Below are positions 1 to 64,000 of a stretch of DNA of 64,000 bases, piece by piece. The stretch lies in NCBI RefSeq assembly GCF_902829295.1, contig NZ_CADEPL010000010.1, positions 9,792-73,791 of the forward strand, read 5' to 3'. Within the stretch, counting starts at the first letter, position 1; every line of letters begins with the position of its first letter. The DNA is from Vogesella oryzae (GTDB taxonomy: Bacteria; Pseudomonadota; Gammaproteobacteria; Burkholderiales; Chromobacteriaceae). Position numbers and translations under genes: made by a program. The notes under the pieces were generated by a model. That model was not told where the DNA came from. It made no database searches and saw only the letters and a list, made by a program, of their open reading frames with translations.

Positions 1-40
1 AAGGGAGAGGTCGGCAGTTCAATTCTGCCCATGGGCACCA
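1..40 (+). tRNA. tRNA-Thr (GGT), 3' part only
   Basis: These 40 bases are the 3' part of a tRNA gene cut by the window edge: the 3' side of the anticodon stem, variable region, T-arm, acceptor strand and an encoded CCA. They match base for base the last 40 nt of the complete tRNA-Thr(GGT) at 3549-3623. Position just before tuf fits the Thr-tuf order common in Proteobacteria. Confidence 0.9.
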
Positions 41-82
41 AGTTTTACTTAGACTTTAACTCGCATTCAGGGAATTTTTGCC

Positions 83-1273
83 ATGGCAAAGGAAAAGTTC
101 GAGCGGACCAAACCGCACGTAAACGTCGGCACCATCGGTCACGTTGACCATGGTAAAACCACTCTGACCGCTGCTATCACCACCATTCTGTCCAAGAAGT
201 TCGGTGGCGAAGCTAAAGACTACTCCCAGATCGACAGCGCGCCGGAAGAAAAGGCCCGTGGTATTACCATTAATACCGCACACGTAGAATACGAAACCGA
301 AGCCCGTCACTACGCACACGTAGACTGCCCGGGTCACGCTGACTACGTTAAGAACATGATTACCGGTGCTGCCCAGATGGACGGCGCGATCCTGGTATGT
401 TCCGCTGCTGACGGTCCGATGCCGCAGACTCGCGAACACATCCTGCTGTCCCGTCAGGTTGGCGTTCCGTACATCATCGTGTTCCTGAACAAGGCCGATC
501 TGGTGGACGACGCTGAGCTGCTGGAACTGGTTGAAATGGAAGTGCGCGATCTGCTGTCTTCCTACGACTTCCCGGGCGATGACACTCCGATCGTTACTGG
601 TTCCGCTCGTCTGGCGCTGGAAGGCGATCAGTCCGAATACGGCGAGCCGGCGATCTTCCGTCTGGCCGACGCGCTGGATTCCTACATCCCGACTCCGGAG
701 CGTGCGATTGACAAGCCGTTCCTGCTGCCGATCGAAGACGTATTCTCGATCTCCGGCCGCGGTACTGTTGTTACCGGTCGTGTTGAGCGCGGTATCGTTA
801 AAGTTGGTGAAGAACTGGAAATCGTTGGTCTGAAAGCAACCGCCAAGACCACCTGCACCGGCGTGGAAATGTTCCGCAAGCTGCTGGATCAGGGTCAGGC
901 TGGCGACAACGTGGGCGTGCTGCTGCGTGGTACCAAGCGTGAAGACGTTGAGCGTGGTCAGGTTCTGGCCAAGCCGGGTTCCATCACCCCGCACACCAAG
1001 TTCCAGGCTTCCGTATACGTACTGAGCAAGGATGAAGGCGGTCGTCACACTCCGTTCTTCGCTAACTACCGTCCGCAGTTCTACTTCCGTACTACCGACG
1101 TGACTGGTGCAATCGCGCTGGCCGAAGGCGTGGAAATGGTAATGCCGGGTGACAACGTAGAAATCACCGTAGAACTGATCGCTCCGATCGCTATGGAAGA
1201 TGGTCTGCGTTTCGCAATCCGTGAAGGTGGCCGCACTGTTGGCGCCGGCGTGGTTGCTAAGATCATCGCTTAA
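83..1273 (+). CDS. tuf: Elongation factor Tu, copy 1
   Basis: EF-Tu delivers aminoacyl-tRNA to the ribosomal A site as a GTP complex. The 396-residue protein shows the GTPase motifs GHVDHGKT (G1), RGITIN (G2), DCPGHADYV (G3) and NKADLV (G4), followed by the two beta-barrel domains. The ATG at 83 gives the usual [12 protein letters not shown] start. It follows a tRNA-Thr gene and precedes tRNA-Trp. The protein is identical to copy 2 at 16682-17872; the genes differ only at about 13 synonymous sites near both ends, a sign of gene conversion. Confidence 0.98.
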
Positions 1274-1283
1274 GTAAGGTTTT

Positions 1284-1359
1284 AGGCCAGTAGCTCAATT
1301 GGTAGAGTATCGGTCTCCAAAACCGAGGGTTGGGGGTTCGAGACCCTCCTGGCCTGCCA
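1284..1359 (+). tRNA. tRNA-Trp (CCA)
   Basis: This is a 76-nt cloverleaf: acceptor strands AGGCCAG and CTGGCCT pair, the D-arm carries AGCTCAATTGGTAGAG, the anticodon loop CTCCAAA reads CCA, the T-loop is GGTTCGAGA, and the 3' CCA is encoded. It lies 10 bp after tuf and just before a hairpin and secE, the classical tuf-trpT-secE arrangement. Confidence 0.97.
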
Positions 1360-1362
1360 AAT

Positions 1363-1396
1363 AAGACTAACCGGCGTTATCGCCGGTTAGTCTTTT
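1363..1396 (+). terminator. Hairpin after tRNA-Trp
   Basis: A perfect 14-bp stem, AAGACTAACCGGCG with its complement, closes a TTAT loop and is followed by TTTT. It probably terminates part of the tuf-tRNA transcription or marks the tRNA 3' processing boundary before secE. Confidence 0.75.
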
Positions 1397-1423
1397 CACG
1401 TATCTGCAACACGAGAATGTCGA

Positions 1424-1777
1424 ATGGAATCGCAAGATAAAATCAAGCTTGGCCTTGCCATCCTGTTGGTTGTGGCGGGAGTGGTCGGTTTTTATCTGCT
1501 GGCGGCAGACCAGGTTGTGCTGCGCGTAGTAGTGTTCGTGATTTCGCTGTTGGCAGCGGCTGCGGTTATTTCACAGTCGATGCTGGGCAAGAATTTTGTA
1601 TCTTACGCGCAGGAGTCTATTGCCGAGGCGCGTAAGGTGGTTTGGCCGCAGCGCAAAGAGGCTACCCAGCTGACCATGCTGGTCTTTGCCTTCGTATTTG
1701 TGTTGGCGCTGTTTATGTGGCTGGTTGACTCCTCGTTGTCCTGGCTTTTTTATGACGTCTTACTTCGTCGGGGTTGA
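1424..1777 (+). CDS. secE: Preprotein translocase subunit SecE
   Basis: SecE is the small subunit that clamps SecY in the inner-membrane Sec channel. This 117-residue protein has three predicted membrane segments (about residues 10-28, 33-52 and 84-110), like the E. coli form, with the conserved cytoplasmic amphipathic region [14 protein letters not shown] before the last one. The ATG at 1424 gives MESQDKIK. nusG starts 2 nt after the stop, the usual secE-nusG pair. Confidence 0.96.
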
Positions 1778-1779
1778 TT

Positions 1780-2313
1780 ATGGCTAAGCGTTGGTATGTG
1801 GTGCATGCATACTCAGGTTTTGAGAAGAGCGTGCAGAAAGCCCTGAAAGAACGTATTGAGCGTGATGGCATGCAGGATCTGTTTGGGCAGGTGCTGGTGC
1901 CGGTGGAGGAGGTGGTCGACATCAAGAATGGTCGTCGCTCCATTTCCGAGCGCAAATTTTTCCCAGGTTATGTATTGGTCGAGATGGAAATGACCGATGA
2001 CACATGGCACCTGGTAAAAAGCACGCCGAAAGTTACCGGTTTTGTTGGTGGTACCGCCAACCGTCCTGCGCCGATCTCTGTTAAAGAGGTCGAGGCGATC
2101 ATGCAGCAGATGCAGGAGGGTGTTGAAAAGCCGAAGCCAAAGGTGTTGTTCGAGGTTGGTGAGAAGGTTCGCGTCAATGAGGGGCCGTTTACCGATTTCA
2201 ATGGTACCGTGGATGAAGTGAATTACGAGCGCAACAAGCTGCGTGTGTCCGTGCAGATTTTTGGTCGCGACACGCCGGTTGAGCTCGAGTTTTCGCAAGT
2301 CGAAAAGCTGTAA
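1780..2313 (+). CDS. nusG: Transcription termination/antitermination factor NusG
   Basis: NusG binds RNA polymerase, suppresses pausing, and links it to Rho or to ribosomal S10. The 177-residue protein has the NGN domain ([13 protein letters not shown]) and a C-terminal KOW domain ([16 protein letters not shown]). I place the start at the ATG at 1780 (MAKRWYVV); an in-frame TTG at 1774 overlapping the secE stop would add only two residues. Co-transcribed with secE. Confidence 0.96.
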
Positions 2314-2315
2314 GC

Positions 2316-2344
2316 TTGTTTTTTTTCGAGGCTCGGGATATAAT
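2316..2344 (+). promoter_or_regulatory. sigma70 promoter for rplKA
   Basis: A -35 TTGTTT (2316-2321), a 17-nt spacer and a perfect -10 TATAAT (2339-2344) lie immediately after the nusG stop. This is the expected place for the rplKA promoter. Confidence 0.75.
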
Positions 2345-2402
2345 CTTGGGCTTCATTGGGGAGCGCCGTTGGCGCGTTATACCCGTTTATTAGGAGTTCA
2401 TC
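2345..2402 (+). promoter_or_regulatory. rplK leader, likely L1 autoregulatory site
   Basis: The leader contains a GCGCC-GTT-GGCGC hairpin (2363-2375) followed by the AGGAG ribosome site. In E. coli, L1 represses rplKA translation by binding a leader structure that mimics its 23S site; placement here is the same. The assignment to L1 is inference from position and fold. Confidence 0.5.
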
Positions 2403-2834
2403 GTGGCAAAGAAGATTGTAGGCTACATCAAGCTGCAAGTGGCCGCAGGTAAGGCAAACCCATCGCCGCCGATCGGTCCGGCGCTGGGTCAGCGCGGTCT
2501 GAATATTATGGAATTCTGCAAGGCGTTTAACGCCCAAACCCAGGGTATGGAACCTGGTATGCCGATTCCGGTGGTAATTACCGCTTACGCCGATAAGTCC
2601 TTTACTTTCACTATGAAGACGCCGCCGGCGACCTTCCTGCTGAAAAAGGCTGCTGGCATTAAGTCCGGTTCTGCAAAGGCACACGTTGATAAGGTGGGTA
2701 AGGTAACCCGCGCTCAACTGGAAGAAATTGCCAAGACCAAATCTCCTGACCTGACCGCTGCTGACCTGGATGCTGCCGTGCGCACCATCGCTGGTTCCGC
2801 TCGTTCCATGGGTCTTGAAGTGGAGGGTCTGTAA
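2403..2834 (+). CDS. rplK: 50S ribosomal protein L11 (uL11)
   Basis: L11 binds the GTPase-associated centre of 23S rRNA at the stalk base and is needed for RelA activation. It has 143 residues (142 in E. coli), with the proline-rich N-terminal segment [11 protein letters not shown] and the C-terminal RNA-binding domain. The start is a GTG at 2403 preceded by AGGAG at good distance. rplA follows after 1 nt. Confidence 0.97.
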
Positions 2835-2835
2835 T

Positions 2836-3531
2836 ATGGCTAAGGTTTCCAAGCGTCTGCAGGCTCTGAATGCACAGGTAGATCGCAACAAGCTGTACGC
2901 GGTTGAAGAGGCTATCGCGCTGGTAAAGGGTGCTGCCACTGCCAAGTTCAACGAGTCCATCGATGTGGCCGTGAACCTGGGTGTTGATCCGCGTAAATCC
3001 GACCAAGTGGTTCGTGGTTCCGTGGTTCTGCCGCGTGGTACCGGCAAGTCCGTGCGTGTTGCCGTGTTTGCGCAGGGTGCTAACGCTGAAGCTGCCAAGG
3101 CAGCTGGTGCCGAGGTCGTTGGTTTCGACGATCTGGCCGAGCAGGTTAAGGCCGGCAATCTGGACTTCGACGTTGTTATCGCTTCTCCGGATGCGATGCG
3201 CGTAGTTGGTCAGCTGGGTCAGATTCTGGGCCCGCGTGGCCTGATGCCGAACCCGAAAGTTGGTACCGTAACGCCGAACGTCGCCGAGGCAGTGAAGAAT
3301 GCCAAGGCTGGTCAGGTTCAGTACCGTACCGACAAGACCGGTATCATTCACGCAACCATCGGCCGCGCTTCTTTCGAAGTTGAAGCCCTGCGTGAAAACT
3401 TTGCCGCACTGGTTGATGCCCTGGTAAAAGCCAAGCCGGCTGCTGCCAAAGGCCAATACCTGAAGAAAATCGCCGTATCCAGCACCATGGGTGTTGGTGT
3501 ACGCGTAGACGTGGCAAGCGCTCAGGCTTAA
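2836..3531 (+). CDS. rplA: 50S ribosomal protein L1 (uL1)
   Basis: L1 forms the mobile stalk at the E site and is the translational repressor of its own operon. The start is the ATG at 2836, 1 nt after the rplK stop, giving [11 protein letters not shown] and 231 residues, the usual length; an upstream in-frame start inside rplK is ignored. The conserved [12 protein letters not shown] segment is present. Two tRNA-Thr genes follow instead of rplJ directly. Confidence 0.97.
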
Positions 3532-3548
3532 TTCTGAGTGTTGTCCGG

Positions 3549-3623
<75 letters not shown>

Positions 3624-3634
3624 AAGGCTTTGGG

Positions 3635-3656
3635 CTGGCGTGCTTCGGCACGCCAG
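3635..3656 (+). other. UUCG-capped hairpin between the tRNA-Thr genes
   Basis: CTGGCGTGC and its exact complement enclose a TTCG tetraloop: a 9-bp, very stable stem. No T-run follows, so it is more likely an RNA-processing or stability element than a terminator. The rest of 3624-3748 shows no gene. Confidence 0.6.
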
Positions 3657-3748
3657 GTTGTCAAAGACCGTAGGTGTCAATGACTTAATGCTCCTTGTGA
3701 GTAGCCTACGCAGACGGTGTGCCCTTAAGAAGACTGTATCAACGATAC

Positions 3749-3823
<75 letters not shown>

Positions 3824-3905
3824 TCTGTTTGTATATCTCCTGATTAGGTCGCCGCTGCAAACAGGGGCAGGATTTCCTGCTTCATTTCAGTCTAGGAGGT
3901 GGACC
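3824..3905 (+). promoter_or_regulatory. rplJ leader, possible L10 control region
   Basis: This 82-nt stretch holds a GCAGGA-TT-TCCTGC dyad (3867-3880) and a strong ribosome site AGGAGGTGG (3895-3903). In E. coli the L10-L12 complex represses translation by binding the rplJ leader; the same role here is inferred from position only. Confidence 0.4.
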
Positions 3906-4403
3906 TTGAGTCTCAATATCGAAGATAAAAAGGCGGTCGTCGCTGAAGTATCTGCCCAACTGGCAGAAGCTCAGACGCTTGTTGTCGCTGAATATCGGGG
4001 CATCGAGGTTAGCAGCATGACCAAACTGCGTGCCAAGGCACGTGAGAATGGTGTTTACCTGCGCGTTCTGAAGAACACGCTGGTGCGTCGTGCGGTTGCT
4101 GGTACCCAGTTTGAAGGTCTGGCCGATCAAATGGTTGGCCCGCTGGTATACGGTATTTCCGTTGACGCAGTTGCTGCTGCCAAGGTGCTGCATCAATTTG
4201 CCAAAGAAGACAACAAGATTGTCATCAAGGCAGGTTCCTACAACGGCAAAGTGCTGAACGCTGCCGAAGTAACCGAACTGGCTTCCATCCCGAGCCGCGA
4301 AGAGCTGCTGTCCAAGCTGCTGTTCGTTATGCAGGCTCCGGTATCCGGTTTTGCCCGTGCTCTGGCCGCTCTGGCAGAGAAAAAGCAAGCCGAAGCCGCT
4401 TAA
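3906..4403 (+). CDS. rplJ: 50S ribosomal protein L10 (uL10)
   Basis: L10 anchors the L12 dimers of the ribosomal stalk. The protein has 165 residues, as in E. coli, beginning [15 protein letters not shown] and ending in the helical L12-binding tail ([16 protein letters not shown]). The start codon is TTG at 3906, supported by the strong Shine-Dalgarno AGGAGGTGG directly upstream and no better ATG. Confidence 0.96.
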
Positions 4404-4439
4404 TCAATTCGACATATTCCCCATTCAGGAGTTATACAA

Positions 4440-4811
4440 ATGGCTATCACCAAAGAAGATATCCTCGAAGCAGTTGCTGGTCTGACCGTTATGGAACTGA
4501 ACGACCTGGTTAAGGCGTTTGAAGAGAAGTTCGGCGTATCCGCTGCTGCTGTTGCAGTTGCTGGCCCGGCTGCTGGCGGCGCTGCTGCCGCTGAAGAGAA
4601 GACCGAATTCGACGTAATTCTGTCTGCTGCTGGCGACAACAAAGTAAACGTAATTAAAGTGGTACGTGCTATCACCGGTCTGGGCCTGAAAGAAGCTAAA
4701 GACCTGGTAGACGGCGCTCCGAAAGCTGTTAAAGAAGGCGTTTCCAAAGCTGAAGCTGAAGACGTTGCCAAGCAGCTGACCGAAGCCGGTGCCAAGGCTG
4801 AAGTAAAATAA
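4440..4811 (+). CDS. rplL: 50S ribosomal protein L7/L12 (bL12)
   Basis: L12 is the multicopy stalk protein that recruits translation GTPases. Its 123 residues comprise an N-terminal dimerisation domain, an Ala/Gly-rich hinge (about residues 38-52) and the C-terminal factor-binding domain with [12 protein letters not shown] and GLGLKEAK. It lies 36 nt after rplJ; AGGAG precedes the ATG. Confidence 0.97.
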
Positions 4812-4832
4812 TCTTCCTTAGGGAAGATTAGT

Positions 4833-4860
4833 AAGGCTGGCGGAGAAATCCGCCAGCCTT
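4833..4860 (+). terminator. rplL-rpoB attenuator hairpin
   Basis: A perfect 12-bp stem AAGGCTGGCGGA/TCCGCCAGCCTT has a GAAA tetraloop; a smaller dyad AATCTTCC/GGAAGATT (4810-4829) precedes it. Only GTTG follows, not a T-run, so it is expected to be a partial terminator or RNase III-type processing site, as between rplL and rpoB of E. coli. Confidence 0.65.
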
Positions 4861-4961
4861 GTTGCGCTTGTAATGCTTTGCGAGTGGTTAAAGGTCAGCA
4901 ATCAATTTGAATGTGGCTGCTGACGTTTGGTTACTTGCGCCACCCCCCCGATGGAGACTCT

Positions 4962-7900
4962 ATGAGTTATTCGTTTACTGAGAAGAAGCGTATTCGTAAA
5001 AGCTTTGCGAAGCGTAACACTGTTCTCGACGTCCCATTCCTGCTGGCGACCCAGATCGATTCGTACACCGAGTTTCTCCAGCTGGGTGTGCCTTTCGATC
5101 AGCGCAAGGATGCAGGCCTGCAGGCCGCATTCAAGTCGATCTTCCCGATCGTTAGCCACAATGGCTTTGCGCGTCTGGATTTCGTTCACTACGTATTGGG
5201 CGAGCCGCCGTTCGACGTACAGGAATGCCAACTGCGCGGCATTACCTTTGCTGCGCCACTGCGTGCACGTATCCGCCTGACCATCCTGGACAAGGAATCG
5301 TCCAAGCCGGTGGTGAAGGAAGTTCGCGAAAATGAAGTGTACATGGGCGAAATCCCGCTGATGACCTCGAACGGTTCGTTCATCATCAACGGTACCGAAC
5401 GTGTCATCGTTTCCCAGCTGCACCGTTCCCCGGGCGTGTTCTTCGAGCACGACCGCGGCAAGACGCATTCTTCCGGTAAACTGCTGTTCTCCGCCCGCGT
5501 GATTCCTTACCGCGGCTCCTGGCTGGACTTCGAGTTCGATGCCAAGGATCAGCTGTTCTTCCGTATCGACCGCCGTCGCAAGATGCCGGTATCCATCCTG
5601 CTGAAAGCACTGGGCTACAGCAACGAACGCATCCTGTCCGAGTTCTACAATACCGACACCTTCTTCCTGACGGGTGAAGGCGTGTTCATGAAGGTCGTGG
5701 CTGACCGTCTGAAGGGCGAAGTTGCCAAGTCCGACATCGTGGACAAGGATGGCAAGCTGATCGTTGCCAAAGACAAGCGCATTACCGCCAAGCACATTCG
5801 CGACATCACTACGGCCAACCTGGATCGTATCGAGGTACCGTTCGACGTGCTGGTCGGCAAAGTGCTGGCCAAGAACGTGGTAGCGCCGGAAACCGGCGAA
5901 GTGATTGCCCGTGCCAACGAGGAAATCACCGACGAGCTGCTGGCCAAGATGGACATCCAGGACGTGGCAGAAGTCGAGGTGTTGTACACCAACGATCTGG
6001 ACCACGGTGCCTACATTGCGCAGACCCTGCGTGGTGACGATACCGCCGACCAGTTGGCCGCACGTGTTGCCATCTACCGCATGATGCGTCCGGGTGAGCC
6101 GCCGACCGAAGATGCTGTCGAGCAACTGTTCCAGCGTCTGTTCTTCAATGCGGATAGCTACGACCTGTCCCGCGTTGGCCGCATGAAGTTCAACACCCGT
6201 ACCTTCCAGTACAAATTCGATGACAAGTCTCCGGACTGGTTCCGCACTCTGATCGGCGAGAAATTTGCCGGTCGTCGCGATTCCATCGATGGCGTACTGT
6301 CGACCGAAGACATCGTTTCCGTGATCGCCATCCTGTGCGAACTGCGTAACGGTCGCGGTGAAGTGGACGATATCGATCACCTGGGTAACCGTCGCGTACG
6401 CTCCGTGGGTGAACTGGCCGAGAACCAGTTCCGCGCCGGTCTGGTACGTGTCGAGCGTGCAGTGAAGGAACGCCTGAACCAGGCCGAGTCCGAGAACCTG
6501 ATGCCGCACGACCTGATCAATGCCAAGCCGGTATCCGCTGCGATCAAGGAGTTCTTCGGCTCCAGCCAGCTGTCCCAGTTTATGGACCAGACCAACCCGC
6601 TGTCGGAAGTAACCCACAAGCGTCGTGTGTCGGCCCTGGGTCCTGGCGGTCTGACCCGTGAGCGCGCCGGCTTCGAAGTGCGCGACGTGCATCCGACCCA
6701 CTACGGTCGCGTTTGCCCGATCGAAACGCCGGAAGGTCCGAACATTGGTCTGATCAACTCGCTGGCGGTATTTGCCCGTACCAACGAGTTCGGTTTCCTG
6801 GAAACACCGTACCGCAAGGTAATCGACGGCAAGGTAACCAACGAAATCGAGTATCTGTCTGCGATCGAAGAAGGCCGTTACGTCATCGCTCAGGCCAACG
6901 CCGAGCTGGACGAAGCCGGTACCCTGATCGACGAACTGGTGACCTGCCGTGAAAAAGGCGAAACCATTCTGGCGACCCCGGACCGCGTGCAGTACATGGA
7001 CGTGGCTACCGGTCAGGTGGTGTCTGTAGCTGCCTCGCTGATTCCGTTCCTCGAGCATGACGATGCGAACCGTGCCTTGATGGGCGCCAACATGCAGCGG
7101 CAGGCCGTACCTTGCCTGCGTCCGGAAAAACCGATGGTGGGTACCGGTATCGAGCGCGCTGTGGCCGTCGACTCCGGTACGACCGTGATTGCCCGTCGTG
7201 GCGGCGTGGTGGACTACGTTGATGCCAACCGTGTAGTGGTTCGCGTTAACGACGAAGAAGCCATGGCTGGTGAAGTCGGTGTGGATATCTACAACTTCAC
7301 CAAGTTCACCCGTTCCAACCAGAACACCAACATCAACCAGCGTCCGATCGTACGCGTTGGCGACCTGATCGCCCGCGGCGACGTGGTGGCCGATGGTGCT
7401 TCCACCGATATCGGCGAACTGGCGCTGGGTCAGAACATGACCATCGCCTTCATGCCGTGGAACGGCTACAACTTCGAAGACTCGATCCTGATCTCCGAAA
7501 AAGTGGTAGCTGATGACCGCTATACTTCGATCCACATCGAAGAACTGTCGGTAGTGGCACGTGACACCAAGCTGGGGCCGGAAGAAATCACCCGCGACAT
7601 CCCGAACCTGTCCGAGCGTATGGCAGGCCGTCTGGATGACTCCGGTATCGTTTACATCGGTGCCGAAGTGAACGCCGGTGACGTGCTGGTAGGCAAGGTG
7701 ACGCCGAAGGGCGAAACCCAGCTGACACCGGAAGAGAAGCTGCTGCGTGCGATCTTCGGTGAGAAGGCGTCCGACGTGAAGGACACCTCGCTGCGCGTGC
7801 CGACTGGCATGACCGGTACCGTGATCGACGTACAAGTATTTACCCGCGAAGGTATCGAGCGCGACAAGCGTGCGCAGTCCATCATTGATGCCGAACTGAA

Positions 7901-9137
7901 GCGCTATCGCCTGGACCTGAACGACCAGCTGCGTATTTTCGACAACGATGCTTTCAGCCGTATCGAGCGCCTGATTAGCGGCAAGCCGGCCAACGGTGGT
8001 CCGAAGCGTCTGGCCAAGGGCACCCTGATCGACGCCGAGTATCTGGAAAGCCTGTCGTCCAAGCACGAATGGTTCGACATCCGCATGGCCGATGAAGACA
8101 TCGCCAAGCAGCTGGAACTGATCAAGGAAAGCCTGGCGCAGAAGCGCGAAGAATTCGATCTCAAGTTCGAAGACAAGAAGCGCAAGCTGACCCAGGGTGA
8201 CGAGCTGCAGGCCGGCGTACAGAAGATGGTCAAGGTGTACATCGCCGTGAAGCGTCGTCTGCAAGCCGGTGACAAGATGGCCGGTCGCCACGGTAACAAG
8301 GGTGTGGTATCGCGCATCCTGCCGGTGGAAGACATGCCGTACATGGCCGATGGCCGTCCGGTTGACATCGTACTGAACCCGCTGGGCGTGCCGTCGCGTA
8401 TGAACATCGGTCAGATTCTGGAAGTGCATCTGGGCTGGGCTGCCAAGGGTATCGGCGAACGTATCGATCGCATGCTCAAACAGCAGCAAGGCGTGGAGCA
8501 GGTTCGCAGCTATCTGCAGAGCATCTACAACGAGACCGGCAAGCAAGAGCCGATCGCCGAGATGACAGAGACCGAGATCAAGCTGCTGGCCGAGAATCTG
8601 CGCAAGGGTATGACATTCGCGACGCCGGTATTCGATGGCGCGAAGGAAACCGAGATCCGTCAGATGCTGGATCTGGCTTACCCGGATGCCGACCCGCATA
8701 CCGAACAGCTGGAATTCAACGCCAGCAAGACCCAGATGACCCTGTTCGACGGCCGCTCCGGCGAAGCCTTCGACCGTAAGGTTACTGTGGGTGTGATGCA
8801 CTACCTGAAGCTGCATCACCTGGTTGATGACAAGATGCACGCCCGTTCCACCGGTCCGTACTCGCTGGTTACCCAGCAGCCGCTGGGTGGTAAGGCGCAG
8901 TTCGGTGGCCAGCGTTTCGGTGAGATGGAAGTGTGGGCACTGGAAGCTTACGGTGCCGCCTACACCCTGCAGGAAATGCTGACCGTGAAGTCGGACGATG
9001 TGACCGGCCGTACCAAGATCTACGAAAACATCGTCAAGGGCGAACACAAGATCGATGCTGGCATGCCGGAATCCTTCAACGTGCTGGTGAAGGAAATCCG
9101 CTCGCTGGGTCTGGATATCGACCTGGAACGTTATTAA
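4962..9137 (+). CDS. rpoB: RNA polymerase subunit beta
   Basis: The beta subunit forms half of the RNA polymerase active cleft. The start is the ATG at 4962 ([14 protein letters not shown]) with GGAG 6 nt upstream, giving 1391 residues. The rifampicin region near residue 535 ([14 protein letters not shown], then HKRR and SALGPGG) carries the normal sensitive residues. Other landmarks are [24 protein letters not shown] and the C-terminal [18 protein letters not shown]. It is separated from rpoC by a 26-bp palindrome. Confidence 0.98.
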
Positions 9138-9149
9138 TTAGGTAGGGAT

Positions 9150-9175
9150 GCTTGCGGCCAACGTTGGCCGCAAGC
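9150..9175 (+). repeat. 26-bp perfect palindrome, dispersed motif pair
   Basis: Two head-to-head copies of TGCGGCCAAC fuse into a perfect palindrome centred at 9162/9163, with arms GCTTGCGGCCAAC. It fills most of the rpoB-rpoC gap and would form a 13-bp hairpin arm in the mRNA. It belongs to the dispersed motif family found throughout the window. Confidence 0.85.
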
Positions 9176-9196
9176 GTCTGCCTGAATGGAGACGCA

Positions 9197-12100
9197 ATGA
9201 AAGCTCTGCTCGATCTCTTTAAGCAAGTTACGCAAGAAGAAGAGTTTGATGCGATTAAGATCGGCATCGCCTCCCCGGATACGATCCGTTCCTGGTCGTT
9301 CGGTGAAGTAAAAAAACCTGAAACCATCAACTACCGTACCTTTAAACCGGAACGCGACGGCCTGTTCTGCGCCCGCATTTTCGGCCCGGTGAAGGATTAC
9401 GAATGCCTGTGCGGTAAGTACAAGCGCCTGAAACATCGCGGTGTGATCTGCGAGAAGTGCGGCGTGGAAGTTACCCTGTCCAAAGTGCGCCGCGAGCGCA
9501 TGGGCCACATCGAGCTGGCCAGCCCGACTGCGCACATCTGGTTCCTGAAGTCGCTGCCATCCCGTCTGGGTATGGTGCTGGACATGACGCTGCGCGACAT
9601 CGAGCGCGTGCTGTACTTCGAAGCATTCGTGGTGACCGAGCCGGGGCTGACCAGCCTGCAGCGCGGCCAGCTGCTGAGCGAAGAAGACTACCTCGACAAG
9701 CTGGATCAGCATGGCGAAGAGTTCGAAGCCCTGATGGGGGCCGAAGCCGTGCGCGAACTGCTGAAGAAGCTGGATCTGGCCGGTGAAATCGAGACCCTGC
9801 GTCGCGAACTGGAAGCCACCAGCTCCGATACCAAGATCAAGAAGATCGCCAAGCGCCTGAAGGTGCTGGAGGCATTCCAGCGCTCCGGTATGAAGCCGGA
9901 ATGGATGATCATGGAAGTGCTGCCGGTGCTGCCGCCGGAACTGCGTCCGCTGGTGCCGCTGGATGGTGGTCGTTTTGCGACCTCCGACCTGAACGACCTG
10001 TACCGCCGCGTCATCAACCGTAACAACCGTCTGAAGCGTCTGCTGGAGCTGCGCGCACCGGACATCATCGTGCGCAACGAGAAGCGCATGCTGCAAGAAT
10101 CGGTTGATTCGCTGCTGGATAACGGTCGTCGCGGCAAGGCCATGACCGGCGCCAACAAGCGCCCGCTGAAGTCGCTGGCCGACATGATCAAGGGTAAGGG
10201 CGGTCGTTTCCGTCAGAACCTGCTGGGTAAGCGTGTTGACTACTCCGGTCGTTCCGTGATTACCGTGGGCCCGACCCTGCGTCTGCATCAGTGCGGTCTG
10301 CCGAAGAAGATGGCGCTGGAACTGTTCAAGCCGTTCATCTTCCACAAGCTGGAAGTGCTGGGCCTGGCATCCACCATCAAGGCGGCCAAGAAACTGGTTG
10401 AACAGGAAGTGCCGGAAGTTTGGGACATCCTGGAAGACGTAATTCGCGAACACCCGGTACTGCTGAACCGTGCGCCGACGCTGCACCGTCTGGGTATCCA
10501 GGCATTCGAACCGCTACTGATCGAAGGCAAGGCCATCCAGCTGCATCCGCTGGTCTGCGCGGCATTCAACGCCGACTTCGACGGTGACCAGATGGCCGTT
10601 CACGTGCCGCTGTCGCTGGAAGCGCAGATGGAAGCCCGCACCCTGATGCTGGCGACCAACAACGTGTTGTCGCCAGCCAACGGCGAGCCGATCATCGTGC
10701 CGTCGCAGGATATCGTGCTGGGTCTGTACTACATGACCCGCGACAAGATCAACGGCAAGGGCGAAGGCATGTTCTTTGCCGACACCGCCGAAGTACATCG
10801 TGCCTACGAGACCCGTCAGGTTGAGCTGGCCACGCGCATCACTGTCCGCCTGAAAGAATGGGTGCGTGATGAGCAGGGCGAATTCCAGCCGGTGATCAAG
10901 CGTTACGAGACCACGGTTGGCCGCGCCATCCTGTCGGAGATCCTGCCTAAGGGTCTGCCGTTCGAGCACATCAACAAGGCGCTGAAGAAGAAAGAAATTT
11001 CGAAGCTGATCAACGCTTCCTTCCGTCGTTGCGGCATCCGCGACACGGTGATCTTCGCCGACCAGCTGATGTACACCGGTTTTGCCTACTCGACCCGCGG
11101 TGGTATTTCCATCTGCGTGGACGATATGCAGATTCCGGCCAAGAAGTTCGACCTGCTGGGCGATGCCCAGAAGGAAGTGAAAGAGATCGAAGAACAGTAC
11201 CGCCAGGGTCTGGTGACCCAGGGTGAACGCTACAACAAGGTAGTGGATATCTGGGGCCGTACTGGTGACAAGATCGCCAAGGCGATGATGGACGAGTTGT
11301 CCAAGCAGAAAACCATCGATCGCGAAGGTAACGAAGTCGATCAGGAATCGTTCAACTCGATTTACATGATGGCCGACTCCGGTGCCCGTGGCTCCGCGGC
11401 ACAGATCAAGCAGCTGGCTGGTATGCGTGGCCTGATGGCCAAGCCGGATGGTTCCATTATTGAAACCCCGATTACCGCCAACTTCCGCGAAGGTCTGACC
11501 GTTCTGCAGTACTTTATCTCCACCCACGGTGCACGTAAGGGTCTGGCGGATACGGCACTGAAGACGGCGAATTCCGGTTACCTGACGCGTCGTCTGGTGG
11601 ACGTGACCCAGGATCTGGTGGTTATCGAAGACGATTGCGGTACCAGCAACGGCTTTGCCATGAAGGCGGTGGTACAGGGCGGCGATGTGATCGAACCGCT
11701 GCGCGACCGTATCCTTGGCCGCGTAACGGCGACCGATCTGGTGGATCCGTCCACCAGCGAAACCGTGATCGAAGCCGGCACCTTGCTGGACGAAAGTCTG
11801 GTTGATCAGATCGACAATCTGGGTATCGATGAAGTCAAGGTACGTACTGCCATTACCTGCGAAACCCGCTATGGCCTGTGTGCCCAGTGTTACGGCCGTG
11901 ACCTGGCGCGCGGCAAGCGCGTGAACGCCGGTGAAGCGGTCGGCGTTATCGCTGCGCAGTCGATTGGTGAGCCGGGTACCCAGCTGACCATGCGTACCTT
12001 CCACATCGGTGGTGCGGCATCGCGAAATGCAGCTGCCAGCCAGGTTGAAGGTAAGTCCAACGGTACCGTACGCTTCTCCAGCCAGATGCGTTATGTGGCT

Positions 12101-13387
12101 AACACCAAAGGCGAGCTGATCGTGATCAGCCGTTCCGGTGAAGTGGTGATCCACGATGATGCCGGCCGTGAGCGCGAGCGTCACAAGGTGCCGTACGGTG
12201 CCACCCTGATGGTGACCGACGGTCTGTCCATCAAGGCCGGTGCCGTTCTGGCGACATGGGACCCGCATACTCGCCCGATCATTACCGAGTACGCTGGCCG
12301 CGTGAAGTTCGAAAACGTGGAAGAGGGTGCAACCGTTGCCAAGCAGACCGACGAAGTAACTGGTCTGTCCACGCTGGTAGTTATCGACAACAAACGTCGC
12401 GCTTCGGCACAGTCCAAGATGCTGCGTCCGTTGGTGAAACTGCTGGACGACAATGGTAACGAAGTGAAGCTGGCAGGTTCCGATGCTTCCGTGTCCATTA
12501 CCTTCCAGGTAGGCGCGATCATTACCGTGCGCGATGGTCAGGAAGTCGGTAAGGGTGAAGTTCTGGCACGTATTCCGCAGGAATCGTCCAAGACCCGCGA
12601 TATTACCGGTGGTCTGCCGCGTGTAGCCGAGCTGTTCGAAGCCCGCTCGCCGAAAGATGCCGGTATGCTGGCCGAAGTCACCGGTACCGTATCGTTCGGT
12701 AAGGACACCAAGGGCAAGCAGCGTCTGATCATTACCGATCTTGACGGTAACGGCTACGAAAGCCTGATCCCGAAAGACAAGCACGTGCTGGTGCACGATG
12801 GTCAGGTGGTAAACCGTGGCGAACTGATTGTTGACGGTGCAGTTGATCCGCACGACATCCTGCGTCTGCAGGGTATCGAAGCGTTGGCGCGCTACATCAG
12901 CCAGGAAGTACAGGAAGTTTACCGTCTGCAGGGTGTGAAGATTAACGACAAGCACATCGAGGTTATTGTTCGCCAGATGCTGCGTCGTGTGATCATCATC
13001 GACTCCGGTGATACCGACTTCATCCAGGGTGAACAGGTTGAACGCGCGGAAGTGCTGGAAACCAATGACCGCATGGCTGAAGAAGGCAAGCTGCCGGCGC
13101 AGTATGAAAACGTGCTGCTGGGTATTACCAAGGCTTCGCTGTCCACCGACTCGTTCATCTCCGCGGCTTCCTTCCAGGAAACTACCCGCGTACTGACCGA
13201 AGCGGCAATCATGGGCAAGAAGGACGATCTGCGTGGTCTGAAAGAGAACGTGATCGTTGGCCGTCTGATCCCTGCTGGTACCGGCCTGGCCTACCATCGT
13301 AACCGTCGCCGCCTCGGCGGCAGCGAGACCGGGCTGGAGTTCGGTAGCCTGGAAGCACCGGTAGAAGCTGGCGACGCAACCCTGTAA
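9197..13387 (+). CDS. rpoC: RNA polymerase subunit beta'
   Basis: The beta' subunit carries the catalytic centre. The start is the ATG at 9197 ([11 protein letters not shown]) with TGGAGA upstream; 1396 residues. The N-terminal zinc ribbon ([20 protein letters not shown]), the Mg-binding NADFDGD near residue 460 and the second zinc site (CGTSNG with [13 protein letters not shown]) are all visible. Upstream in-frame codons run through the palindrome and are not taken as coding. Confidence 0.98.
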
Positions 13388-13401
13388 TTTGCGTTAGCTA
13401 C

Positions 13402-13450
13402 AAAAAACGCTGTCCTATCAACGGTTAACGTTGCTGGGGCAGCGTTTTTT
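13402..13450 (+). terminator. Terminator after rpoC
   Basis: AAAAAACGCTGTCC pairs with GGGGCAGCGTTTTTT across a loop that holds its own small dyad. The outer stem ends in six T. It ends the rplKAJL-rpoBC transcript immediately before the str promoter and could act on both strands. Confidence 0.85.
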
Positions 13451-13452
13451 CA

Positions 13453-13481
13453 TTGACGCTTGCTATTGACCAAAATATAAT
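13453..13481 (+). promoter_or_regulatory. Strong sigma70 promoter of the str operon
   Basis: TTGACG (13453-13458), a 17-nt spacer and a perfect TATAAT (13476-13481) are followed by the GC-rich discriminator CGCGG. GC-rich discriminators are typical of promoters repressed by ppGpp/DksA. It lies directly after the rpoC terminator, 58 nt before rpsL. Confidence 0.88.
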
Positions 13482-13538
13482 CGCGGACTCTCTTGGTGGT
13501 ATGGTGCCGCCAAGAGTATCAACTAGGAACTGATAGTA

Positions 13539-13910
13539 ATGCCAACCATTAACCAACTCGTTCGCAAGGGCCGCACTGCGGTGACCACGAAGAGCAAGGT
13601 GCCTGCACTGGAAGCCTGCCCGCAGAAGCGTGGCGTGTGCACCCGTGTTTACACCACTACACCGAAGAAGCCGAACTCCGCACTGCGTAAAGTGTGCAAG
13701 GTTCGCCTGACCAACGGTTTCGAAGTGATTTCCTACATCGGTGGTGAAGGCCACAACCTGCAGGAACACTCCGTAGTGCTGATTCGTGGCGGTCGTGTAA
13801 AAGACTTGCCAGGTGTGCGTTACCACACCGTTCGCGGTTCTCTGGATACTGCTGGCGTGAAAGATCGTAAGCAGGCTCGTTCCAAGTACGGCGCCAAGCG
13901 TCCTAAGTAA
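13539..13910 (+). CDS. rpsL: 30S ribosomal protein S12 (uS12)
   Basis: S12 sits at the decoding centre and controls accuracy. The 123-residue protein starts [11 protein letters not shown]. Both streptomycin-determining lysines are wild type (K43 in TTPKKPNS, K88 in [13 protein letters not shown]), predicting streptomycin sensitivity at this locus. First gene of the str operon, behind a strong promoter. Confidence 0.98.
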
Positions 13911-14011
13911 TTTACTAGGACTGCACAGCGGCCTTGTGCCGTTGAGTAAGTGACTGCCACAACTGGGTGGTCGCGAGCAAATCGCTCAACTGAATATTTA
14001 AAGGAAATACT

Positions 14012-14482
14012 ATGCCACGCCGCAGAGAAGTGCCCAAGCGCGACATCCTGCCGGATCCGAAGTTTGGTAGCCAGGATCTGACCAAGTTTATGAACGTTGT
14101 AATGATCGACGGTAAGAAGTCTGTTGCCGAACGCATCATTTACGGCGCTCTCGAGCAAATCGAGAAAAAAACTGGCAAGAACGCTATTGAAGTGTTCAAC
14201 ACCGCCATCTCCAATGCCAAGCCGATCGTTGAAGTGAAGAGCCGCCGTGTAGGTGGTGCTAACTATCAAGTTCCTGTTGAAGTACGCCCGTCCCGTCGAC
14301 TGGCTCTGGCAATGCGTTGGCTGCGTGATGCTGCCCGTAAGCGTGGTGAGAAGTCCATGGACCTGCGTCTGGCAGGCGAACTGATCGACGCAGCCGAAGG
14401 CCGCGGCGGTGCGATGAAGAAGCGTGACGAAGTGCATCGTATGGCAGAAGCCAACAAGGCCTTCTCTCACTTCCGCTTCTAA
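14012..14482 (+). CDS. rpsG: 30S ribosomal protein S7 (uS7)
   Basis: S7 nucleates assembly of the 30S head and contacts E-site tRNA. 156 residues starting [16 protein letters not shown], the usual length in non-enteric Proteobacteria; the ATG has AAAGGAA upstream. In E. coli S7 represses the str operon by binding the rpsL-rpsG gap; here that gap is about 100 nt and could serve the same role. Confidence 0.97.
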
Positions 14483-14509
14483 TCACCATCCTGCGAAAGG
14501 ATTCTGGCC

Positions 14510-16609
14510 ATGGCTAGAAAGACCCCAATTGAGCGCTACCGTAATATCGGTATTTCGGCTCACATTGATGCTGGTAAAACCACGACTACCGAACGTATTT
14601 TGTTCTACACCGGTGTAAACCATAAAATTGGTGAAGTGCATGATGGCGCCGCCACCATGGACTGGATGGAGCAAGAGCAGGAACGCGGTATTACTATTAC
14701 CTCCGCTGCGACCACTACCTTCTGGAAAGGTATGGGCATGCAGTTCCCGGAGCACCGCTTTAACATCATCGACACCCCGGGTCACGTGGACTTCACTATT
14801 GAAGTGGAGCGTTCCATGCGCGTACTGGACGGTGCGGTAATGGTGTACTGCGCGGTGGGTGGTGTACAGCCGCAGTCTGAGACCGTATGGCGTCAGGCTA
14901 ACAAGTACAAGGTTCCGCGTATCGCTTTCGTGAACAAGATGGACCGTCAAGGTGCCAACTTCTTCCGTGCGGTAGAACAGGTGAAGACTCGCCTGCGTGG
15001 TAACCCGGTACCTATCGTGGTGCCTATCGGTGCTGAAGATGGTTTCTCTGGCGTGGTTGATCTGCTGAAGATGAAGGCCATCATCTGGGATGAAGCATCC
15101 CAGGGCATGAAGTTCGAATACGGCGAAATTCCGGCTGACCTGGTTTCCGTTGCTGAAGAGTGGCGTGAAAAGATGGTTGAAGCTGCCGCTGAAGTCGACG
15201 AAGACACGATGAACAAATACCTCGAGGGCGAAACCCTGTCCGAGGAAGAAATCATCCGTGGTCTGCGTGAACGTACTCTGCGTTGCGAAATCCAGCCGAT
15301 GCTGTGTGGCTCCGCGTTCAAGAACAAGGGTGTTCAGCGCATGCTGGATGCCGTGATTGAACTGCTGCCGTCGCCGCTGGATGTTCCGCCGGTACCGGGC
15401 GAGCTGGAAGACGGCTCTCCGACCACTCGCGAAGCTTCCGATGAGGCCCCGTTCTCGGCACTGGCGTTCAAACTGATGAACGACCCGTACGTTGGCCAGC
15501 TGACCTTCTTCCGCGTGTACTCCGGTGTGGTTAACTCCGGCGATACCGTGCTGAACTCGGTTAAAGGCAAGAAAGAGCGTATCGGCCGTATCGTGCAGAT
15601 GCACGCTAACGACCGTCAGGAAATCACCGAAGTACGTGCCGGCGACATCGCAGCAGGTATTGGTCTGAAGGAAGTGACGACCGGTGAAACCCTGTGTGCC
15701 GTTGATGCTCCGCTGATTCTCGAGCGCATGGAATTCCCGGATCCGGTGATTCACGTTGCTGTTGAGCCGAAGACCAAGGCTGACCAGGAAAAGATGGGTG
15801 TTGCCCTGAACCGCCTGGCCAAGGAAGATCCGTCCTTCCGCGTGCGTACCGACGAAGAATCCGGTCAGACCATTATTTCCGGTATGGGTGAACTGCACCT
15901 GGAAATTCTGGTTGACCGCATGAAGCGTGAATTCGGTGTTGAGGCCAACGTAGGCGCCCCGCAGGTTGCCTACCGCGAAACCATCACCAAGACCGTTACC
16001 GACGTGCAGGGTAAGCATGCCAAGCAGTCCGGCGGTAAGGGTCAGTACGGTGATTGTACGATTACTCTGGAACCGTCCGGTGAAGGCAAGGGCTACCAGT
16101 TCTTCGACGAGATCAAGGGTGGTGTGATTCCGCGTGAATTCATTCCTTCCGTTGACAAGGGTATTCGCAACTCGCTGAACAACGGTATCCTGGCAGGCTT
16201 CCCGGTAGTTGACGTGACTGTACGTCTGACTTTCGGTTCCTACCACGATGTTGACTCTTCGCAGATCGCATTTGAATTGGCCGGTTCCATTGCTTTCAAA
16301 GAAGCCATGCGCCGTGCCGGTCCGTGCATTCTCGAGCCGATGATGGCCGTAGAAGTCGAAACTCCGGAAGAGTACATGGGCGATGTTATGGGCGACCTGA
16401 ACCGTCGTCGTGGCATTGTTCTGGGTATGGATGACGACGGTCTGGGTGGCAAGAAGATCAAGGCTGAAGTGCCGCTGGCAGAAATGTTCGGCTACTCCAC
16501 CGATCTGCGTTCCGCTACTCAGGGTCGTGCGACCTACTCCATGGAGTTCAAGCACTACTCCGAGGCTCCGAAGCACGTCGCTGACGCAGTGATGACTGCT
16601 CGTAAGTAA
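14510..16609 (+). CDS. fusA: Elongation factor G
   Basis: EF-G catalyses translocation and, with RRF, ribosome recycling. The 699-residue protein shows [10 protein letters not shown] (G1), [10 protein letters not shown] (G2), DTPGHVDF (G3) and NKMDR (G4), then domains II-V ([14 protein letters not shown] in domain IV). It starts 27 nt after rpsG with GAAAGGA upstream. Confidence 0.98.
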
Positions 16610-16620
16610 TTGGCGCAATG

Positions 16621-16645
16621 AAGGTTGGCCGCTTCGGCCAACCTT
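16621..16645 (+). repeat. Dispersed-motif hairpin between fusA and tuf
   Basis: AAGGTTGGCC and GGCCAACCTT pair perfectly around GCTTC, a 10-bp stem made from two inverted copies of the TTGGCC motif core. A short T-rich tract follows further downstream, so it may partially terminate or protect the fusA mRNA. Confidence 0.75.
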
Positions 16646-16681
16646 CTAACTGTTTGTTCTTTAATTAAGGATTTTTGCAAA

Positions 16682-17872
16682 ATGGCAAAAGAAAAGTTTG
16701 AGCGGACCAAACCGCACGTAAACGTCGGCACCATCGGTCACGTTGACCATGGTAAAACCACTCTGACCGCTGCTATCACCACCATTCTGTCCAAGAAGTT
16801 CGGTGGCGAAGCTAAAGACTACTCCCAGATCGACAGCGCGCCGGAAGAAAAGGCTCGTGGTATTACCATTAATACCGCACACGTAGAATACGAAACCGAA
16901 GCCCGCCACTACGCACACGTAGACTGCCCGGGTCACGCTGACTACGTTAAGAACATGATTACCGGTGCTGCCCAGATGGACGGCGCGATCCTGGTATGTT
17001 CCGCTGCTGACGGTCCGATGCCGCAGACTCGCGAACACATCCTGCTGTCCCGTCAGGTTGGCGTTCCGTACATCATCGTGTTCCTGAACAAGGCCGATCT
17101 GGTGGACGACGCTGAGCTGCTGGAACTGGTTGAAATGGAAGTGCGCGATCTGCTGTCTTCCTACGACTTCCCGGGCGATGACACTCCGATCGTTACTGGT
17201 TCCGCTCGTCTGGCGCTGGAAGGCGATCAGTCCGAATACGGCGAGCCGGCGATCTTCCGTCTGGCCGACGCGCTGGATTCCTACATCCCGACTCCGGAGC
17301 GTGCGATTGACAAGCCGTTCCTGCTGCCGATCGAAGACGTATTCTCGATCTCCGGCCGCGGTACTGTTGTTACCGGTCGTGTTGAGCGCGGTATCGTTAA
17401 AGTTGGTGAAGAACTGGAAATCGTTGGTCTGAAAGCAACCGCCAAGACCACCTGCACCGGCGTGGAAATGTTCCGCAAGCTGCTGGATCAGGGTCAGGCT
17501 GGCGACAACGTGGGCGTGCTGCTGCGTGGTACCAAGCGTGAAGACGTTGAACGTGGTCAGGTTCTGGCCAAGCCGGGTTCCATTACCCCGCACACCAAGT
17601 TCCAGGCTTCCGTATACGTACTGAGCAAGGATGAAGGTGGTCGTCACACTCCGTTCTTCGCTAACTACCGTCCACAGTTCTACTTCCGTACTACCGACGT
17701 GACTGGTGCGATCGCACTGGCCGAAGGCGTGGAAATGGTAATGCCGGGTGACAACGTAGAAATCACCGTAGAACTGATCGCTCCGATCGCTATGGAAGAT
17801 GGTCTGCGTTTCGCAATCCGTGAAGGTGGCCGCACTGTTGGCGCCGGCGTTGTTGCCAAGATCATCGCCTAA
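16682..17872 (+). CDS. tuf: Elongation factor Tu, copy 2
   Basis: This is the str-operon copy, with a protein sequence identical to that of 83-1273 (396 residues; [23 protein letters not shown]). The start is the ATG at 16682 after AAGGA; codons upstream of it, through the hairpin, are not coding. From about codon 75 to codon 289 the two genes are identical at the DNA level, and only the flanks differ by synonymous changes. Confidence 0.98.
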
Positions 17873-17892
17873 TCGGACGCGGAGACTACATT

Positions 17893-18204
17893 ATGCAAAG
17901 CCAGAAAATCCGCATCCGCCTGAAGGCCTTCGATTACAACCTGATCGATCGCTCTGCTCAGGAAATCGTTGAAACCGCTAAGCGCACTGGTGCTGTTGTT
18001 AAGGGCCCGGTTCCGCTGCCGACCAAAATCGAGCGTTTCAACGTGCTGCGTTCCCCGCACGTGAACAAAACTTCCCGTGATCAGCTGGAAATCCGCACCC
18101 ATCTGCGTCTGATGGATATTGTCGATCCTACCGACAAGACCGTTGATGCGCTGATGAAGCTGGATCTGCCGGCTGGCGTGGATGTGGAAATCAAGCTGCA
18201 ATAA
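17893..18204 (+). CDS. rpsJ: 30S ribosomal protein S10 (uS10, NusE)
   Basis: S10 is part of the 30S head and also binds NusB and NusG in antitermination. 103 residues starting [14 protein letters not shown]. It is the last gene of the str operon, 20 nt after tuf, and is cut off from rplC by a promoter and a strong hairpin, so what is called the S10 operon in E. coli begins here with rplC. Confidence 0.97.
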
Positions 18205-18235
18205 TTACGGAAATCGATGTTTGTGAGCTAAGTGC

Positions 18236-18263
18236 TTGCAAGCATTGATTTTTCTGTGATACA
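18236..18263 (+). promoter_or_regulatory. Promoter for the rplC (S10) operon
   Basis: TTGCAA (18236-18241), a 16-nt spacer and an extended -10 TGTGATACA (-10 hexamer GATACA, 18258-18263) precede TCGCGGACTC. The same ten bases follow the T of the str-operon -10 box. Confidence 0.6.
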
Positions 18264-18266
18264 GTC

Positions 18267-18297
18267 GCGGACTCATCATTTTGATGAGTCCGCTTTT
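18267..18297 (+). terminator. Hairpin overlapping the S10-operon start site
   Basis: GCGGACTCATCA and its perfect complement enclose TTT and are followed by TTTTCTTTT: a textbook intrinsic terminator for read-through from the str operon. The predicted start of the rplC promoter falls inside the left arm, so that transcript would begin with a shortened 5' hairpin instead of being terminated. Confidence 0.8.
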
Positions 18298-18347
18298 CTT
18301 TTGAGCAAGCCGGTCAATCGTAATCGGCGCCTGTAAAGGAAATAAAC

Positions 18348-18992
18348 ATGACTTTAGGTCTGGTCGGTCGCAAAGTCGGCATGACCCGCATTTTTACCGA
18401 AGACGGTGCTACCGTTCCGGTAACTGTGCTGGATATGTCCGCTAACCGCGTATCGCAAATTAAAACTGCTGACACTGATGGCTATGTAGCTGTTCAGGTT
18501 GCAGCTGGTTCCCGCAAAGCCAATCGTGTAAACAAGGCTGAAGCTGGTCATTTTGCCAAAGCTGGTATCGAAGCTGCTCGCACTATGCGTGAGTTCGCTC
18601 TGACTGCCGAGCAACTGGCTACCCTGAATGTGGGTGACAAGCTGTCGGTTGAAGTTTTCCAAGTTGGTCAGCTGGTAGACGTAACCGGTACCTCCAAAGG
18701 TAAAGGTTTCTCTGGTGCCATCAAGCGCCACAACTTCTCGTCTAACCGCGCATCCCACGGTAACTCCGTTTCCCACAATTCGCCGGGTTCGATCGGTATG
18801 GCGCAAGATCCGGGTCGCGTTTTCCCGGGTAAGCGCATGGCTGGTCAATACGGTAACGTGAAGAGCACTGTTCAGTGCCTGGAAGTGGTTCGTATCGATG
18901 CGGAACGTCAACTGATTCTGGTAAAAGGCGCTGTGCCGGGTGCCAAGAACGGTGACGTGGTAGTGCGTCCTAGCGTGAAGGCAGGTGCATAA
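18348..18992 (+). CDS. rplC: 50S ribosomal protein L3 (uL3)
   Basis: L3 initiates 50S assembly and reaches towards the peptidyl transferase centre. 214 residues starting [16 protein letters not shown]. The conserved [20 protein letters not shown] carries the glutamine that PrmB methylates in E. coli. The stop overlaps the rplD start (TAATG). Confidence 0.97.
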
Positions 18993-19612
18993 TGGAATTG
19001 AAAGTAATCAATGCTCAAGGGCAGCAGGTTGAAGCCCTGCAGGCTTCTGAAGCACTGTTTGCACGTGACTACAATGAAGCACTGGTTCATCAGGTTGTAA
19101 CTGCCTTCCTGGCCAATGCCCGTAGCGCTAACCGTGCACAGCTGACTCGTGCTGAAGTTAAGCATTCCACCAAAAAGCCTTTCCGTCAGAAAGGTACTGG
19201 CCGCGCTCGTGCTGGTATGACTTCCTCCCCGCTATGGCGTGGTGGTGGTCGCACCTTCCCGAACAAGCCGGACGAAAACTTCACCCAGAAAGTTAACCGT
19301 AAGCAATACCGCGCCGGTATGGCTTCGATCCTGTCGCAGCTGGTGCGCGACGAGCGTCTGATCGTGGTTGACGAACTGACTGTTGCCTCGCCGAAAACCA
19401 AAGAGTTTGCGGCCAAGGTTAAGTCGCTGGGTCTGGATCGTGCTCTGATTATCACCAAAGAGCTCGACGAAAACCTCTATCTCTCTTCCCGTAACCTGCC
19501 GAACGTGCTGGTCATTGAAGCCCAACAAGCTGATCCGTTCAGCCTGGTTCGCTTCAACAAAGTGGTTATCACCCGTGATGCCGTGAAGCAACTCGAGGAG
19601 CAATGGGTATGA
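18992..19612 (+). CDS. rplD: 50S ribosomal protein L4 (uL4)
   Basis: L4 lines the exit tunnel with an extended loop ([20 protein letters not shown]); in E. coli it also represses its own operon. 206 residues, starting at the ATG that overlaps the rplC stop. Its own stop overlaps rplW. Confidence 0.97.
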
Positions 19613-19917
19613 ACCAGGAACGTTTGCTGCAAGTAATTCTGGCGCCGATCGTATCCGAGAAGAGCACTCTGCTGGCTGAGAAAAACCAGCAAGTTGCTTT
19701 CCGTGTTGCTACCGATGCGACCAAGCCGGAAATCAAGGCTGCTGTTGAACTGCTGTTCAACGTTAAGGTTGAAGGTGTTTCCACTCTCAACGTTAAAGGC
19801 AAAACCAAGCGCTTCGGCCGTTTTGTTGGCCGCCGTAAGGACTGGAAAAAGGCTTATGTAAGCCTGGTTCCGGGTCAAGAGATTGACCTGACTGCCACCC
19901 CGGCCTCTGCGGAGTAA
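19609..19917 (+). CDS. rplW: 50S ribosomal protein L23 (uL23)
   Basis: L23 sits at the tunnel exit and docks trigger factor and SRP. I start it at the ATG at 19609, which overlaps the rplD stop as ATGA and lies 8 nt after CGAGGAG; an ATG 6 nt earlier is too close to that site. 102 residues starting [13 protein letters not shown]. Confidence 0.95.
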
Positions 19918-19928
19918 GGAGATAGAGC

Positions 19929-20756
19929 ATGGCTCTCGTAAAAGTTAAGCCCACATCTGCTGGCCGCCGCGCTGTAGTGAAGGTTGTAAGCCCGGATCTG
20001 CACAAAGGTGCGCCGTACGCAGCACTGGTAGAGAAGAAAAACTCTACCGCTGGCCGTAACAACAACGGTCACATCACTACCCGTCATAAGGGTGGTGGTC
20101 ACAAGAAGCACTATCGTATCGTTGACTTCCGTCGCAATAAGGATGCAATTCCTGCGACTGTTGAGCGTATCGAATACGACCCGAACCGTACCGCTCACAT
20201 TGCCCTGCTGTGCTACGCAGACGGCGAGCGCCGCTACATCATCGCTCCGCGCGGTGTTAAGGCTGGTGCCGAGTTGATGTCCGGTGCAGAAGCCCCGATC
20301 AAGGCTGGTAACGCCCTGCCGATCCGCAATATCCCGGTTGGTACCACTATCCACTGCATCGAACTGCAGCCGGGTAAAGGTGCTCAGCTGGCTCGCTCTG
20401 CTGGTTCTTCCGCCATGCTGCTGGCTCGCGAAGGCGTTTACGCCCAGCTGCGCCTGCGCTCCGGCGAGATCCGTAAGGTGCACGTTGACTGCCGCGCCAC
20501 TGTTGGCGAGGTGGGTAACGAAGAGCATAGCCTGCGTAAGATCGGTAAAGCTGGTGCAAACCGCTGGCGCGGTATTCGTCCGACCGTTCGTGGTACTGCC
20601 ATGAACCCGGTGGATCACCCGCACGGTGGTGGTGAAGGCCGCACTGGCGAAGGTCGCGTGCCTGTTAGCCCGTGGGGTACCCCGACTAAGGGCTTCCGTA
20701 CCCGTCGCAACAAGCGTACTGACAATATGATCGTACGCCGTCGCTTTCACAAATAA
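19929..20756 (+). CDS. rplB: 50S ribosomal protein L2 (uL2)
   Basis: L2 binds 23S rRNA near the peptidyl transferase centre and is needed for subunit joining. 275 residues starting [15 protein letters not shown]. The conserved [14 protein letters not shown] with the functional histidine is present, as is the C-terminal [13 protein letters not shown]. Confidence 0.97.
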
Positions 20757-20769
20757 AGGGTAAAGAGTT

Positions 20770-21048
20770 ATGGCACGTTCGCTTAAAAAAGGCCCGTTTG
20801 TTGATCTCCACCTGCTGAAGAAAGTGGATGCGGTGCGTGCAACAAACGACAAGCGCCCGATCAAGACCTGGTCTCGCCGCTCCACCATCCTGCCGGATTT
20901 CATTGGTCTGACTATCGCTGTTCATAACGGCCGTACTCACGTTCCTGTGTACGTTTCCGAGAACATGGTTGGTCACAAGCTTGGTGAATTCTCGCTGACT
21001 CGTACCTTCAAAGGCCATGCGGCTGATAAGAAGGCCAAGAAGAAATAA
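20770..21048 (+). CDS. rpsS: 30S ribosomal protein S19 (uS19)
   Basis: S19 lies in the 30S head near the A-site tRNA and bridges to the 50S. 92 residues starting [12 protein letters not shown], with [17 protein letters not shown]. Spacing to rplB (13 nt) and rplV (9 nt) marks it as operon-internal. Confidence 0.97.
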
Positions 21049-21057
21049 GGTGATGCG

Positions 21058-21387
21058 ATGAAAGTTTCTGCACAACTGAACAATGCACGCCTTTCGGCAC
21101 AAAAATGCCGCTTGGTTGCAGATCTGATCCGCGGTCAGTCCGTTGGTCAGGCACTGAACATTCTGACCTTCAGCCCCAAGAAGGGTGCTGCACTGATCAA
21201 GAAAGTATTGGAATCCGCAATTGCCAACGCTGAGCACAACGAAGGCGCGGACATCGATACACTGAAAGTGACCAGCATCTACGTGGACAAGGGTCCGAGC
21301 CTGAAGCGTTTCACCGCTCGTGCTAAAGGTCGCGGTAACCGCATCGAAAAGCAGACCTGCCACATCACGCTGAGCGTGGGCAACTAA
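21058..21387 (+). CDS. rplV: 50S ribosomal protein L22 (uL22)
   Basis: L22 contributes a beta hairpin to the exit tunnel (macrolide contact region [13 protein letters not shown]). 109 residues starting [16 protein letters not shown]. The hairpin has no visible insertion or deletion. Confidence 0.97.
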
Positions 21388-21397
21388 GGGGCAAGCT

Positions 21398-22102
21398 ATG
21401 GGTCAGAAGATTCATCCGACGGGTTTCCGTCTTGCAGTAACCAAAAACTGGGCTTCCAAGTGGTTCGCAAACTCGCAGGATTTTGCCGGCCAACTGAAGC
21501 AAGATATCGAAGTGCGCGAGTTTCTGAAGAAGAAGCTGTCTCACGCTGCCGTTGGCCGCGTGGTGATTGAGCGTCCGGCTAAATCTGCCCGTATCACCAT
21601 TCACAGTGCCCGTCCGGGTGTTGTGATCGGTAAAAAGGGCGAGGATATCGAAGTTCTGAAGAAAGAACTGCAAGCTCGTATGGGCGTGCCGGTTCATGTG
21701 AACATCGAAGAAATCCGCAAGCCGGAAGTTGATGCGCAAATCATCGCCGACGGCATCGCTTCCCAGCTGGAGAAGCGTGTGATGTTCCGTCGCGCCATGA
21801 AGCGTTCCATGCAGAACGCCATGCGTATGGGCGCCCAAGGTATCAAGATCATGAGTTCCGGTCGTCTGAACGGTATCGATATCGCTCGTAGCGAATGGTA
21901 CCGCGAAGGTCGCGTACCGCTGCACACTCTGCGTGCAGATGTTGACTACGCTACTTCCGAAGCTCACACCACCTACGGTGTGATCGGTATCAAGGTATGG
22001 GTGTACAAGGGTGATGTGAAGCCTGGCCAGGTTCAGGCTCAGCCGGTTGCACCTGAGAAGAAACCGCGTAAGGCAGGAGCTCGAAATGCTGCAGCCAACT
22101 AG
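21398..22102 (+). CDS. rpsC: 30S ribosomal protein S3 (uS3)
   Basis: S3 is at the mRNA entry site and has helicase activity with S4 and S5. 234 residues starting [14 protein letters not shown], with the KH motif [12 protein letters not shown] and the C-terminal domain [17 protein letters not shown]. Its last 17 nt overlap rplP in another frame. Confidence 0.97.
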
Positions 22103-22502
22103 ACTCAAGTACCGCAAACAGCACAAAGGCCGTAACACCGGTCTGGCTACTCGTGGCAACAAGGTAAGCTTCGGCGATTTCGGTCTGAAGGCCGTTGGCC
22201 GTGGTCGTCTGACTGCTCGTCAGATTGAAGCTGCCCGTCGTGCAATGACTCGTCACATCAAACGTGGCGGCCGTATCTGGATCCGAGTATTCCCGGACAA
22301 ACCGATCACTTCCAAGCCTGCTGAAGTACGTATGGGTGGGGGTAAAGGTTCTCCGGAGTTCTACGTAGCCGAAATCCAGCCGGGCAAGATGTTGTACGAA
22401 ATGGATGGCGTGGCTGAAGAGCTTGCTCGTGAAGCCTTCCGTCTGGCTGCAGCCAAGCTGCCGATTCCGACGGTGTTTGTGACTAAACAGGTGGGTCAGT
22501 AA
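22086..22502 (+). CDS. rplP: 50S ribosomal protein L16 (uL16)
   Basis: L16 positions A-site tRNA on the 50S. I start it at the ATG at 22086 ([16 protein letters not shown]), 138 residues, the family's normal N-terminus; this overlaps the rpsC end by 17 nt. AGGAG (22076-22080) lies upstream. The conserved [13 protein letters not shown] is present. Confidence 0.96.
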
Positions 22503-22690
22503 TGAAAGCGACTGAACTGAAAGCCAAGAGCGTTGATGAGCTGAAGGCCGAGCTGCTCGGTCTGCTGAAGGCTCAATTCGCGCTGCGCATGCAGCATGCA
22601 ACTCAGCAACTGGCTAAGACCAGCGAGCTGAAGCGTGTGCGTCGTGATATCGCGCGTGTTCGCACCGTTCTGAAAGAGAAGGCTGCATAA
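22502..22690 (+). CDS. rpmC: 50S ribosomal protein L29 (uL29)
   Basis: L29 is a small helical protein near the tunnel exit. 62 residues starting [14 protein letters not shown], containing [16 protein letters not shown]. Its ATG overlaps the rplP stop (TAATG). Confidence 0.96.
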
Positions 22691-22691
22691 G

Positions 22692-22955
22692 ATGAGCGAA
22701 ACTAAAGTTGTTCGTACGCTGACTGGCAAAGTTGTCAGCGACAAGATGGACAAAACCGTAACCGTTCTGGTCGAGCGCAAAGTTAAGCACCCGATCTACG
22801 GCAAGGTTATCCGTCGCTCCAAGAAGTTCCATGCCCATGACGAAAACAATGAGTACAACGTTGGTGATGTAGTAGTAATCAGCGAGACTCGTCCGGTTTC
22901 TAAAACCAAGGCTTGGGCAGTAACTGCACTTGTCGAGAAAGCTCGTCAAGTGTAA
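22692..22955 (+). CDS. rpsQ: 30S ribosomal protein S17 (uS17)
   Basis: S17 is a primary 16S binder of the 30S body with an OB fold. 87 residues starting [37 protein letters not shown] is conserved. It is the last gene before the promoter/hairpin that separates the spc operon. Confidence 0.97.
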
Positions 22956-22958
22956 GGC

Positions 22959-22987
22959 TTGCAGAGGGGTTCGCCCCTCTGTATAAT
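22959..22987 (+). promoter_or_regulatory. spc-operon promoter with palindromic spacer
   Basis: TTGCAG (22959-22964) and a perfect TATAAT (22982-22987) are 17 nt apart. The bases between the TTG and the -10 box form a perfect 8-bp hairpin, CAGAGGGG-TTCG-CCCCTCTG (22962-22981), with a UUCG tetraloop. The same DNA is therefore a sigma70 promoter for rplN and, in read-through RNA, a stable 3' hairpin for the rplC-rpsQ mRNA. Confidence 0.8.
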
Positions 22988-22993
22988 GGTTGT

Positions 22994-23013
22994 TTTCGAG
23001 GGTTCCCTCGAAA
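22994..23013 (+). promoter_or_regulatory. rplN leader hairpin 1
   Basis: TTTCGAGGG is followed by TT and its complement CCCTCGAAA. It starts within about 7 nt of the spc promoter -10 box, so it would form a 5'-terminal hairpin on the new transcript. Confidence 0.6.
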
Positions 23014-23048
23014 TCATCCCTGACGGGGTCCAAGACTGGCCGCTAGAC

Positions 23049-23070
23049 ACGCCGCAAATTATTGCGGCGT
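23049..23070 (+). promoter_or_regulatory. rplN leader hairpin 2, attenuator-like
   Basis: ACGCCGCAA and TTGCGGCGT form a perfect 9-bp stem around ATTA, followed by TTCCTTC. The T-run is short, so partial attenuation or mRNA stabilisation is more likely than full termination. Confidence 0.55.
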
Positions 23071-23127
23071 TTCCTTCATCTTTGGGAGGGAAAGAGGCGG
23101 AATTAAGTTGGATAGAAAGGTAATCAC

Positions 23128-23496
23128 ATGATTCAAATGCAGTCCATTTTGGATGTTGCAGACAATACTGGTGCGCGTTCTGTAATGTGCATCAAGGTAT
23201 TGGGCGGCTCCAAGCGTCGCTATGCCGGCGTGGGTGACATCATCAAGGTGAGCATCAAGGATGCAGCACCGCGTGGTCGTGTCAAAAAAGGTGATGTGTA
23301 CAACGCCGTAGTTGTGCGCACTGCCAAGGGTGTTCGTCGTCCGGACGGCTCCCTGATCAAATTTGACAACAACGCCGCAGTTCTGCTCAACAACAAGCTT
23401 GAGCCGATCGGTACACGTATCTTCGGGCCCGTTACGCGTGAACTGCGTACCGAGCGCTTCATGAAGATCGTATCGCTCGCTCCTGAAGTGCTGTAA
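23128..23496 (+). CDS. rplN: 50S ribosomal protein L14 (uL14)
   Basis: L14 forms intersubunit bridges and is the docking site of the silencing factor RsfS. 122 residues starting [19 protein letters not shown]. First gene of the spc operon, with AAAGG upstream. Confidence 0.97.
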
Positions 23497-23507
23497 GGAG
23501 AGAACCA

Positions 23508-23822
23508 GTGCGTAAGATTCGTAAAGGCGACGAAGTAGTAGTAATCGCCGGTAAAGACAAAGGCAAGCGTGGCGCAGTTCTGCGCGTCCTGGAAGGCAAG
23601 CTGGTAGTTGAAGGCGTGAATATCGCCAAGAAGCACCAGAAGCCGAACCCGGTGCGTGGTATCGCTGGTGGCATCGTAGAGAAGACCATGCCGTTGGACG
23701 TGTCCAACGTGGCGATCTTCAATGCCGCGACCCAAAAAGCTGATCGCGTTGGTTTCAAGGTGCTGGAAGATGGCAAAAAAGTGCGCATCTTCAAGTCCAC
23801 CGGCGAAATCGTCGGCGCGTAA
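23508..23822 (+). CDS. rplX: 50S ribosomal protein L24 (uL24)
   Basis: L24 is an early assembly protein at the 50S back side, with a KOW motif ([17 protein letters not shown]). 104 residues starting [10 protein letters not shown] from a GTG at 23508, preceded by AAGGAGAG. No ATG competes. Confidence 0.96.
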
Positions 23823-23831
23823 GGAGCAAAA

Positions 23832-24371
23832 ATGGCACGTTTGTATGATTTCTACAAAAGCACCGTTGTTCCTGAGCTGATCAAGCAGTTCGGCTATAAG
23901 TCCGTAATGGAAGTGCCGCGCATTGAAAAGATCACTCTGAACATGGGTGTTGGTGAGGCTGTTGCCGACAAGAAAGTAATGGACCACGCCGCTGGTGATC
24001 TGGAAAAGATCGCCGGTCAAAAGCCGGTCGTGACCACTGCTCGCAAGTCCATCGCTGGCTTCAAGATCCGTGATCACTACCCGGTTGGCTGCAAAGTTAC
24101 CCTGCGTCGTGAACGTATGTATGAATTCCTGGATCGCCTGGTTACTATCGCGCTGCCGCGCGTTCGTGACTTCCGTGGTGTGTCCGGCAAGTCTTTTGAC
24201 GGCCGCGGCAACTACAACATGGGCGTCAAGGAACAGATCATCTTCCCGGAAATCGAGTACGACAAGATCGATGCTCTGCGTGGTATGAACATTACCATTA
24301 CCACCACCGCGAAGACTGACGAAGAAGCCCGCGCTCTGCTGGCTGCGTTCAAATTCCCGTTTAAGGGCTAA
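23832..24371 (+). CDS. rplE: 50S ribosomal protein L5 (uL5)
   Basis: L5 binds 5S rRNA and contacts P-site tRNA. 179 residues starting [16 protein letters not shown], with the [11 protein letters not shown] motif. GGAGCAAAA precedes the ATG. Confidence 0.97.
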
Positions 24372-24375
24372 GCAC

Positions 24376-24681
24376 ATGGCAACTCTTGCACTGATCAATC
24401 GCGAAGAGAAGCGCGCGAAGCTCGTGGCTAAGTACGCTGCCAAGCGTGAAGAACTTCTCGCCATCATCAACAATTCGAATTTGTCCGACGAAGAACGCTT
24501 TGCTGCTCGCCTGAAGCTGCAGCAACTGCCGCGCAATGCTAGCCCGGTACGTCAGCGTCGTCGTTGCGCCCTGACCGGTCGTCCGCGTGGCGTGTTCCGC
24601 AAATTCGGTCTGGCTCGTAACAAGCTCCGTGAAATCGCTATGAAAGGCGAAATCCCGGGCGTAGTTAAAGCCAGCTGGTAA
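24376..24681 (+). CDS. rpsN: 30S ribosomal protein S14 (uS14), zinc-free type
   Basis: S14 helps assemble the 30S head. The 101-residue form lacks the CxxC pairs of the zinc-binding short form, so it is the C-minus type found in E. coli. It starts [13 protein letters not shown] and keeps [20 protein letters not shown]. 4 nt after rplE. Confidence 0.96.
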
Positions 24682-24694
24682 TAGGAGATACAGA

Positions 24695-25090
24695 ATGAGC
24701 ATGCAAGATCCTATCTCCGATATGCTGACTCGCATCCGCAACGGCCAGCGCGCCAACAAAGTTTCCGTCGCTATGCCGTCGTCGAAGCTGAAAGTGGCTA
24801 TCGCTCAGGTCCTGAAGGATGAAGGCTACATCGAGAGCTTTGCCGTTACTGGCGAAGAAAAGAAGCCGGTTCTTGAAGTTGAGCTGAAGTACTACGTTGG
24901 CCGCCCGGTTATCGAGCGTATCGAACGTGTATCCCGTCCTGGCCTGCGCGTTTACAAGGGTTCCACTGAGATCCCGAAAGTAATGAACGGTCTGGGTGTG
25001 GCTATCGTTTCGACCTCCAGCGGTGTTATGACTGATCGCAAAGCGCGTGCAGCCGGTATCGGCGGCGAGCTGCTGTGCGTAGTGGCTTAA
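24695..25090 (+). CDS. rpsH: 30S ribosomal protein S8 (uS8)
   Basis: S8 is a primary 16S binder and, in E. coli, the repressor of the spc operon through the rplX-rplE junction. 131 residues, [18 protein letters not shown], ending in [22 protein letters not shown]. An internal ATG 6 nt later is a possible alternative start. Confidence 0.96.
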
Positions 25091-25103
25091 TCGGAGGGTT
25101 GAT

Positions 25104-25637
25104 ATGTCTCGCGTAGCTAAAAACCCCGTAGTCATTCCGGCAGGCGTTGAGGTTAAGTTTGGCGCTGCTGAGGTTACCGTTAAAGGTGCCCTCGGTTCGC
25201 TGACTACCGCTCTGTCCAGCGAAGTAGAAGTCAAGCTGGTGGATAACCAGCTGGAATTTGCTGCCAAGAACGACAGCAAGTTCGCCCGTTCCATGTCCGG
25301 TACGCTGCGTGCGCTGCTGAACAACATGGTTACCGGTGTTAGCAAAGGCTTCGAAAAGAAACTGCAACTGGTTGGCGTTGGTTACCGTGCTCAGGCACAG
25401 GGTGATGCGCTGAACCTGTCGCTTGGCTTCTCTCATCCGGTCGTGCATCAAATGCCGGCTGGCGTGAAGTGTGAAACTCCGACTCAGACCGAGATCCTGA
25501 TCAAAGGTGCTGACAAGCAGCAAGTTGGCCAGGTCGCAGCTGAAATCCGCGCTTATCGTTCCCCTGAGCCGTATAAAGGCAAGGGCGTTCGTTACGCTGA
25601 TGAGGTTGTGGTTCTGAAAGAGACCAAGAAGAAGTAA
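25104..25637 (+). CDS. rplF: 50S ribosomal protein L6 (uL6)
   Basis: L6 supports the base of the L12 stalk near the sarcin-ricin loop. 177 residues starting [17 protein letters not shown]; the conserved [14 protein letters not shown] is near the C-terminus. Confidence 0.97.
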
Positions 25638-25650
25638 TTGAGGCACTGAA

Positions 25651-26004
25651 ATGGACAAGAAACAGACTCGACTCCGTCGTGCACGCAAAACCCGTGCTCG
25701 TATTGCGGAGCTCAAGATGGCTCGTCTGTGCGTTCACCGCACTAATGGCCACATTTACGCTCAGGTCATCGATGAAACTGGCAGCCGCGTTCTGGCAAGT
25801 GCTTCCAGCCTGGAGGCCGGCCTGCGCTCCCAAGTAACCAACGGTGGCAACACCGCCGCTGCAGTTGTTGTTGGCAAGGCTATCGCCGAAAAAGCCAAGG
25901 CTGCCGGTGTTAGCCAGGTTGCCTTTGACCGTTCCGGCTTCAAATACCATGGTCGTATCAAGGCCTTGGCTGACGCAGCCCGTGAACACGGTCTTGTATT
26001 CTAA
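25651..26004 (+). CDS. rplR: 50S ribosomal protein L18 (uL18)
   Basis: L18 binds 5S rRNA with L5. 117 residues, [18 protein letters not shown], with an arginine-rich N-terminus and the C-terminal [20 protein letters not shown]. Confidence 0.97.
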
Positions 26005-26016
26005 TCGGAGTTAAGA

Positions 26017-26535
26017 ATGGCTAAGCACGAGATCGAAGATCGTGGCGATGGTCTGATCGAGAAAATGATCGGCGTTAACCGTGTCACCAAAGTGGTGAAG
26101 GGTGGTCGCATCATGGCCTTCTCGGCTCTGACTGTTGTCGGTGATGGCGATGGTGGAATCGGCATGGGTAAGGGCCGTTCCAAGGAAGTGCCGGCTGCCG
26201 TACAAAAAGGTATGGAGCAGGCCCGCCGTAACATGTTCAAAGTACCGCTGAAGAACGGCACTCTGCATCACGCAGTGGTTGGTACCCATGGTGCGACTAC
26301 TGTGTTCATGCAGCCTGCTAAGGACGGTGCCGGTGTTAAAGCCGGTGGTCCGATGCGCGCCGTATTCGAAGCACTGGGCGTTCACAATGTATCTGCCAAA
26401 ATCCATGGTTCCACTAACCCGTACAACGTGGTTCGTGCAACTCTGGACGGCCTGAGCAAGATCTGCACTCCGTCGCAGATCGCTGCTAAGCGTGGTCTGA
26501 CCGTAGAGCAGATCCTGGGGGCAGATCATGAGTGA
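26017..26535 (+). CDS. rpsE: 30S ribosomal protein S5 (uS5)
   Basis: S5 is at the mRNA entry channel and affects fidelity. 172 residues starting [17 protein letters not shown], with the spectinomycin-contact loop [16 protein letters not shown] intact. It overlaps rpmD by 8 nt. Confidence 0.97.
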
Positions 26536-26713
26536 TACCAAAACCATCAAAGTAACGCTGGTCAAGAGTCTGATCGGTCGTATTGAGTCCCATCGCGCCT
26601 GCGCGCGCGGTCTGGGTCTGAAGAAGATCAACCAGACTGTCGAAGTGATCGACACTCCGGCTAACCGTGGCATGATCAACAAGATCAGCTACCTGGTTAA
26701 ATTCGAGGGCTGA
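26528..26713 (+). CDS. rpmD: 50S ribosomal protein L30 (uL30)
   Basis: L30 is a small late-assembly protein of the 50S. 61 residues, [18 protein letters not shown], containing [21 protein letters not shown]. It starts inside the end of rpsE, so translation is probably coupled. Confidence 0.96.
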
Positions 26714-26716
26714 GAA

Positions 26717-27151
26717 ATGTTGCTGAATACCATTAAGCCTGGTGCCGGCTCCAAGCATGCCAAGCGCCGTGTAGGCCGTGGCATTGGTAGTGGCCTGGGT
26801 AAAACTTGTGGCCGCGGTCACAAAGGTCAGAAGAGCCGTGCCGGTGGTTTCCACAAGGTCGGTTTCGAGGGTGGCCAAATGCCGCTGCAGCGTCGACTGC
26901 CGAAGCGTGGCTTCAAGTCGCTGACTGCTGGCAATGTTGCCGAGGTTCGCTTGTCCGAACTGGCACTGCTGCCGGTGGTTGAAGTGGATCTGCTGACTTT
27001 GAAACAGGCTGGCCTGGTTCCTGCTCAATCGCTGGGTGCCAAGCTGATTCTGTCCGGTGGTGTTGATCGCGCCTTCACTCTGCGTGGCGTTACTGCTACT
27101 GCGGGTGCCAAGGCTGCTATCGAAGCCGCTGGTGGTAGCTTCGTAGAATAA
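26717..27151 (+). CDS. rplO: 50S ribosomal protein L15 (uL15)
   Basis: L15 is a central 50S assembly protein with a glycine/arginine-rich extended N-terminus ([20 protein letters not shown]). 144 residues starting [16 protein letters not shown]. 3 nt after rpmD, 10 nt before secY. Confidence 0.97.
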
Positions 27152-27161
27152 GGCTCAGTCC

Positions 27162-28478
27162 GTGGCGAATACTTCTCTAGTAGGAAACAGCGACAAGTTC
27201 GGTGATTTGAAGCATCGGATCTTGTTTCTGCTCGGTGCATTGATCGTTTATCGTATTGGTGCGCATGTTCCGGTTCCCGGTATTGATCCGGCAGCACTAG
27301 CGAAGTTGTTCCAGACGTCACAAACGGGGCTGCTCGACATGTTTAACATGTTCTCGGGCGGCGCCCTTCAGCGGTTTACGGTATTTGCCTTGGGCATCAT
27401 GCCGTATATCTCTGCCTCCATCGTTCTTCAACTCGCTTCCGAGATCGTTCCGACTCTGAAGCAGTTGAAGAAGGAGGGTGATGCTGGGCGTCGTAAAATC
27501 ACCCAGTACACACGCTATGCCACCTTGGCTCTGGCTTCTTTCCAGAGCTTCGGTATAGCTGTGATGTTGTTCAAGCAGCCCAATCTCGTTGTTGTTCCGC
27601 AGTTCGAGTTCTACGTAACAACAGTGGTTAGTCTGGTTACCGGTACCATGTTTCTGATGTGGTTGGGTGAGCAGATTACCGAGCGCGGTCTGGGTAATGG
27701 CATCTCGTTGATTATCTGTGCAGGTATTGCTGCCGGTGTTCCGGCTGCAATTGGTAAAACCTTGACTCTTACCAGTCAGGGTTCTTTGTCGATCCTGCTG
27801 GTGATCCTGCTGTTTGTTGCAGTGATCGCTGTGACCTATCTCGTGGTGTTTGTTGAGCGCGGGCAACGCAAGGTTCTGGTGAACTATGCGAAACGTCAGG
27901 TTGGTAACCGTGTCATGCAGGGCCAGAGTACGCACATGCCGCTCAAGCTCAACATGGCGGGTGTTATCCCTCCGATTTTTGCATCCAGCATCATCCTGTT
28001 TCCTGCAACCGTGCTGGGCTGGTTTGGTAATACCGAGGGTCTGGGGTTCCTGAAGTCTGTCGCTGACAAGCTTCATCCTGGTCAACCGGTTTATGTGTTG
28101 CTGTACGCTGCGGCAATCATTTTCTTCTGTTACTTCTATACCGCTTTGGTTTTCAATCCCAAAGAAACGGCAGATAACCTGAAGAAAAGCGGGGCGTTTA
28201 TTCCCGGTATTCGTCCTGGCGAACAGACTTCGCGTTACATCGAGAAGATCATCCTTCGCCTCACGCTGATTGGTGCGATCTACATCACACTCGTTTGCTT
28301 GATGCCAGAGTTCCTGATTCTGAACTGGAATGTGCCATTTTATTTTGGCGGGACCTCGCTGTTGATCATGGTTGTCGTGACTATGGACTTCATGGCGCAA
28401 GTACAGTCGTATGTTCTTTCCCACCAGTACGAAGGCCTGTTGAAGAAAGCGAACTTCAAGAGTGGCGTAAGTCGCTAA
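27162..28478 (+). CDS. secY: Preprotein translocase subunit SecY
   Basis: SecY is the ten-helix channel of the Sec translocase. 438 residues from a GTG start at 27162. Landmarks are the N-terminal [20 protein letters not shown], the repeated hydrophobic segments and the cytosolic loop [20 protein letters not shown]. It is placed between rplO and infA, as in many Betaproteobacteria. Confidence 0.97.
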
Positions 28479-28498
28479 GGTAAACGGTAACTGAGCAA

Positions 28499-28717
28499 AT
28501 GGCGAAAGAAGATACCATCCAGATGCAGGGCGAAGTTCTGGAAACGTTGCCCAATGCAACTTTCCGGGTCAAGCTCGAGAATGGACACGTTGTGCTCGGG
28601 CACATTTCTGGAAAGATGCGGATGCATTACATCCGTATCCTTCCTGGCGATAAAGTTACTGTGGAGATGACTCCATACGACCTGTCGCGTGCCCGTATCG
28701 TGTTCCGTGCGAAGTAA
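28499..28717 (+). CDS. infA: Translation initiation factor IF-1
   Basis: IF-1 occupies the 30S A site during initiation. 72 residues, the canonical length, an OB fold starting [20 protein letters not shown] and containing [15 protein letters not shown]. It sits between secY and rpmJ, an arrangement absent from E. coli but usual in this class. Confidence 0.97.
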
Positions 28718-28751
28718 TCGCACTCGCTCTTTCAGATAGAAAGGAACTGAA

Positions 28752-28865
28752 ATGCGTGTACAACCTTCGGTAAAGAAAATTTGCCGTAACTGCAAAATCA
28801 TTCGTCGCAACCGTGTTGTACGAGTGATCTGCACTGATCCGCGTCACAAGCAAAAACAAGGCTAA
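28752..28865 (+). CDS. rpmJ: 50S ribosomal protein L36 (bL36)
   Basis: This 37-residue protein translates as [15 protein letters not shown] and onwards, ending in PRHKQKQG. Cys11, Cys14, Cys27 and His32 form the zinc site, so it is the zinc-binding (C-plus) type. AAAGGAA lies upstream of the ATG. Confidence 0.96.
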
Positions 28866-28868
28866 CAT

Positions 28869-28898
28869 TTGTTAGCTTGGCTTTTGTTGTGCTAGAAT
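28869..28898 (+). promoter_or_regulatory. Promoter for the alpha operon (rpsM)
   Basis: TTGTTA (28869-28874), an 18-nt spacer and TAGAAT (28893-28898) with a TGTGC extension precede rpsM by about 37 nt. It lies right after the rpmJ stop. Confidence 0.55.
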
Positions 28899-28934
28899 CG
28901 CAACCTTTTCAAGCTTAACGCTTAAGGAAAGAGA

Positions 28935-29297
28935 ATGGCCCGTATTGCAGGGGTAAACATCCCCAATCATGCGCATGCCGTTATCGGCCTGCAGGCAATC
29001 TATGGCATCGGCCAGACCCGCGCCAAGCACATCTGTGCTGCTACCGGTATCAACCCGGCGAGCAAGGTTAAAGATCTGACTGAAGCCGAGATGGAAGCTC
29101 TGCGTGTTGAAGTGGCTAAGTTCACTGTTGAAGGTGACCTGCGCCGCGAAATCACGATGAGCATCAAACGACTGATGGACATGGGCTGCTATCGCGGTTT
29201 CCGTCATCGTCGTGGTCTGCCGTGCCGTGGTCAGCGCACCCGTACCAATGCACGTACCCGCAAAGGCCCGCGTAAGGCTATTGCTGGTAAGAAGTAA
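28935..29297 (+). CDS. rpsM: 30S ribosomal protein S13 (uS13)
   Basis: S13 contacts P-site tRNA and 50S bridges. 120 residues starting [20 protein letters not shown], with the basic C-terminal tail [16 protein letters not shown]. First gene of the alpha operon. Confidence 0.97.
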
Positions 29298-29314
29298 TTC
29301 AAGGAACTTAGATA

Positions 29315-29710
29315 ATGGCTAAAGCAAACACAGCTGGTCGTGTACGCAAAAAAGTACGCAAGTCTGTTAGCGATGGCATCGTGCACGTTCACGCTTCCTT
29401 CAATAACACCATTATTACCATCACCGATCGTCAAGGGAATGCTTTGTCTTGGGCTACCTCCGGCGGTGCTGGCTTCAAAGGCTCGCGTAAAAGTACACCC
29501 TTTGCTGCTCAAGTAGCTGCAGAGAGCGCTGGTAAAGTTGCCCAAGAATACGGTGTAAAAAACCTGGAAGTACGTATCAAGGGTCCGGGCCCTGGCCGCG
29601 AATCCTCCGTACGCGCACTCAATGCGCTGGGTTTTAAAGTGACCAGCATCTCCGACGTGACGCCAGTTCCGCACAACGGCTGCCGTCCTCCCAAGAAACG
29701 TCGTATCTAA
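29315..29710 (+). CDS. rpsK: 30S ribosomal protein S11 (uS11)
   Basis: S11 lies on the 30S platform near the Shine-Dalgarno helix. 131 residues, [17 protein letters not shown], with [19 protein letters not shown] and the C-terminal [12 protein letters not shown]. Confidence 0.97.
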
Positions 29711-29727
29711 TCTGGAGAGTCTGAGAA

Positions 29728-30348
29728 ATGGCACGTTACACTGGCCCTAAATGTAAACTGGCTCGTCGCGAAGGGACTGATCTCTTCCTGAAGAGCGCTC
29801 GCCGCGCGCTGGACTCCAAGTGCAAACTGGATACCGCTCCGGGCCAGCATGGCGCAAAGAATACCCGCCTGTCCGGCTTTGGTATTCAGCTGCGTGAAAA
29901 GCAAAAAGTACGCCGTATGTACGGTATTATGGAACGTCAGTTCCGTAAGTACTTTGCTGAAGCTGCTCGTCGTCAAGGCTCCACTGGTGAAAACCTGCTG
30001 CAGATCCTGGAATCCCGTCTCGATAACGTTGTTTATCGTATGGGTTTCGGTTCTACCCGCGCAGAAGCTCGTCAGCTGGTAAGCCACAAGGCGATCACTG
30101 TAAATGGCGTTGTAGTGAACATCCCGTCCTACCAGGTTAAGTCTGGCGACGTTGTTGCTGTTCGTGAGAAGGCCAAGAAGCAGGTTCGTATTCAAGAAGG
30201 TCTGGCTCTGGCCGAACAGATCGGCTTCCCGGCTTGGGTTGCAGTTGACTCCAAGAAAATGGAAGGCGTATTCAAGACTGTTCCGGAGCGTTCCGAGTTG
30301 TCTAGCGATATCAACGAACAACTCGTTGTGGAATTCTACTCCAAGTAA
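29728..30348 (+). CDS. rpsD: 30S ribosomal protein S4 (uS4)
   Basis: S4 starts 30S body assembly and represses the alpha operon in E. coli. 206 residues starting [19 protein letters not shown]; the S4 RNA-binding domain ([20 protein letters not shown]) is intact. Confidence 0.97.
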
Positions 30349-30371
30349 TCGCTAGCTCTTAAGGAATGACT

Positions 30372-31355
30372 ATGCAAAACAGCGCTTCGGAATTTCTGAA
30401 ACCGCGTCTGATCGATGTGCAGCCGGTATCGGCTACACATGCACGTGTGTCGATGGAGCCGTTTGAGCGTGGCTATGCCCATACTCTGGGTAATGCACTG
30501 CGCCGCATTCTGCTCTCTTCGATGCCGGGCTACGCCCCGACCGAAGTAACCATCGCTGGCGTTTTGCATGAGTATTCCGCTCTTGACGGTGTGCGGGAGG
30601 ATGTTGTCGACATCCTCCTGAACCTGAAGGGCGTAGTGCTTAAACTGCATGGTCGTGACAGCCTGATCCTGTCCTTGAAAAAGGATGGTGAAGGCGCTGT
30701 TCTGGCTGGTGACATCGAGCTGCCGCATGATGTTGAAGTGATCAATCCTGATCACGTCATCGGTCATCTGGCTGCTGGTGGCAAGATCGACATGGAAATC
30801 AAGGTAGAGAAAGGTCGCGGCTATCAGCCGGTAGCGGCCCGTATCAACCATGATGATAACCGTGCGATTGGTACCATCCAGCTTGATGCCTCCTTCTCCC
30901 CGGTGCGTCGTGTCAGCTTCAATGTTGAAAGCGCCCGTGTAGAGCAGCGTACCGACCTGGATCGTCTGGTTCTCGATATCGAGACCAATGGCGTGATTGA
31001 ACCGGAAGAAGCGGTGCGTTTGGCCGCCCGTATTCTGGTTGATCAGCTGTCGATCTTTGCAGACCTGCAAGGCACCGCAGTTGAGGAAGTCGTTGAAAAG
31101 GCGCCGCCGATCGATCCGATCCTGCTGCGTCCGGTAGACGATCTCGAACTTACGGTACGTTCCGCCAACTGTCTGAAGGCCGAGAACATTTACTACATCG
31201 GTGATCTGATCCAGCGTACTGAAACCGAGCTGCTGAAGACTCCGAACCTTGGTCGTAAGTCGTTGAATGAGATCAAGGAAGTTCTCGCTTCTAAAGGCCT
31301 GACCTTGGGCATGAAACTCGAAAACTGGCCTCCGGCTGGTCTCGAAAAGCCCTAA
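30372..31355 (+). CDS. rpoA: RNA polymerase subunit alpha
   Basis: The alpha dimer scaffolds RNA polymerase, and its C-terminal domain contacts UP elements and activators. I start it at the ATG at 30372 ([12 protein letters not shown]), 6 nt after AAGGA, rather than the ATG at 30366 that abuts that site; 327 residues. The N-terminal domain has [14 protein letters not shown]; the C-terminal domain ends [19 protein letters not shown]. Confidence 0.97.
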
Positions 31356-31377
31356 GTCGGGATAAAAGGACACTACA

Positions 31378-31770
31378 ATGCGTCATCGTAATAGCAATCG
31401 TAAACTGAACCGTACCAGTAGCCACCGTCTGGCCATGCTTCGTAACATGGCTAACTCGCTGCTGCGTCACGAAGCAATCGTGACTACTCTGCCGAAGGCC
31501 AAAGAGCTGCGTCGTGTTGCTGAGCCGCTGATTACCCTGGGTAAAAAGCCGTCTTTGGCAAACCGTCGTCTGGCATTTGACCGCACTCGCGACCGTGAAA
31601 TCGTTGTGAAACTGTTCGACGTTCTGGGCCCGCGTTTCGCAGCCCGCAACGGCGGCTATGTTCGCATCCTGAAGTACGGTTTCCGTCAGGGCGACAATGC
31701 TCCGATGGCATTGGTTGAATTGGTTGACCGTGCCGAAGGTGAAGTAGTTGCAGAAGAAGCTGCTGAGTAA
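31378..31770 (+). CDS. rplQ: 50S ribosomal protein L17 (bL17)
   Basis: L17 is at the tunnel exit region. 130 residues starting [17 protein letters not shown], the family signature, with [13 protein letters not shown]-type C-terminal segment (here [14 protein letters not shown]). Last gene of the alpha operon. Confidence 0.97.
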
Positions 31771-31786
31771 TATCAACAGGTTCTTG

Positions 31787-31817
31787 AAAAAAGCCAGCGC
31801 TTGCGCTGGCTTTTTTT
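31787..31817 (+). terminator. Terminator of the alpha operon
   Basis: AAAAAAGCCAGCGC, a TT loop and GCGCTGGC followed by seven T form a strong intrinsic terminator after rplQ. Confidence 0.92.
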
Positions 31818-32068
31818 ATGGTCGACGTTTGAAATCTACAGTTAACGGCTGCAGAAATTCGTTGTAGTTTGATTGAATCCACAACTGTAGGTAGTGAAAT
31901 TCACTAGCCGAAGGCTGTATCTTGGGTGTTGTTAATTATTCCGCATTGAAAGTTGTCGCTTTATTTTGTCCGACAAGATGACAGACAATCTATTAAGCCC
32001 TAAATTGGCTTCTACAGAATTGTTCCAAAGTGAACAAAATATAGAAAAAGATGCACGGGAGATTGTCA
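31818..32068. other. AT-rich gap before the chemotaxis gene
   Basis: These 251 bp have lower GC than both flanks and no credible reading frame. They must contain the promoter of the chemotaxis gene, but no convincing sigma70 or sigma28 box pair could be fixed by eye. GGGAG (32057-32061) is the ribosome site of the next gene. Confidence 0.6.
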
Positions 32069-33709
32069 ATGAAGCAAAGTAATGGTTGGACTTTAAAGCG
32101 ACGCTTACAGTTACAGGTGCTGTTGGTCGCAGTTATTCTATGCGTACTCGGCGCCTTGTCGTTGCAGCACGAGCGCAAGGTCATGCTTGAGGACCGGGAA
32201 GTCAAAGTACGTAATCTGGTTGAGATCGCGCTATCGGTAATCAAAAGCTATGAGGAGCGTGCTGCGAACGGTCAGCTTAACGAGGCTGAAGCCAAGAAGC
32301 AGGCTGCAGCAATTCTTAATTCTGCTCGCTATGATGGCACGGAATACTTCTTCGCCTTTGATCCGGCATGGAACTGGGTGGTACATGGTGCCAAACCGGC
32401 GATGGTTGGCAACAATCTGGAGACCGTCAAGGATCCAACTGGGGAGCCGCTAAAGCCGCTGTTTCAGGCTGCTTTGACCACCGGTGGTGGCAAGGGGGTG
32501 GCCAGATATGTATGGGACAAACCTGGTTTCAGCAGTCCACAACCAAAGATGTCTTATCTTGCCACTTCTGCCAAATGGGGCTGGGTAGTCGGTACCGGTA
32601 TCTATCTGGATGATGTTCAGGCAGCCTTCCTGGATGAAGCGTTGTTACTGGCGGTTGAGGTGTTGGCCGCAATTGCGGTGGTGATTGCTGTCGGGATGTG
32701 GGTGCGTCGCAGTGTAATGCGGCAACTCGGGGCCGAGCCGGCCGTTACCCGGGATGTTGTGCACCGTATAGCGGATGGAGATCTGCACGTGCCGATACCG
32801 CTGGTTGCTGGAGATAGCGAAAGTCTGCTGGCAGCGGTTGATGATATGCAGCAGCATCTGCGCGAGCTGGTAGGGGGTATTGCCAACAGTAGCCGTACCT
32901 TATCGGGGATGGCGGGCGAAATTTCAGGGAGCGCAGGTGCCGTCGCATCCAGCTCTGAAGAACAAAGCCACGCCGCGACCTCAATGGCCGCCTCGATCGA
33001 GCAGATGACCGCCAGCATCAAACAGATTGCCACCCTCGCTGATCACGCACGCGAAGTGTCGGCCGACTCCGGTCAGCTTTCCAATCAGGGTGGTGAAGTC
33101 ATTGCCAGTGCCGTGGTCGAGATGCAGCGCATCAACGAGGCGGTGGATCATGCTGCGCTGACGATCGGTGATCTGGTCAGCAAGACCCAGATGATCTCCA
33201 GCATCATGCAAGTGATCAAAGACATTGCCGACCAGACCAATCTGCTGGCCCTCAATGCTGCCATCGAGGCGGCGCGCGCCGGCGAGGCTGGCCGTGGTTT
33301 TGCCGTGGTTGCCGATGAGGTACGCAAGCTGTCAGAGCGGACGGCTGGTGCGACGCAGGAAATTGCCGGCATGATTCGTGATATCCAGGATGGTTCCGAG
33401 GAATCGCGCAGCAATATGGAAGAAGCCGTGAGCCGGGTGAAGTCGGGTCTGGCACTGGCAGAGCAGGGTGGCGAGGCAATCCGGCACATCCGCGATAGCG
33501 CCAACGGTGTGGTTGGCGTGGTGAATGAGATCTCGCAGGCGCTGGCCGAGCAGGGTAATGCCAGCGAGGAAATCACGCGTAATGTTGAAAACATTGCGCT
33601 GGCTGCGGCCAACAATGCCGAGGCATCTGGCAAGGCATCCAGTGCCATCGGAGAGTTGAATGGTCTGACCGAGCGGCTGCGCGGCATGGTGTCGCGTTTC
33701 CAGGTATAG
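32069..33709 (+). CDS. Methyl-accepting chemotaxis protein, single Cache sensor
   Basis: This is a transmembrane chemoreceptor that senses a periplasmic ligand and controls CheA. The start is the ATG at 32069, 7 nt after GGGAG; 546 residues. Domains in order: membrane segment (about 13-32), periplasmic sCache_2-like domain (YDGTEYFFAFDPAWNWVVHG, then WGWVVGTGIYLDDV), second membrane segment (about 185-210), HAMP, and the signalling domain with the hairpin tip TNLLALNAAIEAARAGEAGR. No CheR-tethering NWETF-type C-terminal peptide is seen. The ligand is unknown; Cache receptors of this type often bind organic acids. Confidence 0.93.
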   Translation: MKQSNGWTLKRRLQLQVLLVAVILCVLGALSLQHERKVMLEDREVKVRNLVEIALSVIKSYEERAANGQLNEAEAKKQAAAILNSARYDGTEYFFAFDPAWNWVVHGAKPAMVGNNLETVKDPTGEPLKPLFQAALTTGGGKGVARYVWDKPGFSSPQPKMSYLATSAKWGWVVGTGIYLDDVQAAFLDEALLLAVEVLAAIAVVIAVGMWVRRSVMRQLGAEPAVTRDVVHRIADGDLHVPIPLVAGDSESLLAAVDDMQQHLRELVGGIANSSRTLSGMAGEISGSAGAVASSSEEQSHAATSMAASIEQMTASIKQIATLADHAREVSADSGQLSNQGGEVIASAVVEMQRINEAVDHAALTIGDLVSKTQMISSIMQVIKDIADQTNLLALNAAIEAARAGEAGRGFAVVADEVRKLSERTAGATQEIAGMIRDIQDGSEESRSNMEEAVSRVKSGLALAEQGGEAIRHIRDSANGVVGVVNEISQALAEQGNASEEITRNVENIALAAANNAEASGKASSAIGELNGLTERLRGMVSRFQV

Positions 33710-33723
33710 CCTTTAGCTGGCGG

Positions 33724-33751
33724 AAAAAGCCCGGCATACGCCGGGCTTTTT
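33724..33751. terminator. Bidirectional terminator between mcp and lnt
   Basis: AAAAAGCCCGGC, ATAC and GCCGGGCTTTTT form a perfect 12-bp stem with T-runs on both strands. It serves the + strand chemotaxis gene and the - strand lnt operon, which converge here. Confidence 0.92.
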
Positions 33752-33765
33752 GTTTTCACCCTTTA

Positions 33766-35277
33766 TTAGTCTGCAATGGCCGGCTGCATTGCGCGGCGTT
33801 GCCATAGTCCCAGACCGGCTGCCAGCAGCAGTAATGCGCCGCATGCCAGCAGAACCGGCAAATTACCGTAGTACATATAGGGCGTAAGACCACGGCGGCC
33901 CTGTACGCTGGCGGTCAGCGTCTGCCGGGTATCCGGCGCGGCAATGGCTGCCACTTCGCCGCGATGATCAATGACGGCCGTCATGCCGGTATTGGTACTG
34001 CGCAGCATCGGCCGGCCGGTTTCCAGGGCCCGCGCCTGCGAGAGTTGCAAATGCTGGCTCATGGCGTTGCTCTTGCCGAACCAGGCAAGGTTGCTGACGT
34101 TGGCAAGGATGGAGGCGTTGGCTGCCGGTCCGATCAACTCCTCGCCGAACCCGTCTTCGTAGCACACATTGAAGGCAACCTGCTGGCCGGCAATGGCCAG
34201 TGGCGCCTGCTGGCTGCCGCCGGCGGTAAAGCCGGACAAGGGCATGTGCATGAACTGGTAAATCCAGCTGGTCAGCATCGGTAACGGGATGAATTCGCCA
34301 AACGGAACCAGATGGTTTTTGGCGTAGTACGGTTGACCCGGTTGATTAAGAGCTACCACCGCATTGAGATAGCCGCGTCCATCGGGGGTACGTCGCGGCA
34401 GGCCGCTTACCAGCGTGCTGTTCTTCAGACCGGCGACGGCATTGATCATGGTGAGGTAGCCGGAAGGCATGTCTTCCAGGAATACCGGCAGCGCCGTTTC
34501 CGGCAGCAGCAAGAGTTGCGCCGGCGGGGCCTGTACCAGCATGCGGTAATAGGTCGCCAGCGTCATCTCGTAGGTAGCCGGGTCCCATTTCAACGATTGC
34601 GGGATGTTGCCCTGCAAGAGCGCCACCTGGATCGGCGCACCACTGTCGTGCGTCCATTGCTGTTGCTTGAGCTGATGACCCCCACCCCACAACGCGACCA
34701 AGAGCAATGTGGTAACCAGTTGGCCGCGTTGTGGCAGCTGCCATAGCAGCTGCAGCAGCGCTGCGCTCATGGCGACGGCAAAGGTTACCAGATGGATGCC
34801 GCCAACCGGTGCGTAACCAGCCAACGGACTCTCGGTGATCTGGCTGTAACCGGCGGCCCCCCACGGAAAGCCGGTCAACATCCAGCTGCGCAGCCATTCG
34901 CCTAGCGTCCATGCAGCGGGAAACAGCATTGCGCGTACCAGCGGGTGACGGTGTACGCGGATGGTAAGGTGGCAAGCCAGTGCCGGGTACAGCGCCAGAT
35001 AGGCGGGAAGCAGGGCGGTCAGGGCGCCGGCCAGTGGTGACGGCATGCCGGCGATATCGTGCAGGCTGATGTAAATCCAGTAGAACTGGCTGCAGTAAGC
35101 GCTAAGCCCCCATAGCCAGGCGGTGGCAAAGGCGCGTTGCGGCCAACGTTGTACCAGCCACAGCAACGTTACCAGGCACAGCGGCATCAGCAAGAACAGG
35201 CGGTATGGTGCATAGGCCAGCACCGTGGCGGCGCCGCTGAGCAGGGTCAGCAGCAGCCAGGCAAATTGCTGCAGCAT
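33766..35277 (-). CDS. lnt: Apolipoprotein N-acyltransferase
   Basis: Lnt adds the third acyl chain to lipoproteins at the inner membrane. 503 residues starting MLQQFAWLLLTLLSG; the reading frame stays open further upstream, but this is the family start, 2 nt after the corC stop. Several N-terminal membrane helices precede the nitrilase-like domain, whose catalytic triad is visible as Glu in LLPETALPVF, Lys in YYAKNHLVPFGEF and Cys in NVCYEDGFGEE. Last gene of the miaB-lnt operon. Confidence 0.96.
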   Translation of the reverse strand: MLQQFAWLLLTLLSGAATVLAYAPYRLFLLMPLCLVTLLWLVQRWPQRAFATAWLWGLSAYCSQFYWIYISLHDIAGMPSPLAGALTALLPAYLALYPALACHLTIRVHRHPLVRAMLFPAAWTLGEWLRSWMLTGFPWGAAGYSQITESPLAGYAPVGGIHLVTFAVAMSAALLQLLWQLPQRGQLVTTLLLVALWGGGHQLKQQQWTHDSGAPIQVALLQGNIPQSLKWDPATYEMTLATYYRMLVQAPPAQLLLLPETALPVFLEDMPSGYLTMINAVAGLKNSTLVSGLPRRTPDGRGYLNAVVALNQPGQPYYAKNHLVPFGEFIPLPMLTSWIYQFMHMPLSGFTAGGSQQAPLAIAGQQVAFNVCYEDGFGEELIGPAANASILANVSNLAWFGKSNAMSQHLQLSQARALETGRPMLRSTNTGMTAVIDHRGEVAAIAAPDTRQTLTASVQGRRGLTPYMYYGNLPVLLACGALLLLAAGLGLWQRRAMQPAIAD

Positions 35278-35279
35278 GC

Positions 35280-36119
35280 TCAGTCCTGGGGTTGGCCGCG
35301 GCGCTCGACCAGCAGCGCCTGCAAGCGACGGCTGGCGGCGCGGATGACGGTAAAATGCCAGTCTTCCAGCTGCAGCCCTTCGCCGCGGACCGGGACATAC
35401 CCCAGGTTGGCGGTGACCAGCCCGCCGATGGTATCGACTTCGTCGTTGGGCAGGGCGCACTCGAAGAAGTCGTTGAAGTCCTCCACCGAAGTGGTGGCCA
35501 GCACGCGGAAACGGCCGCCGCGCACCGGTACGATGTCTTCTTCCGACTCGATCAGGTCATGCTCGTCGTCGATATCACCGACGATCTCTTCCAGTACATC
35601 CTCGATGGTCACCAGGCCGGAGACGCCGCCGTACTCGTCGACGGCAATCGCCATGTGGGTCTTGGTGGCGCGGAACTCGCGCAGCAGGCTGTCGACACGC
35701 TTGCTCTCCGGCACGAATACCACCGGACGCAGCATGGCCTTGAGGTTGAAGTCCTGCGGCGCGAGGAAGTAGCGCAGCAGATCCTTGCTCAGCAGGATGC
35801 CCTGAACATCGTCCTTGTCGTCGCCGATGACCGGGAAGCGCGAGTGGCCGAGCTCGATGACCCGCGGTAGCAGGCTTTCCATCGGGTCATCCAGGCTGAT
35901 GACATCCATCTGGCTGCGTTGCACCATGATTTCGCGCACCGTGCGCTCGGAAAACGACAGCACGCCTTCAATCATGGCCAGTGCTTCGGCATCCAGCAGA
36001 TTGCGCTCGAACGCGGCATGCAGCTGCGCTTTCAGTTCTTCACGGTCTTCCGGCTCGTGGGAAAAGCGGCTGACAAGGCGCTCGAACCAATTGGGGGACG
36101 GTTTACTGGGTTCTTCCAT
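35280..36119 (-). CDS. corC: CorC/YbeX-family CBS-domain protein
   Basis: A cytosolic protein of 279 residues with a tandem CBS pair (about residues 65-180; REIMVQRSQMDVISLDD and GHSRFPVIGDDKDDVQGILLSKDLL) and a C-terminal CorC/HlyC domain (RVLATTSVEDFNDFFECALPNDEVDTIGG contains the core). YbeX homologues are linked to Mg/Co efflux and to ribosome-related functions; the biochemical role is not settled. Position between ybeY and lnt is conserved in Proteobacteria. Confidence 0.93.
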   Translation of the reverse strand: MEEPSKPSPNWFERLVSRFSHEPEDREELKAQLHAAFERNLLDAEALAMIEGVLSFSERTVREIMVQRSQMDVISLDDPMESLLPRVIELGHSRFPVIGDDKDDVQGILLSKDLLRYFLAPQDFNLKAMLRPVVFVPESKRVDSLLREFRATKTHMAIAVDEYGGVSGLVTIEDVLEEIVGDIDDEHDLIESEEDIVPVRGGRFRVLATTSVEDFNDFFECALPNDEVDTIGGLVTANLGYVPVRGEGLQLEDWHFTVIRAASRRLQALLVERRGQPQD

Positions 36120-36131
36120 AATGGCGATGGT

Positions 36132-36641
36132 TCAGACTTTCTCGGCAGCGTAAGGGTCGGCATAGCCTAACTTGGCGAGGATGACGGTTTCAAGCGCTTC
36201 CATCGCCTCGGCTTCATCATCGGCTTCGTGATCGAAGCCTTGCAGGTGCAACATGCCATGCACGGTCAGGTGCGCATAGTGTGCTTCCAGTGCTTTGCCC
36301 TGTTCGGCGGCTTCGCGGGCCACCACCGGCGCGCAGAACACCAGATCACCAAACAGCGGCATGCCTGCCACGGTATCGCCTTCGTTCAGCGCGAAACTCA
36401 GCACATTGGTGGCGTAATCCTTGCTGCGGTAATCGCGGTTCAGGGCGCGACCTTCGGCTTCGTCCACGACCACTAGCGAGATCTGTGCCTGTTTCACGCC
36501 ACTTTGCAGCGCGGCCTGGCACCAGCGGCGCCACAGTTTGCCTTCCGGCAGCGGCTGCTCGCTTTCCAGGCGGTCTTCCAGCGTCAGTTCAAGCCGTGCG
36601 GCCAACCTTTGCAGTAGTTTGTTACGTTTGGCTTGTTTCAT
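36132..36641 (-). CDS. ybeY: Endoribonuclease YbeY
   Basis: YbeY is a metal-dependent single-strand RNase in 16S rRNA 3' maturation and 70S quality control. 169 residues from the ATG at 36641 ([16 protein letters not shown]), which has AGCAGGA upstream and overlaps the phoH end by 20 nt; a start 33 nt further upstream is possible. The zinc motif [11 protein letters not shown] is intact. Confidence 0.94.
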
Positions 36642-37590
36642 TGTCCTGCTTGCTTTGATAGCGGTCGTAGGCATCGACGATCTTCTGCACCAGCGGGTGG
36701 CGCACCACGTCTTCGCTATTGAAATGATGGAAATGGATGCCGCGCACGTCCTTGAGGATGCGTTCGACCTCCACCAGCCCGCTTTTCTGGTTGCGGGCCA
36801 GGTCGATCTGGGTGATGTCGCCGGTGATTACGGCCTTGGAGCCGAAGCCGATGCGGGTCAGGAACATCTTCATCTGTTCCGGCGTGGTGTTCTGCGCCTC
36901 GTCCAGGATGATGAAGGCGTTGTTCAGCGTGCGGCCACGCATATAGGCCAGCGGCGCGATCTCGATCAGGTTCTTTTCGAACAGCCGCGCCACCTTGTCG
37001 AAACCCATCAGGTCGTACAGCGCGTCATACAGCGGACGCAGATACGGGTCGACCTTTTGCGCCAGGTCGCCAGGCAGGAAGCCCAGCTTTTCACCGGCCT
37101 CCACCGCCGGGCGCACCAGCACGATGCGCTTCACCGCCTCGCGCTCCATGGCGTCGACGGCGCAGGCGACGGCCAGATAGGTCTTGCCGGTGCCGGCCGG
37201 ACCGATGCCGAAGGTGATGTCGTGGGCGAAAATCTGCTTGATGTAGCCGCTCTGGCGCGGTGTGCGGCCTTTCAGGTCGCGGCGACGCGTCGCCAGCGGC
37301 GGCATGTCGTCATCCTGCGGGTTGCCCTGGCGGGCCTCGACCAGCCCCAGCTGGATATCGCGCACGTTCAGCTCGCGCTTTTCCGCCAGGCCGTAGAAGC
37401 GTTGCAGCAGCAAGAGTGCCTGGGTAGCCTGCACGCCCTTGAAGCTGAACTGTTCGGCACGGCGCTGGATGCTGACATCCAGCCCGGTTTCAATCTGTTT
37501 GAGGTTTTCGTCCAGTGGTCCGCACAGGCGGGCCAGACGTTCATTGTCCACCGGAGTGAACTGGTAACTGCAGCTTTGTAGGTCGCTCAT
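36622..37590 (-). CDS. phoH: PhoH-like ATPase (YbeZ)
   Basis: This is a PhoH-family P-loop ATPase, thought to act with YbeY in RNA metabolism. 322 residues starting [15 protein letters not shown]; the ATG overlaps the upstream lipoprotein gene's stop (ATGA), which decides the start over an open upstream extension. Walker [14 protein letters not shown] and Walker [11 protein letters not shown] are visible, followed by [20 protein letters not shown]. Confidence 0.94.
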
Positions 37591-37946
37591 GGCGTTTTGG
37601 GTCGGGCTTCCGGGCAGTGTTGCTGTTGCTGCCATTGTCGTAGGCGGGACTGGTATTGTTCAAGCGCCGCGATTTCCTGCTCCGGACGGCGCAGCTGTCC
37701 CAGCGGCACCGGGATCGACAGGCCGATGCTGCCATGGCTGCCGATGGCACTGCCCAGACCGATGTTCATCTGCACGTCAGGGTTGGCCGCATGCAGCTGG
37801 CGCAGCCGGGCTTCCGTACGCACCAGCTGGCGCGCCAGCGCCGGGCAGTCCAGCGTCGCCGGATCGCTGGCGATGAAACCATCGTCGTCAGCGGCACTGG
37901 CGCAGCCACCCAGCAGGAGCAGTAACAGCGGCAAAATGCGGCGCAT
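37587..37946 (-). CDS. Small predicted outer-membrane lipoprotein
   Basis: A 119-residue protein with a type II signal peptide: MRRILPLLLLLLGGC, lipobox LGGC with Cys15, then a short mature part. Asp at +4/+5 but Ala-Ser at +2/+3 suggests outer-membrane sorting. The rest has a glycine/serine stretch (GLGSAIGSHGSIGLS) and a Gln-rich helical end. I do not recognise the family. It overlaps phoH (ATGA) and the YciI-like gene (TGATG), so it belongs to the operon. Confidence 0.8.
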   Translation of the reverse strand: MRRILPLLLLLLGGCASAADDDGFIASDPATLDCPALARQLVRTEARLRQLHAANPDVQMNIGLGSAIGSHGSIGLSIPVPLGQLRRPEQEIAALEQYQSRLRQWQQQQHCPEARPKTP

Positions 37947-38239
37947 CAGTTGGGCTCCAGCAGTTGGGCAAGTTCCGGTGCGCTCATGCTGGGCGCGAAC
38001 TCGGTGATGCTGTACTCGGCTACGCCGGCCTGCCGGAACGGATCCTGCGCCAGCAGGGCATCCAGCTGCTCGCGCGGCATGCGTCGCGCCAGGATCACGC
38101 CACCGGTGCGCGGCAATTTACGACCGGAAGCCAGCAGCAGGCCGTCGCGGTAGGCGGCTTGCAGCCAAGCAATGTGTGCCGGTACCAGCTCGTCGATCCG
38201 GTTCAACGGCGCGGTGTAGCTCAGCGAAACAACATACAT
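37946..38239 (-). CDS. YciI-like protein
   Basis: A 97-residue ferredoxin-like-fold protein, MYVVSLSYTAPLNRIDELVPAH, matching the YciI family pattern (YTxPL...HxxWL near the N-terminus, LLASGRK, then GVILARRM and DPFRQAGVAEYSI). The His of PAHIAWL and the Asp of DPF are the residues proposed as active site in the family. Function unknown; the stop overlaps the lipoprotein gene start. Confidence 0.85.
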   Translation of the reverse strand: MYVVSLSYTAPLNRIDELVPAHIAWLQAAYRDGLLLASGRKLPRTGGVILARRMPREQLDALLAQDPFRQAGVAEYSITEFAPSMSAPELAQLLEPN

Positions 38240-38260
38240 GCTCGGCTCCCGGTGGCAGGA

Positions 38261-39595
38261 TTAGACCGTCTCGGTGGTCAGCACCTCGCCGCCCAGCGAA
38301 TGCGGGAAGGCTTCGGTGATGACAACTTCGATCATCTGGTTGATCAGACGCGGGTTGCCGTAGAAGTTCACCACGCGGTTGTTGGCGGTGCGGGCGGCCA
38401 GCATATTGGGGTCTTTCTTGGAGATCGCCTCTACCAGCACGCGCTGCACGCTGCCGACCATGCTCTTGTTGATCTCGAAGCCGCGGGCCTCGATCACCTC
38501 GTTCAGCACCTCCAGACGACGTACCTTTTCCTTGTGCGGGGTGTCGTCCGGCAGGTTGGCCGCCGGGGTGCCAGGACGCGGGCTGTAGATGAACACGAAG
38601 CTGAAGTCGAACTCCATGTCCTTCACCAGCTTCAGCGTCTGCTCGAAGTCGGCCTCGGTCTCGCCGGGGAAGCCGACGATGAAGTCGGACGACAGGCACA
38701 GGTCCGGACGCAGCGCGCGCAGCTTGCGGATGATGGACTTGTACTCCAGCGCGGTGTAGCCGCGCTTCATCGCGGTCAGCACGCGGTCACAGCCGCTTTG
38801 TACCGGCAGGTGCAGGTGGGAGACCAGCTTGGGCAGCTTGCCGTAGCAGTCGATGATGCGCTGGCTGAACTCGCGCGGATGGCTGGTGGTGAAGCGCAGT
38901 CGCTCCACGCCCGGAATCTCGTGCACGTACTCCAGCAGCATGGCGAAATCGGCGATCTCGCCATCGGCCATGGCGCCGCGGTAGGCGTTGACGTTCTGTC
39001 CCAGCAGGGTGATTTCCTTCACGCCCTGCGCGGTCAGGCCGGCAATCTCGGTCAGCACGTCCTCGAACGGGCGCGACACTTCCTCGCCGCGGGTGTAGGG
39101 CACCACGCAGAACGAACAGTATTTGGAACAGCCTTCCATGATGGATACGAAAGCCGCACCGCCTTCCACCTTGGCCGGCGGAATGTGGTCGAACTTCTCG
39201 ATCTCCGGGAAGGAGATGTCCACCTGGGCGGCGCCGCTGGTCTGGCGGCTCTTGATCAGGTCCGGCAGGCGGTGCAGCGTTTGCGGGCCGAACACCACGT
39301 CCACATACGGTGCGCGCTTGACGATGGTGTCGCCTTCCTGCGAGGCCACGCAGCCGCCGACGCCAATGATCAGGTCCGGGTTGGCTTCCTTCAGCGGCTT
39401 GATGCGACCGAGGTCGGAGAACACTTTCTCCTGCGCTTTTTCGCGCACGCTACAGGTGTTGAACAGGATAACGTCGGCTTCTTCCGGGTTATCTGTCTTG
39501 ATCATGCCTTCGCTGCTACCCAGCACGTCCACCATCTTGTCCGAGTCGTACTCGTTCATCTGGCAGCCGAATGTCTTGATGTAAACCTTTTTCAT
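38261..39595 (-). CDS. miaB: tRNA-2-methylthio-N6-dimethylallyladenosine synthase
   Basis: MiaB is a radical-SAM methylthiotransferase acting on i6A37 of tRNAs reading UNN codons. 444 residues from the ATG at 39595 ([20 protein letters not shown]). An N-terminal UPF0004 domain with three Cys precedes the radical-SAM motif CSKYCSFC (CxxxCxxC) and TRGEE; a C-terminal TRAM domain follows. First gene of the - strand operon reaching to lnt. Confidence 0.96.
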
Positions 39596-39650
39596 GCCTG
39601 CTTCTGTCTGCAAATAAACCGGGCAGGGTGGGCCTGCCGCAAAAAAGAAA

Positions 39651-39666
39651 GGCCAGCGTTGGCCGC
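39651..39666. repeat. Dispersed motif copy upstream of miaB
   Basis: GGCCAGCGTTGGCCGC contains one TTGGCCGC copy and an imperfect inverted GGCCA half, giving a small dyad between the antiporter gene and miaB. Confidence 0.55.
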
Positions 39667-39729
39667 GCAGTTCTCCGTTGGGAAAATGGGCTTTTTCGCT
39701 GGCGAATTAATAGCTTGCGCGCGAGTTTA

Positions 39730-40917
39730 TCACACCGCCACGCCAGCTGCAGTGCCGCCACGGCGCAAAGCCAGCTTGAACACGAACGGGTTGAGCAGAA
39801 TCGACAGGATGGCGCCGGCCATGATCAGCGCGTGACCGCGGCTGGACAGCAGCTCCAGTTGCAGGCCAAGACCCGCCAGGATGAAGGAAAACTCGCCGAT
39901 CTGCGCCAGGCTGGCGGCAATCAGCCAGCGGTCGCCATGTGGCTGGCGCAGCCCGGCCATCAGCCACCATGCGGCCAACCCTTTGCCGACAATGATGATG
40001 GCCAGGGTGGCCAGCACTGCCGGCAGATCGTGCAGCAATACCCGCGGGTCGAACAGCATGCCGGCGGCAACGAAAAACAGTACCGCGAACGCGTCGCGCA
40101 GCGGCATTGCCTCCTCGGCGGCGCGGTGGCTGAATGGCGAGCCGGCCAGTACGGTACCGGCAAAGAAGGCGCCCAGTGCGAACGACACCTCGAACAGCGC
40201 GGTGGCGCCATAGGCCACCCCCAGCGCGGTAGCCAGTACCCCGAGACGGAACATCTCGCGGCTGCCGGTATGGACGATCTTTTCCAGCATCAGCGGTATC
40301 AGTTTCTGCCCGACCAGCATCATCACCGCTACGAAGGCGGCCACCTTGCCAAGCGTCAGCAGGATGGCCTGCAGCGACCCGCCCAGGTTGGCCGCATCGT
40401 TGCCGGCAATGGCCGGAATCAGCACCAGCGCCAGGATGGTGGCGATGTCTTCGGTGACCAGCCAGCCCACCGCAACCTTGCCAGCCGGTGTTTCCAGTCT
40501 GCCGTGTTCTTCCAGCGATTTGAGCAGCACCACGGTACTGGCCACCGACAAGGCCATGCCGAATAGCAGGCCTTCCGCCAGCGGCCAGCCCAATGCGGCG
40601 GACAGGCCCCAGCCCAGTGCGGTGGCGACGGCGATCTGCGCGATCGCGCCTGGCAAGGCGATACGTTTCACCGCCAGCAGGTCGGCGATGGAAAAGTGCA
40701 GGCCGACACCGAACATCAACAGGATCACGCCCAGCTCCGCCAGTTCGGCCGCCAGCTGACCATCGGCGACATAGCCCGGGGTGAACGGGCCGATGAGGAT
40801 GCCGGCCGCCAGATAGCCCAGCAGCGGCGGCAGGCGCAGTTTCAGTGCCACCGCGCCCAGTGCAAAGGCGGCGACCAGTGCGGCGACAAGGGTGGTGATG
40901 AGGGGTGTTGCGTGCAT
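39730..40917 (-). CDS. CPA2-family cation:proton antiporter, membrane domain only
   Basis: A polytopic protein of 395 residues from the ATG at 40917 (MHATPLITTLVAALVAAF). About 11-12 hydrophobic segments, with KLRLPPLLGYLAAGILIGP and GVGLHFSIADLLAVKRIALPGA, match the KefB/YbaL Na_H_exchanger domain. It lacks the C-terminal TrkA-N/RCK domain of KefB, KefC and YbaL, so it probably is not gated through that module. Substrate (K or Na) cannot be told. Confidence 0.88.
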   Translation of the reverse strand: MHATPLITTLVAALVAAFALGAVALKLRLPPLLGYLAAGILIGPFTPGYVADGQLAAELAELGVILLMFGVGLHFSIADLLAVKRIALPGAIAQIAVATALGWGLSAALGWPLAEGLLFGMALSVASTVVLLKSLEEHGRLETPAGKVAVGWLVTEDIATILALVLIPAIAGNDAANLGGSLQAILLTLGKVAAFVAVMMLVGQKLIPLMLEKIVHTGSREMFRLGVLATALGVAYGATALFEVSFALGAFFAGTVLAGSPFSHRAAEEAMPLRDAFAVLFFVAAGMLFDPRVLLHDLPAVLATLAIIIVGKGLAAWWLMAGLRQPHGDRWLIAASLAQIGEFSFILAGLGLQLELLSSRGHALIMAGAILSILLNPFVFKLALRRGGTAAGVAV

Positions 40918-41028
40918 GGGGCCTCCCTGGTGTTGTTTAGTAAAATACGAGGGCAACCGGCGGAGAGAGTTCCTGCACCCTGCTTAGGGGAGTGCCTAGA
41001 ATGACTAATCGAGAATGGAGATTTGCAA

Positions 41029-41349
41029 ATGTGGCAGCGAAACTTTTCCGATGAAGAACTGGAGCGGATTATCGAGGAGGCCATGTTGTATATGTGCGCC
41101 TGTCCCGGGCAGGTGGCCGGCGAAATCCGGCGCCTGCGTGAGCTTATTGCCTACCAGCAGTCTTGCGAGCAGCAGCCGGACAATGTCAGTGCCGTACATC
41201 AGTGCATTGCCCGCCATGCCGTCGAGGCGCATGCGCAGATGGAGGCGTGCCTGAGCGAAGTGCTGACGCTGGAAAGATGGGACCGGCAAACCTTGCGTAT
41301 GCCGGAAGGGTTGCGTGTGCGGCGGGATGCGCTGTTGCGCGGGGAGTAA
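41029..41349 (+). CDS. Small cysteine-containing protein of unknown function
   Basis: A 106-residue soluble protein, MWQRNFSDEELERIIEEAM. The start is the ATG at 41029, 8 nt after GGAG. A CAC pair (YMCACPGQVAGEIRRLRELI) and later Cys residues (YQQSC, QCIARH, EACLSE) could bind a metal or a cluster, but no known motif is complete. Mostly helical. I do not recognise the family. Divergent from the antiporter gene. Confidence 0.75.
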   Translation: MWQRNFSDEELERIIEEAMLYMCACPGQVAGEIRRLRELIAYQQSCEQQPDNVSAVHQCIARHAVEAHAQMEACLSEVLTLERWDRQTLRMPEGLRVRRDALLRGE

Positions 41350-41394
41350 GGCTGTACGGGCGGGCCGGACTACATGGCGGCTCGCGTGGAATGC

Positions 41395-41425
41395 AAAAAA
41401 GCCAGCTCGGAGAGCTGGCTTTTTT
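41395..41425. terminator. Bidirectional terminator
   Basis: AAAAAAGCCAGCTC, GGA and GAGCTGGC plus TTTTTT. It ends the + strand gene at 41349 and the - strand tRNA-Met transcript. Confidence 0.92.
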
Positions 41426-41428
41426 AAC

Positions 41429-41505
<77 letters not shown>

Positions 41506-41545
41506 GGCTGAAATGCTGTGCACGCACAGAACTTCAAGTAACTTG

Positions 41546-41622
<77 letters not shown>

Positions 41623-41653
41623 ACATTTCGATGCGTTGGCATCGAGGTTGCGA

Positions 41654-41682
41654 ACTATACGCAGCGATTTTTGCAGTGTCAA
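41654..41682 (-). promoter_or_regulatory. Promoter of the tRNA-Met pair
   Basis: On the - strand, a perfect TTGACA (41682-41677), a 17-nt spacer and TATAGT (41659-41654) precede the tRNA 5' end by about 30 nt. A strong sigma70 promoter. Confidence 0.88.
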
Positions 41683-41717
41683 CTTTTTCTGCAAACGGGC
41701 TGGCAATGGTCTAGCGC

Positions 41718-42872
41718 TTACAGCGTGTAGCAGCGGTCGCCCTGGCTGAAACCCCGCCAGTCGATGGCCACCTGTTTGCCAAAGCCGATCACCTTGAAGG
41801 TTTCGCCCATCTCCTGCGGTGACAGCAGGCGTTGTGCCGCCTTGGCCACCGGCAGGTAGTCCTTGACGTTGGCCGCATCCAGAAAGGACAGCAGTTCGGT
41901 GATGCCGGCGTTGATCAGGAATTGCGCCTGGCTGGTGTAGCCGATCAGGTCCAGTCCGGTATCGATGCCGGACTGCGCTACTGCGCTGAAATCCACATGG
42001 GTGGTGAGGTCCATCAGCCCCGGCAGGTAGAACGGGTCCTGCACCGTGTGGTGGCGGTAGTGGCCGAGCAGGGTGCCCATGCTGCGTTCCGGGTGGTAGT
42101 ACTCGCCGGCGCTGTGGCCGTAGTCGATCATCAGGATGGCGCCGCGCGCCAGCACGCCGGCCAGGGTGCGGATAAAGGCGCGGTTGGCGAGGCTGATCTC
42201 ACTGTCGTAATCCGGAATCTGCGGCAGTAGGCGGTCGGCCAGTGCCGCCAGTTGCGGGTCGGCAAAGTCACGGTCGTCAAAACACAGCGCGCCATCGCGA
42301 ACGGTGACGCCGCGCTGCTGTACTTGCTTGTCGGCGTTGCGGCGCACCAGCTCCACTGGCATGGCATCCAGCACCTCGTTGCCCAGCAGAATGCCGTCGA
42401 CGCTGTCCGGCAATGTCGGCAGCCAGCGCACCTTGGCGGCCAACGCCGGCGGCAGGCTGGCGATGGTGGCGCGCTGGCGCTCGATCAGGTCCGGCGACAG
42501 GTCGACGATGCTGTAGCTGGCCGGCTCGCAACCCAGCTCGTGCAAGGCCAATAACAGGTCGGCGGCCAGGCGGCCGCTGCCGGCGCCGAACTCCACGATG
42601 TGACCGGCGGTCTGCGGCAGCAGCTCGGCCAGCTGGCGCGCCAGCGTCTGTGCGAACAGCGGCGTCAGTTCCGGTGCGGTGACAAAGTCGCCGCCCTCGC
42701 CGAACTTGCGGCTGCCGGCGGTGTAGTAGCCCAGCCCCGGTGCGTACAGCGCCAGGTCCATGTAGCGCGAAAACGGCATCCAGCCGTCACGGTCGGCGAT
42801 TTCGGCGGCGATGGTACGGGCGAGGGTCTGGCTGACGGCCAGCGCGTCGGCAGAAGCTTCGGGCAAGGACAT
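41718..42872 (-). CDS. MidA/NDUFAF7-type class I SAM-dependent methyltransferase
   Basis: A 384-residue protein of the DUF185 (MidA, NDUFAF7) family. I start it at the ATG at 42872 (MSLPEASADALAVSQTL); the frame is open far upstream but antisense to the divergent gene. Landmarks are GWMPFSRYMDLALYAPGLGYYT, FGEGGDFVTAPELTPLFA, the SAM-binding VEFGAGSGRLAADLL and LLGNEVLDAMPVEL. The mitochondrial homologue methylates an arginine of a complex I subunit; the bacterial substrate is uncertain. Confidence 0.92.
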   Translation of the reverse strand: MSLPEASADALAVSQTLARTIAAEIADRDGWMPFSRYMDLALYAPGLGYYTAGSRKFGEGGDFVTAPELTPLFAQTLARQLAELLPQTAGHIVEFGAGSGRLAADLLLALHELGCEPASYSIVDLSPDLIERQRATIASLPPALAAKVRWLPTLPDSVDGILLGNEVLDAMPVELVRRNADKQVQQRGVTVRDGALCFDDRDFADPQLAALADRLLPQIPDYDSEISLANRAFIRTLAGVLARGAILMIDYGHSAGEYYHPERSMGTLLGHYRHHTVQDPFYLPGLMDLTTHVDFSAVAQSGIDTGLDLIGYTSQAQFLINAGITELLSFLDAANVKDYLPVAKAAQRLLSPQEMGETFKVIGFGKQVAIDWRGFSQGDRCYTL

Positions 42873-42992
42873 GGTGTAAAAACTCGCTGTGCGGAACGCG
42901 CGGCCATTACGTGGCGCGGGTTCGCGTTTAAAATGGCAGGAATTGTCGCTAATCGGCGCGTTGTCGCCAAGCAAATACCAACGGGAGAGCGC

Positions 42993-43745
42993 ATGCAAGC
43001 GGATGTTCACGACAAGGTGGTGCTGATTACCGGGGCGGCCCGGCGTGTCGGGGCGGGTATTGCGCGCCATCTGCATGCCCGCGGTGCGCGGCTGGTGCTG
43101 CATTATCGTGGCTCGCGCCAGGCGGCGGGAACGTTGGCCGCAGAATTGAACGCCGTGCGCGCGGGGTCGGTGCGGCTGCTGCAGGCCGACCTGCTGGACA
43201 GCGCCGCACTGCCGAAGCTGGTGGACGAGGCACATGCCGCTTTTGGCCGCCTGGATGGCCTGGTCAACAACGCATCCAGCTTCTACCCGACCGAAATCGG
43301 CGCCATCCGCGAACAGGACTGGTTCGACCTGATGGGCAGCAATCTCAAGGCGCCGCTGTTTCTGGCGCAGGCGGCGGCCAGCTATCTGGCGGCGACGCGC
43401 GGTGCCATCGTCGGTATCGTCGACATCCATGCCGAGCGACCGATGAAGCGGCATCTGGTGTACAGCCTGGCCAAGGCCGGCCATGCGCAGCTGATCCGCA
43501 GCCTGGCGGTGGAGCTGGCACCCTTGGTGCGCGTCAATGGTGTATCGCCCGGGGTGAACCTGTGGCCGGAAGACGAGGTGTCGTTCGATGCCGGCGAGCG
43601 TGCCGCCATCGAAGCCTCCATTCCGCTGGCGCGCAGCGGCCAGCCGGAAGATATCGCCCGCGCGGTGGCGTTCCTGCTGTTCGACACCGACTACGTCAAC
43701 GGCCAGATTCTGGCGGTGGATGGCGGCCGCAGCGTCGTGCTGTAG
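42993..43745 (+). CDS. folM: Pteridine reductase-like short-chain dehydrogenase (FolM-type)
   Basis: An NADPH-dependent SDR of 250 residues, likely reducing dihydropterins or dihydromonapterin. The start is the ATG at 42993 with GGGAGAGC upstream. The cofactor motif TGAARRVGAGIA has the TGxxxRxG form typical of pteridine reductases; NNAS, the catalytic YSLAK and a C-terminal GGRSVVL are visible. Divergent from the methyltransferase across 120 bp. An ordinary FabG-like SDR is the alternative. Confidence 0.82.
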   Translation: MQADVHDKVVLITGAARRVGAGIARHLHARGARLVLHYRGSRQAAGTLAAELNAVRAGSVRLLQADLLDSAALPKLVDEAHAAFGRLDGLVNNASSFYPTEIGAIREQDWFDLMGSNLKAPLFLAQAAASYLAATRGAIVGIVDIHAERPMKRHLVYSLAKAGHAQLIRSLAVELAPLVRVNGVSPGVNLWPEDEVSFDAGERAAIEASIPLARSGQPEDIARAVAFLLFDTDYVNGQILAVDGGRSVVL

Positions 43746-43753
43746 CCGTGAGC

Positions 43754-43772
43754 TGGCCGCCGCTTGCGGCCA
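43754..43772. repeat. Dispersed-motif hairpin after folM
   Basis: TGGCCGC-CGCTT-GCGGCCA, a 7-bp stem built from inverted motif halves, lies 9 bp after the folM stop and is followed by ACCTTTG. Same design as at 45663-45681. Confidence 0.7.
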
Positions 43773-43867
43773 ACCTTTGCTGCCGTGCAAAAAATTGGCG
43801 GCCACATGGCAAAAACCGTTCCGATCGGACTAAAATAGCCGGTTTTTCAATTTCTTAGCCGTACCTC

Positions 43868-44854
43868 ATGTCCGAACAACTCCGCGATGCCGATGCCAAG
43901 GCCAAAAAGGCCAGCTTCGAAGGCAACAAACTCACCAAGCGTCTGCGTCACCACGTAGGCGATGCCATCAACGACTTCAACATGATCGAAGAGGGCGACC
44001 GCGTGATGGTGTGCCTGTCCGGCGGCAAGGACAGCTACACCTTGCTGGACATCCTGCTCGGGCTGCAGAAGTCGGCACCGATCAACTTCTCCATCGTGGC
44101 GGTGAACCTGGACCAGAAGCAGCCGGGCTTCCCCGAGCATGTGCTGCCGGATTACCTGCAGTCCATCGGCGTGGAGTATCGCATCGTCGAGGAAGACACC
44201 TACAGCATCGTCAAACGGCTGGTGCCGGAAGGCAAGACCACCTGCAGCCTGTGCTCGCGCCTGCGCCGTGGCATCCTGTACCGCGTGGCCGACGAGCTGG
44301 GCGCCACCAAGATCGCGCTGGGCCACCATCGTGACGACATCCTGCACACCTTCTTCCTGAACATGTTCTACGGCGGCAAGCTTAAGGCCATGCCGCCCAA
44401 GCTGGTGTCGGACGACGGCCGCCATATGGTGATCCGCCCGCTGGCCTACTGCCGCGAAAAGGACATCGAGCGTTACGCCACGTTACGCGAGTTCCCGATC
44501 ATCCCGTGTAATCTGTGCGGCTCGCAGCCCAACCTGCAGCGCCAGGTGGTGAAGGAGATGGTCAACGACTGGGACAAGCGCTTCCCGGGGCGCGTGGAGA
44601 GCATGTTCCGCGCCATGCAGAACGTGGTGCCGTCGCACCTGGCCGATACCGGCCTGTTCGACTTTGCCGGCCTGCAGACCGGCGATGTCCCGTTCGAAGG
44701 CGGCGATACCGCCTTCGACAAGGAAGAATTCCGCGACACGCTGGCGCTGGCCGAGGACGATGGCGACGACGTTGCCGCCGAGAAGCCGCGGCGCACCATC
44801 AGCATTCTGGATTCGCGGCCGAAGGCGAGTACGGGAGACGGTTGTGGCGCATAG
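43868..44854 (+). CDS. ttcA: tRNA 2-thiocytidine synthetase TtcA
   Basis: TtcA thiolates C32 of certain tRNAs using a [4Fe-4S] cluster and ATP. 328 residues starting [19 protein letters not shown]. The PP-loop [13 protein letters not shown] and the cluster cysteines ([10 protein letters not shown] and CNLCGSQ) are present. A TAAAAT -10-like box lies at 43831-43836. Its last 11 nt overlap the next gene. Confidence 0.96.
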
Positions 44855-45644
44855 AGCCCTGCATCCGTTCCGCCGCCGCGTGCGCAAGGGCGTGGATGCC
44901 ATGCCGGAGGTGGAAATCTCCGAAGCCGACAACATCCGCTCGCTGCACCTGGGCTCGGAAACCATCCAGAGTTCGATGAACCTGGATGATCCGCCGGATC
45001 TGGTGCTGAGCTACAGCCGCGCCATGATGGCCTTCCTGCTATGGTACGACGATCCGCGCCACATCCTGCAGATCGGTCTCGGTGGTGGCTCCTTCGCCCG
45101 CTGGATCGACGAATATCTGCCGGACGCGGTCAGCGTGGCGGTGGACATCAACCCGCAGGTGATCGCGGTGGCGCGTTCGTTTTTCCAGCTGCCGGAAGAA
45201 GGAGACTTCTTCGAGATCGTCGAGGCCGACGGCGCCGAATACGTGAAGGTGTTCCGCGAATCCACCGACGTGATCATGGTGGATGGCTTCGACGGTTTGC
45301 AGATCGTCGACGAGCTGACCACCGAGGCCTTCTTCGAGGACTGCTATCGCGCGCTGACGCCGAATGGTGTGTTTGTGACCAACTGGTGGAGTGGCGACAA
45401 GCGCTACCAGCAGTTTGTCGAACGGCTGCTGGCGGTGTTCGAAGGTCGCGTCATCGAGCTGCCAGCGGTCAGCCACGGCAATATGGCGGTCATGGCGGTC
45501 AAGCAGACTCCGTCGCCGCTGGATCTGGACGCGCTGGAGAAAAAGGCGGATGAACTGGAAGGCCGCTTCGGCCTGGAGTTCTGCGACTTCGTCAGCCGCA
45601 TGAAAGATGTGAATCTGCACAGCAATAATCGCCTGCTGCTGTAA
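44844..45644 (+). CDS. Spermidine synthase-like aminopropyltransferase fold protein
   Basis: 266 residues from a GTG at 44844, which has GGGAG 7 nt upstream and overlaps the ttcA end. The SAM-binding core [20 protein letters not shown] and [17 protein letters not shown], then VIMVDGFDG, match the spermine/spermidine synthase superfamily. The normal N-terminal domain and the gate-keeping polyamine residues are not obvious, so a true polyamine role is unproven. Translationally coupled to ttcA. Confidence 0.8.
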
Positions 45645-45662
45645 GCGCAGCAGGCAACAAGC

Positions 45663-45681
45663 TGGCCGCCGCGTGCGGCCA
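45663..45681. repeat. Dispersed-motif hairpin before the glycan locus
   Basis: TGGCCGC-CGCGT-GCGGCCA, a 7-bp stem 18 bp after the spermidine-synthase-like stop. Nearly the same 19 bases as at 43754-43772. Confidence 0.7.
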
Positions 45682-45754
45682 ATGATATTGTTGTCAGTTT
45701 TCATGACGACTGGCTGGCTGGTAGGCTACGGGCCGGCCAAGCAAGGAAAGCACA

Positions 45755-46813
45755 ATGATCAGCTACGAAACCATTACCGACCGCAAGATACGCTTCGCGC
45801 TGGTCGGCTGCGGCCGCATTGCGGCCAACCATTTTGGCGCCATCGAACAGCACGCCGAGCGCTGCGAGCTGGTGGACGTGTGCGATACCGACCCGGCAGC
45901 ACTGGCCGCCGCGGTGGCGCGTACCGGCGCCCGCGGCCACGCCAGCTTGCGCGAGCTGCTGGCCAGCAGCGATGCCGACGTGGTGATTCTCACCACCCCG
46001 TCCGGGCTGCATCCGCAACAGGCGATCGACTGCTTCGCCGCCGGTTTCCACGTGATGACCGAGAGGCCGATGGCTCCCCGCGGGCACGAGGGCGTGACGA
46101 TGGTGAAAGCCGCCGCCCAGGCCGGCAAGCGCCTGTTCGTGGTAAAGCAGAACCGCCGCAACGCCACCCTGCAGCTGCTCAAGCGCGCGGTGCAGGAAAA
46201 GCGCTTCGGCCGCATCTACATGGTGAACATCAACGTGTTCTGGACCCGTCCGCAGTCCTACTACGACCAGGCCGACTGGCGTGGCACCTGGGAGTACGAT
46301 GGCGGCGCCTTCATGAACCAGGCCAGCCACTACGTCGATCTGATCGACTGGCTGATCGGCCCGGTGGAAAGCATGCAGGCCTACACCGCCACGCTGGAGC
46401 GTGACATCGAGGTGGAAGACAGCGGCGTGGTCAGCCTGCGCTGGCGCTCCGGTGCGCTGGGCAGCATGAACGTGACCATGCTCACCTATCCGAAAAACCT
46501 GGAAGGTTCGATCACCATCCTCGGCGAGAAGGGCAGCGTGCGTGTCGGCGGCGTGGCGGTAAACGAGATCCAGCACTGGGAGTTTGCCGAGCCGCACGCC
46601 ATGGACGCCGAGATCCAGGGCGCCAGCTACGCCACCACCAGCGTGTACGGCTTCGGCCACCCGCTGTACTACGACAACGTGATCAACGTGATGCGCGGTG
46701 AAGCCGAGCCGGAAACCGACGGTCGCGAAGGCCTGAAGTCGCTGGAACTGCTGATCGGCATGTATCTGTCGGCCCGCGACGGCAAGCGCATCAGCCTGCC
46801 GCTGGAGTACTGA
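45755..46813 (+). CDS. wbpB: UDP-GlcNAcA 3-dehydrogenase, Gfo/Idh/MocA family (WbpB/WlbA-type)
   Basis: Oxidises the 3-position of UDP-N-acetylglucosaminuronic acid for 2,3-diacetamido uronic acid synthesis. 352 residues with an N-terminal Rossmann motif [16 protein letters not shown], the cofactor-domain [12 protein letters not shown] and the C-terminal Gfo/Idh fold ([18 protein letters not shown]). AAGGAAAG precedes the ATG. The pathway role rests on the directly following wbpD and wbpE type genes. Opens the glycan locus. Confidence 0.88.
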
Positions 46814-46814
46814 G

Positions 46815-47384
46815 ATGGCAGCCTACACCGTGCATCCCACCGCCATCGTTGACGATGGCGCCGTGATCGGCGACGACACCCGCGTCTGGCACTGGGTGCA
46901 TATCTGCAGCCAGGCGCGCATCGGGGCGCGCTGCTCCTTCGGCCAGAACGTGTTCGTCGGCAACGATGTGATCATCGGCGACAACGTCAAGGTGCAGAAC
47001 AACGTGTCGATCTACGATGCGGTGACGCTGGAAGACGATGTGTTCTGCGGCCCGTCGATGGTGTTCACCAATGTCAACAACCCGCGCAGCCATGTCAGTC
47101 GCAAGCACGAATACCGCCGCACGGTGGTGAAACGTGGCGCCACCATCGGTGCCAACGCCACCATCGTCTGCGGTCATACCGTCGGCGAGTACGCCTTCAT
47201 CGGTGCCGGTGCCGTGGTGACCCGCGATGTGAAACCGTATGCGCTGATGGTCGGCACCCCGGCACGACGCATCGGCTGGATGTGCCAGTGCGGCGAACGC
47301 CTGCCGGACAGCATCGACCAGCACGCCTGCATCGTCTGCGGCCAACGTTACGACATCGGCGGCAATCACTGCGCGCCTATCTGA
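46815..47384 (+). CDS. wbpD: UDP-sugar 3-N-acetyltransferase (WbpD-type), left-handed beta helix
   Basis: Acetylates the 3-amino group made by WbpE. 189 residues; hexapeptide repeats ([20 protein letters not shown] and following) with the catalytic-region [10 protein letters not shown]. The last 35 residues add a zinc-ribbon-like tail (CQC about 17 residues before CIVCG, then HC at the end), seen in some WbpD homologues. Starts 1 nt after the wbpB stop. Confidence 0.88.
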
Positions 47385-47419
47385 TCCCGTCATCCCGAAT
47401 ACCGCCCCAAGGCCATACC

Positions 47420-48517
47420 ATGTCCATCCAGTTCATTGATCTGAAAGCGCAGTACCAGCACCTGAAAGCCGATATCGACGCCCGCATCCATGCGGTGCTG
47501 GATCATGGCCAGTACATCATGGGGCCGGAAGTGAAGCAGCTGGAAGAACAGCTGGCGGCCTATACCGGCGCCAAACACGCCATCGGCGTCTGCGACGGCA
47601 CCAAGGCGCTGCTGATCGCGCTGATGGCGCTGGGCATCAAGGCCGGCGACGAGGTGATCACCACCCCGTTCACCTTTATCGCTACCGGCGAGATGATCGC
47701 GCTGCTCGGCGCCAAGCCGGTGTTCGTCGACATCGACCCGGTCAGCTACAACCTCGATCCGGCCAAGCTGGAAGCGGCGATCACGCCGCGTACCCGCGCC
47801 ATCATGCCGGTAAGCCTGTACGGGCAGTGTGCCGACTTCACTGCCATCAACGCGATTGCGGAGAAGCACGGCCTGCCGGTGATCGAAGACGGCGCGCAGA
47901 GCTTCGGCGCCAGCCAGCACGGCAAGCGCTCCGGCAACCTGTGCACCATCGGTACCACCAGCTTCTTCCCGTCCAAACCGCTAGGTTGCTACGGTGACGG
48001 TGGTGCGGTGTTTACCAACGACGACGAGCTGGCGAAGAAAATGCGCGAAATCCGCATCCACGGGCAGGACCGTCGCTACCACCATCCGGTAATCGGCCTC
48101 AACGGTCGCCTCGATACCATCCAGGCCGCGGTACTGCTGGCCAAGCTGCCGAGCTTCCCGGACGAAGTGGCTGCCCGCGAACGCATCGGTGCCCGTTACA
48201 GCGAGTTGCTGCAGGATGTGGCACGGGTGCCGGTGATTGCCGCCGGCAATACTCACGTCTACGCGCAGTACACCATCGAGGTGGACAACCGCGAGGCGGT
48301 ACAGAAGGCGCTGCAGGAGCTGGGCATCCCTACTGCGGTGCATTACCCGATTCCGCTGCACCTGCAGCCGGCGTTCGCCGCGCTGGGGCAGGGCGAGGGC
48401 AGCTTCCCGCTGGCCGAGGCGGCCGGCAAACGGGTGATGAGCCTGCCGATGCATCCGTTCCTCGATGACGCCACCCAGGACGCCATCGTCGCCGCGGTGA
48501 AGAAGGCGCTGGGCTAA
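47420..48517 (+). CDS. wbpE: PLP-dependent aminotransferase WbpE-type
   Basis: Transfers an amino group from glutamate to the 3-keto uronic acid. DegT/DnrJ/EryC1 family, 365 residues from the ATG at 47420 (MSIQFIDLKAQYQHLK). The PLP lysine is in FFPSKPLGCYGDGG, the PLP-phosphate Thr in CDGTKALLIAL and the ring-stacking EDGAQSFGA are visible. The C-terminal AVHYPIPLHLQPAF is typical of WbpE/WlbC. Confidence 0.9.
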   Translation: MSIQFIDLKAQYQHLKADIDARIHAVLDHGQYIMGPEVKQLEEQLAAYTGAKHAIGVCDGTKALLIALMALGIKAGDEVITTPFTFIATGEMIALLGAKPVFVDIDPVSYNLDPAKLEAAITPRTRAIMPVSLYGQCADFTAINAIAEKHGLPVIEDGAQSFGASQHGKRSGNLCTIGTTSFFPSKPLGCYGDGGAVFTNDDELAKKMREIRIHGQDRRYHHPVIGLNGRLDTIQAAVLLAKLPSFPDEVAARERIGARYSELLQDVARVPVIAAGNTHVYAQYTIEVDNREAVQKALQELGIPTAVHYPIPLHLQPAFAALGQGEGSFPLAEAAGKRVMSLPMHPFLDDATQDAIVAAVKKALG

Positions 48518-48865
48518 GTGTTCCTGGTCGTCAAATACCTGGTGTCCGCTGCGCTGGTGGTGCTGGTGTCGGAACTGGCCAAGCGCAGCGACAAGCTGGG
48601 CGCGCTGGTGGCATCGCTGCCACTGGTGACGGTGCTGACGCTGATCTGGCTGCACCTGGAGCGGCAGTCGGCGCTCCAGGTCGGCAACCATGCCTGGTAT
48701 ACCTTCTGGTACGTAATGCCGACCTTGCCGATGTTTCTGGTCTTTCCCTGGCTGCAGGACAAGCTGGGTTTCTGGCTGGCGCTGGGCGCCAGCGCGCTGC
48801 TGACCATGCTGCTGTTTGCCGCCTTTGCCTGGCTGTTGCGGCCATTCGGAATCCAGCTGTTATGA
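48518..48865 (+). CDS. Small membrane protein, DUF3147-like
   Basis: 115 residues from a GTG immediately after the wbpE stop, with four hydrophobic segments (about 3-18, 25-42, 60-78, 85-108) and SELAKRSDKLGALVASLPLV. It resembles the DUF3147 family of unknown function. Its stop overlaps the flippase start as ATGA, so the two are translationally coupled. Confidence 0.8.
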   Translation: MFLVVKYLVSAALVVLVSELAKRSDKLGALVASLPLVTVLTLIWLHLERQSALQVGNHAWYTFWYVMPTLPMFLVFPWLQDKLGFWLALGASALLTMLLFAAFAWLLRPFGIQLL

Positions 48866-50154
48866 AGCTGCAGACCCTGTTCCGCCGGCTGAGTGCCGGC
48901 GGTTTTGCCCGTAACGTGGCCACCCTGGCCAGCGGGGCGGCGCTGGCGCAGGCGCTGCCCTTGCTGTTTGCGCCGCTGCTCACCCGCTTGTATACCCCGG
49001 CCGATTTCGGCTTGCTGGCGGTGTTCGTCGCCTGGTTGTCCAATCTGGCGGTAATCGCCACCGCCCGCTTCGACATGGCGGTGGTGTTGCCGAAAACCGA
49101 TACCGAAGCGGCGAGGCTGATGCGGCTGTCGCTGCTGATCAACACCGCCTTGCTGTTGCTGTGCCTGTTGCTGTTCTGGCCGTGGCATCAGGCCATTGCC
49201 GGCTTGCTGCACGCACCGGCCCTGGCGCCGTGGCTGCCGCTGCTGCCGCTCGGCGTCTGGCTGGCCGGCTGCGTGGCGGCGTGGACGGCGTGGAACAACC
49301 GCCTGCGCCGCTATGCGGCCAACGCCCAGGGGCGGGTGGCGCAGTCGCTGGGCGTGTCGTTGCTGCAGCTGGCGGCGGGCTGGTCCGGTCTGGCGGCGGC
49401 TGGCCTGATCGTGTCGCAACTGGCCGGGCAGGCCATCGCGCTGCTGGCGCTGGCGCGTAGCGATATCGCGGCGCGTTTTGCCAGCCTGCGCGGGCATGAT
49501 CGGCAACAGCTGCTGGCGGTGGCACGGCGTTACCGCGAGTTTCCGCTGGTGAACACGCCGCATGCCTTCGTGGTGGCGTTTCAGGATTCGCTGATGCTGG
49601 CGCTGCTCACCGCGCTGTCCGGTGCCGGCATTGTCGGCCAGTATGCGCTGGTGCTGCGGGTGCTCAAGTTGCCGGCGGCGCTGGTGGGGCAGGCGGTGGC
49701 GCAAGTGGTGTTCCGCGATCTGGCCGAAGCCGCCGCCGCCGGGCGCGCGCTGTCCGGCCTGCTCAAGCGGGCGTTATTGATTCTGGCGGCGTTGTCGCTG
49801 CTGCCGTTCGGCCTGTTGGCCGCCTGCGGCGGCCCGCTGTTCGCGCTGGTGTTCGGCGCCGGCTGGCACGGCGCCGGGCAGATTGCCGCGGTGCTGGCGC
49901 CGTATTTTGCCGCCTCATTCATTGCCGGCCCGGCGTTCATGGTGCCGATGGTGATCGGCAAGCAGCGGGCATCGTTTGTGTTTGTGCTGTTCGGTGTGAT
50001 CATCAATCTGGCGGTATTCGCCGCGGTGTATCTGCTCGGTCGCGATGCAATGCAGGCGTTCGCGGTGATGTCGGCGGTGATGACAATCTATTTTGCGGCC
50101 TATGTGGCGTGGGTGTTCCGCCTGCTGGGCCGCCGGGAATCGGCTCATGCTTAA
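48862..50154 (+). CDS. Wzx-type polysaccharide/oligosaccharide flippase
   Basis: A MOP-superfamily protein of 430 residues with about 12 hydrophobic segments, thought to move lipid-linked glycans across the inner membrane. The N-terminal NVATLASGAALAQALPLLFAPLLTRLYTPADFG contains the family hallmark LTRLYTPADFG. It is the only flippase in the locus. The last 8 nt overlap the next gene. Confidence 0.88.
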   Translation: MKLQTLFRRLSAGGFARNVATLASGAALAQALPLLFAPLLTRLYTPADFGLLAVFVAWLSNLAVIATARFDMAVVLPKTDTEAARLMRLSLLINTALLLLCLLLFWPWHQAIAGLLHAPALAPWLPLLPLGVWLAGCVAAWTAWNNRLRRYAANAQGRVAQSLGVSLLQLAAGWSGLAAAGLIVSQLAGQAIALLALARSDIAARFASLRGHDRQQLLAVARRYREFPLVNTPHAFVVAFQDSLMLALLTALSGAGIVGQYALVLRVLKLPAALVGQAVAQVVFRDLAEAAAAGRALSGLLKRALLILAALSLLPFGLLAACGGPLFALVFGAGWHGAGQIAAVLAPYFAASFIAGPAFMVPMVIGKQRASFVFVLFGVIINLAVFAAVYLLGRDAMQAFAVMSAVMTIYFAAYVAWVFRLLGRRESAHA

Positions 50155-50665
50155 TCGCATCATGTTGCTGCTATGGCGCTGCTGGTTGCAGCTGCGCGGG
50201 GCAAGGTTGGCCGCATCGGCGCGGGTCAATCCGTCGGTGCAGGTTCGTGCGGCCGCGCTGCAAATGGGCGCGGACTCGCGCCTGTACTGGGGTGGCGACG
50301 TGCTGGGCAGCGGCCGGCTGCTGATTGGCGCCCACAGCCATCTGGCCCCCTATTTCTATTGCCTGCTGGGCACGCATGACTTGCGCTTCGGCGACCACGT
50401 CGCCGTCGGGCCGCGCTGCATGTTTTTCTGCCGCAGCAATGGCATCCCGGCCGATGCGCCGGCCACGCCGTTTACCGATTGCTATGTCGGCGGCGATATC
50501 ACGGTCGGCAACAATGTGTTCATCGGTGCCGGCAGCATCGTGCTGCCGGGCAGCCGCATCGGCGACAACGTGGTGGTGGCCGCCGGCAGTGTGGTCAAGG
50601 GCGAGCTGGACAGTGGCTGGCTGTATGCCGGGCAGCCGGCACGCAAGGTGAAGCCGCTATGCTGA
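50147..50665 (+). CDS. Left-handed beta-helix O-acetyltransferase
   Basis: 172 residues, MLNRIMLLLWRCWLQLRGARL, with hexapeptide repeats (VGPRCMFFCRS and VGNNVFIGAGSIVLPGSRIG) and the closing LYAGQPARKVK. A WcaF/NodL-like glycan acetyltransferase is likely. It lacks the PglD-type N-terminal domain. A second in-frame ATG at 50162 is possible as start. Overlaps the flippase end and the next gene. Confidence 0.8.
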   Translation: MLNRIMLLLWRCWLQLRGARLAASARVNPSVQVRAAALQMGADSRLYWGGDVLGSGRLLIGAHSHLAPYFYCLLGTHDLRFGDHVAVGPRCMFFCRSNGIPADAPATPFTDCYVGGDITVGNNVFIGAGSIVLPGSRIGDNVVVAAGSVVKGELDSGWLYAGQPARKVKPLC

Positions 50666-51885
50666 CCGCCAACTCGCTGACTTTCAGCCGTTTCCTGCTG
50701 TCCTTGCCCGGCATGCTGGCCGGCCGCCGTTACCAGCGCCGCAAGCTGGGCCGTGAACTGGCCACGCTGCTGCAGGTGGAAGAAAGCCGCATCATGCTGT
50801 ACGACAGCGGCCGCGCCGCCTTTGCCGCGCTGCTGCAGCTGCATGGCGTCGGCCCGGGCGACGAAGTGATCGTGCCTGCCTTCACCTGCGTGGTGGTACC
50901 CAACCAGGTGCCGCCGAGCGGCGCCACGCTGCGCTTTGTCGATATCGAGCGCGGCAGCCTGGGCTACGACTGGCAGCTGCTGGATATGCACATCCGCCGC
51001 CATACCCGCGTGGTGGTGGTGCCGCACAATTTCGGCATCGCCTGCGAGGTGCCGACCTGGCTGCGCGAGAAGCACCGCCAGGTGCGCTTTGTCGATGATG
51101 CCGCCCACGGCTTTGCCTCGCGCTGTGCCGGGCAGTGGCTGGGCAGCTACCACGACGGCGCGTTTTTCAGCTTCGAATACTCCAAGAATCTCACCGGCGG
51201 CATTGGCGGCTTTGCGCTGCTGCCGGCTGGCGCCTACCTGCCGCAACCGGCGCTGCCGGAAGCGTCCTGTCTCGACCAGTGGCGGCTGCTGGCGACGCTG
51301 AAAGCGCACATCCTGTCGGCGCGCTGGCCGCTGCCGGGCCGTATCGCCATGGCGGCGGTGCGGCGGCTGGGACTGGTGTACCGCTCCGGTGATCACGAGG
51401 TGGTGGACGGCGCGCCGCATCCGGCACGCGAGCTGCCGTTGTTGTCGGCGGTGCTGCTGCGCGCGCAGCTGGCGCGGCTGCCGGCGACGCTGGCGCACAA
51501 GCAGCGGCTGGTGGCGCGCTACCAGCAGGCACTGGCGGCGGTGCCGGGCATCCGCCAGTGGCATGCCGACACCGATTGCCACTGGGTGCGCTACCCGTTC
51601 GCGCTGCCGTTCCACGTGGTGGACAAGGCCAGGCTGGCGCGCGAATTGGGCGCCGCCTGCGGCCTGAACATCGGCGTGTGGTTCGATGACGTGATCCATC
51701 CGGCCGGCTCCTTCCGCCACGGTTACCACACCGGTGCGGCGCCGCATGCCGAGGAACTGGCGGCCACGGTGTTCAACCTGCCGGTGAATATCAATCTGGC
51801 GGTGGATGCCGCGCTGGAGCGCAAGCTGCAACGCTTGCAGCAGGCGCTGCACAGCCTGTTGCAGCAGCAGGAGGCCGCCCGATGA
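50659..51885 (+). CDS. Atypical DegT/DnrJ/EryC1-type aminotransferase homologue
   Basis: 408 residues from the ATG at 50659 (MLTANSLTFSRFLLSL). The fold type I core is visible: DSGRAAFAALLQL, PGDEVIVPAFTCVVVPNQV, FVDDAAHGFAS and a lysine in FFSFEYSKNLTGGIGG at the PLP position. It lacks the usual 3-amino/4-amino sugar transaminase N-terminus and has an ordinary length, so substrate cannot be assigned. Coupled by overlap to the acetyltransferase before it and by ATGA to the transferase after it. Confidence 0.8.
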   Translation: MLTANSLTFSRFLLSLPGMLAGRRYQRRKLGRELATLLQVEESRIMLYDSGRAAFAALLQLHGVGPGDEVIVPAFTCVVVPNQVPPSGATLRFVDIERGSLGYDWQLLDMHIRRHTRVVVVPHNFGIACEVPTWLREKHRQVRFVDDAAHGFASRCAGQWLGSYHDGAFFSFEYSKNLTGGIGGFALLPAGAYLPQPALPEASCLDQWRLLATLKAHILSARWPLPGRIAMAAVRRLGLVYRSGDHEVVDGAPHPARELPLLSAVLLRAQLARLPATLAHKQRLVARYQQALAAVPGIRQWHADTDCHWVRYPFALPFHVVDKARLARELGAACGLNIGVWFDDVIHPAGSFRHGYHTGAAPHAEELAATVFNLPVNINLAVDAALERKLQRLQQALHSLLQQQEAAR

Positions 51886-52961
51886 AACTGCTGCTGATCG
51901 GCTCGGCGTCGGTGCACACCTTCCGCTACCTGGCCGGCATCGCCGCGCATGTGGCCGAGGTGCATCTGGTGACCAGCGGCCCGCTGCCGGAGCGCTACCA
52001 TGCGGCCAACCTTGGCCGCGTACTGCAAGTGGATTTCAGCCTGCGCGCGCTGGGCACCGCCCGCCGCCTCGCGGCGCTGATCGACGAGTTGCAGCCGGAT
52101 ATGGTGCACGTGCATCAGGCCAATAGCGTGGCCTGGCATGCGCGCCGCGCCCTGGCCGGCAAGCGGCTGCCGTGGCTGCTCACCACCTGGGGGTCGGATG
52201 TGTTGCTGCTGCCGCAGCAGAGCCGGCTGATGAAAAACATGGTGGCGGCCAACCTGGCGGCCGCCAGCGCGGTGAGCAGCGATTCGCTGCACATGGCGGC
52301 AGTGTGTCGCCAGCTGGCGACCATCCGCCGCATGGACGTGCTGAATTTCGGCATGGACGCGCTGCCGCCGCTGCCGGATATCGCCGCCAAGCCGCTGCAG
52401 GTACTGTCCTGCCGCCTGCACAAGCCGCTATACCGTATCGATGCCATCGTGCGCGCTTGGGCACAGGTGGAGGCTGATGTCCGTTTTGCCGGCTGGTCGC
52501 TGACCGTGGCCGCCAGCGGCAGCGAGACCGAGGCGCTGCTGCAGCTGGCCAGATCGCTGCAGCTGCAGCGCATCCACTTCACCGGCTTCGTGACGCCGGA
52601 CGTGCTGGCCGGACTGTATCGCGATGCGCGCCTGTTTGTCAGCGTGCCGGAGAGCGACGCCACCAGCATCAGCCTGCTGGAAGCCATGGGTCACGGCTGC
52701 CTGCCGGTACTGTCCAACCTGCCGGCCAACCTGGAATGGGTGCTGGACGGGGTCAACGGCGCCATCGTCGAGGACGTTGGCCGCCTCGGCGACGCGCTGC
52801 AAGCTCAGTTGCTGCGCGCCGCCGATGATACGCAGCTGGCGGACGCCGCCGCGCTCAATCGCCGGCTGGTGGCGGACAAGGGCCTGCAGCAGGCCAATAT
52901 GGCGCGCTTTGCCGCCATCTACCAAGATTTGCTGGCGCGCGGCACTGATAGCGCGCGCTGA
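51882..52961 (+). CDS. GT4-like glycosyltransferase 1
   Basis: 359 residues, MKLLLIGSASVHTFRYLAG. GT-B fold with the WGSD motif in TTWGSDVLLLP and the donor-site ESDATSISLLEAMGHGCLPVLS (E-x7-E form). Acceptor and sugar are unknown. The ATG overlaps the stop of the preceding gene (ATGA). The gene carries a perfect-size 18-bp pair of the dispersed motif at 52002-52019, coding HAANLGR. Confidence 0.87.
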   Translation: MKLLLIGSASVHTFRYLAGIAAHVAEVHLVTSGPLPERYHAANLGRVLQVDFSLRALGTARRLAALIDELQPDMVHVHQANSVAWHARRALAGKRLPWLLTTWGSDVLLLPQQSRLMKNMVAANLAAASAVSSDSLHMAAVCRQLATIRRMDVLNFGMDALPPLPDIAAKPLQVLSCRLHKPLYRIDAIVRAWAQVEADVRFAGWSLTVAASGSETEALLQLARSLQLQRIHFTGFVTPDVLAGLYRDARLFVSVPESDATSISLLEAMGHGCLPVLSNLPANLEWVLDGVNGAIVEDVGRLGDALQAQLLRAADDTQLADAAALNRRLVADKGLQQANMARFAAIYQDLLARGTDSAR

Positions 52962-52978
52962 AGCAGGAAAGCATAGAC

Positions 52979-54082
52979 ATGAAAATCGCCCATCTCACCA
53001 GCGCCCACCCGCGCCACGACATCCGTATCTTCGTGAAGGAGTGTGCCAGTCTGGCCGCTGCCGGCCACGAGGTACACCTGATCGTGGCCGATGGCCTGGG
53101 CGAGGAAATCAACCGCGGCGTGCGTTTTCACGATGTCGGCCCCAAGTCCGGCGGCCGGCTGTCGCGCATGACCGGTACCGTGAAGCGGGTCTATGAAAAG
53201 GCGCTGGCGCTGATGCCGGAGGTGGCGCACTTTCACGATCCGGAGCTGATCCCGGCCGCACTGCGGCTGCAGCAGGCCGGCATCAAGGTGGTGTACGACG
53301 TGCACGAGGATGTGCCGCGCCAGGTGCTGGCCAAGCACTGGATTCCCGGCCTGGCCCGCCCGCTGGTGTCGCGCGGGGTAGAGACGCTGGAGGACTACGC
53401 CGCGCGCCGCTTTGACGCCATCGTCGCCGCCACGCCGGTGATCCGCCAGCGCTTCGAGCGCGCTGGCGCGCGCCACTGCATCGACGTGTGCAACTACCCG
53501 ATTCTGGAAGAGCTGGTGCGCGATACGCCGTGGGCCAGCCGCCGCAACGAGGTGTGCTACCTCGGCGGCATCAGCCGTACCCGCGGCATCGAGCCGATTA
53601 TTGCCGCGCTGCCGGATACCGATACCCGCCTCAATCTCGCCGGCATCTGGAGCGAGCCGGACCTGAAGGCCGCGCTGCAGCGCGAAGCCGGCTGGAACCG
53701 GGTGAATGACCTGGGCGTGCTGGACCGTGCCGGTGTGGCCAGCGTGCTGGCGCAGAGCAAGGTCGGGCTGGTGACGCTGCTGCCGACGCCCAGTTATGTC
53801 GAGTCGTTGCCGATCAAGCTGTTCGAATACATGGCCGCCGGCATGCCGGTAATTGCCAGCGATTTCCCGCTGTGGCGCGACATCGTCGAGGATGCCGGCT
53901 GCGGCTTGCTGGTCGATCCGCAGGACCCGCAGGCGATTGCCGCCGCCATTGCCGAGCTGTTGTCGGACGACGGTCGCGCACAGGCAATGGGCGATGCCGG
54001 CAAGCGCGCGGTGCTGGCGAAATACAGCTGGGCGGCCGAGGCCGACAAGCTGGTGGCGCTGTACCGGCAGCTGGCAGCGTAG
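52979..54082 (+). CDS. GT4-like glycosyltransferase 2
   Basis: 367 residues, MKIAHLTSAHPRHDIRIFVKE, with VAHFHDPELIPAA, YDVHEDVPRQVL and the donor-site PIKLFEYMAAGMPVIAS. GT-B fold; the HDPEL and HED signatures recur in capsule and O-antigen transferases. Substrate unknown. Confidence 0.87.
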   Translation: MKIAHLTSAHPRHDIRIFVKECASLAAAGHEVHLIVADGLGEEINRGVRFHDVGPKSGGRLSRMTGTVKRVYEKALALMPEVAHFHDPELIPAALRLQQAGIKVVYDVHEDVPRQVLAKHWIPGLARPLVSRGVETLEDYAARRFDAIVAATPVIRQRFERAGARHCIDVCNYPILEELVRDTPWASRRNEVCYLGGISRTRGIEPIIAALPDTDTRLNLAGIWSEPDLKAALQREAGWNRVNDLGVLDRAGVASVLAQSKVGLVTLLPTPSYVESLPIKLFEYMAAGMPVIASDFPLWRDIVEDAGCGLLVDPQDPQAIAAAIAELLSDDGRAQAMGDAGKRAVLAKYSWAAEADKLVALYRQLAA

Positions 54083-54092
54083 GCCCCGCACC

Positions 54093-54788
54093 ATGACTGC
54101 GGCCAAGCCCAAACCCCATCGTCCGCACGCGGCGCTGCCACTGCACATGCTGCTGGCACGGCCACGGCTGCTGTCGGCCAGCCTGTTCGGCGCGATGGTT
54201 GGTGGCTTGGCGCAGGGCTTGTGGGCGCTGCGCGGCATGACCGCCTTCATGCTGGGCTGGAATGCCGGTGCCTTGCTGTACCTGCTGTTGGCCGCACACA
54301 TGATGTATGGCGCCAGCGAGGCGAGCATCCGCCGCCGCGCGCTGCAGGAGGATGTCGGCCAGCGCAGCATCATGGCGCTGGTGGTGATGTCGTCGATTAC
54401 CTGCCTGCTGGCCATCGCGCTGGAGCTGTCGGCCGCGCGCGAGCTGCACGGCGCACTGCGTGCCGGTCATGCCGCGCTGGCGGCGCTCACCATCCTCAGT
54501 TCGTGGCTGTTTACCCAGACCATGTTCGCGCTGCATTACGCCCACACCTACTTTGTCGGCCTGCAGCAGGGCGGGGCGCCCGGGCTGATCTTTCCGGGTG
54601 ACGCTACCCCGGACTACGCCGATTTTTTCTATTTTTCCGCCGTGATCGGAACCTCGGCCCAGACTGCCGACGTCAGCCTGGCCAGCCGCCAGATGCGTCG
54701 CATCGGTACCGTTCACTGCATCCTGTCCTTCCTGTTCAACACCACGGTACTGGCGCTGATGATCAACATCCTCGCCGGCCTGTTGTAG
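54093..54788 (+). CDS. DUF1345-like inner-membrane protein
   Basis: 231 residues from the ATG at 54093 (MTAAKPKPHRPHAALPLHM), with about five hydrophobic segments and the conserved HYAHTYF and DFFYFSAVIGTSAQTADVSL that characterise DUF1345. Function unknown. Its place between two glycosyltransferase genes, 10 nt after the first, may be chance insertion or a role in the pathway. Confidence 0.85.
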   Translation: MTAAKPKPHRPHAALPLHMLLARPRLLSASLFGAMVGGLAQGLWALRGMTAFMLGWNAGALLYLLLAAHMMYGASEASIRRRALQEDVGQRSIMALVVMSSITCLLAIALELSAARELHGALRAGHAALAALTILSSWLFTQTMFALHYAHTYFVGLQQGGAPGLIFPGDATPDYADFFYFSAVIGTSAQTADVSLASRQMRRIGTVHCILSFLFNTTVLALMINILAGLL

Positions 54789-54828
54789 CGGCGGGGCAGG
54801 CAACAAGCAGATACCTCAGGAAAGCAGC

Positions 54829-56055
54829 GTGCGCATTCTCTACATCAACCATTACGCCGGCAGCCCGCAGCACGGCATGGAATTCCGCCCCTACTACCTG
54901 GCGCGCGAATGGGTCAAGGCCGGGCACGAAGTGCACATGTTGGCCGCAGATTATTCCCACCTGCGCCAGCACAACCCGGTGCTGAGCAGCAACTACGCCG
55001 ACCAGGACATCGACGGCATCCGCTACACCTGGTGCAAGACGCCGAAGTACGAGGGCAACGGCCTGAAGCGGGTGATCAACATCTTCCGTTTCCTCGGCCG
55101 GGTGATGGGGCTGTCCGGGCGCTATCTCAAACAGTGGCGGCCGGATGTGGTGATCGCCTCCTCCACCTATCCGCTGGATACCGTGCCGGCGGCGTTCATC
55201 GCCGGCAAGACCGGGGCCAAGCTGGTGTACGAGGTGCACGACCTGTGGCCGCTGACGCCGGTGGAAGTGGGCGGCATGAGCCCGAAGCATCCGTTCATCC
55301 GCCTGCTGCAGTGGGCGGAGGACTTCGGCTACAAGAAAGCCGATACCGTGGTGTCCATGCTGCCGTGCGCGAAGGACTACATGATGGCGCACGGCATGGC
55401 GCCGGAAAAATACGTGGTGATTCCCAACGGCGTGGACGTGGCCGAATGGCAGGGCGCCAGCGAGCCGCTGCCGGCCGAACACCGCATGCGGCTGGCGGAA
55501 CTGAAGGCCGACCGGCGCTTTATTGTCGGCTACGCCGGTGGCCATGGCCTGGCCAATGCGCTGGATTTCCTGCTGCTGGCGGCCAGCCAGCTGCAGGGCG
55601 ACAAACTGCACATCGTGCTGGTGGGTGATGGCCCGGACAAGGCGGCGTTGGTGGCGCAGGCACAGCAGCTGGGGCTGACCAATGTCAGCTTCCTGCCGTC
55701 CATCCCCAAGCGCGCGGTACCGGCCTTCCTCGCCGAGTGCGATGCGTTGTACATCGGCTGGCGCAAGTTGCCGATCTACCGCTTCGGCATCAATCCCAAC
55801 AAGCTGTTCGACTACCTGATGGCCGCCAAGCCGGTGGTGCATTCGGTGGAAGCTGGCAACGACATGGTGGCCGAGGCTGGCGCCGGCATCAGTGTCGGCG
55901 CGGAAGACCCGGCCGCCATCGCCGGCGCCCTGCGCCGCATCATGAACACCACCGCCAACGAGCGTGGCCGCATGGGGGCCGCCGGCAAATCCTACGTGCT
56001 GGCAAAACACGATTACGCAGTGCTGGCGCGGCGCTTTTTGCAGGGCATTCGCTAA
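54829..56055 (+). CDS. GT4-like glycosyltransferase 3 (WbuB/WcaI-type)
   Basis: 408 residues from a GTG at 54829 with AGGAAAG upstream. The start RILYINHYAGSPQHGMEFRP and VYEVHDLWPLTPVE, KADTVVSMLPCAKDYM and INPNKLFDYLMAAKPVV match the WbuB/WcaI subgroup of GT4, which often adds an N-acetylated hexosamine or fucosamine. The donor is not proven here. Confidence 0.88.
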   Translation: MRILYINHYAGSPQHGMEFRPYYLAREWVKAGHEVHMLAADYSHLRQHNPVLSSNYADQDIDGIRYTWCKTPKYEGNGLKRVINIFRFLGRVMGLSGRYLKQWRPDVVIASSTYPLDTVPAAFIAGKTGAKLVYEVHDLWPLTPVEVGGMSPKHPFIRLLQWAEDFGYKKADTVVSMLPCAKDYMMAHGMAPEKYVVIPNGVDVAEWQGASEPLPAEHRMRLAELKADRRFIVGYAGGHGLANALDFLLLAASQLQGDKLHIVLVGDGPDKAALVAQAQQLGLTNVSFLPSIPKRAVPAFLAECDALYIGWRKLPIYRFGINPNKLFDYLMAAKPVVHSVEAGNDMVAEAGAGISVGAEDPAAIAGALRRIMNTTANERGRMGAAGKSYVLAKHDYAVLARRFLQGIR

Positions 56056-56058
56056 GCG

Positions 56059-56078
56059 TGCGGCCAACGTTGGCCGCA
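56059..56078. repeat. 20-bp perfect palindrome, dispersed motif pair
   Basis: TGCGGCCAACGTTGGCCGCA fills most of the gap between the third glycosyltransferase and the acyltransferase. It is the full head-to-head form of the dispersed motif. Confidence 0.85.
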
Positions 56079-56094
56079 GCAGACAAGGACAGGC

Positions 56095-57135
56095 ATGAGC
56101 CAGCAACCACATATCCGCTTCGACTTCGCCGACGGCCTGCGCGGGCTGGCCATGCTGGCCGTGGTGCTGTTCCATTACACCCAGATTTTCTGGCAGCGCC
56201 GCGACCGCATCGCCGAGGTGATGCACCTGCCGCCGCTCGACGGCTACCACGGCGCCTCCTTCGTGCTGCCGTTCAACCTCGGCGCGGTGGGGGTGGGGCT
56301 GTTCCTGCTGATCTCCGGGCTGCTGATCCCGCTGTCGCTGACCCGCATGGGGGCGGCGCGCTTCGCGGTGTCGCGGCTGTTCCGCATCTACCCCACCTAC
56401 TGGGCGGGGCTGGCGCTGAGCGTGCTGGCGCTGTGGCTGGCCGCGCGCTTGCCGGGCGGCGCGTTCGATGTCACCCGCGCCGACGTACTCGGCCACGTCA
56501 GCATCGCGTTCCAGGACTGGCTGGGCGGGCGCAACATCGACCCGGTGATGTGGACGCTGAAGGTGGAGCTGTGGTTCTACGCCATGCTCGGCACGGTGTT
56601 CGCGCTCACCGGCCGCCGCATCAAGTGGGCGATCTGGCTGCTGCTGCCGCTGGTGGCGTGGCTGACGCGCTTTGCGCCGGTCAACAACCTGCAGACCATC
56701 GTCTGCTACTTCCCGCTGATGTTCGCCGGCTGCTGGCTGTACTTCTACCGCACCGGCCAGGCCGGCCGGCTGGAGACGGTGGCGCACTTCATCGCGCTGC
56801 TGGCGCTGTTCGTGTGGGTCACCAACTGGGGCAGCATCGAGCTGTACGCCAGTTACGGCATCGGCATCGCGCTGTTCATCGCCGGCGCGCTGTGGCCGCG
56901 GCTGGTGGCCGCGCCGCTGCTGACACGGGTAGCCAGTGTCAGCTACGCCTGGTACGTGTGCCACTCGCTGGCCGGTTACGCAATCCTGTTCGCGCTGGCA
57001 CAATACGGCACCCCGTGGTGGCTGATGGTGGCCATCGCGCTGGCGGCGACCTGGTACCTGGCGGTGGCGATCAACCGTCTGGTGGAGCTGCCGACGCAAA
57101 AGATCGGCAAGCGGCTGGCGGATAAATTGAAATAA
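56095..57135 (+). CDS. Acyltransferase-3 family membrane protein
   Basis: 346 residues with about ten hydrophobic segments. The N-terminal [18 protein letters not shown] carries the family His/Arg motif, then [17 protein letters not shown] and [11 protein letters not shown]. Such proteins O-acetylate surface glycans, including Neisseria PglI on protein-linked oligosaccharide. Likely decorates the glycan made by this locus. Confidence 0.9.
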
Positions 57136-57137
57136 GA

Positions 57138-57154
57138 CGGCCAAGGTTGGCCGC
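57138..57154. repeat. Dispersed-motif inverted pair
   Basis: CGGCCAA-GG-TTGGCCG plus a final C lies 2 bp after the acyltransferase stop; a 7-bp stem with a two-base centre. Confidence 0.7.
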
Positions 57155-57208
57155 AAGCATGTTTACCCGGTGGCAGCGTGCCACCGGCTGGTAATGAAAG
57201 ACAACATA

Positions 57209-58372
57209 ATGGCTGAACAGAAATTTTTACCTTTCGCCCTGCCGGACATCGGCGAAGACGAAATCAATGAAGTGGTCGACGCGCTGCGTTCCGGCTGGGT
57301 GACCACCGGCCCCAAGACCAAGCAGTTCGAGGCTGATTTTGCGGCCTTTATCGGTGACGGCGTGGAAGCGATTGCGGTCAACTCCGCCACGGCCGGCCTG
57401 CATCTGGCACTGGAAGCGGTGGGGGTGGGCGAGGGCGATGAGGTGATCGTGCCGTCTTACACCTTTACTGCCACCGCCGAGGTGGTGCGCTATCTCGGCG
57501 CGCATCCGGTGATCGTGGATGTCGATCCGCTCACCTTCAATATCCGCCCGGAGGCGATCCGTGCCGCGATCACCGCCAAGACCAAGGCGATCATGCCGGT
57601 GCATTTTGCCGGCCTCGCCTGCGATATGGACGCCATCATCGCCATCGCCCGCGAGCACGGGCTGAAGATCGTCGAAGACGCCGCCCACGCGATGCCCACC
57701 TGGTACAAGGGCAAGCTGATCGGTACGCTGGATTCCGACGTGACCGTGTTCAGCTTCTACGCAAACAAGACCATGACCACCGGCGAAGGCGGCATGGTGG
57801 TGTCCAAGAACAAGGACATCATCGCCCGCTGCAAGGTGATGCGCCTGCACGGTATCAGCCGCGATGCCTTCGACCGCTACACCTCGAAGACGCCGGCCTG
57901 GTATTACGAGGTGGTCGCGCCCGGCTTCAAGTACAACATGCCGGACACCGCCGCGGCGATGGGCATTCACCAGCTGAAGAAGATCAACGCCTTCCTGCAG
58001 AAACGCGAAAGGTTGGCCGCACGCTTTGATGCCGAACTGGCCGACCTGCCGCTGATCCTGCCGGCGCGTCCGGTGGACGCTGGCAGCAACCACGCCTGGC
58101 ATCTGTATCCGGTGCGCCTCAAGCCGGAAGCCGGTATCAGCCGCGACGATTTCATCGTGCAGATGGCGGAGAAGGGCATCGGTTGCTCGGTGCACTTCAT
58201 TCCGCTGCACCGCCAGCCGGTATGGCGCGACGGTTACGGCCTGAAGTGCGAGGACTTCCCGGTGGCCGACGCCGCGTTCGAAGCCGAAGTGACGCTGCCG
58301 CTGTATACCCGCATGACGGATGACGACCAGAGCCGCGTCATCGCTGCCGTACGCCAGTTGCTGGGCAAGTGA
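57209..58372 (+). CDS. UDP-4-keto sugar aminotransferase (ArnB/PglE-like)
   Basis: 387 residues from the ATG at 57209 ([18 protein letters not shown]); an in-frame ATG at 57194 is possible. DegT family with [39 protein letters not shown] and the PLP lysine in [15 protein letters not shown]. Close in pattern to ArnB and PglE. Next to a PglF-type dehydratase, it probably makes a UDP-4-amino-4,6-dideoxy-GlcNAc-type sugar. Confidence 0.87.
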
Positions 58373-59022
58373 TGGCGCAGGCGCCTGATACTCTGCGGCC
58401 AACGTTGGCCGCATCCCACGGCTCGCCAGTGCTGAAGCGGCTGTTCGACCTGCTGGCAGTGCTGGCCGGGCTGGCGCTGCTGTGGCCGCTGCTAGTGCTG
58501 ATCGCGCTGTGGGTGAAGCTGGATTCGCCAGGACCAGTGTTTTTCCGTCAGCTGCGGGTTGGCCGCGGCGGGCAGCTGTTCCGCATCCACAAGTTCCGCA
58601 CCATGAAGATCGGCGCCGAGGCTGCCGGCCAGCTGACGGTGGGCGCGGACAGCCGCGTTACCCGCGCTGGCCATATCCTGCGCAAGACCAAGCTCGACGA
58701 GCTGCCGCAGTTGCTGGACGTGCTGTTCGGCGATATGAGCCTGGTCGGCCCGCGCCCGGAAGTGCCCAAGTACGTGGCACATTACCCGGACGGGGTGAAG
58801 GAGCTGGTGCTGTCGGTGCGGCCGGGCATTACCGACTGGGCGTCGATCAGGATGATCGACGAGAACGAGATTCTGGGTAAGGCCGCCGATCCGGAGCGCG
58901 CCTATATCGAGCAGGTGCTGCCGGAAAAACTGGCGTACTACCAGCGTTATGCGCGGAGTTACACCCTGGCCGGGGATGTGAAGATCATCCTGGCTACCCT
59001 GCTGAAGATTGTGACGCGCTGA
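58372..59022 (+). CDS. Initiating phosphoglycosyltransferase (PglC/WcaJ-type)
   Basis: Transfers a phospho-sugar to undecaprenyl phosphate, the first membrane step. 216 residues from the ATG at 58372 (overlapping the previous stop as TGATG). A re-entrant helix near residues 20-42, VLKRLFDLLAVLAG, then KFRTMKIGAEA, KTKLDELPQLLDVLFGDMSLVGPRPE and RPGITDWASI give the small PglC-like family. The first 20 codons read through the dispersed palindrome, so the true start could be the GTG at 58430. Confidence 0.9.
   Translation: MAQAPDTLRPTLAASHGSPVLKRLFDLLAVLAGLALLWPLLVLIALWVKLDSPGPVFFRQLRVGRGGQLFRIHKFRTMKIGAEAAGQLTVGADSRVTRAGHILRKTKLDELPQLLDVLFGDMSLVGPRPEVPKYVAHYPDGVKELVLSVRPGITDWASIRMIDENEILGKAADPERAYIEQVLPEKLAYYQRYARSYTLAGDVKIILATLLKIVTR
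58394..58413. repeat. 20-bp perfect palindrome inside a gene 5' end
   Basis: TGCGGCCAACGTTGGCCGCA, the same 20 bases as at 56059-56078, here inside the predicted N-terminus of the phosphoglycosyltransferase (residues about 9-15). Confidence 0.85.
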
Positions 59023-59041
59023 TGCGTCGGTAAAACGAGCC

Positions 59042-60928
59042 ATGCTGGAAAAAATGCTTTCCTTCTCGCGTCATCACAAGATGGCGCTGTTGATGCTGCT
59101 GGATGCGCTGCTGCTGCCGCTGGCGCTGTGGAGCGCGGTGTTGCTGCGCCTGGGCGGCAACTGGGATCCGAAGCTGGACCCGTATTTGTGGATTTTCGCG
59201 GTGCCGCCGCTGTGGGTGCTGCCGATCTTCATCAAGCTGGGGCTGTACCGCGCGGTGCTGAAGTTCCTTGACGACCGTATCGTCTACACCGTGTTCATCG
59301 GCGTGTCGCTGTCGGTGCTGGTGTTGATGGCGGTGGTGCTGATGGCCGGCATCGGCCCGATGCCGCGTACCGCCATCATCATCTTCTGGGTGTTCGCCAT
59401 GGCCTATATCGGTGGCAGCCGCTTCCTGCTGCGCGGGGTGGTGCGCCGTATCGACGCGCTGGATGCGCCGCGGCGGCCGGTCATCATCTACGGCGCCGGC
59501 CGTGCCGGCCTGCAGCTGATGGTGGCATTGCAGGAAGGCCGCGAATACCGGCCGATGGCGTTTGTCGACGATAACCCGCAGCTGTGGGGTCGTACCTACC
59601 GCGGCTTGATGGTGCATGACCCGAAAACGCTGGCCGAGCTGGTGGACGATACCGATGCGCAGCTGCTCCTGCTGGCGCTGCCGTCGGCCAGTCGTGGTCG
59701 CCACCGCCAGATACTGGAGCAGCTGGAAAGGCTGCACGTGCCGATCAAGCGGCTGCCGGGCATGGCCGACCTGGTGTCCGGCGAGGTGCGGGTGGACGAG
59801 CTGCGCGAGGTGGAGATCGAAGACCTGCTGGGCCGCGACCCGGTGCCGCCGCGTGGCGAGCTGCTGGCGGCTAACATCCGCGGCAAGGTGGTGATGGTTA
59901 CCGGTGCCGGCGGCTCCATCGGCTCCGAGCTGTGCCGGCAGATCGTCAAGCAGCAGCCGGCGCGCATCGTGTTGTTCGAGCTGACCGAATTCGCGCTGTA
60001 CAGCATCGACCAGGAGCTGGCGCGGCTGGCGCCGGCGGTGGAGCGGGTGCCGGTGCTGGGCACGGTTACCGACCTGTCACGGCTCACTTCGGTACTGCAG
60101 GTGTTCGCGGTGGAAACGGTGTACCACGCCGCCGCCTACAAGCATGTGCCGCTGGTGGAGCACAATCCGCTGGCCGGCATCGTCAACAATGCTTTCGGTA
60201 CCGATACCTGCGCGCGGGCGGCGGAAGCGGCCGGGGTGGCGACTTTTGTGCTGATTTCCACCGACAAGGCGGTGCGGCCAACCAATGTGATGGGCGCCAC
60301 CAAGCGGCTGGCGGAGCTGGCGCTGCAGGCGCGCCATGCCGCCGGCAGCCGCACCCGTTTTGTGATGGTGCGCTTTGGCAATGTGCTGGGCAGCTCCGGC
60401 TCGGTGGTGCCGCTGTTCAAGCGCCAGATTGCCGCCGGCGGCCCGGTGACGCTGACCCATCCGGACATCACCCGTTACTTCATGACCATCCCCGAGGCGG
60501 CGCAACTGGTGATCCAGGCCGGCGCGATGGGCGAGGGCGGCGACGTGTTCGTGCTGGACATGGGCGAGCCGGTGAAGATCGCCGACCTGGCGCGACGCAT
60601 GGTGCATCTGTCCGGGCTGGAAGTGCGCGACGAGCACAATCCGCATGGCGATATCGAGATTCGCTGCACCGGCCTGCGTCCGGGCGAGAAGCTGTACGAG
60701 GAGCTGCTGATCGGCGACGGCGTGCTGGCCACCGACCACCCGCGCATCATGCGTGCGCAGGAGTACCACCTGCCGGCCGCCGAGCTGGATCAATACCTGG
60801 CGCAGCTGGCGAGCGCCTGTGAACAGCTGGACGCGCCGCGGGCGTTTGCCCTGCTGCAGGAGGTGGTGCACGAGTTCAAGGCGGCCGAGCGCACTGTGGA
60901 CTGGATCAGTCTGGCCCGCCAGGGCTGA
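59042..60928 (+). CDS. UDP-GlcNAc 4,6-dehydratase, PglF/WbpM/CapD-type
   Basis: Makes UDP-4-keto-6-deoxy-GlcNAc, the precursor of bacillosamine and related sugars. 628 residues: four N-terminal membrane helices, a first CoA-binding-like Rossmann domain (VIIYGAGRAGLQLM), and the C-terminal SDR domain with VTGAGGSIGSELC, ISTDKAVRPTN and the MGATK catalytic pair in which Met replaces Tyr, as in WbpM and PglF. Last gene of the glycan locus. Confidence 0.92.
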   Translation: MLEKMLSFSRHHKMALLMLLDALLLPLALWSAVLLRLGGNWDPKLDPYLWIFAVPPLWVLPIFIKLGLYRAVLKFLDDRIVYTVFIGVSLSVLVLMAVVLMAGIGPMPRTAIIIFWVFAMAYIGGSRFLLRGVVRRIDALDAPRRPVIIYGAGRAGLQLMVALQEGREYRPMAFVDDNPQLWGRTYRGLMVHDPKTLAELVDDTDAQLLLLALPSASRGRHRQILEQLERLHVPIKRLPGMADLVSGEVRVDELREVEIEDLLGRDPVPPRGELLAANIRGKVVMVTGAGGSIGSELCRQIVKQQPARIVLFELTEFALYSIDQELARLAPAVERVPVLGTVTDLSRLTSVLQVFAVETVYHAAAYKHVPLVEHNPLAGIVNNAFGTDTCARAAEAAGVATFVLISTDKAVRPTNVMGATKRLAELALQARHAAGSRTRFVMVRFGNVLGSSGSVVPLFKRQIAAGGPVTLTHPDITRYFMTIPEAAQLVIQAGAMGEGGDVFVLDMGEPVKIADLARRMVHLSGLEVRDEHNPHGDIEIRCTGLRPGEKLYEELLIGDGVLATDHPRIMRAQEYHLPAAELDQYLAQLASACEQLDAPRAFALLQEVVHEFKAAERTVDWISLARQG

Positions 60929-60944
60929 GTACCATCGCTACAAC

Positions 60945-60971
60945 ACCCCGCCCATGCCGGCGGGGTTTTTT
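60945..60971 (+). terminator. Terminator of the glycan locus
   Basis: ACCCCGCC, a CATGCC loop and GGCGGGGT followed by TTTTT, 17 bp after the dehydratase stop. Confidence 0.88.
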
Positions 60972-61015
60972 GCGCCATCAGGGAAAGCGATAGCTGGCAA
61001 GCTCCGCATTTTCTG

Positions 61016-61086
61016 CTTTAATCCCACCCCTTCACGACGGGAGGCCGCAGTTTCCCGCGATGAAGACCGGTCCCCGCCGGTTTTTT
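61016..61086 (+). promoter_or_regulatory. Possible dctA leader attenuator
   Basis: A TTTAAT -10-like box (61016-61021) is followed about 50 nt later by ACCGG-TCCCCG-CCGGT and TTTTT (61066-61086), a weak terminator before the symporter gene. No clear -35 box. The rest of the 239-bp gap holds no gene. Confidence 0.35.
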
Positions 61087-61167
61087 CAGGCCCCGCAGAG
61101 GGCCGAAGACACAACGACTTCACACTACAAAGGGGGTTTTTCGTGATGACAGCACAGGGAAACCACC

Positions 61168-62481
61168 GTGAAAATCAACCGACTTACCGCCATGATTCTG
61201 GCAGCCATGCTGCTGGGTATCGTCGCCGGCTATGGCTGGCGTGAATATGCCGGCAGCCCGGAGGCCATCAACGCCTTCGCTGACCAGCTTTCCATTCTGA
61301 CCGACATCTTCCTGCGCCTGATCAAGATGATCATCGCGCCGCTGGTGTTCTCCACCCTGGTGGTAGGCATCGCGCGCATGGGCGACTCCGCCACCGTTGG
61401 CCGCATCGGCGCCAAAACCATGGGCTGGTTCGTGACCGCGTCTTTCGTGTCGCTGTCGCTGGGCCTGATCATGGTCAATCTGCTCAAGCCGGGCGTAGGG
61501 CTGGGCCTGCCGCTGCCGGACGTGGCCGCCAGTTCCGGTATCGAGAAGGGCGCGCTGACGCTGAAGGACTTCATCGGTCACCTGATTCCGAAGAGCGTGT
61601 TCGATGCGCTGGCCAAGAACGAGATCCTGTCCATCGTGGTGTTCTCGGTATTCTTCGGCACCGCCGCTGCCGCCGTCGGCGACAAGGCCAAGGGGCTGAT
61701 CGACGCCATCGATGCCGTGGCGCACATCATGCTGAAAGTCACCGGCTATGTGATGAACTTCGCGCCGTTCGCGGTGTTCGCGGCGATTGCCAGCATGGTG
61801 GCCAAGGAAGGCTTGGGCATCCTGTCGACCTACGGCAGCTTCATGGCGCAGTTCTATCTGACGCTGGGCATGCTGTGGCTGTGCCTGCTGCTGATGGGCA
61901 GCGTGTTCCTCAAGCGCCGCGTGTTCGAACTGCTGGTGGCGGTACGTGAACCGGCACTGCTGGCGTTCTCCACCGCCAGCTCCGAAGCCGCCTACCCGAA
62001 GACCCTCGATCGCCTGAAGCGTTTCGGTTGCAGCGACCGCATCGCCAGCTTCGTGCTGCCGATGGGCTACTCGTTCAACCTCGATGGCTCGATGATCTAC
62101 TGCACTTTTGCCAGTATCTTCATTGCCCAGGCCTATGGCATCAACCTGTCGCTGTCGCAGGAAATCACCATGATGCTGATCCTGATGGTGACCTCCAAGG
62201 GCATGGCCGGCGTGCCGCGCGCCTCGCTGGTGGTGATTGCCGCCACCCTGGCACAGTTCAATATTCCGGAAGCCGGCCTGCTGCTGCTGCTGGGCGTGGA
62301 TCACTTCCTCGACATGGGCCGTTCCGCTACCAACGTGCTGGGTAACGCGCTGGCTGCCAGCGTGGTGGCCAAGAGCGAGAACGCGCTGGGTGCCGCCCAG
62401 CCGGAGCTGGACGAAGACGACGATATCGATCCGGAACCGCGTCAGGAACTGGAGCCGGCATTCGCCAAACAGCAGGCCTGA
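61168..62481 (+). CDS. Dicarboxylate/amino acid:cation symporter (GltP/DctA family)
   Basis: Imports C4-dicarboxylates or acidic amino acids with cations. 437 residues from a GTG at 61168 (MKINRLTAMILAAMLLGIV). Family landmarks: serine-rich AFSTASSEAAYP hairpin, GYSFNLDGSMIY, VTSKGMAGVPRASL and DHFLDMGRSATNVLGN. Proximity to aspA favours aspartate or C4-dicarboxylate. An acidic C-terminal tail (ELDEDDDIDPEP) is noticeable. Confidence 0.92.
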   Translation: MKINRLTAMILAAMLLGIVAGYGWREYAGSPEAINAFADQLSILTDIFLRLIKMIIAPLVFSTLVVGIARMGDSATVGRIGAKTMGWFVTASFVSLSLGLIMVNLLKPGVGLGLPLPDVAASSGIEKGALTLKDFIGHLIPKSVFDALAKNEILSIVVFSVFFGTAAAAVGDKAKGLIDAIDAVAHIMLKVTGYVMNFAPFAVFAAIASMVAKEGLGILSTYGSFMAQFYLTLGMLWLCLLLMGSVFLKRRVFELLVAVREPALLAFSTASSEAAYPKTLDRLKRFGCSDRIASFVLPMGYSFNLDGSMIYCTFASIFIAQAYGINLSLSQEITMMLILMVTSKGMAGVPRASLVVIAATLAQFNIPEAGLLLLLGVDHFLDMGRSATNVLGNALAASVVAKSENALGAAQPELDEDDDIDPEPRQELEPAFAKQQA

Positions 62482-62505
62482 TCGCCGCTGTTACGCTGTG
62501 CCGAC

Positions 62506-62529
62506 AAGCCGCCTGCGGGCGGCTTTTTT
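62506..62529 (+). terminator. Terminator after the symporter
   Basis: AAGCCGCC-TGCG-GGCGGCTT with six T in all. A single motif copy (GCGGCCAA, 62556-62563) lies between it and the LysR gene. Confidence 0.88.
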
Positions 62530-62581
62530 GCGTCTGGCGCGCAGTGGTGTAGCATGCGGCCAACTTGTGCTGGAGTCCCCG

Positions 62582-63493
62582 ATGGATACCCGCTGGCTGG
62601 AAGATTTTCTGCTGTTGGCCGAGACCGGCAGCTTCACCCGTTCGGCCGAGCTGCGCCACCTGACGCAGCCGGCGTTCTCGCGCCGCATCAAGTCGCTGGA
62701 AAGCTGGCTGGGGGCCGACCTGATCGACCGCACCACCTGGCCGACGCAGCTGACGCCGGCCGGCGAGATGCTGCGCGAGAAGGCGCGCGTGCTGGTGGGC
62801 GAGCTGAGCAGCACCCGCAGCCAGTTGCGCGCGCTGCAGGCGGCCGATGCCGCCACACTGACGCTGGCGGTGCCGCATACTTTGTCGTTCGGTTTCGTGC
62901 CGCGCTGGCTGGCCGAGGAGCACGAGGCGGTCAGCGAGATATCCTGGCGGCTGCTGGCGCACAACGTCCACGACGCGGTAGTGGCACTGGCCGAAGGCAA
63001 CGCCGACCTGATGCTGTGCTACCACCATCCGCGCCATCCGGTGGAATTGCCCGCCGAGCGCTACCAGGCGCTGGTGCTGGGCAGCGAGACGCTGCGGCCG
63101 TTCACCCGCCAGCTGCCGGACGGTACGGCGGAGTGGCAACTGCCGGGCGAGGAACGCTTGCCGATTCCGTTTCTGGCCTACGGCCCGAACGCCTATTTCC
63201 ACCGCATGGTCGAGCTGATCCTGGAACGGGCGGCCACGCCGGCGGCGCTGCAGCGCTGCTTCGAAACCGATATGGCCGAAGGGCTGAAAGCCATGGTGCT
63301 GGAAGGGCACGGCATGGCGTTCCTGCCGCAGAGTGCCGTCAAGCGCGAGCTGGATGGCGGGCAGTTGACGCTGGCCGGCGACGATGACTGGTCGCTGCAG
63401 ATGGAAATCCGCGTTTATCGCGACGCGCGCCGCGAGTTGCCGGCGCTGGATGCCTTGTGGCAACGCCTGGCCGCGCGGTACCCGGCGGTGTAA
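62582..63493 (+). CDS. LysR-family regulator, HypT/QseD-like
   Basis: 303 residues from the ATG at 62582 (MDTRWLEDFLLLAETGSFTR), with the winged-helix HLTQPAFSRRIKSLESWLGADLIDR and a C-terminal effector domain. The sequence pattern (TRWLEDFLLL, TQPAFSRRI, LTLAVPHTLSFGFVP) resembles E. coli HypT/QseD. Homologues sit next to aspA in Pseudomonas, so control of the adjacent aspA and perhaps the symporter is likely. Effector unknown. Confidence 0.88.
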   Translation: MDTRWLEDFLLLAETGSFTRSAELRHLTQPAFSRRIKSLESWLGADLIDRTTWPTQLTPAGEMLREKARVLVGELSSTRSQLRALQAADAATLTLAVPHTLSFGFVPRWLAEEHEAVSEISWRLLAHNVHDAVVALAEGNADLMLCYHHPRHPVELPAERYQALVLGSETLRPFTRQLPDGTAEWQLPGEERLPIPFLAYGPNAYFHRMVELILERAATPAALQRCFETDMAEGLKAMVLEGHGMAFLPQSAVKRELDGGQLTLAGDDDWSLQMEIRVYRDARRELPALDALWQRLAARYPAV

Positions 63494-63512
63494 ACCGCAC
63501 GGAGGCAGCAGG

Positions 63513-63536
63513 TTGGCCGCAGATGCGGCCTTTTTT
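63513..63536 (+). terminator. Terminator after the LysR gene, built on the dispersed motif
   Basis: TTGGCCGCAGATGCGGCC and TTTTTT: GGCCGCA pairs with TGCGGCC over GA, followed by six T. A motif copy supplies the left arm. Confidence 0.82.
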
Positions 63537-63563
63537 GCGTCTGGCACCATGTTTTTGCCGATG

Positions 63564-63578
63564 ATGCAAATCCTGCAT
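63564..63578. promoter_or_regulatory. Candidate LysR-type operator before aspA
   Basis: ATGCA-N5-TGCAT is a dyad that contains a T-N11-A pattern, the usual core of LysR sites, between the LysR gene and aspA. A weak TTGGCG/TACATT pair follows. Inferred from position and symmetry only. Confidence 0.35.
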
Positions 63579-63662
63579 GGGTCGATCGGCATTCGGAATT
63601 GGCGGTGATCTGGTGGCTGGCGCTACATTGCGCAGCACCCAACACCACCAAGAACACACACC

Positions 63663-64000
<338 letters not shown>

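What the first reader, a model, noticed from the sequence alone, without database searches (positions are those of the whole stretch)
6053..63530. A dispersed 10-mer, TGCGGCCAAC (extended TGCGGCCAACSTT), looks like a DNA uptake-type repeat
By eye I find about 30 copies on both strands, e.g. 6054, 9153/9163, 35138, 36597, 37792, 39970, 40387, 41868, 43133, 43765, 45820, 47337, 49314, 50206, 52001, 54287, 54939, 56059, 57146, 58012, 58394, 60273, 61396, 62555, 63512. A rough composition-based expectation for a 10-mer of this GC content in 64 kb is below one. Copies occur inside genes in different reading frames (coding RPT/AAN/LAA-type residues) and between genes as inverted pairs. That is the distribution of Neisseria DUS and Pasteurellaceae USS, but the sequence has no CTG core, so it is not a DUS dialect. 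It could be an uptake signal, or a site for a methylase, nucleoid protein or recombination system.
Basis: partly seen in the sequence, partly recalled or inferred. Interest (0 to 1): 0.82.

Follow-up and report, generated by a model that had tools for sequence, protein, structure and literature searches.

The report
New DNA-uptake word in Vogesella
The genome of an environmental bacterium is studded with over two thousand copies of a ten-letter DNA word that most likely marks DNA as "own" when the cell takes up DNA from outside; related genera use slightly different spellings, a kind of system known so far mainly from two other bacterial families.

Summary
The window holds 31 exact TGCGGCCAAC (0.30 expected). 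The genome, Vogesella oryzae L3B39T by size and contig number, holds 2273, against 13 for the reversed word. Codon usage does not explain it: 110 copies in called genes, 4.2 after synonymous shuffling. All 13 Vogesella genomes searched have 1871-2895 copies; the 48 other genomes of the family have 8-58. Sister genera carry words with the same core CGGCCAAC: TTCGGCCAAC and CTCGGCCAAC. None of 386 genomes sampled elsewhere in the order (at most 223 copies) or 368 others across the class (at most 268) comes near. There is no strand bias. A pilin whose best solved relative is the Neisseria receptor ComP lies next to a FimT-like gene, near aroB, aroK and a secretin gene. Best reading: a DNA uptake sequence family of Chromobacteriaceae with three dialects, read by a ComP-like pilin. 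It is not a DUS dialect (no CTG core, no sign of a DD region) nor a USS, though it resembles the latter. Uptake itself is untested.

The parts
6053..6062 (-). TGCGGCCAAC copy inside rpoB
6174..6183 (-).
9153..9162 (+). left half of inverted pair after rpoB, at the upstream edge of the rpoC ORF (RpoC domain begins about 70 bases further on)
9163..9172 (-). right half of the same inverted pair
32662..32671 (-). TGCGGCCAAC copy in chemotaxis receptor gene
33604..33613 (+). TGCGGCCAAC copy in chemotaxis receptor gene
35138..35147 (+). TGCGGCCAAC copy
36597..36606 (+). TGCGGCCAAC copy followed by CTTTG
37782..37791 (-).
39970..39979 (+). TGCGGCCAAC copy in Na/H exchanger gene
40387..40396 (-). TGCGGCCAAC copy in Na/H exchanger gene
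41868..41877 (-). TGCGGCCAAC copy in methyltransferase (PF02636) ORF
43133..43142 (-). TGCGGCCAAC copy in the same ORF
43765..43774 (+). TGCGGCCAAC copy in the same ORF
45820..45829 (+). TGCGGCCAAC copy in GFO/IDH/MocA oxidoreductase gene
47337..47346 (+). TGCGGCCAAC copy in DegT/DnrJ aminotransferase gene
49314..49323 (+). TGCGGCCAAC copy
50206..50215 (-). TGCGGCCAAC copy followed by CTTG
52001..52010 (+). TGCGGCCAAC copy followed by CTTG
54287..54296 (-). TGCGGCCAAC copy
54939..54948 (-). TGCGGCCAAC copy in glycosyltransferase gene
56059..56068 (+). left half of inverted pair, about 3 bases after a called gene end
56069..56078 (-). right half of the same inverted pair
57146..57155 (-). TGCGGCCAAC copy followed by CTTG
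58012..58021 (-). TGCGGCCAAC copy in DegT/DnrJ aminotransferase gene
58394..58403 (+). left half of inverted pair just after the end of one ORF (58372), at the start of the next called ORF (58369)
58404..58413 (-). right half of the same inverted pair
60273..60282 (+). TGCGGCCAAC copy in polysaccharide biosynthesis gene
61396..61405 (-). TGCGGCCAAC copy
62555..62564 (+). TGCGGCCAAC copy
63512..63521 (-). TGCGGCCAAC copy

Best explanation
TGCGGCCAAC (weakly extended by CTTG) is the DNA uptake sequence of the genus Vogesella. It is one dialect of a family of uptake words with core CGGCCAAC in Chromobacteriaceae; the others found are TTCGGCCAAC in several genera and CTCGGCCAAC in one. A ComP-like minor pilin of the type IV pilus, encoded next to a FimT-like pilin and near aroB, aroK and a secretin gene, binds the word in free DNA; the pilus retracts, ComEC imports a strand, and recombination copies word-bearing alleles into the population, so the word accumulates and is kept. 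Shown: abundance, dialects, family restriction in the samples searched, lack of strand bias, independence of codon usage, presence of a ComP homologue and of ComEC. Inferred: binding, uptake preference, the role of this pilin, accumulation by transformation.
For: 2273 copies in the genome against 13 for the reversed word; 13/13 Vogesella have 1871-2895. YTCGGCCAAC is abundant in g5 2/2, g6 2/2, g7 1/1, g9 1/1, g10 3/3 and one of 10 g2 genomes (spelling determined for all of these but G047). TG and CT each need one change on a single-gene tree. Synonymous shuffles: 110 against 4.2 and 189 against 6.7 in two Vogesella. The word is sharply bounded: in Vogesella single-base variants are near chance at positions 4-10 and at most 7.5-fold over at positions 1-3, against 89-fold for the word. 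Density is higher outside called genes (1.45 against 0.50 per kb). No strand bias, 140 against 150. One site is kept in 12/12 Vogesella examined at one locus while 13 others come and go. ComP orthologue in 13/13 Vogesella; best solved match of the V. oryzae protein is a chain named Minor pilin ComP, E 1.5e-6. Beta1-beta2 loop N[TAV]D.G in 21/23 word-bearing and 0/34 word-free genomes with the orthologue; that loop contacts DNA in Neisseria ComP (PMC4906244, passages). ComEC family in 59/61 genomes.
Against: I found no uptake or transformation data: 0 papers hold both "uptake sequence" and Vogesella. ComP orthologues and ComEC also occur in word-free genomes (Chromobacterium, nine g2, g8), so the machinery alone does not predict the word. 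The V. oryzae ComP scores under Pfam's ComP_DUS cut-off (18.6 against 27.3), and the Pfam hit first found is another, PilE-like pilin. The loop signature was picked after scanning 138 columns and the genomes are related; G045 and G060 carry the word without it. K64 separates 21/23 from 0/34 but fails in G010, the lone word-bearing g2 genome. In the TT and CT genera the last base is less fixed: G at position 10 is 14-15 fold over chance.
Confidence: 0.86

Rival explanations
1. The word is a chromosome-maintenance site (Chi, KOPS, SMC/ParB or nucleoid-protein site) spread by selection on replication, repair or segregation.
For: Thousands of copies on both strands; genus-wide conservation.
Against: Chi- and KOPS-like sites are oriented with replication (general knowledge); here 140 copies lie on the G-rich strand and 150 on the other in 20 stretches of a closed genome, each with 9-19 copies; counts in 33 bins of 20 kb from two genomes have var/mean 1.06. 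Chromobacterium and nine of ten g2 genomes do without it. Dialects differ at two positions between genera.
Confidence: 0.05
2. The word is a recognition site of a DNA methylase or restriction system.
For: Short fixed word with sharp boundaries.
Against: Restriction sites are usually avoided, not enriched 43-89 fold; a 10-base non-palindromic word is longer than usual methylase sites (general knowledge). No methylase search was made.
Confidence: 0.03
3. The word is a remnant of a dispersed mobile repeat (REP, MITE) or of a terminator hairpin family.
For: 23 head-to-head pairs in 664 kb of two Vogesella genomes, 16 of them between called genes.
Against: Only about 10-14 positions are conserved around copies; most copies are single, and 110 of 175 lie in called genes in G000 in several frames. 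Only 1 of 23 pairs is followed by a run of T, by inspection. No viral contig holds the 20-base pair exactly.
Confidence: 0.02
4. The excess follows from codon or codon-pair usage in Ala-rich proteins.
For: Two frames dominate, coding AAN and LAA: 75 of 110 genic copies in G000.
Against: Synonymous shuffles keep protein and codon usage yet give 4.2 instead of 110 and 6.7 instead of 189; density is higher outside called genes. Codon-pair bias as such was not modelled.
Confidence: 0.01
5. It is an uptake sequence, but its receptor is not the ComP-like pilin; it is the adjacent FimT/GspH-like pilin or another minor pilin, as proposed for PpdA/ComN of Pasteurellaceae.
For: FimT/GspH-like gene directly upstream of comP; FimT-mediated DNA uptake is the title subject of PMC8897410 (seen in a listing only). 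The word resembles the extended Hin-USS, 10 of 13 bases, reached by 23 of 20000 shuffled words.
Against: ComP is the DUS receptor in Neisseria and its orthologue here carries a loop that tracks the word, with the caveats given.
Confidence: 0.2

Closest known systems
DNA uptake sequence (DUS) of Neisseriaceae and its receptor ComP
   Same: Thousands of copies on both strands, dialects that differ at a few positions, inverted pairs, a ComP-family pilin and ComEC.
   Different: No CTG core, which is present in all eight DUS dialects and required (PMC3630211, passages). All 23 word-bearing orthologues have a C-terminal Cys pair but none a Cys in the beta1-beta2 stretch, so the second disulfide of the DD region is missing. 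Best ungapped match of the 13-mer to AT-DUS is no better than chance (9251 of 20000 shuffles). Frye et al. saw no obvious DUS in two Chromobacterium, Laribacter, Lutiella and Pseudogulbenkiania.
Uptake signal sequence (USS) of Pasteurellaceae
   Same: Frequent genomic word with dialects that vary just 5' of the core; TGCGG.CAA..TT shared with extended Hin-USS (USS strings from PMC12616744, passages).
   Different: Inner core GCGGT is not met: Vogesella has GCGGC, the TT and CT dialects TCGGC. The proposed USS receptor is PpdA/ComN, not ComP. The match weakens for the TT and CT dialects (243 and 1138 of 20000).
Chi / KOPS oriented chromosome sites
   Same: Short frequent chromosomal words (recalled).
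   Different: No strand bias here.

Membership tests
Neisseriaceae DUS dialect | Hundreds to thousands of copies, both strands, far above Markov expectation | tested here: met
Neisseriaceae DUS dialect | CTG core in the word | tested here: not met
   TGCGGCCAACCTTG and its complement contain no CTG; same for TTCGGCCAAC and CTCGGCCAAC (words).
Neisseriaceae DUS dialect | Dialects consistent with phylogeny | tested here: met
   (one methyltransferase domain, 53 rows, 12 of 13 Vogesella): TG 1 change, CT 1 change; TT needs 5 and is scattered over deep branches.
Neisseriaceae DUS dialect | Experimentally enhances transformation | not testable with these tools
   No bench data; searches found 0 papers.
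ComP DUS receptor | Type IV pilin homologous to ComP | tested here: met
   but the V. oryzae protein is below Pfam's ComP_DUS cut-off.
ComP DUS receptor | DD region held by two disulfides (four Cys, one of them in beta1) | tested here: not met
   Of 23 word-bearing orthologues 19 have two Cys, 2 three, 1 four and 1 five; all 23 have a C-terminal Cys pair, none a Cys in columns 70-105 that hold beta1; feature as in PMC4906244.
ComP DUS receptor | Preferential binding of the cognate word | not testable with these tools
   -
Pasteurellaceae USS | Inner core GCGGT | tested here: not met
Chi/KOPS | Orientation bias with replication | tested here: not met
   140 against 150.
REP/MITE repeat | Conserved sequence well beyond the core word | tested here: not met
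Restriction-modification site | Cognate methylase in the genome | not tested
   No search made.

The most novel reading that the evidence does not exclude
Chromobacteriaceae have an uptake-sequence family of their own, ancestral word TTCGGCCAAC, later respelled TG in Vogesella and CT in another genus and lost several times (Chromobacterium, most of g2, g4, g8). It is read by ComP pilins that lack the DD region and whose beta1-beta2 loop keeps N[TAV]D.G where the word is kept and changes where it is lost. ComP would then have switched to an unrelated core word between two related families, and that word converged on the Pasteurellaceae-type CGGYCAA.
Probability: 0.45. Interest if true: 0.87.

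Novelty: new variant of a known kind. Interest (0 to 1): 0.8.

Why it matters
Genomic uptake words are known to me and to the papers I saw from Neisseriaceae and Pasteurellaceae. A third family, with its own core word, at least three dialects, several apparent losses and a ComP orthologue in keepers and losers alike, gives a natural experiment on how a pilin and a genome-wide word change together. It also says which tag DNA should carry to be taken up by environmental Vogesella, and offers the word as a possible marker of recently acquired DNA.

Tried and rejected
First taken as receptor: the only Pfam ComP_DUS hit of G000 (C21:49881-50132). Rejected: its PDB matches include the minor pilin PilE (4noa, over residues 40-135) and major pilins but no ComP chain, and Pfam ComP_DUS rings in 61/61 genomes, word-free ones too. 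The orthologue was found with a profile from sister genera. I had first taken the GspH hit at G000:C22 for type II secretion (note); it is the gene before comP.

Rejected as explanations: Chi/KOPS, codon usage, mobile repeat, DUS or USS dialect (see membership test). Led nowhere: presence or absence of pilins as a guide to the receptor; literature search for the strings (110 papers hold at least one of four 10-mers; I saw the 20 listed, none on this subject by title); other over-represented words in G039 and G032 not pursued.

Errors: one search aligned loci without orienting them and is replaced. One search lost four Chromobacterium rows through a name overwritten in my script, and one search failed for the same reason; searches are right. 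The N.D line printed undercounts word-free rows; by aligned columns five have N.D (G018, G019, G022, G028, G029), none has N[TAV]D.G. Gene calls are from a rough self-trained caller, so in-gene counts are approximate (187 wholly inside genes, 189 with overlapping genes, for G059).
Full report
What was checked. The window holds 31 exact TGCGGCCAAC against 0.30 expected. The genome has 3,415,129 bases in 58 contigs, the exact figures of Vogesella oryzae L3B39T (PMC7862949, abstract). It holds 1163 forward and 1110 reverse copies; the reversed word gives 13. In 264 kb of it (the window and ten 20-kb stretches) the word ranks first among 10-mers seen at least five times: 175 against 4.1 by an order-4 Markov model. 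In the window it is scarce in the first 32 kb, 4 copies against 27 in the rest; that part holds EF-Tu, NusG, RpoB, RpoC, EF-G, RpoA and ribosomal proteins.

Not codon usage. With rough gene calls, shuffling synonymous codons inside each gene leaves 4.2 copies of 110 in G000 and 6.7 of 189 in a second Vogesella, G059. The sister words behave alike in G034, G045, G037 and G038, and word-free G002 and G023 have 2 and 0 copies. Density is about 1.45 per kb outside called genes and 0.50-0.57 inside (missed genes inflate the first figure). In Vogesella single-base variants are near chance at positions 4-10; at positions 1-3 some are over-represented (C and G for T at position 1, 7.5 and 6.0 fold; up to 3.8 fold on 3-10 copies at positions 2 and 3), against 89 fold for the word itself. 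In the CT and TT samples G at position 10 is also 15 and 13.6 fold over.

Where it occurs. All 13 Vogesella genomes searched hold 1871-2895 copies; the other 48 genomes of the family hold 8-58. Five named Vogesella species are tied to the data: V. oryzae by its size (G000), and V. alkaliphila, V. margarita, V. fluminis and V. indigofera by shared sequence (G049, G054, G051, G052). Seven g3 genomes match named Chromobacterium species in the same way, and one, G021, a record titled Xenophilus sp.. The other genera could not be named. A blind search for over-represented 10-mers in 100-400 kb per genus found sister words with the same core: CTCGGCCAAC in g5, TTCGGCCAAC in g6, g7 and g9, and more weakly in g10 (17 against 0.8). 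TTCGGCCAAC is also the top word of G010, a single member of g2. Whole-genome counts of YTCGGCCAAC are 1668-2017 in g5 (2/2), 744 and 2223 in g6 (2/2), 1258 in g7, 1872 in g9, 238-1152 in g10 (3/3; the lowest in an 84 % complete genome) and 1386 in G010. They are 26-93 in the other nine g2, the 19 g3 and the 4 g4 genomes, which is up to about three times the reversed word. Two of six g8 genomes have 154 and 130. Of 399 genomes drawn from the order, the 386 outside the family have at most 223 copies of YKCGGCCAAC, the eight word-bearing ones in the family 1304-2824; a few of the 386 exceed their reversed-word control 3-5 fold at low counts. Of 369 drawn from the class (three of them also in the order sample, besides the window's own), the 368 others have at most 268.

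Dialects and history. On a tree of one methyltransferase domain (53 rows) the TG and CT labels need one change each, while TT needs five and is scattered over deep branches among word-free genomes. I infer that TT is ancestral, TG and CT are respellings, and the word was lost several times. This rests on one gene, open forks, and a G045 row joined from pieces. At the locus of that gene, one copy is present at the same aligned place in 12/12 Vogesella examined (G057 was not fetched), while the Chromobacterium, g4 and g7 rows have other bases there. The 13 other TG columns are shared by 1-5 species (one of them, column 606, lies in poorly aligned flank).

Anatomy. Beyond the ten bases there is a weak CTTG tail; some other dialects also prefer a base just 5', such as G in 62 % of G034 copies. 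Copies show no replication-strand bias (140 and 150). Counts in 33 bins of 20 kb from two genomes have var/mean 1.06, and gaps of 40-300 bp are rarer than random, 9.2 against 16.2 %. Of 23 head-to-head pairs with loops up to 12 bases, 16 lie between called genes, 10 of these within 20 bases of a gene's 3' end. By inspection only one of 23 is followed by a T run, so most are not classical terminators.

Machinery. ComEC (PF03772) is found in 59 of 61 genomes, G000 included; the two misses are Vogesella drafts. The first ComP_DUS hit of G000 proved to be a PilE-like pilin. A pilin of g5 has as its three best solved relatives 2nba, 2m3k and 5hz7. The last two are named ComP; 2nba carries a general pilin title, and I recall it as N. 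subflava ComP. A profile of five such pilins from G034-G038 puts the same three on top, at 3.3e-18, 3.2e-16 and 1.1e-15, with the next chain at 1.7e-10. That profile finds an orthologue in all 13 Vogesella (91.8-108.7 bits), in the ten other word-bearing genomes (119.6-248.1; five of them built it) and in the word-free nine g2, 19 g3 and six g8 genomes (78.3-149.5). The four g4 genomes have only scores typical of other pilins, about 62-70 bits. In G000 it is a 141-residue protein at G000:C22, whose gene overlaps the end of a FimT/GspH-like pilin gene; aroB, aroK and a secretin gene lie close by. That this is the usual pilQ neighbourhood is recalled. Its best solved match is 2m3k, Minor pilin ComP, E 1.5e-6, yet it falls below Pfam's cut-off, so standard annotation could miss it.

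Receptor and word. In Neisseria ComP the beta1-beta2 loop and the DD region contact DNA (PMC4906244, passages). Among 57 orthologues, 23 from word-bearing and 34 from word-free genomes, the segment that should be this loop reads N[TAV]D.G in 21 of 23 and 0 of 34. The exceptions are G045 (80 % complete, 7 % contaminated, two ComP-like pilins) and G060. G010, alone in its genus to carry the word, reads NTDAG where its nine relatives read NARAD, NARND or NARDD. This is one independent contrast; the rest is confounded by kinship, and the columns were chosen after looking at all 138. All 23 word-bearing orthologues have a C-terminal Cys pair and none a Cys in the stretch that holds beta1, so the second disulfide of the DD region is missing. 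If this pilin is the receptor, it reads DNA without that region.

Compared with what is known. DUS needs CTG, which is absent here. The USS inner core GCGGT is absent too, but TGCGG.CAA..TT matches extended Hin-USS at 10 of 13 places, reached by 23 of 20000 shuffles of the word. Fifteen word-target pairs were tried, and the TT and CT dialects match less well, so this may be chance or convergence. Frye et al. 2013 reported no obvious DUS in two Chromobacterium genomes, Laribacter, Lutiella and Pseudogulbenkiania (PMC3630211, passages). No paper in the library holds "uptake sequence" with Vogesella or "uptake signal" with Chromobacteriaceae; broader searches listed nothing on it by title (top rows only). 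Most subscription papers, preprints and supplements were out of reach. The claim of novelty is limited to that.

Verdict. A real, very strong, genus-wide repeat that behaves as an uptake sequence in the respects tested here, part of a family-wide set of dialects that I did not find in print. Function and receptor are inferred.

Noticed in passing
window 41718-43805 (-): One open frame joins an N-terminal part of about 270 residues to a PF02636 methyltransferase; in many relatives the two match separately or with a stop between, while it is open in a few others such as G059 and G013.
   Followed up: partly
L075-L079 (G039, genus g8): A different 10-mer, CGCGTCGTAG, occurs 23 times in 100 kb against 0.8 expected; it could be another repeat or word.
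   Followed up: no
L090-L094, L118-L119 (genus g4): Weak excess of CTGATCGAAC (11 against 0.6 in 140 kb), possibly a decayed or divergent word.
   Followed up: no
L106:3760-11414 (G000:C1): Word-free 7.7-kb stretch of lower GC (0.571) with a 1353-residue ORF that looks by eye like a large adhesin with its export genes.
   Followed up: partly
L156 (G045:C3:1518666-1519606): Two ComP-like pilin genes in tandem.
   Followed up: no
genomes G040 and G043 (genus g8): YTCGGCCAAC at 154 and 130 copies against 34 and 28 for the reversed word, perhaps relics of a lost uptake word; not over-represented in the 60-80 kb sampled.
   Followed up: partly
window 9173-32661: 23.5 kb without a single copy, covering most of rpoC and the ribosomal-protein operons, as if highly conserved genes exclude the word.
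   Followed up: partly
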